From: Bacteroidales bacterium
GTDB lineage: Bacteria; Bacteroidota; Bacteroidia; Bacteroidales; FEN-979
DNA length: 33,459 nt
Direction: 5' to 3'
Assembly (NCBI GenBank): GCA_028706295.1
Contig: JAQWBQ010000005.1
Coordinates: forward strand, 75,395-108,853
Made by a program: the position numbers and the translations under genes. Every line of letters begins with the position of its first letter. Within the stretch, counting starts at the first letter, position 1. Below, piece by piece: positions 1 through 33,459 of this stretch. The notes beneath the pieces were generated by a model. The model was not told the origin of the DNA. It saw only the letters and a list, made by a program, of their open reading frames with translations, and did not search any database.

Positions 1-2183
1 TTGTTGTCCGGACGGGTGATGAAGAACTTCCCGGCAGGATTGCTGATTCAGTTCAGACCGCCTATTTCGAGAGTCTGGGATCCTGCATGCTGGAAGTCCG
101 TGGCAGGGATACTTTCCGAAAGATCTTTTCAAACCGGTTTGAAGCTGACGGGATGGTTTTTGAGGAGCCGACAGAGAATCTTTTCAGTTTCAACAATCCA
201 TATGGGGCTTGTAAAACCTGTGAAGGATTCGGCAGCATCATCGGTATTGATGAGGATCTGGTCATCCCGAACAAAGGTTTATCGGTTTATGAAGATGCCA
301 TAGCATGCTGGCGCGGGGAAAAAATGAGCGAGTGGAAGAACGAACTGGTTTTGAATGCCTATAAATTCGGGTTTCCGATTCACAAGCCTGTTTTTGAACT
401 GACCGAAGATCAACTTGCGTTACTATGGACCGGGAATGACCATTTTCATGGCTTGAATGAGTTTTTTCAATACATCGAAAGTCAGAATTACAAGATCCAG
501 TACCGGGTTATGATGTCGCGGTACCGTGGCAAGACCACCTGTCCTGATTGCAAAGGAACCCGGTTGCGAAAGGATGCATCCTATGTAAAAGTGGGCGGGA
601 AATCCATCAGCGAGTTGGTGCTCACACCCGTGGATCAGCTCACCCACTTTTTCAGGAATCTGAAACTCAGTGATTACGAAATGGCCGTTTCTCGTCGGCT
701 TCTCACAGAGATCGGGAACCGCCTGGAAGTATTGACCGAGGTCGGATTGGGATATCTTACCCTGAACCGGCTTTCATCAACCCTGTCGGGAGGGGAGTCG
801 CAGCGTATCAATCTGACGACAGCGCTGGGCAGCAATCTTGTCGGATCCATGTACATCCTCGATGAGCCGAGTATCGGGCTTCACCCCCGCGATACCCAGC
901 GGCTTATCAAAGTACTCCTGCGTTTGAGGGATCTGGGCAACACCGTCATTGTTGTAGAACACGATGAGGAGATCATCAGGGCAGCAGATCAGATTATCGA
1001 TATCGGGCCGATGGCCGGAAGTCAGGGGGGAGAAGTTGTATTTCAGGGCGATTTCAGGACCCTGAACAAGGAGACACAGAGTTTGACAGGAAAATATCTG
1101 AACCACATTCTTCAGATCGAGGTACCGGCTCAAAGAAGAACCTGGAAGGAGTTTATTGCCATAAACGGAGCCCGGGAGAACAATCTGAAAAACCTGAATA
1201 TAAAGATTCCCCTGCACATATTCACTGTGATCACGGGGGTAAGCGGATCAGGCAAGACATCCCTGGTAAAAAGGATCCTCTACCCTTCCCTGAAAAAGAT
1301 CCATGGAGGATTTGGTGAAAAGACCGGAAAATTTGATCATCTCGGAGGGGATCTCAACCGGATCGGTTCGGTTGAACTGATCGACCAGAATCCGATCGGG
1401 CGTTCATCCAGATCCAACCCGGCCACCTATGTCAAAGCATTCGACGAGATCAGAGATCTGATGGCCGACCAGCAACTGGCAAAAGTCAGGGGGTATAAAC
1501 CGGGATTTTTTTCATTTAATATTCCCGGGGGAAGGTGCGATGAATGCGAAGGAGAAGGGGTAGTCAAGATCGAAATGCAGTTTATGGCCGATTTGTATCT
1601 GACCTGCGACAGTTGTAAGGGAAAGCGTTTCAGGGATGAGGTTTTAGATATAAAATACCGTGAAAAAAACGTGGTTGACATCCTGAATATGACGGTTGAC
1701 GAAGCGATTGCATTCTTCAGGCATGATGGCAAGTCCCCGGCACATGAGAAACACATACTGGCCAGGCTTATTCCGTTACAGGATGTCGGACTGGGTTACC
1801 TGCGGCTGGGTCAATCTTCATCGACTCTTTCAGGTGGTGAAGCCCAAAGAATCAAGCTTGCTTTTTTTCTGACAAAAGGCACCACGGATAAACCGACCCT
1901 TTTTATCTTCGACGAACCCACGACGGGGCTTCATGTTCATGACATCCATAAACTTCTCATCGCTTTTGAATCCCTTATCGCGAATGGTCACAGCATCCTG
2001 GTTATTGAGCATAACCCCGAGGTTATCAAGTGTGCCGACTGGGTCATCGATCTCGGTAAAGAGGGTGGGGAATCGGGAGGAAATATCGTTTTTGAAGGAA
2101 CGCCTGAAGGACTTGCCGCCTGCGAAGCGTCCTACACGGGACAGTTTCTAAGGGAGAAGGTGGGAAAGACAATGGACAATTGA
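1..2183 (+). CDS. uvrA: Excinuclease ABC subunit A (UvrA) paralogue, 5'-truncated by window edge
   Basis: UvrA is the damage-sensing ABC-type ATPase of nucleotide excision repair and loads UvrB onto damaged DNA. The reading frame is open from base 3 with no upstream stop, so the N-terminus, with the first Walker A, lies outside the window. Visible in order: LFSFNNPYGACKTC (zinc module), CPDCKGTRL, first ABC signature STLSGGESQRINL (about nt 777-815), second Walker A GVSGSGKTS (about nt 1236-1262), second zinc finger with CDEC and CDSC, second signature STLSGGEAQRIKLA (about nt 1821-1862) and Walker B LFIFDEPTTGLH. The last residues MDN and the stop come from a dispersed intergenic repeat. The first CxxC pair of the E. 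coli first zinc module is replaced (NRFEADGMVF), so this is more likely the second Bacteroidota UvrA form than a close E. coli-type UvrA. The family is secure; orthology to the housekeeping copy is not. Confidence 0.93.
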   Translation, partial: VVRTGDEELPGRIADSVQTAYFESLGSCMLEVRGRDTFRKIFSNRFEADGMVFEEPTENLFSFNNPYGACKTCEGFGSIIGIDEDLVIPNKGLSVYEDAIACWRGEKMSEWKNELVLNAYKFGFPIHKPVFELTEDQLALLWTGNDHFHGLNEFFQYIESQNYKIQYRVMMSRYRGKTTCPDCKGTRLRKDASYVKVGGKSISELVLTPVDQLTHFFRNLKLSDYEMAVSRRLLTEIGNRLEVLTEVGLGYLTLNRLSSTLSGGESQRINLTTALGSNLVGSMYILDEPSIGLHPRDTQRLIKVLLRLRDLGNTVIVVEHDEEIIRAADQIIDIGPMAGSQGGEVVFQGDFRTLNKETQSLTGKYLNHILQIEVPAQRRTWKEFIAINGARENNLKNLNIKIPLHIFTVITGVSGSGKTSLVKRILYPSLKKIHGGFGEKTGKFDHLGGDLNRIGSVELIDQNPIGRSSRSNPATYVKAFDEIRDLMADQQLAKVRGYKPGFFSFNIPGGRCDECEGEGVVKIEMQFMADLYLTCDSCKGKRFRDEVLDIKYREKNVVDILNMTVDEAIAFFRHDGKSPAHEKHILARLIPLQDVGLGYLRLGQSSSTLSGGEAQRIKLAFFLTKGTTDKPTLFIFDEPTTGLHVHDIHKLLIAFESLIANGHSILVIEHNPEVIKCADWVIDLGKEGGESGGNIVFEGTPEGLAACEASYTGQFLREKVGKTMDN

Positions 2184-2236
2184 AAATTGAAAATGGACAA
2201 TTGAAAATGGAAAACGGAAAATTGAAAATGGAAAAA
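2174..2236. repeat. Heptamer array (nine 7-bp units) overlapping the uvrA stop codon
   Basis: Nine consecutive 7-base units in exact register: GGACAAT, TGAAAAT, TGAAAAT, GGACAAT, TGAAAAT, GGAAAAC, GGAAAAT, TGAAAAT, GGAAAAA. The array begins inside uvrA; the uvrA TGA (2181-2183) is the first three bases of the second unit. Similar 7-base arrays lie in other spacers of the window. No protein or RNA gene is apparent in it. The function is unknown. Confidence 0.85.
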
Positions 2237-2248
2237 ATTCAATAAAAA

Positions 2249-2334
<86 letters not shown>

Positions 2335-2351
2335 TTAAATAACAGTTACTT

Positions 2352-3710
2352 ATGAAAAGCATAAACCCCGCTACCGGCGTTATGATCGAGGAATATTCGG
2401 AACACACACCCGAAGAGGTTTCCCGGATCATCGACCAGGTTCATGATACCTGGTTGTTATGGAAGGAGACTTCATTTGATGAACGGGCGGCAATGATGAA
2501 AAATGCAGCCAATATCCTGCGTTCACGAAAAGAGGAGTATGCCCGGCTGATGACCCTTGAGATGGGTAAGCTGTTCCGTGAATCGGTTTCTGAAATCGAA
2601 AAATGTGCCTGGGTTTGCGAGTATTATGCCGACCATGCTGCGCACATCCTTCAGGATGAGATGGTCGTAACCGATGCTGCAAAGAGTTTCATAGCTTTTC
2701 AGCCATTGGGGGTTGTACTGGCCGTAATGCCCTGGAATTTCCCGTTCTGGCAGGTTTTCCGTTTTGCCGCACCTGCCTTGATGGCAGGAAATGGCGCCGT
2801 GTTGAAACATGCCTCCAATGTTCCCGGATGTGCTTTAGCCATTGAAAAGATTTTCCAGCTAGCCGGGTTCCCGGAATATATCTTTCGGACGTTGATGATC
2901 CCTTCACGGGATGTGGAGGCAGTTGTAAGCCACCCGCGTATTGCAGCAGTAACGCTTACCGGAAGTGAGCAAGCCGGAAGCCAGGTAGCTGCTGCAGCAG
3001 GCCGGTGCATCAAAAAGACGGTTCTGGAGCTGGGAGGTTCTGATGCCTTTATCGTGTTGGATGACGCCGACCTGGTTGCTGCCGTAAAAACAGCGGTTAC
3101 CGCAAGGATGCTCAACCAGGGCCAGAGTTGCATTGCCGCTAAACGATTCATTGTTGTGAATTCGGTTGCACGGGAGTTCGAACAGGCTTTAAAATCGGAA
3201 ATGGAGCGGCTTTTAGCCGGCGATCCGATGGATGCGTCGATCCAGGTGGCGCCCCTGGCACGCCCCGATCTTGTGGATGATATTGAAAGGCAGGTCAATG
3301 AATCGGTACAATCGGGAGCCAGGCTTGTTTTAGGAGGGAAAAGGATTTCCCGTCCCGGATTTTATTTTGAACCCACGATACTGGCCGATGTCAAAAAAGG
3401 GATGGCTGTATTATCCCAGGAGACATTCGGGCCTGTGGCTGTTATTATAACGGTTGCTGATGAGCAAGAGGCCATTGATACAGCCAATGATTCGGAGTAC
3501 GGGCTTGGTGGCTGTGTCTGGACCCGGAACCCTGAGCGTGGTGAAAGGATTGCCAGGAAAGTATCCACAGGAGCTATGTTTGTTAACGGGATGACCAAAT
3601 CGGATCCCCGGATCCCTTTCGGAGGCATTAAAAAGTCGGGGTACGGCCTGGAATTGGGTTCATACGGCATCAAAGAATTTGTGAATTGCAAGACCATTTG
3701 GATATCATAA
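2352..3710 (+). CDS. NAD(P)-dependent aldehyde dehydrogenase, succinate-semialdehyde dehydrogenase (Sad/YneI) type
   Basis: Predicted cytoplasmic oxidation of an aldehyde, probably succinate semialdehyde, to the acid with NAD(P). The 452-residue protein spans the whole aldehyde dehydrogenase fold: the MPWNFPFW motif with Asn129, the cofactor-binding segment GNGAVLKHASNVPGCAL (about 146-162), TLTGSEQAG (201-209), the general base Glu226 in LELGGSD, and catalytic Cys260 in GQSCIAAKRF. The C-terminal part carries SQETFGPVAVI and FGGIKKSGYGLELG. The KHASNVPGCALAIE stretch is characteristic of the Sad/YneI branch, whose length (about 460) fits. It appears monocistronic: behind it lies the TCAA microsatellite, and ahead the flippase starts after 28 bases. 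Aldehyde dehydrogenase is certain; the substrate is inferred. Confidence 0.92.
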   Translation: MKSINPATGVMIEEYSEHTPEEVSRIIDQVHDTWLLWKETSFDERAAMMKNAANILRSRKEEYARLMTLEMGKLFRESVSEIEKCAWVCEYYADHAAHILQDEMVVTDAAKSFIAFQPLGVVLAVMPWNFPFWQVFRFAAPALMAGNGAVLKHASNVPGCALAIEKIFQLAGFPEYIFRTLMIPSRDVEAVVSHPRIAAVTLTGSEQAGSQVAAAAGRCIKKTVLELGGSDAFIVLDDADLVAAVKTAVTARMLNQGQSCIAAKRFIVVNSVAREFEQALKSEMERLLAGDPMDASIQVAPLARPDLVDDIERQVNESVQSGARLVLGGKRISRPGFYFEPTILADVKKGMAVLSQETFGPVAVIITVADEQEAIDTANDSEYGLGGCVWTRNPERGERIARKVSTGAMFVNGMTKSDPRIPFGGIKKSGYGLELGSYGIKEFVNCKTIWIS

Positions 3711-3738
3711 ATTCCAACTTCTGACGCTCCCGATAATC

Positions 3739-5016
3739 ATGCTGCGCTACCTTAAAACGAGATCGGATTTTCATAAAGATGCCTTAAAACTGGTTGTCGG
3801 AACCGGCGTTGCCCAAGCCATAACGTTTTTATTGTCACCGTTAATCTACCGGTTATATCCTCCCGAAGAGATGGGGATTTTTGCCTTTTTTATCTCCATC
3901 ATCGGCGGGTTCAGTCTTATCGGGACACTTCGTTACGAATTGGCCGTCATGCTGCCTGCAAAGGACCGGGAGGCCGCTGATATGGCATTGATCTCGTTGA
4001 TCGTTGCCGGGGTTATAAGTCTGTTATTGGCAATGATCCTTGCATTTACCGGGCTGTTTCGAATGCCGGGTGTCATCGGAAGTACGATTTTCGGTCATTG
4101 GAAGTACATTCTTCCTGTGATGGTGTTTCTGATTTGTGCCGGAAATATTTTTCAGAATTGGTTCAACCGAAAGCGGGAATACAGGACGCTTGCTGCCTCC
4201 AAGATCATCAATTCACTTGGGAATAATATGGTAACACTCCTTCTTGGTTTTGCAGGGTTCGGAGCATGGGGGCTTGTCGCGGGCAATTTTGCAGGACTGG
4301 CACTTTTAAATGTCTTCTTTGTTGCAGGACTTATAATACGGCATAAGGACGCCGTGAGAAACGCCAACACTTCACAAGGAAAAACCCTGATCCGCCGTTA
4401 CAAGGACCTGCCGCTTTCGAATACTCCGCAAATGCTGGTTGAGCTGGTACAATTGTACGGGGTGATATACCTTCTCCAGGCTTTCTATTCGCCCGAAACC
4501 GTAGGTTTATATTCGCTCTCGCAACGACTTCTTCAAGCCCCCCTGTGGCTTATCGGCACTTCGCTTGGACAGGTTTTCTATAAAGATGCATCCGAAAAGC
4601 ATCAATCGGATGGAAATATCCGGGAGATCGTATTGAAAACCATACGGATTGCCTTTATGGTTGCCTTGCCGATCCTCCTTGTTCTGCTTTTTGCCGGACC
4701 ATGGCTGATCGGGTTGATTTTCGGAAAAGTGTGGACCGAAGCAGGGCAAATTGCCCGTATCCTGGCGCCCATGATGTTTTTTGATTTCATCAGGTATACG
4801 ATTGCACAAACCCCGCTGATCATTGGTAAAACAAAACAGATGTTCCACATTTCCATTGCGGGGGTGCTGTTGATGGTTCTCTCCATTTCAACGGGCGGAC
4901 TGTTATTCCATGATTCCCATACCGGATTTCTCCTTTACGCAATCCTTCTTAGCGGGTACTCTGTCGGGGTCATTTTATGGATCGTTTCATCAGTTAAAAA
5001 AATGAACCTGTTGTGA
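3739..5016 (+). CDS. Polysaccharide flippase / O-antigen transporter-like membrane protein (Wzx/MOP superfamily)
   Basis: Predicted inner-membrane protein of 425 residues with roughly 12 hydrophobic segments, the first beginning near residue 18 after a short basic N-terminus. It includes the family-typical early stretch LLSPLIYRLYPPEEMGIFAFFISI and an FQNWFNRKREYRTLAASKI loop (about 139-157). In this superfamily such proteins move lipid-linked oligosaccharides across the cytoplasmic membrane. It heads a cassette: its TGA overlaps the GTG start of the next glycosyltransferase by four bases, which suggests translational coupling. No Wzy polymerase or chain-length regulator is seen in the window. 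The lipid-linked substrate is therefore inferred from the two linked glycosyltransferases. Start ATG 3739 gives a normal family N-terminus. Confidence 0.85.
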   Translation: MLRYLKTRSDFHKDALKLVVGTGVAQAITFLLSPLIYRLYPPEEMGIFAFFISIIGGFSLIGTLRYELAVMLPAKDREAADMALISLIVAGVISLLLAMILAFTGLFRMPGVIGSTIFGHWKYILPVMVFLICAGNIFQNWFNRKREYRTLAASKIINSLGNNMVTLLLGFAGFGAWGLVAGNFAGLALLNVFFVAGLIIRHKDAVRNANTSQGKTLIRRYKDLPLSNTPQMLVELVQLYGVIYLLQAFYSPETVGLYSLSQRLLQAPLWLIGTSLGQVFYKDASEKHQSDGNIREIVLKTIRIAFMVALPILLVLLFAGPWLIGLIFGKVWTEAGQIARILAPMMFFDFIRYTIAQTPLIIGKTKQMFHISIAGVLLMVLSISTGGLLFHDSHTGFLLYAILLSGYSVGVILWIVSSVKKMNLL

Positions 5017-5834
5017 TCAGCATCATCATTGTCAATTATAATTCCGGGGAGTTGCTCCGCAATTGTGTGGCAAGTATCCAAAAGCACCTTAACCAGCCGT
5101 GCGAGATCATCATTTACGATAACCATTCTGATGACGGATCTCTTGAATTGCTTCAGTCAATGAATGGTGACCACGGCCGGATCCGGATCGTCAGAGGTGA
5201 ACAAAATCTTGGATTTGCGAAGGCAAACAACCGGGCTGTTGAATATGCAAAAGGTTTTTTTTATCATTTTCTGAACCCGGATATGGTGATCAACCCGTCG
5301 TTAAACGCGGATTATGAAGAGATCCTTCGGACAGGTAAAAAAGCAATATTTGTAAATCCCCTGGCCGATGACACCGGAAAAGTTTTAAAGAACCGCCATC
5401 TTGTGCCCCGTGTGAACAACATTATCAGGCGCATGCTCGGATCGCGCAGGGTTGCTTACTGGAATCTGGGCGCCAGTGTGATCATTCACCGCGATGCCTT
5501 CAAAGCGATGGGCGGTTGGCCCGAGGAATATTTTATGTACGCGGAGGATCTGGATTTTTTCTACACTGCATTCCGGAAAAGCATCCCGGTGGAGTACCTT
5601 AAAACGCCGCTGATTCATATCGGCAAAGGAGTGACCCATAAGATATGGAGTGAACGTGAGCGCGCTGCTATCATTGAACAGTCATTCTGCAAATTTTACG
5701 GAAAGTATCATGCGGGTTGGGAATACCTGATAATCCGGCCTGTACAACTGTTTTATATTTTATTTAACGAGACCGGTTCCTTTCTTTTATATTTTCAGAC
5801 CTTTGTCAAAACCCTTTTCAAAACCAGGAGTTGA
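5013..5834 (+). CDS. Glycosyltransferase family 2 (rhamnosyltransferase-like)
   Basis: A 273-residue GT-A fold enzyme that probably adds a nucleotide-activated sugar to a lipid-linked glycan on the cytoplasmic side of the inner membrane. It begins MISIIIVNYNSGELL, has the nucleotide-binding YDNHSDDGS (35-43), then NLGFAKANNRAVEYAKG followed by FLNPDMVI, which takes the place of the DxD metal site (Asp90) as in WbbL-like enzymes. Further on are FMYAEDLDFFYTAFRKS, the acceptor/base region, and a C-terminal hydrophobic stretch. The start is GTG at 5013, overlapping the flippase stop (GTGA, 5013-5016). There is no room for an independent ribosome site, so coupled translation is likely. Family is confident; donor and acceptor are unknown. 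Confidence 0.88.
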   Translation: MISIIIVNYNSGELLRNCVASIQKHLNQPCEIIIYDNHSDDGSLELLQSMNGDHGRIRIVRGEQNLGFAKANNRAVEYAKGFFYHFLNPDMVINPSLNADYEEILRTGKKAIFVNPLADDTGKVLKNRHLVPRVNNIIRRMLGSRRVAYWNLGASVIIHRDAFKAMGGWPEEYFMYAEDLDFFYTAFRKSIPVEYLKTPLIHIGKGVTHKIWSERERAAIIEQSFCKFYGKYHAGWEYLIIRPVQLFYILFNETGSFLLYFQTFVKTLFKTRS

Positions 5835-6937
5835 GAGTTCTTTTGCTTTCGGATATCAATTCGGCTCATACACGAAGATGGGCTATTTCTCTGCAAAACA
5901 GCGGGATCGAAACCGGAATATTCAGTCTCCTGCCTCCCGAAACGATTGAATTGGAATACCTGGGTATTAAAATCTGGCATCCGGGATTGTTCCGAAAAGG
6001 GATCTCCGATTCCGGTTTAATCCGGAAAGCAGGTTATCTGAAGGCAGCGGGTTTTGTCAGAAGGTGTATTGACCAGTTTAAACCCGATATCCTGCATGCC
6101 CACTATGCATCGAGTTACGGATTGCTGGCGTCGGTTAGCCATTTTCATCCATTTTTCCTTACCGTTTGGGGATCAGATGTATTTGATTTTCCGAAATCCT
6201 CCCTGTTGGGAAAGGCCATATTGAAATACAATTTCCGGAAAGCTGACCGGATTTTTTCGACCGGCAGGATTCTGGCAACGGAAGCCCGAAAATATACCAG
6301 AAAGGAAATCGGGCTCATTCCCTTCGGTGTCGATACCCAAAAGTTTGCCCCGCCTCCACCGGCTGGCCCTGAAGGCCGGGAGGTCATCATGATCGGTACC
6401 ATTAAGGCGCTGGAAGCGATCTATGGCATCGATGATCTGATAAAATCGTTCGCAGTCTTATGTGACAAAATGCCCGGGAGGGCGCTCAGGTTGACCATTG
6501 CCGGCACGGGTACCGGGGAAAAGTCGCTCAAAGCGCTCACCGGGAATCTCAATCTGAGCCATCTGGTAACCTTTACTGGAAAGATACCACATGATCAAGT
6601 TCCCGGGTTGCTCCGCACCTTCGATATCTTCATGAATCTTTCGAAACATGAGAGTTTTGGAGTTTCGGTGCTGGAAGCATCTGCCTGCGGAATTCCGGTT
6701 GTGGCAACCCAAACCGGAGGGCTTGCCGAAGTCATCGAAGACCATGAAACCGGGATCCTGGTGCCGGTAGGTGATCCGGAAAGAGCCGCACAGGCTGCTG
6801 AACAGCTTATTGCCGATCCGGCGCTCAGGGAACTCATGGGGCGTAAGGGCCGGGAGCGGGTCATTCAACTTTTTGACTGGAAATCAAACGTTGATACCAT
6901 GATTCGGGAGTATCAGGAAATTTACCGGGGCACCTGA
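5831..6937 (+). CDS. Glycosyltransferase family 4 (GT-B fold)
   Basis: A 368-residue retaining glycosyltransferase, probably in the same surface-glycan pathway. The N-terminal Rossmann half starts MRVLLLSDINSAHTRRWA and contains LHAHYASSYGLLA and TVWGSDVFDFP. The C-terminal half has IPFGVDTQKF, the linker IGTIKALEAIYGIDDLI and the family EX7E pair Glu274/Glu282 in ESFGVSVLEASACG, then GGLAEVIEDHETGILVP. The start is TTG at 5831, overlapping the TGA of the GT2 gene (TTGA, 5831-5834). The conserved MRxLLLSD N-terminus supports this rare start over any downstream ATG. It is the last gene of the three-gene cassette; Lgt follows after 68 bases. Donor sugar is unknown. Confidence 0.9.
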   Translation: MRVLLLSDINSAHTRRWAISLQNSGIETGIFSLLPPETIELEYLGIKIWHPGLFRKGISDSGLIRKAGYLKAAGFVRRCIDQFKPDILHAHYASSYGLLASVSHFHPFFLTVWGSDVFDFPKSSLLGKAILKYNFRKADRIFSTGRILATEARKYTRKEIGLIPFGVDTQKFAPPPPAGPEGREVIMIGTIKALEAIYGIDDLIKSFAVLCDKMPGRALRLTIAGTGTGEKSLKALTGNLNLSHLVTFTGKIPHDQVPGLLRTFDIFMNLSKHESFGVSVLEASACGIPVVATQTGGLAEVIEDHETGILVPVGDPERAAQAAEQLIADPALRELMGRKGRERVIQLFDWKSNVDTMIREYQEIYRGT

Positions 6938-7005
6938 TCCGGAAATTGAAACATAAAGGCCTCTCTGAATTTTCCTTTCTGATCCGTTGATAGAACTCAT
7001 ATATA

Positions 7006-8169
7006 ATGTTCCCGAAGATTTCAGACCTGATCAATTTTATTACCGGCAGCCGGATTGATCTTCCTTTTCAGACCTATGGTTTCATGCTGGTGCTCGCCTT
7101 TATCTCGGGCGGGATGGTGCTCAGAAGCGAATTAAAGCGAAAAGAAAGAGCGGGATTGCTTGCTTCCAGGGTCCGTTTCACTGATCCCTCGCGGCCTGGA
7201 AGCTGGATCCTAATCATTTTTCAGGGAATCCTTGTTTCGGTCATACTTTGGAAATCGGCGGGGATTGTAATGGAGTACAGCCGGTTTACATCAAATCCGG
7301 GAAAATTTATCTTTTCTTCATCCGGCAGCATACCGGTGTTAATTCTTACGGCTATCATCTACCTGGTTCTGATGTTTTACAGGTACCGGGTACTTAGATC
7401 TTCCCGTGGGCGACCCGTGGAAGAAACCATTCATCCGTACCAGAACACCTGGGGTATCCTGATCGTGGCCCTGGTATCGGCTATTGTCGGATCAAAGTTG
7501 TTTGATATACTTGATAATATTGAGATTTTTTTAAGAGATCCCGTGCAAAGCCTCCTTTCATTCAGTGGTTTCGCCTTTCTCGGAGGACTGGTTTCCACAA
7601 TCATTGCCCTCATCCTGTATATGCGGGTGGTAAAGCTTGACTGGAATCAGGTGATTGACTGTTCAGCCCCTGCCATTTTGATCGGGTACGCGATCGGGAG
7701 AATGGGTTGTCACCTTTCGGGCGACGGCTGCTGGGGGGTTATCAATACATTCGCCCAACCGGAATGGCTGACCTGGTTGCCCGATTGGACCTGGGCTTTC
7801 AGATATCCACATAATGTCATAAACCAGGGAATTCCGATCCCCGGATGTGGTGGCCCTCATTGCAGGATTCTCGCGGAACCGGTTTTCCCGACAGCATTAT
7901 ACGAATCGTTGTATTCGTTATTTGCATTTGGACTGGTCTGGAGTTTGCGAAAACGAATCAAGGCGCCTGTCGTGCTTTTCGGACTTTTTCTGGTAATTCA
8001 CGGAACCGGGCGTTTTCTCGTTGAGCAGATCAGGATAAACAAGCAGTACGACCTGTTTGGTTTATTACTTTCACAAGCCGAAATAATTTCAGTAGGGCTG
8101 ATCCTTGCCGGTATATCTGTAATGCTCTATTACCGCCGCCTGGGCAAAAATACCCCTAAGCCCCGGTAG
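7006..8169 (+). CDS. lgt: Prolipoprotein diacylglyceryl transferase, enlarged form
   Basis: Lgt transfers diacylglycerol from phosphatidylglycerol to the lipobox cysteine of prelipoproteins in the inner membrane. Family landmarks: FQTYGFMLVLAF with Tyr24, GSKLFDIL (162-169), the signature GRMGCHLSGDGCWG with Arg232, TALYESLYSLF (296-306) and GTGRFLVEQIR with Arg336. The protein is 387 residues, about 100 longer than E. coli Lgt. The excess is an insertion at about residues 50-145 between the first conserved helix and the core, and it contains two more hydrophobic segments (about 68-88 and 108-128). At the position of the E. coli essential His103 there is Leu192 (GFAFLGGL). The GRMGC...SGDG block is the form I know from Bacteroidota. 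Function is likely, but the altered residue makes it slightly less than certain. Confidence 0.87.
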   Translation: MFPKISDLINFITGSRIDLPFQTYGFMLVLAFISGGMVLRSELKRKERAGLLASRVRFTDPSRPGSWILIIFQGILVSVILWKSAGIVMEYSRFTSNPGKFIFSSSGSIPVLILTAIIYLVLMFYRYRVLRSSRGRPVEETIHPYQNTWGILIVALVSAIVGSKLFDILDNIEIFLRDPVQSLLSFSGFAFLGGLVSTIIALILYMRVVKLDWNQVIDCSAPAILIGYAIGRMGCHLSGDGCWGVINTFAQPEWLTWLPDWTWAFRYPHNVINQGIPIPGCGGPHCRILAEPVFPTALYESLYSLFAFGLVWSLRKRIKAPVVLFGLFLVIHGTGRFLVEQIRINKQYDLFGLLLSQAEIISVGLILAGISVMLYYRRLGKNTPKPR

Positions 8170-8219
8170 TCACATCCCCGCCTCCTTCCTCCATCCCCCA
8201 TTCAACAATCCACCAATTC

Positions 8220-8428
8220 CACCATGTCACCATATAACCATTTCACAACATCACCACGACGCTATTACATCAATTTCACCATTCCATCAATGTTACCTTC
8301 AACCATCCGCTAATTTCACCATATCACTATGTCACCATCTCACCATGTAACCATATCACTACATCACTTCATCACTATGTCACTATATCACCATGCCACC
8401 ATCTCACCAGATCACCACGACGCCATTC
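8220..8428. repeat. Degenerate octamer array, consensus CACCATNT
   Basis: The long spacer 8170-8608 holds no credible gene. From 8317 to 8428 fourteen 8-base units run without a single phase slip (CACCATAT, CACTATGT, CACCATCT, CACCATGT, AACCATAT and so on). An earlier block at 8220-8267 has six more units, joined by a less regular stretch. A 13-base word, ATCACCACGACGC, occurs at 8250-8262 and 8411-8423. The strict period of 8 does not fit coding use. Role unknown; it separates lgt from the T9SS protein gene. Confidence 0.88.
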
Positions 8429-8543
8429 CATCTTATCACCCCTTCAACCATTCTTTCAAATAAATCCCGCCCTTCTTGTAACCGGTCTAAATAATAATTG
8501 TATAATCTTTTCAACATGACCATTCATCCGGTTCGATTTGTAG

Positions 8544-8551
8544 TATATTTG
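8544..8551 (+). promoter_or_regulatory. Bacteroidota-type -7 promoter element
   Basis: TATATTTG matches the Bacteroidota -7 consensus TAnnTTTG and is followed by GCA, a common context. It lies 57 bases before the ATG at 8609, leaving a leader of about 50 bases. No convincing -33 TTTG is seen 19-21 bases upstream, so this rests on the -7 box alone. Confidence 0.5.
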
Positions 8552-8608
8552 CATTCTATGTTCATATGTCTGAACATTTGCACAAAGTAACCCTTAAAAC
8601 CCAACAAA

Positions 8609-9484
8609 ATGAAAAGAAAATTTACTTTCAGCTCTTTGATCAGTAATCCCAGGTTGACCGTTCCGACTCTTGCCGGAATTTTATTTATGATCTCTGTTTT
8701 ACTGATCGGTTGTTACCAGTTCCGATGGATTCTTCAACCCAGTACGGGATTTACGAACAGCTTTTTTGATGTACCCATCGTCGGGGAGCGTGATAACGAT
8801 CCCGGTCTGACTGAGGATGATTGGGCCAACACCCTGAGAAATATCGGCCTTTTCGGTGTCATGGTACCGGATGGCTGGACGGTTGATGACAGTATCCCGT
8901 ACACCATTATTTCAAAAAATTCAGCATTGTCCAACTCCGGATTTCTGGTTTATAATGCTGCCCATTCACAAACCCTGCAGGACACCATACCTGCACTGCC
9001 CGGTTATCATTGGTGGGGCGCAATCACCGACCGGATTGCAGAGCTGACTTCTTTGGATAGTTTTTATTTTACACCAAGGATTCGCACCAATGCGACGGCA
9101 GGCACCTTTTATTTAAGGTATGCCGTGGGTGATAAAGATTACTGGGATCGTAATCCTGCTGATCAGTACAATTACGGAGGAGGTCTTTCCGATCCCATTG
9201 AAATTGTTATTTCGCACGGAGTAGGCACCCAGGATCTCTTAAACAATGCCAATATTTCGATGTATCCGAATCCAACGGAGGGGATACTCCATATTGATCT
9301 TAAGGGGTACAAATCTGAAGTGATCGCTGTGAATATTTACAACACAGCGGGAATGATGGTTAAGAAAGGTGAAATATTGAGCAGTTCAAGCACCTTTAAT
9401 CTCACAGAGCTTCCAAAAGGAATCTATGTTGTCGAGCTCAGGAACGGAACATTCAAATCACGCACCAAGATCCTGTTGCGTTAA
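8609..9484 (+). CDS. Secreted protein with T9SS C-terminal sorting domain, function unknown
   Basis: A 291-residue exported protein. The N-terminus has a basic stretch of about 20 residues, a hydrophobic core (21-33) and a lipobox-like LIGC ending at Cys35. The middle (about 45-205) is an unrecognised, probably beta-rich ectodomain with FGVMVPDGWTVDDSIPYTI and aromatic motifs. The C-terminus (about 217-291) is a clear type-A T9SS sorting domain: ISMYPNPTEGILHIDL, VNIYNTAGMMV, LPKGIYVVELRNG and a final KILLR. Such domains are recognised by the PorU/PorV machinery and usually removed. A lipobox together with a T9SS tail is unusual. It is the last gene before the GntR regulator and has its own promoter, so membership in the downstream locus is uncertain. 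Confidence 0.82.
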   Translation: MKRKFTFSSLISNPRLTVPTLAGILFMISVLLIGCYQFRWILQPSTGFTNSFFDVPIVGERDNDPGLTEDDWANTLRNIGLFGVMVPDGWTVDDSIPYTIISKNSALSNSGFLVYNAAHSQTLQDTIPALPGYHWWGAITDRIAELTSLDSFYFTPRIRTNATAGTFYLRYAVGDKDYWDRNPADQYNYGGGLSDPIEIVISHGVGTQDLLNNANISMYPNPTEGILHIDLKGYKSEVIAVNIYNTAGMMVKKGEILSSSSTFNLTELPKGIYVVELRNGTFKSRTKILLR

Positions 9485-9543
9485 AAAGGACCGACAGCAA
9501 TAATTCTTCTCGTCAAATCACGGGGAATCAATGTTTGTCAACA

Positions 9544-9589
9544 CCAACACGGGAGTGAAAGACCATAAGTTCATTCGCTCCCGTATTGG
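9544..9589 (+). terminator. Imperfect hairpin downstream of the T9SS gene, possible terminator
   Basis: The left arm (9544-9559) starts CCAACACGGGAGTGAA and pairs, with one mismatch and one G-T pair, to the right arm that ends CGCTCCCGTATTGG at 9589. It lies 60 bases after the stop at 9484. No T-run follows, so it is not a textbook intrinsic terminator; it could instead stabilise the transcript's 3' end. Confidence 0.35.
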
Positions 9590-9748
9590 TAACAATGTAA
9601 CCCCTGGTGTTGAGCATTTTCTTTGACAATACGTTGGTTTCCCATTATGGATTGTACTGAGGATTGCGGGTTGAACAAACCGATTCTAATCTTAGATCAT
9701 CTTAAAGCATTCATTATCTAAGAATTACTTTTCAATCCATAATCAATC

Positions 9749-9764
9749 ATTAATCGTGATTAAT
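9749..9764. promoter_or_regulatory. Perfect palindrome upstream of gntR, candidate operator
   Basis: ATTAATCGTGATTAAT consists of 7-base arms ATTAATC/GATTAAT around a 2-base centre. It ends 39 bases before the ATG of the GntR regulator at 9804. GntR-family dimers commonly bind short palindromes in their own promoter region, so autoregulation is a reasonable inference. No second perfect copy was found before susC. Confidence 0.5.
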
Positions 9765-9803
9765 CTTCTATTCAATTAGTCTGCCATCCCTAATAATTGT
9801 CCA

Positions 9804-10538
9804 ATGAGTTTTTCGATCGATCACAAAAGCAGTCTCCCGTTACACGCTCAGGTCGAGCAATTGCTCCGGGAGCTTATCGCTTCGGAAGAGTACCGGAAAG
9901 GAAAGTTCCTGCCCAATGAGATCAGTCTTGCAAAACAACTGGGGATCTCACGAAATACCGTCAGGCAGGCGACGAACAAACTGGTGTACGAAGGATTGCT
10001 GGTGCGGAAGAAAGGGGTTGGAACGCAGGCTGCCGGGAACAGTGTTGATACCCGGATCAACAACTGGCTGAGTTTTACCCAAGAGATGAAATCAAAAGGC
10101 ATTCAGATCCGGAATTTCGAAATTTCGACCGAATGGATAGAAGCCCAGGATGAGATAGCCCAGTTTTTCAGGATACCGCCCGGAAAAAAGATACTGAAGA
10201 TGACCCGTTTAAGAGGAAGGATGGAGTATCCTTTTGTTTACTTCATCTCCTATTTTCATCCCATGGTTGGCCTTACCGGCGATGAAGATTTCACAAAGCC
10301 TTTATATGAAATCCTGGAAAAGGAGCACTCGGTTATTGCAAAGCTTTCGAAAGAAGAGATATCGGCGCGGGCGGCCGATAAATTTCTCGCCCAAAAACTA
10401 AAAATTAACACCGGTGATCCGATCCTGAAGCGGAAGCGGTATGTGTTTGATCCGGGGAAAAGGCCTATCGAGTACAATATTGGTTATTACCGGGCCGATA
10501 GTTTCATTTATACCATTGAAAGTGAGCGTGACGTATAA
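9804..10538 (+). CDS. GntR family transcriptional regulator (HutC/UTRA type), probable PUL regulator
   Basis: A 244-residue one-component regulator. The N-terminal winged helix (about 8-76) includes LHAQVEQLLRELIASEEY, LPNEISLAKQLGISRNTVRQATNKLVYEGLL and the wing RKKGVGTQ. The C-terminal part (about 88-240) fits the UTRA effector domain, with FFRIPPGKKILKMTRLRG, YFISYFHP and KRKRYVFDPGKRPIEYNIGYYRAD. UTRA domains of this branch bind small ligands, often sugar phosphates. The gene ends 49 bases before susC, on the same strand, and is the only regulator in the cluster. There is no hybrid two-component system, ECF sigma/anti-sigma pair or SusR here. It probably senses an intracellular product of the pathway; the ligand is not known. 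Confidence 0.9.
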   Translation: MSFSIDHKSSLPLHAQVEQLLRELIASEEYRKGKFLPNEISLAKQLGISRNTVRQATNKLVYEGLLVRKKGVGTQAAGNSVDTRINNWLSFTQEMKSKGIQIRNFEISTEWIEAQDEIAQFFRIPPGKKILKMTRLRGRMEYPFVYFISYFHPMVGLTGDEDFTKPLYEILEKEHSVIAKLSKEEISARAADKFLAQKLKINTGDPILKRKRYVFDPGKRPIEYNIGYYRADSFIYTIESERDV

Positions 10539-10587
10539 TCATGCATTCATCTTATCTGTCATCCACCTGAAAAGAAAATAACTGAGT

Positions 10588-13500
10588 ATGTCCAGAACCT
10601 TTGTATTGTTACTGCTGCTATTGCCATTTGCAGCCTTGAGTCAGCAACGAATTATCACCGGAACCGTAAAGGATGCAGCCGATGGAAGCACCTTACCCGG
10701 AGTCACCATCCTGGAAAAGGGCACCGCCAATGGCACCACAACCGATTCGAAGGGTAATTTCAGCCTGAAAATCAATGAATCCTCTAAGTTTCTTATCTTT
10801 TCATTCATTGGGATGAGAACGATTGAGGTGCCGGTGAAGGAATCCAATGTTATGCATGTCAGCATGGAGGCTGTCAACACCACGCTCGACGAGGTCGTCG
10901 TGATCGGCTACGGAGCCGTAAAAAAGAGTGACCTCACCGGTTCCGTTGCAAGCGTTAAAGCCGATGAGATGAAAATGATTCCTGTCAATTCCCTGGACCA
11001 GGGAATCCAGGGAAAAGTCACCGGGGTTCAGGTGACTCAATTGTCGTCGCAACCGGGTGGCGCCACGATGGTGAGAATCCGCGGCGGTAATTCCATCATG
11101 GCGGGGAATGAACCCCTTTACGTGATCGACGGGGTGCTTGTCGAAAGCCAGGTCGACCTGTCGTGGATCGGTTCACCGGCACAGAATGGTCTGAGCTCCA
11201 TCAACCCCAATGACATTGAGTCGATGGAGATCCTGAAGGATGCTTCCGCAACGTCGATTTACGGGGCCAAGGGTGCGAATGGTGTGGTTCTCATCACTAC
11301 AAAAAAAGGGAAATCGGGTAAGGACAATATTACTTTCGAAACCTACTTCGGAACACAGATCAAGGCAAAGGATATCGAGGTCATGAATGCCTCACAATTT
11401 GCTAGGCTTTATGATGAAGCCGGGTACAATGCCGATTCCACTTATGTGCCCCTATACCCCAATCCCGACAGTTTAGGGGCCGGCACCGACTGGCAATCGG
11501 AGATTTACCGGAATGCTCCGATCCAAAACTACCAGGTGAGTTTTTCCGGCGCCAACGATAAAACTTCATACGCTTTGAGTCTGGGATATTACAATCAAAA
11601 AGGGATCATTTACGGTTCCGATTTTAAGCGTTATTCCTTCCGGACCAACCTCGACCGAAAGATGACCAAGAAATTAACAGGTGGAACCAACCTGAGTTAT
11701 ACGCAAACCGTGTCAAACACCGTTCCGACCGACACGCCGGGGGGATTTTTCCCGGGTGTCGTGAACACAGCCTTGATTTTTAATCCGGCACTGCCGGTGT
11801 ATGATTCAACCGGACAGTACACCCTTACCGACCCCAACGCGGATGCCTGGCTCGACAATCCTGTGGCAGTCACCCGGGATGTGGATGCCGTGGATAAAGT
11901 CAGCCGGTTCCTTGGCAATGTTTATCTGGAATATACCATTTTCCAGGATTTGAAGTTCAGAACCAATTTTGGCGCCGACATTTACCATTCGGTGCAGGAC
12001 ATGTATACACCGCGGTATGTTTACTCCGGCTCGTTCAATGATGGCCAGGCCCGTTTTGCCACCACCGACCTTCAAAACTATATTTTCGACAATACCCTGA
12101 CCTATAACCACATCTGGAACAAGATTCACAAATTCACTGCAATGGCCGGGATGACCTATCAAAACAACACAACGCGGACTTTTATCGATATCGCCACAGG
12201 ATTCCCGAACGACATCCTGGGGTATTACGGCATTCAGAATGCGACCAACATGCCGACCATCTATTCCTCCTTCACCGAATCAGCGGCTGTGTCGTATCTT
12301 GCCAGGGTCAACTACAATCTGAAAGAAAGGTATTTATTTACCGTGACCTGTCGTGTTGACGGTTCCTCCAAATTCGGTTCGAATAACCGCTTTGCTACCT
12401 TTCCTTCGGCTGCGGTTGCCTGGAGGCTTTCGGAGGAGAACTGGCTGAAGGAGGTTCGTTGGATCTCCAACATGAAGCTCAGGATGAGTTATGGACTAAG
12501 CGGGAATGACCGTATTGCCAATTATGCCTTTATCAGGACGATTTCCTCATCGGTTTACTACTTCAATAACTCTTTTCCAGGTACGGGTTTTGCGCCTGAT
12601 AATCCGGGAAACAACAACCTGAAATGGGAGACCACCGCACAATTCGATGTCGGATTGGATGTAAGTGTGGTTAACGGCCGGATTGCCGCGACGGTTGATT
12701 ACTACAACAAACGAACTTCCGATCTGCTCTACTATTCGAATCTTCCCTGGGCAACCGGTTACAGCTCCTACCTGAACAACATCGGAAAGCTCAGGAACAG
12801 CGGGGTAGAACTCGCATTGAATACCATGAATTTCGTCGGGGCTTTCAAATGGAACAGTTCTCTCAACGTGTCGATCAACCGCAATATGGTGACCGACCTG
12901 AACGGATCGGAACTGTACATTAACAACGACACGTACAAACTGAAGATCGGGAACTGGGCGGTGATCCGGGAAGGCGAACCAATGGGCAGCTTTTACGGTC
13001 TGCGGGCTGACGGAATATGGCAGACTGCTGAAGCTGAGGTTGCCGCCAAATACGGTGCAAAACCAGGAGATTTTAAGTATGTCGATAAAAATAATGACGG
13101 AAAAATCAATTCCGATGACTGTGAGATCATCGGTCATGCGCTGCCCGATTTTACATGGGGTTTCAACAATACTTTTTCTTTCAAGAATTTTACACTTGAC
13201 ATATTTCTGCAGGGAAGCCAGGGAAACCAGATTCTCAACAGCAACCGGTTTGAGCTGGAATCGGGTAATGGTTTATCGAATGCTTCCGTAAACCTGTTGG
13301 ACCGGTGGACTCCGGAAAACCCAAGCAATGTTTATCCCCGGGCAAACAGGAATGCAGACTACCTTCACATGTCGGATCGGTATCTGGAGGATGGATCCTA
13401 CGTCCGGATCAAGACCATCACACTGTCGTATGACTTACCGGAGAAGGCAGTCAATGCCATAAGGCTTTCGAAGATAAAAGTTTATGTAACTGCCCAAAAC

Positions 13501-13638
13501 ATGTTTACGTTCACAAAATACACCGGGTTCGATCCGGAGGTTGGTTCATTCGGTCTTGACAACACCCGGCTGGGATACGATTTCGGCTCTTATCCATCGG
13601 TGAAGACCTATATTATCGGGGCAAGTATCAGCTTTTAG
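10588..13638 (+). CDS. SusC/RagA family TonB-dependent outer-membrane transporter
   Basis: A 1016-residue outer-membrane importer for glycan fragments. A signal peptide (about 1-19, cut after ALSQ) is followed by a carboxypeptidase-regulatory-like domain (about 20-100: ITGTVKDAADGSTLPGVTILEKG). Next is the TonB-linked start of the plug, DEVVVIGYGAVKKSDLTGSV, then the plug signature MVRIRGGNSIMAGNEPLYVIDGVLVE and INPNDIESMEILKDASATSIYGAKGANGVVLIT. The remaining ~750 residues are aromatic-rich barrel strands ending in GASISF with a terminal Phe. It pairs with the SusD gene 78 bases downstream and takes energy from TonB/ExbBD encoded elsewhere. Length and order are ordinary for the family. The imported glycan cannot be deduced from this protein alone. 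Confidence 0.97.
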   Translation: MSRTFVLLLLLLPFAALSQQRIITGTVKDAADGSTLPGVTILEKGTANGTTTDSKGNFSLKINESSKFLIFSFIGMRTIEVPVKESNVMHVSMEAVNTTLDEVVVIGYGAVKKSDLTGSVASVKADEMKMIPVNSLDQGIQGKVTGVQVTQLSSQPGGATMVRIRGGNSIMAGNEPLYVIDGVLVESQVDLSWIGSPAQNGLSSINPNDIESMEILKDASATSIYGAKGANGVVLITTKKGKSGKDNITFETYFGTQIKAKDIEVMNASQFARLYDEAGYNADSTYVPLYPNPDSLGAGTDWQSEIYRNAPIQNYQVSFSGANDKTSYALSLGYYNQKGIIYGSDFKRYSFRTNLDRKMTKKLTGGTNLSYTQTVSNTVPTDTPGGFFPGVVNTALIFNPALPVYDSTGQYTLTDPNADAWLDNPVAVTRDVDAVDKVSRFLGNVYLEYTIFQDLKFRTNFGADIYHSVQDMYTPRYVYSGSFNDGQARFATTDLQNYIFDNTLTYNHIWNKIHKFTAMAGMTYQNNTTRTFIDIATGFPNDILGYYGIQNATNMPTIYSSFTESAAVSYLARVNYNLKERYLFTVTCRVDGSSKFGSNNRFATFPSAAVAWRLSEENWLKEVRWISNMKLRMSYGLSGNDRIANYAFIRTISSSVYYFNNSFPGTGFAPDNPGNNNLKWETTAQFDVGLDVSVVNGRIAATVDYYNKRTSDLLYYSNLPWATGYSSYLNNIGKLRNSGVELALNTMNFVGAFKWNSSLNVSINRNMVTDLNGSELYINNDTYKLKIGNWAVIREGEPMGSFYGLRADGIWQTAEAEVAAKYGAKPGDFKYVDKNNDGKINSDDCEIIGHALPDFTWGFNNTFSFKNFTLDIFLQGSQGNQILNSNRFELESGNGLSNASVNLLDRWTPENPSNVYPRANRNADYLHMSDRYLEDGSYVRIKTITLSYDLPEKAVNAIRLSKIKVYVTAQNMFTFTKYTGFDPEVGSFGLDNTRLGYDFGSYPSVKTYIIGASISF

Positions 13639-13659
13639 CTAAACCTGTCACGAGTAAAC

Positions 13660-13682
13660 CAAAAGACAAATCAAAAGACAAA
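13660..13682. repeat. Short direct repeat in the susC-susD spacer
   Basis: CAAAAGACAAA occurs twice (13660-13670 and 13672-13682) with one base between, followed by a similar CAAAAC. It sits in the 78-base A-rich spacer, which also has AGGAAGG two bases before the susD ATG. That purine stretch is too close for a standard Shine-Dalgarno site. Confidence 0.6.
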
Positions 13683-13716
13683 CAAAACAATAAGCATCTA
13701 ATAAAACAGGAAGGCA

Positions 13717-15162
13717 ATGAAAAAGATATCGACCCTCTTTGTATCTATCCTCATTCTGGCGGCAGCATCGTGCACCAAGGAACTGGATCAGGAGCCGCAC
13801 CAGATTTATTACGACAATTATTACCAGACAGGCGATGATGCGCTGACCGCGGTGAATGCCGTTTATGATGTGCTCGGATCGGTCAACCAGTATTCGAGCT
13901 ATTTGTGGCTGATCCAGGACATCGGCTCGGACGATTGCAATGCCCGGGTGACCCTGAACGATCCGAACCTGCATGATATCAACAATTATTCACTCAAGAC
14001 CGATAACAACTATCTCGCTAAGATTTGGCAGGGATCCTACCTTGGGATCAGCAGGGCAAACATCGTGTTAGAAAAAGTTCCCGGTATTTCGATGGACACC
14101 GCGCTCAAGGCACGGATTCTTGGCGAGGCGCGTTTTTTAAGGGCGCTGAACTACTTTAACCTCGTCAGGTTGTTTGGCGATGTCCCGTTGGTCACTGTTC
14201 CGGTATCGGCCAACCTTACCCCTGAAGAACTCTATCCTCCGAGGACTCCGGTCATGAAAGTTTATGTCCAGATTATTGCCGACCTGGACATCGCAGCCGC
14301 AAAACTTCCCGCAAAATACACCAATCCCAACGACAAGGGACGGGCCACCAGTGGGGCAGCGCTCGGTGTTCTTTCAAAAGTTTACCTGACCTTGAAGGAT
14401 TGGGATCATGCTGTTTCCGCTGCCAGACAGGTAATCGAATCGAACGTTTATGCCTTGCACCCCGATTACGCCACAAACTGGAAAGAGGCCAGTAAGAATG
14501 GGATCGAGTCGGTGTTTGAGGTTCAATTTTACCGGAAAGTGACATCGGAAAACTCACAAATGGTAATTTCGGGTCTTCCATCTATTCCCGGGCTTTTCGC
14601 GGCAGGGGTTGAGATCATGTTGCCTACCGAAGATCTTCTGACAAGCTTCGATACCAACGATTACCGGAAAGAGGTGACCTTTTTCGATCAATACTGGCAA
14701 TACACCTTCGAACCGCACATTTGGAAATACTGGGATCAGGTTGCATATAAACCTGCCGCTACCAGCGCCTCCGGGGCTGATTTCATGGTGATGCGCTACG
14801 CGGAAGTACTGCTGATCTTTGCCGAGGCGCTGAATGAAGCCAACGGTGGCCCAACCGCCGAAGCTTACGAGGCCATCAACAGAATCCGCGAGCGGGCCAG
14901 GAACGGTAATACCTCTGCCCTCCCCGATCTGAGCGGACTGAGCCAGGATGAGTTCAGAAAAGCCGTGATGCTGGAGCGCAGGCACGAGTTTGTCAATGAA
15001 GGTCAGCGGTGGTACGATCTCGTGAGAACCGGGACGCTGATCGAGAATGTTAAGAAGGCCAAAGGCGACAAGTCGAACCCCTCCTCTTTCAATTATCTGT
15101 TCCCGATACCGCAACGGGAAAGAGATATAAATCTGAATCTAACACAGAATCCGGGATACTGA
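13717..15162 (+). CDS. SusD/RagB family glycan-binding outer-membrane lipoprotein
   Basis: A 481-residue surface lipoprotein that caps the SusC transporter and captures glycan. The signal peptide ends in a lipobox, ILAAASC, with lipidated Cys19. The SusD fold is shown by the N-terminal TALTAVNAVYDVLG-like helices, LGEARFLRALNYFNLVRLFGDVPLV (TPR-like core), YPPRTPVMKVYVQIIADLDIA, the C-terminal MVMRYAEVLLIFAEALNEANG, INRIRERARN, and the final FRKAVMLERRHEFVNEGQRWYDLVRTG with LFPIPQRERDINLNLTQNPGY. It is the invariant partner of the upstream SusC. It ends 61 bases before the esterase gene, in one co-directional run. Confidence 0.97.
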   Translation: MKKISTLFVSILILAAASCTKELDQEPHQIYYDNYYQTGDDALTAVNAVYDVLGSVNQYSSYLWLIQDIGSDDCNARVTLNDPNLHDINNYSLKTDNNYLAKIWQGSYLGISRANIVLEKVPGISMDTALKARILGEARFLRALNYFNLVRLFGDVPLVTVPVSANLTPEELYPPRTPVMKVYVQIIADLDIAAAKLPAKYTNPNDKGRATSGAALGVLSKVYLTLKDWDHAVSAARQVIESNVYALHPDYATNWKEASKNGIESVFEVQFYRKVTSENSQMVISGLPSIPGLFAAGVEIMLPTEDLLTSFDTNDYRKEVTFFDQYWQYTFEPHIWKYWDQVAYKPAATSASGADFMVMRYAEVLLIFAEALNEANGGPTAEAYEAINRIRERARNGNTSALPDLSGLSQDEFRKAVMLERRHEFVNEGQRWYDLVRTGTLIENVKKAKGDKSNPSSFNYLFPIPQRERDINLNLTQNPGY

Positions 15163-15223
15163 TAGAATTTACCATTGACAAGATTTACGATTTACGATTG
15201 AATTTCGGGTTAAAATCGGAGAA

Positions 15224-17203
15224 ATGAAAAACGGCATAAAGATATTCTTCCTCTTTTCATTCCTTGCTGTAACAATCAGTGCCGGGGCTATCATTCGTAT
15301 GCCGGTCATCTTCCAGAACAACATGGTGCTGCAGCGCGACAAGGAGGTCGCAATATGGGGTTTTGGCTCAGCCGGTGAAAAGGTGACCGTCATTTTCAGA
15401 GAATTGAAGATTCAAACAACGACAGACGAAAATGGACGGTGGTTGATTCACCTTCCTTCGCAGAAAGCCGGTGGTCCTTATGAAATTTCCATCCGTGGTG
15501 AAAGCAATGTTATTGAACTGAAGAACATCCTTTTCGGCGATGTCTGGATTTGTGGCGGGCAATCGAACATGCAGTTCAGCCTGGATCAGATCGGGCACGT
15601 TCCGCACGACACAACCGCGATCAGTCACTCATCGATACGGATATTCACTGCCCACATTGGCATGGATTATATCCCTGTTGACGATCTGAAAGGAGGTGTT
15701 TGGAAACAAGCCACAGCCGCAACGATCCGGAATTTTTCTGCAACCGGTTATTTCTTCGGGAAGTTCCTGTACGACAGCCTTAAGGTTCCTATCGGACTGA
15801 TCAGCGACAACCTTGGCGCCACTTCTATTGAGACCTGGATTAGCCGTGACGCCTTAGGTCAGTTTCCGCAGTTTGGTGAATACGTCAGGAACTTCCTGGT
15901 TCCTGGGAATAGTGCCAGGGAGGTAGAAGACAATTTTACCAGCATAAAGTCGGAATGGGAAAAGAAATATTACCTGATTGGCAAGGGGTTGGAGGAACGC
16001 TGGTATCTTCCGGAAACGGATACATCGGGATGGAAACAGATGGAAGTCCCCGGCTGGTGGGAGGATCATGGATTGGCCGACTTTGACGGGGTGGTTTGGT
16101 TCAGGCGTCAATTCGACCTCCCTCCGACCTTCACAGGTGATACACTCTTTTTACCATTGAACCAGATCGACGATTACGACATCACCTGGGTCAACGGGCA
16201 GAAAGTTGGTGAGGGGTATGGGAACCAGACTTGGCGAAGATACAAAGTTCCCGCCGGGATTCTCAAACCAAAAGGGAATACACTGGTCGTCAGGGTTCTT
16301 GATACCGGCGGCCGGGGAGGCATGTACACCCATGCCATCTGGTGGGAGCCGTATCTTGTGGGCAGCTGGTCTTACAGGACCGATGGCAGCATTGATGTGA
16401 CCAAATTCCTGAAACCGCACGTGGTCAACATGTCACCCTTTTCAACTCCGGCGGTCCTCTACAATGCCAACATCGCTCCGCTCACCCCGTTGGCCATCAA
16501 AGGATTCATCTGGTACCAGGGCGAAAGCAATGCTGCCCGGGCTGCAGAATATGGACAGTTGTTCCCGGCTATGATCCTTGACTTGCGGTCGAAATTTGGC
16601 CAGGGAGATCTGCCGTTTCTTTTTGTTCAATTAGCCAATCACCATCCTGAGTCAGACATACCCTCGGAAAGTACCTGGGCTGAGCTCAGAGAAGCACAGG
16701 CCGGAGCTTTGAGGCTGAAAAATACCGGTATGGCGGTGACGATCGACATCGGCGATGCTTACGACATTCATCCCCGGAATAAAATGGAAGTCGGTCGTCG
16801 GCTTGGTTTGCTTGCTCTGAATATCGCTTATGGAAGACAGCTAGTGTGTTCCGGTCCGACCTTCACAAAAGCCGAAGTTCGATCCGACTGTGTGATCCTG
16901 CATTTCAACCAAGAAAACCCACTCATCACAAAGGATAAATACGGGTACGTTAGGGGGTTTGCTGTGGCCGGAAACGACAGGGAATTCCACTGGGCCAAAG
17001 CGACGATCCATCAGGGCGATCTGATCATTGCGAGTGAAAATGTGAAGGAGCCTGTTGCTGTCCGCTATTTATGGTCCGATAATCCCGGGAGTATAGATTT
17101 GTACAACAAAGAGGGGTTGCCGGTGGCGCCATTCAGAAGCGACGATTGGCCGCTTTCCACTGCCGGCCGGGTTTATTCCGAAAATCCCTGGGAGCAGAAT
17201 TGA
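15224..17203 (+). CDS. Sialate O-acetylesterase-like SGNH esterase
   Basis: A 659-residue exported carbohydrate esterase that probably removes acetyl groups from the imported glycan. A signal peptide (about 1-24, FLAVTISAGA) is followed by a beta-sandwich, then the SGNH blocks: ICGGQSNMQFSLD with nucleophile Ser114, IKGFIWYQGESNA (425-437) and DAYDIHPRNK with Asp514 and His516 completing the triad. Between blocks, residues about 265-385 form a galactose-binding-like sandwich (WKQMEVPGWW, VVWFRRQFDLP, DYDITWVNGQKVG), as in other Bacteroidota members. The family includes 9-O-acetyl sialate esterases but many members act on other acetylated glycans. No sialidase or sialic acid catabolism gene lies here, so a mannan or hemicellulose ester is as likely. 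It precedes GH92 by 65 bases. Confidence 0.9.
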   Translation: MKNGIKIFFLFSFLAVTISAGAIIRMPVIFQNNMVLQRDKEVAIWGFGSAGEKVTVIFRELKIQTTTDENGRWLIHLPSQKAGGPYEISIRGESNVIELKNILFGDVWICGGQSNMQFSLDQIGHVPHDTTAISHSSIRIFTAHIGMDYIPVDDLKGGVWKQATAATIRNFSATGYFFGKFLYDSLKVPIGLISDNLGATSIETWISRDALGQFPQFGEYVRNFLVPGNSAREVEDNFTSIKSEWEKKYYLIGKGLEERWYLPETDTSGWKQMEVPGWWEDHGLADFDGVVWFRRQFDLPPTFTGDTLFLPLNQIDDYDITWVNGQKVGEGYGNQTWRRYKVPAGILKPKGNTLVVRVLDTGGRGGMYTHAIWWEPYLVGSWSYRTDGSIDVTKFLKPHVVNMSPFSTPAVLYNANIAPLTPLAIKGFIWYQGESNAARAAEYGQLFPAMILDLRSKFGQGDLPFLFVQLANHHPESDIPSESTWAELREAQAGALRLKNTGMAVTIDIGDAYDIHPRNKMEVGRRLGLLALNIAYGRQLVCSGPTFTKAEVRSDCVILHFNQENPLITKDKYGYVRGFAVAGNDREFHWAKATIHQGDLIIASENVKEPVAVRYLWSDNPGSIDLYNKEGLPVAPFRSDDWPLSTAGRVYSENPWEQN

Positions 17204-17268
17204 TCGACAATACTGCCAATAAAAGTTGAATTTAAAAGTAAATTATAATTGAATAAACACAGGATACC

Positions 17269-20067
17269 ATGTCGATAAACCATACAATTTCAAAATTTGG
17301 CTGCCACCTCAATCACCCACCAATCCATCGGGTATCCAAAAGAATAAATTCGGTCATCATACTATCCATTACAATGTTGTTTGTGACCATCGCCGGGTTG
17401 GAAGGGTATGCCGGAACCGACAATATTGCCCCGAAGGCAAGAGTAACCGCCTCAACTTTCCTGAATGACCGGTTCAAACCCGGAAACGTTACGGATGGAC
17501 TGATCGGTCTCTCCGGTCTCGGGGAGTGGGCCTGCGAAGGGGTGACCACTTCGTGGGGATATGTCCGTTTTCCCTGGATCCAGCTTGATTGGGATCAGCC
17601 GCAAACCATCGAACGGATTGTTTTGTATGACCGACCTTCCCTGAAGGAATTCACCGCGGGTTGCAAACTCCTTTTCAGCGATGGCAGTTCCATTTATGTC
17701 AACGAAATTCCGAATGACGGCACTGCCAAGGCGATAACATTTCCACCCAAAACTGTAACATCAGTGAGGTTTATTACTACCGACGGGAATGGTAAAGATA
17801 TCGGGTTTTCGGAGATCGAGGTTTTCCCTGCCAGAACCAATGCCACCGATTACGTAGGATGGGTGGATCCCTACATCGAGACCAACCGGGGCCGCTACAT
17901 CTTTTTCATCACAGGCTCCCGGCCTTTCGGTATGATCTCAGCCGCCCCGCACACACGCAACAAAAACCAGAACGGGGGAGGCTACAACTACAATGAACGG
18001 GAAGTGCTCGGTATCGGTCAGATCCACGCCTGGATGATGTCGGGGATAGGCATCATGCCAGCGGCCCCTTCGGTCAACCCAACAGGCTGGGAATCTGCCT
18101 GGAAATCGGTCTTCAGCCACGATGATGAAATCGTCCAGCCGGGTTATCACCGGATGTTCCTCCGCAGCCCGGGTACCTGGGTCGAGCTGACTGCCACCGA
18201 CCGGGTAAGTTTCTACCGCTTCCGGTTCACCCGAGAAGAAGAAACACAGGTCCTGGTCGACCTGGGCAGCCACATCAGCAACAGTACCATGTGCAACCTC
18301 GACCTGCGAAAGGTGAACGACCGCGAAGTGGAAGGGTCCTTCAGCTCTACCAACCGTTTCTGGGGGGGACCGAAAGAGGTAAAAGTATTTTTTATCATTC
18401 AGTTCGACAAACCGGTCGGTTCGTTGGATGGCTGGAAAGGAAAAAATCTGTTGAAGCGTATCACCGAACTGAAAGGCGACAGTGCGGGGATCTTGGCCAA
18501 ATACAGGGTCAGGCCCGGGGATCTGCTTCAGATAAAGGTCTCCATCTCCTATACCAGTATTGAAAATGCAAGGAATAACCTGCTGACGGAATGTACCACC
18601 TGGGATTTCGACGCTGTACGGTCCGAAACACGGCGTATCTGGAATGAATGGTTGGGCAAAATCGACGTGAAAGGCGGAACTGATGCCGACCGGATCAAAT
18701 TCTACACCGACCTGTGGCATGTTCTTCTGGGCCGTCAGAAGATCAACGATGTGTCGGGCGACTATCCCGACCGTACCACAGGCATCCGCGATGGTTCCTT
18801 CACCAATGCCGTTTTCAAGGTAAAGCAGATTCCGAAACTGGAAAACGGGCAGTTGAAATACAACATGTACAGCTCCGATGCCTTCTGGCTTACCCAGTGG
18901 AACCTGAACATCCTGTGGGGATTAGGCTGGCCGGAGGTGCAGGATGAGTTGTCGGCATCCATGCTACAGTACGCCGATAACGGAGGATTACTCCCCCGGG
19001 GACCCTGTGGCGGAGGTTACTCGTACATTATGACCGGCGATCCGGCGGTCAGCCTCATCGGAAGCACTTTTCAAAAGGGATTATTGACAAAAGCAGATCC
19101 GGAGCACGCCTTTGAGGTCATGAAGCAGAACCAGATGCCGGGTGGCATGCTGGGAGATCCTGAAGATGTGAAGTTTTATATAAAGAATGGCTGGTGGAAA
19201 GACAACGCCGGGATCACCATCGAAGCAGCCTTCCAGGACTGGGTCGTTGCCCAGATGGCATATAAACTGGGGAAGAAAAGCGATTTTAAAACCTTTATGA
19301 AGCGGTCGCAGGGCTGGAAAGCCTGTTTTGATCCAGGTCAGAAATTATTGTTCCCGAAGGATGCCAATGGGAAGTTCATCCACCTCAATCCGTTGAACGG
19401 TCAGGGTTGGGTGGAGGCCAATGCCTGGCAGGCCACTTTCGGCGTATCACACGACATACCGGGCCTGGCCACGCTGATGGGAGGCAACGAAATGCTTTGC
19501 GACAAACTGAACCACGCCTTTGAAATGGCAGCGCCTCAGGATTTTGTATTCGACTACAACGACGGATACGTGAGCTATGCCAACCAACCTGGGGTTTCGA
19601 ACGCCCATGTCTTCAGCCATGCCGGGAAACCCTGGCTGACACAGCACTGGGTACGCCGGGCCAAAGAACAGGCATATGGCGGCATCACACCCGACCTGGG
19701 ATACGGCGGGCACGACGAAGACCAGGGCCAGATGGGCGGGTTAAGCGCGCTGATGTCAATCGGGATTTTCAGCTTGCAAGGAAATGCCGCGGTGACGCCG
19801 GTTTACGAGATTACCAGTCCGGTGTTTGATACCGTTATAATTAAACTGAATCCCAGGTATTACAAGGGTAAGGAATTTACCATCGTTACCCATCAGAACA
19901 CGAAAGAGAATATGTATATTCGGAAGGCAAAATTGAATGACAACGACTTGAACAACTTTTGGTTTACACACGATGAATTTGCCCGGGGCGGGAAACTTGA
20001 GATCTGGCTGGGAAAAGAACCGAACCAAAACTGGGGAACCGGTGAATTGCCGCCGGCAGTGCAATAG
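17269..20067 (+). CDS. Divergent GH92 alpha-mannosidase-like glycoside hydrolase with N-terminal discoidin domain
   Basis: A 932-residue exported enzyme. After a hydrophobic signal (about 28-48) comes an F5/8-type-C-like domain (about 50-190: APKARVTASTF, WIQLDWDQPQTIERIVLYDRP, FSEIEVFP). The GH92 region starts at YVGWVDPYIETNRG (195-208) and includes RPFGMISAAPHTR. The helical barrel holds GGYSYIMTGDPAVSLIGSTF, WVEANAWQATFGVSHDIPGL with Glu716 at the place of the family acid (EGNAWQ), and GYGGHDEDQGQMGGLSALMSIGIF with Asp816-Asp818. Known GH92 enzymes are Ca-dependent exo-alpha-mannosidases with these two acidic regions. The first block differs from typical members (usually ...HLSGTG; here AWMMSGIG), so linkage and even sugar specificity may differ. 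The family call rests on motif order; mannose is inferred from the family. Confidence 0.85.
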   Translation: MSINHTISKFGCHLNHPPIHRVSKRINSVIILSITMLFVTIAGLEGYAGTDNIAPKARVTASTFLNDRFKPGNVTDGLIGLSGLGEWACEGVTTSWGYVRFPWIQLDWDQPQTIERIVLYDRPSLKEFTAGCKLLFSDGSSIYVNEIPNDGTAKAITFPPKTVTSVRFITTDGNGKDIGFSEIEVFPARTNATDYVGWVDPYIETNRGRYIFFITGSRPFGMISAAPHTRNKNQNGGGYNYNEREVLGIGQIHAWMMSGIGIMPAAPSVNPTGWESAWKSVFSHDDEIVQPGYHRMFLRSPGTWVELTATDRVSFYRFRFTREEETQVLVDLGSHISNSTMCNLDLRKVNDREVEGSFSSTNRFWGGPKEVKVFFIIQFDKPVGSLDGWKGKNLLKRITELKGDSAGILAKYRVRPGDLLQIKVSISYTSIENARNNLLTECTTWDFDAVRSETRRIWNEWLGKIDVKGGTDADRIKFYTDLWHVLLGRQKINDVSGDYPDRTTGIRDGSFTNAVFKVKQIPKLENGQLKYNMYSSDAFWLTQWNLNILWGLGWPEVQDELSASMLQYADNGGLLPRGPCGGGYSYIMTGDPAVSLIGSTFQKGLLTKADPEHAFEVMKQNQMPGGMLGDPEDVKFYIKNGWWKDNAGITIEAAFQDWVVAQMAYKLGKKSDFKTFMKRSQGWKACFDPGQKLLFPKDANGKFIHLNPLNGQGWVEANAWQATFGVSHDIPGLATLMGGNEMLCDKLNHAFEMAAPQDFVFDYNDGYVSYANQPGVSNAHVFSHAGKPWLTQHWVRRAKEQAYGGITPDLGYGGHDEDQGQMGGLSALMSIGIFSLQGNAAVTPVYEITSPVFDTVIIKLNPRYYKGKEFTIVTHQNTKENMYIRKAKLNDNDLNNFWFTHDEFARGGKLEIWLGKEPNQNWGTGELPPAVQ

Positions 20068-20074
20068 AAGGACT

Positions 20075-20204
20075 ATGTGCTAATGTGCTGATGTGCTAAT
20101 TTGAGAATTTGAGGATGTAAAAATTTTGAATTTTGACATTTGACATTTTGAATTAATAATTTTCCCTATTCGCTAATCGCTGATCGCTAATCGCTAATTT
20201 GAAT
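20075..20204. repeat. Composite octamer-then-heptamer intergenic array
   Basis: Immediately after GH92, six 8-base units run in register from 20075 to 20122 (ATGTGCTA, ATGTGCTG, ATGTGCTA, ATTTGAGA, ATTTGAGG, ATGTAAAA). The period then changes to about seven: ATTTTGA twice, CATTTGA, and CGCTAAT, CGCTGAT, CGCTAAT, CGCTAAT at 20171-20198. An 18-base word ending CGCTAATC (20161-20178) recurs at 22031-22048, and a 20-base word (20076-20095) recurs at 23210-23229. No gene is seen in the spacer. Confidence 0.85.
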
Positions 20205-20226
20205 TTGTTTTTAAGAATTATCTGCT

Positions 20227-21987
20227 TTGATATCAAACTACAATAAATATCCGGAAGTAACGGTTCATGGCTGGGAAGGACATTTCTGCAGTGGTTGGGA
20301 CCCAATCATAAACCGGCTGCAGAGAGAGGTGTCAGGAATCCCGCTCCGGAAAAAGACCGTAGTGGTCGAATGCTACCAGGGAATTCATGACGGTGAGGTG
20401 CTGGAGGCTTTGTCGGAAGGGCTGAGACCCGATCTGACTATTCTCTCCTCCGAAGCATTCCTGCCTGAATCCGTGATCAGGACTATGACCCAGCCCGATG
20501 TAACCGACGACCGGATCTTCGGCCGTTTGACCTCGCTGAACATGGAAGACTTTCTGGATCCTGACCGCCTGGTTACTGCGAGGGCAAAAATCGAAGGGCT
20601 TAATGAGGGTCTCGTACTGGTTTACGGACCGGGCGCTTCGCTCCTGCTCGCTGATCCCGGCCTTATGATCTATGCCGACATGGCCCGCTGGGAGATCCAG
20701 CTCCGGATGCGCCGCAACGAGGTCTCAAACCTCGGGATCAGCAACCGGGACGAAAATATTGAAGGAAAATATAAACGTGGCTACTTTGTCGACTGGAGGG
20801 TCTGCGACCGGTTGAAAAGAGAGGTCATGCCTAAATCGCACTTCGTTCTCGACACCAACCGCAGGAACGCGCCTGGGATGATCCTGGCAGACGCCTTTTT
20901 CGCAGGACTTAGGCAAACGGCGAATCAGCCATTCAGCGTCGTCCCCTACTTCGATGCCGGTCCCTGGGGCGGCCAGTGGATGAAAGAAGTGTGCGACCTG
21001 CCCGACGATTCACCTAATTATGCCTGGTGCTTTAACTGCGTGCCCGAGGAGAACAGTCTTTACCTGGATTTCGGAGGGAACCGGTTTGAAACCCCCGCCA
21101 TCAACCTGGTCTTTTTCCGGCCCGAGGAGTTACTTGGCAGGTATGTCAGGCAACGTTTCGGCGACGAATTTCCCATCCGCTTCGATTTCCTCGATACCAT
21201 GGGCGGAGGTAACCTGAGCCTTCAGGTACATCCGCTGACCGGCTACATCCGGGAGCAATTCGGCATTCATTACACCCAGGATGAAAGTTATTACCTGGTG
21301 GAAGCGGGCGAAGGTGCAAAAGTTTATTTAGGGCTGAAAGAGGGTGTCGACCCGAAACAAATGATCGAAGATCTGATCAGGTCGGAGACAACTGATATCC
21401 CGTTCGACGATTCGCAGCACGTGCAGTCGTGGCCCGCCAAAAAACATGATCATTTCCTAATCCCGGGAGGCACTGTGCATTGTTCCGGAAAGGACTGCAT
21501 TGTGCTTGAGATCAGCGCCACACCCTACATCTTCACGTTCAAACTCTGGGATTGGGGTCGCCTCGGACTCGACGGCAAACCCCGGCCCATCAACATCGGT
21601 CATGGATCAAGGAATATCCAGTGGAACAGGACCGAATCCTGGGTTCGACAAAACCTGGTGAACCGGTTCGAAAAGATAGCTTCGGGCGACGGTTGGTACG
21701 AAGAGAAGACCGGGTTGCATAAACTCGAATTTATCGAGACACGCCGGCACTGCTTTTCGAAGAGGGTTATACACCATACCATGGGCGGGGTGCATGTGAT
21801 CTGCCTAGTCGAAGGGCGCGAGGTCGTGGTTGAGAGCCCCTCCGGCTCTTTCGAACCCTTCGTGGTCCATTATGCCGAGACATTCATCGTACCCGCCGCG
21901 GTAGGCGAATACACCATCCGGCCTTTCGGAGCGTCGGAAGGAACAGAATGTATCACCATCAAAGCATATATTAGAATGGACAATTGA
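20227..21987 (+). CDS. Two-domain protein with C-terminal class I mannose-6-phosphate isomerase (cupin) domain
   Basis: A 586-residue cytoplasmic protein. The C-terminal half (about 315-586) matches short type-I phosphomannose isomerases: LSLQVHPLTGY with zinc ligands Gln333 and His335, DESYYLVEAGEGAKVYLGL with Glu353, and IPGGTVHCSG with His418, then FTFKLWDWGR. The N-terminal ~300 residues are not a standard part of that enzyme. They contain VVVECYQGIHDGEVLEAL, GLVLVYGPGASLL and MARWEIQLRMRRNE, and resemble a P-loop kinase fold without a usable Walker A. The start is TTG at 20227: an in-frame stop lies at 20212 and no nearby ATG exists. The last residues MDN and the stop are repeat-derived. 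With the ROK kinase next door it probably converts mannose-6-phosphate to fructose-6-phosphate. Confidence 0.8.
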   Translation: MISNYNKYPEVTVHGWEGHFCSGWDPIINRLQREVSGIPLRKKTVVVECYQGIHDGEVLEALSEGLRPDLTILSSEAFLPESVIRTMTQPDVTDDRIFGRLTSLNMEDFLDPDRLVTARAKIEGLNEGLVLVYGPGASLLLADPGLMIYADMARWEIQLRMRRNEVSNLGISNRDENIEGKYKRGYFVDWRVCDRLKREVMPKSHFVLDTNRRNAPGMILADAFFAGLRQTANQPFSVVPYFDAGPWGGQWMKEVCDLPDDSPNYAWCFNCVPEENSLYLDFGGNRFETPAINLVFFRPEELLGRYVRQRFGDEFPIRFDFLDTMGGGNLSLQVHPLTGYIREQFGIHYTQDESYYLVEAGEGAKVYLGLKEGVDPKQMIEDLIRSETTDIPFDDSQHVQSWPAKKHDHFLIPGGTVHCSGKDCIVLEISATPYIFTFKLWDWGRLGLDGKPRPINIGHGSRNIQWNRTESWVRQNLVNRFEKIASGDGWYEEKTGLHKLEFIETRRHCFSKRVIHHTMGGVHVICLVEGREVVVESPSGSFEPFVVHYAETFIVPAAVGEYTIRPFGASEGTECITIKAYIRMDN

Positions 21988-21998
21988 AAATTGAAAAT
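21975..21998. repeat. 24-base copy of the uvrA-end repeat, carrying the stop of the isomerase gene
   Basis: Identical over 24 bases to 2171-2194. In both places the sequence AATGGACAATTGA encodes the final Met-Asp-Asn and supplies the TGA. The two genes are otherwise unrelated and about 20 kb apart. Confidence 0.95.
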
Positions 21999-22037
21999 AA
22001 CAGATGAGGACTCTTTTGCCCTAATTCCTATTTCCCT

Positions 22038-22079
22038 ATTCGCTAATCACTATTCGCTAATCCCTGATTTTGAATTTTG
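22038..22079. repeat. Heptamer array between isomerase and ROK genes
   Basis: Six 7-base units in register: ATTCGCT, AATCACT, ATTCGCT, AATCCCT, GATTTTG, AATTTTG. It belongs to the same class as the arrays in the flanking spacers and shares an 18-base word (22031-22048) with 20161-20178. It ends 17 bases before the ATG of the ROK gene. Confidence 0.8.
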
Positions 22080-22096
22080 AACAATAATCCTTTCTC

Positions 22097-23203
22097 ATGC
22101 TTTTATCCAACGACAACCACCTGATCCTCACCCTCGATGCGGGAGGAACGAATTTTGTATTTTCCGCCTATCAGGGCGGACGTGAAATTGCTAATCCAAT
22201 CACACTGCCCTCTAATGCGCATGATCTCGACCGGTGCATTGGCACCATTTATTCCGGATTTGAAAAAGTTAGCGCTGAGCTCCCCCGGCCAGCCGACGCC
22301 ATCAGCTTCGCGTTTCCCGGTCCGGCTGATTACTCCCTGGGAATCATCGGCGATCTGCCCAATTTCAAGGCCTTCAACGACGGAGTACCATTAGGTCCCA
22401 TGCTGGAAGAGCGCTTCGGATTGCCGGTTTTCATCAACAACGACGGCAACCTGTTTGCATATGGAGAAGCGCTCGCAGGATTCCTTCCCGACCTGAACCG
22501 ACGGATCATCGATTATGGCGGCATCAAACAGTTCCGCAACCTGGTCGGCATGACGCTCGGCACCGGATTTGGTTGCGGTATCGTGCTGAACAATATCCTG
22601 ATGGAAGGAGACAATTCGAATGATGCCGGAATCCATAACACGTCCAACCGGTACAATCCAGCCTGGAATGCCGAAGAAAGCATTAGCACCCGGGCCATTC
22701 AGCGAGTCTATTGTGAAGGAGCAGGACTCCATTCGACATCGTTGATGCCTAAAGACATTTACGAAATAGCGGTGGGATTGTCACAGGGGAACAGAGAAGC
22801 TGCCATTCGCTCCTTTCAGATTTTCGGAGAGGCCCTGGGAAATTCGGTTGCAAACATGATCACCCTGATCGACGGTATCGTGGTGATTGGCGGTGGGTTG
22901 GCGACAGCCTGGGATCTATTCGCTCCCGCCATGTTCAAGGAGATTGACCGCATGTACTTCAGTCCGTCGGATGAAGAATATGCCCGCCTCTCTGTAAAAG
23001 TGTACAATCTGGAAGACAAGAACACCTTTAAAGAATTTGCAACCGGATCAATCAGATCCATTTCACTTCCTACCGGCAACAGAACCATAAGGTACGATGA
23101 ACTCCAGCGGATCGGGGTTGGATTGTCGAAACTAAGCGCCAGCAAGGCCATTGCCATCGGAGCAAACGCCTTCGCAGTGCAAAGGCTCACGGGGAAGGAA
23201 TGA
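22097..23203 (+). CDS. ROK family sugar kinase-like protein lacking the zinc-binding motif
   Basis: A 368-residue cytoplasmic protein of the ROK (repressor/ORF/kinase) family without a DNA-binding domain, so a kinase rather than a repressor. ATP site: LTLDAGGTNFVFSAY with Asp14 (phosphate-1 loop). Catalytic base: VFINNDGNLFAYGEALAG with Asp116. Phosphate-2: VGMTLGTGFGCGIVLN (150-165). Adenosine region: GIVVIGGGLATAWDLF. Usual ROK kinases follow with GEIGH and CxCGxxGC; here only a His (180) remains and no cysteines follow (GIHNTSNRYNPAWNAEES). The zinc-free insert also lengthens the protein. Placed after the isomerase and GH92, its likely role is phosphorylation of mannose or another hexose. 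Family is secure, substrate inferred. Confidence 0.85.
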   Translation: MLLSNDNHLILTLDAGGTNFVFSAYQGGREIANPITLPSNAHDLDRCIGTIYSGFEKVSAELPRPADAISFAFPGPADYSLGIIGDLPNFKAFNDGVPLGPMLEERFGLPVFINNDGNLFAYGEALAGFLPDLNRRIIDYGGIKQFRNLVGMTLGTGFGCGIVLNNILMEGDNSNDAGIHNTSNRYNPAWNAEESISTRAIQRVYCEGAGLHSTSLMPKDIYEIAVGLSQGNREAAIRSFQIFGEALGNSVANMITLIDGIVVIGGGLATAWDLFAPAMFKEIDRMYFSPSDEEYARLSVKVYNLEDKNTFKEFATGSIRSISLPTGNRTIRYDELQRIGVGLSKLSASKAIAIGANAFAVQRLTGKE

Positions 23204-23208
23204 CGCTG

Positions 23209-23292
23209 ATGTGCTAATGTGCTGATGTGAGAATTTGAGAGTTTGAGAATTGAACTTTGAGCTTTGAGCTTTGAACTTTGAACTTTAAGCTT
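23209..23292. repeat. Composite octamer-then-heptamer intergenic array after the ROK gene
   Basis: Five 8-base units (23209-23248: ATGTGCTA, ATGTGCTG, ATGTGAGA, ATTTGAGA, GTTTGAGA) are followed after two bases by six 7-base units (23251-23292: TGAACTT, TGAGCTT, TGAGCTT, TGAACTT, TGAACTT, TAAGCTT). The order and the octamer sequences repeat those after GH92. The array starts six bases after the ROK stop. The rest of the spacer (23293-23351) shows no clear signal. Confidence 0.9.
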
Positions 23293-23351
23293 TTTTCACA
23301 AAAATAGCCAATGCCTTATTTTAAATTTTGATTTAATCCCTGCAAAAGCCT

Positions 23352-24491
23352 ATGAACCCAATTAAACTCCACTTTTCCCGCCTGGCCATGCTCCTGCTGC
23401 TGGTCTGCCTGATGCCGAATCCCGGAAAGCCTCAGGAACCATCAACTTCCACTAAGGTTCCCGATACGCCATTTGACCGAAAATTCATGAAGATGTTCGC
23501 CCGTGATTGCTGTGGTGTGACCGGTGCCGACGGGGAGTACTCCGTTCTCCTGCCCGACGGGCGCACAGTCTGGATCTTCGGCGATTCCTTCCTCGGAACC
23601 GTCAATCCCGACCGCTCAAGAGAAAAACGCAAACCATGGTTCATCCGCAACAGCATGGCCGTGCAGGAAGCCGACACCCTGCGATCGCTATACCAGGTGA
23701 TCGACGGTTGGGAATCGTCGCTGGTCATCCCTCCCAATGCCCCAAAAGGGAAACAGTTTTCGGAGGATTCGCTCTGGTACTGGCCTGGCGACGGCTTCAT
23801 CGAGAACGGTGAACTCAAGGTTTTCATGACAGGATTCTACCAGGCCAAACCGGGCGATTGGGGATTTGCCTGGACCAGCGCCAATATTGCCACCTTTTCA
23901 CTGCCGGAGATCAAACTCGAAAGGATTGACCATTTCAATTATCCCGGAATTCATGAAATCCACTGGGGTCACGCAGTGTGCGACGGCGACGAACATCACA
24001 CTTACATTTACGGTGCAGAGGATAAGAGCAAGAACCTCTATGTTGCACGGGCGCCGAAAGGCAACATCCTCGCACCCTGGGAGTTCTATAACGGAAGTGA
24101 ATGGGTGAAGGACTCCCGGCAATCAAAACCCATGCTGGCCATACAGGGATCGGAACAATTCAGCGTATTTAAATTAAATGATAAATATGTTCTGGTAGTT
24201 CAGGAGGGTGGTTTTATGACCGGTGAGATCGTCTCCTACTATTCCGATTCGCCTTGGACGGGGTGGAAGAACAGGAAAGTCCTCTGCCACACCCGGCTGC
24301 CCGACGATGTCACTTCAACGGCCAACCTGTTTGCATACAACAGTCTGGCACATCCCCAGTTCATCGAAAACGGCCAGTTGCTGATCTCATCATGTATCAA
24401 CAGCTTCGTGGTGGATGATGTTTTCAGGGATGCCAGCAAATACCGGCCGGTGTTCCTCAGGGTGCCGGTCAGCCGGATCTTTGAGGAATGA
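23352..24491 (+). CDS. Exported DUF5005/DUF4185-like beta-propeller protein
   Basis: A 379-residue protein with an N-terminal signal (about 1-28, RLAMLLLLVCLMPNPGKPQ). Landmarks are CCGVTGADGEYSVLLPDGRTVWIFGDSFLG (about 54-83), LWYWPGDGFIENGELKVFMTGF, IHEIHWGHAVCDGDEHHTYIYGAED, SEQFSVFKLNDKYVLVVQEGG and FAYNSLAHPQFIENGQLLISSCIN. The recurring strand-turn-strand blocks suggest a five-bladed propeller like those of GH43/GH117-type enzymes, but catalytic residues cannot be assigned. The minus-strand protein at 25493-26905 shares the LPDGR-WxFGDS block, the FWPGHG-like block and the AHP-IENNELLVSYN-like block. I therefore read the two as paralogues. The position between the kinase and a CE1 esterase suggests a role in glycan cleavage or binding. 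Function not known. Confidence 0.7.
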   Translation: MNPIKLHFSRLAMLLLLVCLMPNPGKPQEPSTSTKVPDTPFDRKFMKMFARDCCGVTGADGEYSVLLPDGRTVWIFGDSFLGTVNPDRSREKRKPWFIRNSMAVQEADTLRSLYQVIDGWESSLVIPPNAPKGKQFSEDSLWYWPGDGFIENGELKVFMTGFYQAKPGDWGFAWTSANIATFSLPEIKLERIDHFNYPGIHEIHWGHAVCDGDEHHTYIYGAEDKSKNLYVARAPKGNILAPWEFYNGSEWVKDSRQSKPMLAIQGSEQFSVFKLNDKYVLVVQEGGFMTGEIVSYYSDSPWTGWKNRKVLCHTRLPDDVTSTANLFAYNSLAHPQFIENGQLLISSCINSFVVDDVFRDASKYRPVFLRVPVSRIFEE

Positions 24492-24559
24492 AATGCCCAT
24501 GGGAAGCGGATCGCACAAACCGCGAATGATATTTACATGAACCAGCATATTTAAAACCC

Positions 24560-25375
24560 ATGAAACGATCCCTTTTATTTCTCCCGGCACTGATTGCCAT
24601 CAGCCTGATCCTGAAGGCCCAGCAGCAGCACATCCTGAAATCGCCACACATCGCCATCGCCGACACAATCTGGGTTTTCACCCCATCCGATTATTCCAAA
24701 GACCCCGCAAAGCAGTTTCCGGTGGTTTACCTGTTGCACGGCTGGATGGGTTCCTATCACCAGTGGAACGACATCACCTCCTGCCAGTGGCTCGCCGACA
24801 GATATGGGGTTATCCTGGTCTGTCCCGACGGGCTCACCGACTCCTGGTACATCAACAGCCCGGCAATCAGGGAAAGTCAATACACCGATTTCTTTTTTCT
24901 CGATCTTTTTCCTTTCATTACAAAGAACTACCGCATCGATCCCGGCAATGTTTTCATCACAGGGCTGAGCATGGGAGGCCATGGCGCGCTATACCTTTTT
25001 GCACAAAAACCTGATCTGTTCAGGAGCGCCGGAAGTATAAGCGGTGTTCTGGATCTGAGTTTTTGCCGGACCGAATACAGGATTGATGATTACCTTGGAA
25101 TAAAGAATAAAAAATCGGCTGACAAGATCCTGAACCGTTACGCTGTTTCCGGGAATATCAAAAAAATCGCTGCCGCAGGGAAAAAGATCATCGTTTCGTG
25201 CGGAAGTTCAGACCCGTTTCTAAAACTGAACGACCATTTCAAAAAACAGTGTGATGCGAAGAAGATCGACATCACCTACCTAATAACACCCGGCGGACAT
25301 GATTATCCATACTGGAAATCGGCAATCGGGGCTCATCTTGAATTTTTCAGGAGGATAGTTGGGGCAGGGCATTGA
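24560..25375 (+). CDS. Exported alpha/beta-hydrolase esterase (putative esterase / CE1 type)
   Basis: A 271-residue serine hydrolase with a signal peptide (about 1-20, LIAISLILKA). The fold is marked by FPVVYLLHGWMGSYHQWND (oxyanion region), VILVCPDGLTDSWYINSP and the nucleophile elbow ITGLSMGGHGAL with Ser137. The acid is likely Asp218 (SCGSSDPFL) and the base His247 (TPGGHDYPYW). This is the esterase-D / CE1 group, which includes acetyl-xylan and feruloyl esterases and S-formylglutathione hydrolase; the export signal favours a carbohydrate ester substrate. It starts 68 bases after the propeller gene and is the last gene of the co-directional run. A minus-strand gene converges on it, with a weak 7-bp hairpin (25432-25456) between. 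Confidence 0.87.
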   Translation: MKRSLLFLPALIAISLILKAQQQHILKSPHIAIADTIWVFTPSDYSKDPAKQFPVVYLLHGWMGSYHQWNDITSCQWLADRYGVILVCPDGLTDSWYINSPAIRESQYTDFFFLDLFPFITKNYRIDPGNVFITGLSMGGHGALYLFAQKPDLFRSAGSISGVLDLSFCRTEYRIDDYLGIKNKKSADKILNRYAVSGNIKKIAAAGKKIIVSCGSSDPFLKLNDHFKKQCDAKKIDITYLITPGGHDYPYWKSAIGAHLEFFRRIVGAGH

Positions 25376-25492
25376 TCCGACCGTAATCCCAGGTTTGCAG
25401 GCGCGTTGACGGAATCCGGTATTTATTCAGAAATTTGTCCATAGAATGCACAAATTGCCAATCCCCGGCGGGTAACACACGATGTAACGGCT

Positions 25493-26905
25493 TTATTGTA
25501 CCACCATCTTCACCACCTTTCTGCATCCGTTGTTCCCGATGAATTCAAGAAAATAGATGCCACATTTGGCAGGAGCAGTAAGATCGAGGGAACCATTCGC
25601 TTGCGGCAGATCGAACACCCTGGCCAGGATAACCCTGCCTGAAACATCGGTAATCCTGATTTCCCCCATCCAGGAAACAGCAGCATTCATTTCGATCTTC
25701 AGCGTTCCGTCACGGCCGACCGGATGCGGGACCACCCTTACCTCCAGGCATTCCCTGACATTCCCATCGGGAGGCGAATCTGCTGATGTGATCAAGCCCA
25801 TCGGAACCCGTATAAACTTCGGCCTGTATGTGTCTGCATCAAGCCGGTCGGTCCAGATGTTTTTACATTGCGATGGACATATGTAAGGTGACAGGGTATC
25901 CACCCGGTCATTGACATTGTACGAAACCAGTAATTCGTTATTTTCAATATTCCATGGATGAGCCTGACCGTTGTATGTAAGCAGGTAAGCGTCGTTGAAC
26001 TTGCTTTCCTCGGTATATAACAAGGTTTTCCCGGTAAAGGGTCCCCAGGGATGATCACTGACATAGGAATAGATGTTTCTGCCTAAACCACATTCCAGGT
26101 ACCCGTTCTCCTGGGTGATCAGGTAATATTTATTGTCATTTCGGAAAACACTGAATCCGGGAGAGACCGGATCACTGCAGATTTTTTGCAATGCCACCGG
26201 ATTGATCGACCACCCGGTGCCGGTGTAGAATTCCCACGGCTGAAATGGATTACCGATCGGACACCTTGCCAGTACCGGTTCCCACACGATCCAGTTTACG
26301 CGGTTTCCGTAAATATATATCCAACCTCCGGCTGAATCCACCACAACCGCCCGTCCGAAGATATGGTCCGTCCCTGCCTGTTGCACCGGTAGCATCGGAA
26401 GTTGGTGAAGGGCCGGGTATGTTAGTCTGGCAACATAACAACCCTCGTAATCAAGGTTAGAACTCTTGTAGCGCTCCTGAAAAACATAGACAGTATCGTT
26501 GTACACGTATCCATGACCGGGCCAGAACAGGGAGGTATCGTTTGGCCTCAGTTTAAAGGTTGTCATGTTGACACCTGTCATGGTGGTATCAAGGATCGTC
26601 TTGAAAGAGGCGGGATTCAGGGAATCCTGCACCATGAAGCAGTTGCGTACCTGGAAGAGGCAAGGAAGCGTGTTGTTCGAAATGTTCACAGCCTGGGTGT
26701 AGCTGTCACCAAAAAGCCAGATCACCCTACCGTCGGGCAACGGCACTGAGATCGTGGCATCGCCGGCGGTCCATCCACCGCTGTTGATCCTGAAATAGCC
26801 GGTATACAGGCTGTCGAAATATGCCTCCCCCATCGGTTGGCAATTGCAATTAAAAAAGAACATCAGTAAGATGATCAGTAAAGCGGGTTTCATCAGGGAT
26901 TTCAT
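25493..26905 (-). CDS. Secreted DUF5005-like propeller with T9SS sorting domain
   Basis: A 470-residue exported protein. The signal (about 1-23, ALLIILLMFFFNCNCQ) is followed by the propeller region with ISVPLPDGRVIWLFGDSYT, SLFWPGHGYVYNDTVYVFQERY, DHIFGRAVVVDSAGGWIYIYGNR, SPGFSVFRNDNKYYLITQENGY and AHPWNIENNELLVSYNVND. From about residue 395 a type-A T9SS sorting domain follows: VRVVPHPVGRDGTLKIEM, IRITDVSGRVIL, CGIYFLEF and KVVKMVVQ. It is thus sent to the cell surface or medium, unlike its paralogue at 23352-24491, which lacks the tail. It converges on the PUL and is read separately. Enzyme or binding protein cannot be decided; no catalytic residues are assigned. Confidence 0.78.
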   Translation of the reverse strand: MKSLMKPALLIILLMFFFNCNCQPMGEAYFDSLYTGYFRINSGGWTAGDATISVPLPDGRVIWLFGDSYTQAVNISNNTLPCLFQVRNCFMVQDSLNPASFKTILDTTMTGVNMTTFKLRPNDTSLFWPGHGYVYNDTVYVFQERYKSSNLDYEGCYVARLTYPALHQLPMLPVQQAGTDHIFGRAVVVDSAGGWIYIYGNRVNWIVWEPVLARCPIGNPFQPWEFYTGTGWSINPVALQKICSDPVSPGFSVFRNDNKYYLITQENGYLECGLGRNIYSYVSDHPWGPFTGKTLLYTEESKFNDAYLLTYNGQAHPWNIENNELLVSYNVNDRVDTLSPYICPSQCKNIWTDRLDADTYRPKFIRVPMGLITSADSPPDGNVRECLEVRVVPHPVGRDGTLKIEMNAAVSWMGEIRITDVSGRVILARVFDLPQANGSLDLTAPAKCGIYFLEFIGNNGCRKVVKMVVQ

Positions 26906-27121
26906 CCTTTGTCAGGGTTTCAGGTCTTAAAATTACGAATTCTCATTATTCCATATGCATCGCTAATCGGGAAAAGTCAGGTGATATTCAAAAATCTCTA
27001 TTGCTAAATGTCCTGAAAAATAGGAGAACCTCAATTACAAAGCCAGCATATGATCTGGCAATAGGAAATGGGAGATATGAATTATCAGAGGAATAAAGAG
27101 AGGTCAAAAATAACCCAAAAG
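26906..27121. other. AT-rich spacer between divergent propeller gene and tRNA
   Basis: No gene is seen. On the minus strand, TAATTTTA (26929-26936 region) is a 7-of-8 match to the -7 consensus and could drive the propeller gene at 26905; this is weak. The tRNA promoter begins just after this spacer. Confidence 0.45.
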
Positions 27122-27125
27122 TAAA

Positions 27126-27157
27126 TTTGCACAGAAATTGCAAAGAGGTTACTTTTG
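27126..27157 (+). promoter_or_regulatory. Bacteroidota promoter (-33 TTTG, -7 TACTTTTG) of the tRNA gene
   Basis: TTTG at 27126-27129 and TACTTTTG at 27150-27157 are separated by 20 bases, as in the Bacteroidota sigma-ABfr consensus (TTTG, 19-21 bases, TAnnTTTG). The -7 box ends 10 bases before the tRNA 5' end, so transcription would begin only a few bases upstream. A second TAnnTTTG-like match, TAAATTTG (27122-27129), overlaps the -33 box. Confidence 0.75.
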
Positions 27158-27167
27158 CAAAAAATTT

Positions 27168-27241
27168 GGCGAGGTAGCTCAGTCGGTTAGAGCGTCGGAT
27201 TCATAACCCGGAGGTCACGAGTTCAACTCTCGTCCTCGCTA
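27168..27241 (+). tRNA. tRNA-Met (anticodon CAT)
   Basis: Full cloverleaf: acceptor GGCGAGG pairs with CCTCGCT (with a G1-U72 pair), D arm GCTC/GAGC, anticodon loop TTCATAA with CAT at 27202-27204, variable loop AGGTC, T arm ACGAG/CTCGT with loop TTCAACT, discriminator A at 27241. The anticodon stem has an A-C mismatch at 31-39. CCA is not encoded. There is no C1xA72 mismatch or three-GC anticodon stem, so it is an elongator type rather than initiator. tRNA-Ile2 (lysidine-modified CAT) is possible but less likely from the overall sequence. Confidence 0.95.
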
Positions 27242-27263
27242 CAAAGAAAACAGCAAGATAGCG

Positions 27264-27304
27264 AAATGGCGAAATAGTGAAAACTATTTCGCCATTTTCT
27301 TTTT
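27264..27304 (+). terminator. Intrinsic terminator after tRNA-Met
   Basis: A perfect 14-bp stem (AAATGGCGAAATAG at 27264-27277 with its complement at 27284-27297) encloses the 6-base loop TGAAAA and is followed by TCTTTTT. It lies 22 bases after the tRNA. The left arm is itself built of 8-base units of the kind seen in the intergenic arrays (GGCGAAAT preceded by AGCGAAAT). Confidence 0.8.
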
Positions 27305-27405
27305 AGGGAAAGCTTAACTCTTATATAAACCGAATCATCCGGGATCCTGCCAATTTCACACCCATCTGGGTGATCGGGTCAGAAATAACCCACATCAGGT
27401 TTTAC

Positions 27406-28371
27406 TTATTCATACCAGATTTTTAAATCATCCAAATACACGTCTTTTTTAAGAGCTTTTGAATAACAGCAAAAATCTAATGCTGGAGGAGGGTCATCCG
27501 GCAGCAAATCACTTTGGTATTTTTGAATATCGTTAATCGAACATGTTATTTTCATATCCACTTTATCAAATTTAAGATTGATTTTATACCACAGCCCGGG
27601 GATAAATTTCTCCAGTTCAATACTTGCTCCGCCCCAATAGTCACCAACATCATAATTTATGGTTTGCTGACTACAATTAAATGTTATTGCAAAGTAATCG
27701 CGAATTGCAATGCAAAATAATCCACCATCAGATGGAATGATATCAGATGGCGTTTTTATCCAAACCTCAAGGTATGTTACAATCGGAAAAACTGGTATCC
27801 TGCGGTAACAATCAGGATAATCTTTATTCCCCGTTATTTTAAAACTTTGATGCGATGAATGGAATACGGAATCCGATACTATGTTGTTGCTTGCTCCGGC
27901 ATTTGCGATCCACCCGCCGGAAGCAGGAAATGTATTCGGCTGGTAATTCTCAAAGTCGTCCTGAAACAGAATATTCCCGGTAACGCTGTCATTTGTTGTG
28001 AAACTCCACGTAGGTCCATTTACAAAATAACTCCATGATTCGGTTCTCGCTGTTACGCTCCAATAGTACGTACTGTTCTTTTCAAGACCAACCAACTGGA
28101 AATTTGGATATTCCAAATAGTATGTAACATAAAAGGGCGGGTTAACGGTCCCAAAACGCAGATCATATCTTAAATTATCATATCCTTCTGCATCAGGAAA
28201 AGACCAGCTAAGAACCGTCGAGGTAGAAATATTTATTGCTGAATCAGCCGGGTATGGATCTTTTGGCTGAGAAGCCTGAACAGTCTCAGGGGTGTCATCA
28301 TTTTTCTTACAGGATGAAATAAGAAACAAACAAAAAAACACCATGATTACTGATTGGAATATCGTTTTCAT
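27406..28371 (-). CDS. Lipoprotein with fibronectin-III-like and lectin-like (LamG/ConA) domains
   Basis: A 321-residue predicted surface lipoprotein: signal with lipobox FLISSC, lipidated Cys21, then KKNDD, an acidic stretch that fits Bacteroidota surface-export signals. Residues about 35-130 look like a fibronectin-III-like sandwich (PYPADSAINISTSTVLSWSFP, STYYWSVTARTES, GPTWSFTT). Residues about 135-321 look like a concanavalin-type lectin or LamG fold (ILFQDDFENYQPNTFPASGGW, SSHQSFKITGN, YLEVWIKTPSD, VYLDDLKIWYE). No catalytic motif is seen. The gene is clearly more AT-rich than its neighbours and stands alone next to a tRNA gene, which may mean transfer. Binding of a surface glycan is the likely role. 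Confidence 0.7.
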   Translation of the reverse strand: MKTIFQSVIMVFFCLFLISSCKKNDDTPETVQASQPKDPYPADSAINISTSTVLSWSFPDAEGYDNLRYDLRFGTVNPPFYVTYYLEYPNFQLVGLEKNSTYYWSVTARTESWSYFVNGPTWSFTTNDSVTGNILFQDDFENYQPNTFPASGGWIANAGASNNIVSDSVFHSSHQSFKITGNKDYPDCYRRIPVFPIVTYLEVWIKTPSDIIPSDGGLFCIAIRDYFAITFNCSQQTINYDVGDYWGGASIELEKFIPGLWYKINLKFDKVDMKITCSINDIQKYQSDLLPDDPPPALDFCCYSKALKKDVYLDDLKIWYE

Positions 28372-28731
28372 TTTTTCAGGATATGGGTTTTTTGATTGCT
28401 TCGTTCTCAGACAATGTTAACCGATCTTTTCCTGGGTTTGTGAAATAAAAAACCACTACTATTTTTTTTGAACGGTTAATAAGGGGCAACAGTGATAACC
28501 CATAACTATTACAAAAATAACTAAATATAATCCCAAAGTCAATAAAAGATCCTCATAATAATTTCCCGGGGCGTTGATCGTTCCGTTTAAAATCCGCATA
28601 TCAAATTTGATGCACATCGTGTTGAAGTTGCCTGAATACATCGTATATCTAACGAAAAATCCAGGCGGGATCATTCCGTTATAAAAATTATTCTAAATTG
28701 CACGCTCAAAAGTGCCCCCACCCTATTTTCT
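28372..28731. other. AT-rich spacer between divergent lipoprotein and permease genes
   Basis: This 360-base spacer contains no gene I would support. A minus-strand open stretch of 71 codons (28459-28674) has one hydrophobic segment but no recognisable family. Near 28691-28700 a CTAAATTGCA sequence resembles a degraded -7 box and could serve the permease gene at 28732. The low GC content continues from the lipoprotein gene up to this point. Confidence 0.5.
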
Positions 28732-30258
28732 ATGTCGGAAAACCAATCGTTTCAACGCAGATTAAACCTCTTTGACTCCACCGCCATCGTGGTCGGCTCC
28801 ATGATCGGGTCCGGGATTTTTATTGTCAGCGCGGATATTGCCCGCATGGTCGGCTCATCGGGATGGCTGATGATGGTCTGGATCATCAGCGGCTTTATGA
28901 CCCTCATCGCCGCCCTAAGCTATGGCGAACTGGCAGGGATGTTCCCCAAAGCGGGCGGACAGTACATCTACCTGAAAGAGGCCTACAACCCGCTCACCGG
29001 CTTTCTGTACGGATGGACCCTGTTCCTGGTCATCCAAACCGGCACCATCGCCGCCGTCGCCATGGCGTTCGCCAAGTTCACCGGGGTACTCTTTCCCTGG
29101 GTATCCGAATCGGTTGTTTGGTTCGACCTGGAATCGATCCGTTTCGGGGAGTTCGATGCCGGTCTCTTCCGCGTCGGACCGATGAATCTCGGGTTTGTCA
29201 AATTCGGTCCGGCCCAGCTGGTGGCCATCGGATCCATCGCACTCCTCACATGGATCAACAGCCGCGGCATTAAATCGGGTAAAAAAGTGCAAAACCTCTT
29301 CACATCCGGAAAATTTATCCTGCTGGCAGCATTCATTGTCGTCGGACTTGTGATGGCATCCAACCTGAATTCGATCCGTATCAACAGCCCCGACTTCTGG
29401 AATCCCATGCGTGAAGGCCCAGGCGGAGTTGACATTCCGCTTTCAGGGATGACCCTCCTCGCGGCGCTCGGGATGGCCATGGTGGGCGGACTTTTTTCAT
29501 CCGATGCCTGGAACAACATCACCTTTACCGCGGGAGAAGTTATCAACCCGCGAAAGAACATTCCCCTCAGTCTGTTCCTGGGAACTTTAATCGTCACCAT
29601 CCTTTATCTTCTCGCCAACGTGGTCTACATAACAGCCCTTCCGGTCAAGGGCGATCCCGGAGGAACCGATATCGCTTCGCGGGGCATGCAGTACGCGCTG
29701 AACGACCGGCTGGGGACCGCGGCGCTATCCGGAATTTTCGGCAATTACGCGGTCATTATCATGGCGGTCTTCATCGTGATCTCCACCTTCGGCTGCAACA
29801 ACGGGCTGATCCTTTCGGGAGCAAGAGTCTATTACGCCATGGCCGACGACGGGATCTTTTTCAAAGGGGTCGGCCGGCTCAACAAAAAAGATGTCCCCGC
29901 CACCGGACTTTTGTTTCAGGGCGTATGGGCAAGCCTGCTTTGTCTCTCCGGCACCTATGGACAACTACTCGATTATGTGGTATTCGCCGTGCTCATCTTC
30001 TATGTCCTGACCATCCTTGGTATTTTTATCCTTCGTGTCAGTCGCCCTGATCTGAGCCGGCCCTACAAAGCCTTTGGCTATCCGGTCATCCCAATGATCT
30101 ATATCATCCTGGCCCTTGTAATCATGGTCATCCTGTTTATTTTTAAGCGGGAATATACCTGGCCGGGACTGATTATCGTTATTCTTGGGATTCCGGTTTA
30201 TTTTATCTGGGCAACGCGAAAAAAAACTGACCAGACGATGAATCAGGAATCCTCCTGA
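28732..30258 (+). CDS. APC superfamily amino acid permease
   Basis: A 508-residue inner-membrane secondary transporter with about 12-13 hydrophobic segments. The first helix carries the unwound substrate-binding motif VVGSMIGSGIFIVSADIAR (about 20-38), followed by LIAALSYGELAGMFPKAGGQYIYLKEAY, which is diagnostic for the amino acid-polyamine-organocation family. Later segments include FFSSDAWNNITFTAGEVINPRKNIP (helix 6 region) and STFGCNNGLILSGARVYYAMADDG. The length and these blocks resemble the LAT-like/SteT branch. The stop is two bases before the next start, so it is probably co-transcribed with the DUF3108 gene. The substrate is probably an amino acid but is not determined. Confidence 0.92.
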   Translation: MSENQSFQRRLNLFDSTAIVVGSMIGSGIFIVSADIARMVGSSGWLMMVWIISGFMTLIAALSYGELAGMFPKAGGQYIYLKEAYNPLTGFLYGWTLFLVIQTGTIAAVAMAFAKFTGVLFPWVSESVVWFDLESIRFGEFDAGLFRVGPMNLGFVKFGPAQLVAIGSIALLTWINSRGIKSGKKVQNLFTSGKFILLAAFIVVGLVMASNLNSIRINSPDFWNPMREGPGGVDIPLSGMTLLAALGMAMVGGLFSSDAWNNITFTAGEVINPRKNIPLSLFLGTLIVTILYLLANVVYITALPVKGDPGGTDIASRGMQYALNDRLGTAALSGIFGNYAVIIMAVFIVISTFGCNNGLILSGARVYYAMADDGIFFKGVGRLNKKDVPATGLLFQGVWASLLCLSGTYGQLLDYVVFAVLIFYVLTILGIFILRVSRPDLSRPYKAFGYPVIPMIYIILALVIMVILFIFKREYTWPGLIIVILGIPVYFIWATRKKTDQTMNQESS

Positions 30259-30260
30259 AG

Positions 30261-31133
30261 ATGAAAGCTATTGTGAAACCTACCCATTCGATGAAAACAA
30301 GCATTGGCAGCAGCAGTTTGAATCTGCTGCTGTTATCCGGTTTGTTCGCCCTGTCACTGCTGTCGCGACAGCCGTTAAATGCACAGTGTAATCTCTCGAA
30401 CCAGGCATACGGTGATGGTGAAGAGGTCACATTCGTCGCCGCTTATAACTGGGGACCCGTGTGGGTCGATGCCGGGCTGGTGACTTTCAGCGTGCGTGAA
30501 GAGGATTACTTCGGAAAGCCTTCCTATCACCTGAAAGCGGTCGGAAAGACCTTCAAATCGTACGATATTTTATTCAAAGTCCGCGACTATTACGACTCCT
30601 GGATCAACCGCGAGACCCTTGAACCGATTGGTTTTAAACGGTACATTTACGAAGGGGGATACACGCTGCTGAATACCCTCTATTTTGATAAATACCGGAA
30701 GGCTGTTATTTCCAACACCAAAACCAACGACAATCCACAGCGGGCCGACACGCTTCCCGCGCGACCCTGCGGGTTCGACATGCTTTCGGCCATCTATCAT
30801 ACCCGTGCGCTTGATCTGGCCTCGATGAAACCCGATGAACGGCATTTCGTCACCGTAGCGATTGACGATGCCTGGTATGACATCTATATCAAGATGATCG
30901 GAAAAGATGTGGTTGAGGGATTGGACGGAAAACAATACCGGTGTATTAAATTTTCCGTAAAAATGGTTCAGGGGACGATTTTCAAGGGGGATGAGGATGT
31001 GCTCGTATGGGTGACTGATGATGCCAACAAAGTCCCCGTTTACATTGAGGCAAAGATCATTGTCGGGACCGTGAAGGTTTACCTGAAGGCAATGAAAGGT
31101 TTAAGGAACCCGGTGACCTCCGTGATCAGATAA
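30261..31133 (+). CDS. Exported DUF3108 protein
   Basis: A 290-residue periplasmic or outer-membrane-associated protein of unknown role. The signal peptide most likely starts at the second methionine (ATG 30291: MKTSIGSSSLNLLLLSGLFALSLL...LNAQ). The first ATG at 30261, two bases after the permease stop, adds ten residues and may be the true coupled start. The mature part has GEEVTFVAAYNWGPVWVDAGLVTFSV, SYHLKAVGKTFKSYDILFKVRDYYDSWIN and EGGYTLLNTLYFD, typical DUF3108 blocks that suggest a lipocalin-like barrel. The C-terminal half (LDGKQYRCIKFSV, DEDVLVWVTDDANKVPVYIEAKIIVGTVKVYL) continues the same domain. The BadF-type kinase follows after 32 bases. Confidence 0.83.
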   Translation: MKAIVKPTHSMKTSIGSSSLNLLLLSGLFALSLLSRQPLNAQCNLSNQAYGDGEEVTFVAAYNWGPVWVDAGLVTFSVREEDYFGKPSYHLKAVGKTFKSYDILFKVRDYYDSWINRETLEPIGFKRYIYEGGYTLLNTLYFDKYRKAVISNTKTNDNPQRADTLPARPCGFDMLSAIYHTRALDLASMKPDERHFVTVAIDDAWYDIYIKMIGKDVVEGLDGKQYRCIKFSVKMVQGTIFKGDEDVLVWVTDDANKVPVYIEAKIIVGTVKVYLKAMKGLRNPVTSVIR

Positions 31134-31165
31134 TTCGAAAAGAAACATAACGATATCAAAGAACT

Positions 31166-32005
31166 ATGATCCTTATTGCCGATAGTGGCTCAACCAAAAC
31201 GTCATGGGCATTGATGGAGAACAGGGCGTTGAAGACGCTGGTTCCATCAGCCGGGCTCAACCCCTATTTTCACACCTCAGAAAGCATCGACGCGATCCTG
31301 AATGTTGAATTGGTCCCGTATATCGTGACCGATCATGTGCGGGAGATTCATTTTTACGGGGCGGGATGCAGCACGGAAAAAAACGACACACTGATCCGGG
31401 AGGCATTGCAGCTTCATTTTCACAAGGCGGCGGTGTTTGTGTACCACGACATCCTGGGAGCAGCGCGGTCGTTGTTCGGTGACCAACCCGGAATTTCCTG
31501 CATACTTGGTACCGGATGCAACTGCTGTTATTATGACGGTGAAAATATTTTCAGCAGGGTGGACTCTCTGGGCTACCTGTTTGGCGATGAAGGGGCCGGT
31601 TCCTATTTGGGGAAAAATTTTCTGGGCGCCTATCTTAAAAAGCAGCTTCCGGCCGATCTGGAGGCCGCATTCCGCGAAACCTATCCGCTGACCCTGGAGG
31701 ACATTCTCAACGCCCTGTACAACCTCCCCTATCCCAACCGGTTTCTGGCCTCCTTCAGCCATTTCATGGCGCCACGTCAGGACCATCCTTACATCTATGC
31801 CCTGGTGAAGGATGCGTTTCATGCATTCTTTAAAGCACAGGTCAAGCATTATGACCATTATGACCAGCTTCCGGTCAGTTTCACAGGTTCCATCGCGCAT
31901 TGCTACCGCGACATCTTAGAAACGGCAGCCCGGGAGGAACATATTCATATTGGAATGATCAGCCAGGCTCCTATGGAGGGGTTGCTCCGTTACCATGCCG
32001 GATAA
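31166..32005 (+). CDS. BadF/BadG/BcrA/BcrD-type ATPase, N-acetylglucosamine kinase-like
   Basis: A 279-residue cytoplasmic kinase of the actin-like ATPase fold. The phosphate-1 loop is MILIADSGSTKTSWAL (1-16, Asp6). Phosphate-2 is ISCILGTGCNCCYYDG, and SLGYLFGDEGAGSYLGKNFLGAYLK is the region that marks this family. The usual GTGSNS is GTGCNC here, adding cysteines in the nucleotide site. The C-terminus has VSFTGSIAHCYRDIL and MISQAPMEGLLRY. Bacteroidota proteins of this form are generally annotated as N-acetylglucosamine or glucosamine kinases that recycle amino sugars. It ends the permease-DUF3108-kinase run. Amino-sugar use is inferred from the family. Confidence 0.83.
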   Translation: MILIADSGSTKTSWALMENRALKTLVPSAGLNPYFHTSESIDAILNVELVPYIVTDHVREIHFYGAGCSTEKNDTLIREALQLHFHKAAVFVYHDILGAARSLFGDQPGISCILGTGCNCCYYDGENIFSRVDSLGYLFGDEGAGSYLGKNFLGAYLKKQLPADLEAAFRETYPLTLEDILNALYNLPYPNRFLASFSHFMAPRQDHPYIYALVKDAFHAFFKAQVKHYDHYDQLPVSFTGSIAHCYRDILETAAREEHIHIGMISQAPMEGLLRYHAG

Positions 32006-32046
32006 GCAGGAAGATGTAACCACATTTTTTCAGGCGATTTTGATCC

Positions 32047-32071
32047 CCGGATCACGTTTTTGTGATTCCGG
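32047..32071. terminator. Hairpin between convergent genes, possible bidirectional terminator
   Basis: CCGGATCAC (32047-32055) pairs with GTGATTCCGG (32062-32071) with one bulged base around a T-rich loop. It lies between the ends of the BadF-type kinase gene and miaA. No strong T-run follows on either strand, so the call is tentative. Confidence 0.35.
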
Positions 32072-32088
32072 AACATACCAAACGGATC

Positions 32089-33018
32089 TCAAGCGGGACC
32101 ACCAGACCAATTCAACATCTCTTCGAGATATCCAATGACTTTCTCAGAGTTTTCGGGTGAAAACCAGGTTATCTCCTCGTCTTTTTTAAACCAGGTCATT
32201 TGACGTTTTGCGTAGCGGCGGGTATGGGTCTTGATATCGGCAATGGCCTGCTGAAGACTGATTTTCCCGTCGAAAAAATCGAACAGTTCACGATAACCCA
32301 CGGTATTCAAGGCGTTCAGGCGCCGGAACGGAAGTAAAGCGCGTGCTTCTTCCACCAAACCGTTGCGAACCATTTCATCAACCCGTTGGTGGATGCGTTG
32401 ATTCAGCAGGTCTCGTGGCAGACTGAGGCCAATCTTCAGGATGCGAAAGGGCCTCTTTTCAGGCCGTTGATTGCGCAGGGAGGAGAAGGGTTTCCCGGTT
32501 GTGATGCACACTTCGAGGGCCCGGATCAGTCTGACCGGGTTCGCCGCATCGACCATCTGGTAATAATCGGGATCCACGATCCGGAGCTTATCACGCAGGC
32601 ATTGGATGCCGTTATCGGCTAACTCCTGCTTCAGTTCCCGGCGAAGTTCGGGATCGGGATCCGGCAGTTCGTCGATACCCCGGCACACCGCATCGATATA
32701 AAGTCCGGATCCTCCGACCATGATTACGACCTGCTTCCTCTGAAACAGGCTTTCAAGGGTTTTCAGCGCATCGGTTTCATAGCGCGATACATTGTAGGGA
32801 TCATGGATGGATATATGCTGAACAAAATGGTGCTTTATGCATGCCAGTTCCACTTCGGAAGGCACGGCGGTACCTATGGTCATTTCGCGGTAAAACTGCC
32901 TGGAATCGGCTGATATGATCTCTGTTTGAAAGTGGGTCGCCAGGGTGATGGCCAGGGCGGTTTTACCACTGGCTGTCGGACCGGCCATAACGATCAGCAA
33001 CGGTTCACGCGAAGTCAT
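32089..33018 (-). CDS. miaA: tRNA dimethylallyltransferase MiaA
   Basis: MiaA adds a dimethylallyl group to A37 of tRNAs that read UNN codons. The P-loop is IVMAGPTASGKTALA near the N-terminus, followed by SADSRQFYREMTIGTAVPS (substrate Asp and phosphate contacts), HHFVQHISIHDPYNVSRYE, GGSGLYIDAVCRGID, and DAANPVRLIRALEV. The C-terminus has TVGYRELFDFFDGKISLQQAIADIKTHTRRYAKRQMTWFKKD, diagnostic for the family. I set the start at ATG 33018-33016 (MTSREPLLIVMAGPT), giving 309 residues, the usual length. A longer frame to 33111 would add 31 basic residues that lie entirely over the upstream gene and look like frame-shadow. The start overlaps that gene's end by 14 bases, so translation is probably coupled. 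Confidence 0.95.
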   Translation of the reverse strand: MTSREPLLIVMAGPTASGKTALAITLATHFQTEIISADSRQFYREMTIGTAVPSEVELACIKHHFVQHISIHDPYNVSRYETDALKTLESLFQRKQVVIMVGGSGLYIDAVCRGIDELPDPDPELRRELKQELADNGIQCLRDKLRIVDPDYYQMVDAANPVRLIRALEVCITTGKPFSSLRNQRPEKRPFRILKIGLSLPRDLLNQRIHQRVDEMVRNGLVEEARALLPFRRLNALNTVGYRELFDFFDGKISLQQAIADIKTHTRRYAKRQMTWFKKDEEITWFSPENSEKVIGYLEEMLNWSGGPA

Positions 33019-33459
33019 CCGAGTCGCGGTCGTAGCCCGAAAGACGGCGGTCGAGGCTTTCGATGTCATCATAATCCTCGAGGTGGTCCATCTGCACCTC
33101 TTCCTCTTCATCGTGCGCCGTTTCCGTATGCTGTCCCTCGTAGGTGTAAGGTTCTTCGGAAATATTCACCGTTTCTTCCGGTTCGGCCGCCGGGACAACG
33201 GCTTCAAGAATCTCTTCCAGGTTGCTTTCGATGGCTTTCAGTTCCTGTTCATCTTCAACCAGATCGTTAAACTTTTCCAATGCCACGATGTCGCGCATCG
33301 GTTTATGGACGGGCGATGGGCGAGGTGATGCGGGTGCAGTCTGCACGGGGACAGTAGGTTCAACAGGCTTGGGCAGTTCACCCGACTGTCGGATACAACG
33401 TGGGAGGGAAACCATTTCCTCACTGCGATAGATCCTGTAAAGCTCAATATGAAACAAAT
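33005..33459 (-). CDS. Acidic hypothetical protein, N-terminus outside the window
   Basis: About 150 C-terminal residues of a protein whose frame is open to the window edge; the true start may lie beyond it. The visible part has LYRIYRSEEMVSLPRCIRQ, a Pro-rich linker (PKPVEPTVPVQTAPASPRPS), a probable helix EKFNDLVEDEQELKAIESNLEEILE, and a very acidic low-complexity tail (HDEEEEVQMDHLEDYDD...GYDRDSDDFA). No domain is recognised. No signal or membrane segment is visible in the part present. It overlaps miaA by 14 bases on the same strand, which supports real coding and coupling with miaA. Function is unknown. Confidence 0.65.
   Translation of the reverse strand, partial: LFHIELYRIYRSEEMVSLPRCIRQSGELPKPVEPTVPVQTAPASPRPSPVHKPMRDIVALEKFNDLVEDEQELKAIESNLEEILEAVVPAAEPEETVNISEEPYTYEGQHTETAHDEEEEVQMDHLEDYDDIESLDRRLSGYDRDSDDFA

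Follow-up and report, generated by a model that had tools for sequence, protein, structure and literature searches.

A polysaccharide utilisation locus of a Bacteroidales bacterium with a GntR-family regulator, a two-domain isomerase and a candidate operator

Described mannose regulons and the content of the locus

The closest described system is the mannose regulon of the GntR-family regulator ManR, predicted in Bacteroides thetaiotaomicron (BT2103; BT2107-13) by Ravcheev et al. (PMC3878776). As set out in the passages of that paper that concern it, the ManR regulon combines its regulator with SusC/SusD, extracellular alpha-mannosidases, the conversion of mannose to fructose-6-phosphate and mannose uptake. 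The HTCS_Man alpha-mannan regulons of B. thetaiotaomicron, also outlined there, likewise pair mannosidases with SusC/SusD, but their regulators are hybrid two-component systems and their motif consists of direct repeats of two 16-bp sites, unlike the locus considered here. An earlier note on this DNA knew of no described polysaccharide utilisation locus (PUL) with its gene set; since the ManR regulon had already been predicted, the parts of PMC3878776 describing it provide a precedent for the general plan. The candidate operator, the linkage of GntR to the isomerase, the isomerase with an orphan domain and the GH183-like DUF5005 protein are new here.

We analysed a window of 33,459 nucleotides (the whole stretch of DNA studied) from a Bacteroidales bacterium. 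The nine genes that the earlier note grouped at positions 9804-25375 are all present as open frames where it placed them, all on the forward strand and separated by spacers of 49-159 bases. Pfam returned the expected families for eight of the nine: GntR and UTRA, SusC, SusD, SASA/SGNH, DUF7402/F5-F8 with GH92N and GH92, ROK, DUF5005 and PF00756. The regulator (9804-10538, forward; UTRA 6.5e-28, GntR 1.7e-17) is ManR-like and is followed by a SusC-type TonB-dependent transporter (10588-13638, forward; TIGR04056, 930.9 bits) and a SusD-type glycan-binding protein (13717-15162, forward; PF07980, 2e-35). With an adjacent susC/susD pair and linked glycan enzymes, the nine genes are a PUL, and its most likely target, as judged from sequence, is alpha-mannosides. 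In a genome from the same genus (G006) the gene order is unchanged and identities are 94-99%; the arrangement is therefore not due to chance.

On our best reading, the locus would be a variant of the ManR regulon, placed there by regulator family and gene linkage. It has a GntR-family regulator linked to SusC/SusD and an alpha-mannosidase, and a predicted route from mannose to fructose-6-phosphate, as in the ManR regulon. However, the ManR regulon takes in mannose uptake, whereas Pfam identified no sugar permease in the unit; 20 of 30 related loci with the regulator have one. A 43% identical relative is encoded elsewhere in the genome, in a stretch that lacks the operator site described below. 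Because no mannose permease was found under the same control, we regard the locus as a variant that would work like ManR rather than as a full member. DUF5005 and esterases are present in the window and are not named in the passages of PMC3878776 that describe ManR. A locus of an uncultured Bacteroides sp. (L108, L209) matches the ManR gene set given there. That locus groups GntR, SusCD, GH92, GH38, MFS, ROK and the isomerase, with three candidate operator sites.

Linkage of the regulator to the isomerase and a candidate operator

Homologs of the GntR regulator were identified in 15 of 199 related genomes (E <= 1e-35, the window's own genome included), and in 14 of these 15 the regulator lies within 10 kb of a homolog of the two-domain isomerase, as determined by comparing coordinates by hand. 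These include a genome in which the isomerase homolog is 43% identical (G135) and one in which only the N-terminal domain of the isomerase is present (G174); in G028 the two genes are on different contigs. GntR was detected in 13 of the 21 genomes with a long isomerase homolog of at least 50% identity versus 2 of 178 others (Fisher 2e-13; including a 91-residue end fragment in G151 gives 6e-13). The regulator is conserved along with the kinase and the isomerase near which it lies. Among 30 non-duplicate loci that were collected via the isomerase and found by tblastn to carry GntR, ROK was present in 25, SusC in 22, SusD in 21, MFS in 20, GH92 in 18, GH38 in seven, GH92 or GH38 in 22 and DUF5005 in 14. 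One locus with a weaker GntR (L149, 42% identical) was assigned to the set lacking the regulator.

The Bacteroidota -7 consensus is TAnnTTTG. A -7-like box, TATATTTG, is located at 8544-8551 on the forward strand of the window and is followed at 8565-8578 (forward) by a candidate operator, TATGTCTGAACATT, with the core ATGT-N4-ACAT at 8566-8577. The pattern was first recognised by visual inspection of a subset of the data later used for counting. Exact non-coding copies of its core number 37 in 26 of the 30 loci with GntR, against a mean of 1.9 and a maximum of 6 in 200 shuffles; the 84 loci without GntR contain 8 sites versus 4.6 in shuffles. Only a spacer of 4 stands out in the former loci (37 sites, with 0-3 for other spacers). 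No exact non-coding site was found in four of the 30 loci (L052, L055, L082 and L092), the last of which has one only inside an over-long called GntR frame. In 22 of 44 site-gene pairs, a TAnnTTTG box has its last base 2-19 nt ahead of the core, compared to 6.1% of 3417 control positions.

Seven loci have a site and no GntR in the stretch, and in five of these GntR is encoded elsewhere in the genome, as opposed to 3 of 20 site-less control loci (Fisher 0.011); in L076 and L110 the site is present and GntR is absent from the genome. Within the window's genome, TATGTN4ACATW gave 13 matches versus 15 for a reversed control, which does not support a genome-wide regulon defined by these letters. 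TATGTN4ACATA with up to two mismatches occurs at 14 places in the window (shuffle average 9.4; 6 of 100 shuffles reach 14), and the candidate operator is the only match with a single mismatch. Because letter matches in the genome and window are unenriched or near shuffle level, we identify the site by its conserved place and not by its letters alone.

The operator lies 30 nt upstream of the start codon of a conserved gene (8609-9484, forward), here called 'por', that encodes a secreted protein with a T9SS type A sorting domain (TIGR04183, 8.6e-12). Since the operator follows the -7-like box and sits just upstream of this gene, the unit probably starts before 8609. Accordingly, the gene set of the unit drawn earlier holds, whereas its start at 9804 probably does not: the border more likely belongs at about 8540, and 'por' is probably the first gene. 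Relatives of 'por' occur in 5 of the 30 loci with GntR, and in four loci (L036, L037, L040 and L041) a 'por' relative is preceded by, or starts at, an operator site. Other searches for signals in the window yielded one Rfam match, a tRNA, along with 21 sigma-70 promoter matches (22.4 in shuffles) and 27 terminators (21.4 in shuffles).

The window contains a single credible operator site, 319 nt separate 'por' from gntR, and GH92, the isomerase, ROK and DUF5005 are set apart by intervals of 109-159 nt that contain short repeats. These features are consistent with several adjoining units of which GntR controls only part. However, gene content and operator place are conserved, and candidate sites in relatives also precede susC, pmi, mfs, GH92 and GH38; we consider such a division quite improbable.

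The isomerase, the kinase and the sugar processed

The gene at 20227-21987 (forward) had no match in Pfam or NCBIfam at E 0.01. The earlier note described its product as a two-domain protein resembling phosphomannose isomerase, and both sequence and fold bear this out: residues 233-458 match the class I phosphomannose isomerase of B. subtilis (1qwr, 3.2e-9). The same structure ranks first among PDB entries when the fold model of the whole protein is searched (TM 0.83 on the target, E 9.1e-24), and isomerases and cupin proteins head the 50 matches listed out of 1648. Residues Q333, H335, E353 and H418, presumably metal ligands, are invariant in two alignments (A1, 21 rows; A2, 44 rows). With a modelled cupin fold and these metal-site residues, the C-terminal domain (about 233-586) is a predicted class I phosphomannose isomerase, similar to 1qwr in fold and metal-site region.

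Unlike 1qwr, the protein has an additional N-terminal alpha/beta domain of about 230 residues with no recognised family. Permissive searches of Pfam and NCBIfam returned no credible family for this domain (best 0.078), and a profile search of PDB sequences gave only ferritins, from 0.15. A suspected likeness to uridine kinases was rejected, as hhalign gave probabilities below 1% for ten uridine kinases and for three longer members of the PRK family. With no credible match in these searches, the domain stays an orphan. Records from several phyla show it attached to a sugar-phosphate isomerase, and in three relatives (L054, L060 and L062) a ROK kinase is fused ahead of the two-domain isomerase.

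Most ROK members carry a CxCGxxGC zinc motif. The ROK protein of the window (22097-23203, forward; PF00480, 3.1e-23, 83.2 bits against a cut-off of 22.9) has three Cys and lacks CxCG, in agreement with its earlier description as zinc-less. Over residues 1-364 it matches 3mcp (3.7e-117), its nearest solved structure, which is named a glucokinase; the window protein is a predicted sugar kinase. It is also a paralog of a ROK protein, 46-49% identical, found in 17 of 18 other genomes of the genus, and cupin glucose-6-phosphate isomerases lie beside the isomerase in some relatives. These observations would fit a general hexose or glucan locus in which ROK arose by duplication of a glucokinase, the isomerase uses a different hexose-phosphate and mannose is not the main sugar. 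We consider this unlikely, as the isomerase fold and metal-site residues are of the phosphomannose isomerase type and GH92 or GH38 is present in most of the loci with GntR. Of 59 named loci without GntR, 27 have GH92 or GH38 and 24 have cupin glucose-6-phosphate isomerases, so a wider role in hexose metabolism is possible.

The GH92 protein (17269-20067, forward) has an N-terminal DUF7402/discoidin domain. At 388.1 bits it exceeds the Pfam cut-off (24.6), yet in a comparison with the other two GH92 proteins of the genome (632.6 and 599.3 bits) it scores only 390.5, in keeping with a divergent subfamily. Its E716 and D816/D818, which we take to be catalytic, align with GH92 structures. Elsewhere GH92 is sparse: 73 of 100 relatives carry it, 66 of these with 1-4 copies. 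A tentative assignment of a 432-aa protein of another locus (L123) to GH125 was dropped, as Pfam gave other six-hairpin families.

Collectively, gene content, conservation and linkage back the earlier proposal of an alpha-mannoside locus whose kinase and isomerase lead to fructose-6-phosphate. We consider it probable that the window holds a ManR-type PUL for alpha-mannosides, repressed by GntR. Oligosaccharide would be bound and imported by SusC/SusD, two esterases would remove acyl groups and GH92 would release mannose, while the DUF5005 protein probably cleaves a different bond, which may be furanosidic. Uptake of mannose into the cytoplasm would depend on a permease whose gene lies outside the unit; the ROK kinase would then convert the sugar to mannose-6-phosphate and the two-domain isomerase would convert this to fructose-6-phosphate. 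When inducer is lacking, the GntR/UTRA protein, as a ManR-type repressor, would occupy TATGTCTGAACATT, a short distance past the -7 box, and block the promoter before 8609, from which the genes would be co-transcribed; a mannose metabolite, at first guess mannose-6-phosphate, would release it.

DUF5005, the esterases and the nature of the glycan

The SGNH/SASA esterase (15224-17203, forward; PF03629, 1.5e-18) has an inserted GH2-like beta domain, GGQSNM at residue 111 and DIH at 514, and the CE1-like PF00756 esterase (24560-25375, forward; 2e-23) has GLSMG at residue 135. The earlier note made the two central to the locus; this did not hold among relatives, where homologs of each occur in just 3 of the 30 loci with GntR.

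The DUF5005 propeller protein (23352-24491, forward; Pfam DUF5005) is a candidate glycosidase resembling the GH183/DUF4185 endo-D-arabinofuranase EndoMA1 (8hhv/8ic1; PMC10509167) and 4hbs (BACOVA_04882). In common with them it has a propeller fold, a Glu aligned with the catalytic one and an Asp pair 18 apart; the Pfam families are separate, and the likeness is one of sequence and fold. Its profile matches EndoMA1 at 1e-12 and the folds match at TM 0.62. By hand count along the alignment, E268 aligns with the catalytic E243, and D60/D78 are spaced as D33/D51, an equivalence by spacing only. The protein resembles GH183 in predicted fold and may keep the catalytic residues. A second, convergent protein with DUF5005 homology (25493-26905, reverse), of uncertain membership in the unit, lacks the Glu, since SPGF replaces the SEQF of the first.

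If the first protein were an active GH183-like furanosidase, the substrate could be an acylated mannan that carries arabinofuranosyl or galactofuranosyl groups and comes from fungi, lichens or actinobacteria, with GH92 acting on the mannose part. The presence of DUF5005 in 14 of 30 loci with GntR versus 4 of 59 named loci without it (Fisher 2e-5) argues for such a substrate, as do the residue and fold matches. Against it, the PF13810 (DUF4185) score of 36.6 bits falls below the cut-off of 39.5, by hand count a variable residue stands opposite EndoMA1 R198 and a Lys opposite the conserved DUF5005 R233, and no D-arabinose or galactofuranose gene was recognised among the Pfam matches of the unit. 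We advance a furanose-decorated substrate tentatively. It is a sharper form of the ManR-type explanation and compatible with it.

Under the preferred ManR-type explanation, the locus provides an operator and a transcription start that can be tested for a PUL regulator that is not of the usual hybrid two-component, ECF or SusR type and that is seen in many Bacteroidota records. The orphan domain of the isomerase is singled out for study, and a likely function is offered for DUF5005, a family named in one paper of the literature searched. More speculatively, and rather doubtfully, DUF5005 proteins may be retaining furanosidases beside GH183, the GntR module may dismantle acylated, furanose-decorated alpha-mannans and the orphan N-terminal domain may couple ROK to the isomerase.

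Composition and limits of the locus

The earlier note had described nine genes on one strand, and all nine frames were found on the forward strand where it had placed them, separated by spacers of 49–159 bases. Domain searches likewise supported its assignments for eight of the nine (GntR/UTRA, SusC, SusD, a SASA-type SGNH esterase, DUF7402-GH92, ROK, DUF5005, and a PF00756 esterase). Comparison of gene order among relatives, which it had proposed, revealed an identical order in a genome of the same genus (G006) at 94–99% identity. Upstream of gntR lies por (8609–9484, forward strand), which codes for a T9SS sorting tail protein; relatives of por were identified in five of 30 loci that carry GntR (GntR+ loci, the window counted), close to GntR in all five. 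Because a candidate operator sits immediately upstream of por, the unit probably starts at this gene.

After the esterase gene comes a second, convergent DUF5005 gene (25493–26905, reverse strand), with SPGF where the first DUF5005 protein has SEQF. A tRNA-Met gene (27168–27242) lies downstream of the locus, and a 279-residue frame without a Pfam match (31166–32005) gives the impression, at its N-terminal start, of a BadF/GlcNAc-kinase-type ATPase. Repeats with GCTAATGTGCTGATGTG, members of a dispersed family, occupy gene spacers at 20075–20100 and 23205–23229; a genome-wide count of the GCTAATNNGCTNATNNG pattern gave 28 exact copies versus none for a reversed control. Both the promoter box and the operator are preceded by a degenerate TCACCATA octamer array (8220–8426).

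GntR, its neighbors, and a candidate operator

GntR was found in 15 of the 199 relatives, and comparison of coordinates placed an isomerase homolog within 10 kb of it in 14 of these 15 genomes. The linked isomerase is a divergent form in G135 and the N-domain alone in G174; in G028, GntR and an isomerase homolog lie on different contigs. The 30 non-duplicate GntR+ loci were all collected through their isomerase homologs (L034, L074, L075, and L080 were removed as duplicates; L071–L073 come from elsewhere in the own genome). Context profiles, made from clusters of the same loci that they score, identified ROK in 25 of the 30, SusC in 22, SusD in 21, an MFS permease in 20, GH92 or GH38 in 22 (GH92 in 18, GH38 in 7), DUF5005 in 14, por in 5, and a PF00756 esterase and an SGNH protein in 3 each. 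Among 59 isomerase-bearing named loci without GntR (GntR-), 27 encoded GH92 or GH38 and 4 encoded DUF5005.

A repeated TATGTTCATACATA-like element was first noticed by eye in upstream regions. Its core, ATGT-N4-ACAT, has 37 exact non-coding copies across 26 of the 30 GntR+ loci, counted partly in the data in which the motif was discovered, and 200 dinucleotide shuffles of these loci gave a mean of 1.9 and a maximum of 6. The 84 GntR- loci held eight copies in seven loci (shuffle mean 4.6, maximum 10). Of spacer lengths 0–11, only 4 stood out in GntR+ loci (37 copies; 0–3 for the rest), and spacers 4 and 9 gave eight copies each in GntR- loci. Eleven alternative half-sites composed of the same letters yielded 1–5 copies in the 28 GntR+ loci first used.

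A partly independent check came from nine named loci with an operator site close to a gene start and GntR absent from the stretch. A wider search covered the genomes of seven (L093 and L109 were left out) and located GntR elsewhere in the genome for five (L077, L088, L108, L133, and L136); it was not found in the genomes of L076 and L110. Among 20 comparison loci without such a site (L123 plus the 19 searchable of 20 hand-picked loci), GntR was present in the genome for three (5/7 versus 3/20; Fisher test, 0.011; L102 and L113 were excluded, as GntR lies within their stretch). The operator pattern occurs at chance level in the own genome, with no enrichment, and the claim for the window copy (8565–8578) therefore relies on its conserved place.

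A TAnnTTTG box ends 2–19 nt upstream in 22 of 44 site–gene pairs versus 6.1% of 3417 control positions. The window copy of this box reads TATATTTG (8544–8551, forward strand), and the operator there lies 30 nt from the start codon. Judged from sequence, the position of the operator relative to the box suits a repressor, although activation, rather than repression, may proceed through it.

Kinase, isomerase, and DUF5005 protein

The ROK kinase aligned to 3mcp over nearly its full length and, as had been claimed, lacks the zinc motif. Relatives at E 1e-60 were detected in 81 of 199 genomes (own counted). Homologs at 46–49% identity occur in 17 of the 18 other same-genus genomes, with G006 encoding a 97% identical copy besides, and the copy in the locus is the sole ROK found in the own genome (95.6% complete).

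The isomerase frame (20227–21987, forward strand) had no Pfam or NCBIfam match at E 0.01, and its residues 233–458 match phosphomannose isomerase 1qwr, as does this part of the structure model (pLDDT 92.5). Q333, H335, E353, and H418 are invariant across aligned homologs. The N-terminal 230 residues contain 18 invariant columns (27 rows), and a search for a known family matching them found none. Long homologs at ≥50% identity were identified in 21 of 199 relatives (own genome counted), to which a 91-residue, 74% identical extra piece at a contig end in G151 does not contribute; another 14 of 199 have homologs at 37–43% identity across most of the length, and many weaker matches are separate isomerases of ~325–350 residues. 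Scanning named genomes yielded at least 588 confirmed relatives. The 80 kept (54–63% identity) are mainly from Bacteroidota, but some have record titles that name Acidobacteria, Verrucomicrobia, Spirochaetaceae, Vibrio, and Photobacterium (bins possibly mis-assigned).

In three loci, a single frame of 887–893 residues (~890) comprises a ROK-like stretch, the orphan domain, and the isomerase, as identified by Pfam and alignment in L054, by alignment in L060, and by the first residues and BLAST coverage only in L062. These fused sequences suggest that kinase and isomerase act together. In the one-contig genome G174, the N-domain forms a 176-residue frame by itself (L070, 8866–9396), divergent from a 57% identical GntR; given this stand-alone frame, the orphan domain may also work alone.

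A profile of 24 DUF5005 relatives matched 4hbs at 8e-46 and the GH183 enzyme EndoMA1 at 1e-12, and the DUF5005 model (pLDDT 87.8) matched the two folds with TM 0.76 and 0.62, respectively. EndoMA1 requires D33, D51, and E243 (PMC10509167). By hand count along the alignment, nearly invariant E268 is the counterpart of E243, and D60 and D78, invariant in 24 rows, keep the 18-residue spacing of D33 and D51, making the protein a candidate GH183-like enzyme. However, R198 of EndoMA1 is opposite a variable position, conserved R233 of DUF5005 is opposite a Lys, and the Pfam match to DUF4185 scores below cut-off.

Relation to the predicted ManR regulon

The earlier note knew of no described PUL with this set; the idea that it lacks a precedent is not supported, since the ManR regulon had already been predicted (PMC3878776). 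There, Ravcheev et al. predicted that the GntR-family regulator ManR (BT2103) of Bacteroides thetaiotaomicron governs mannose uptake and conversion to fructose-6-phosphate, with an operon of alpha-mannosidases and SusC/SusD also in the regulon. No other described PUL joining these parts was found among titles and abstracts, in a search mostly outside subscription journals. A locus from an uncultured Bacteroides sp. fits the ManR description: GntR lies there with SusD-SusC, followed by GH92 and GH38 and next by MFS-ROK-isomerase, and the locus has three operator sites. The window locus differs from ManR in having no permease and in encoding DUF5005 and esterases, and we file it as a variant of the ManR kind.
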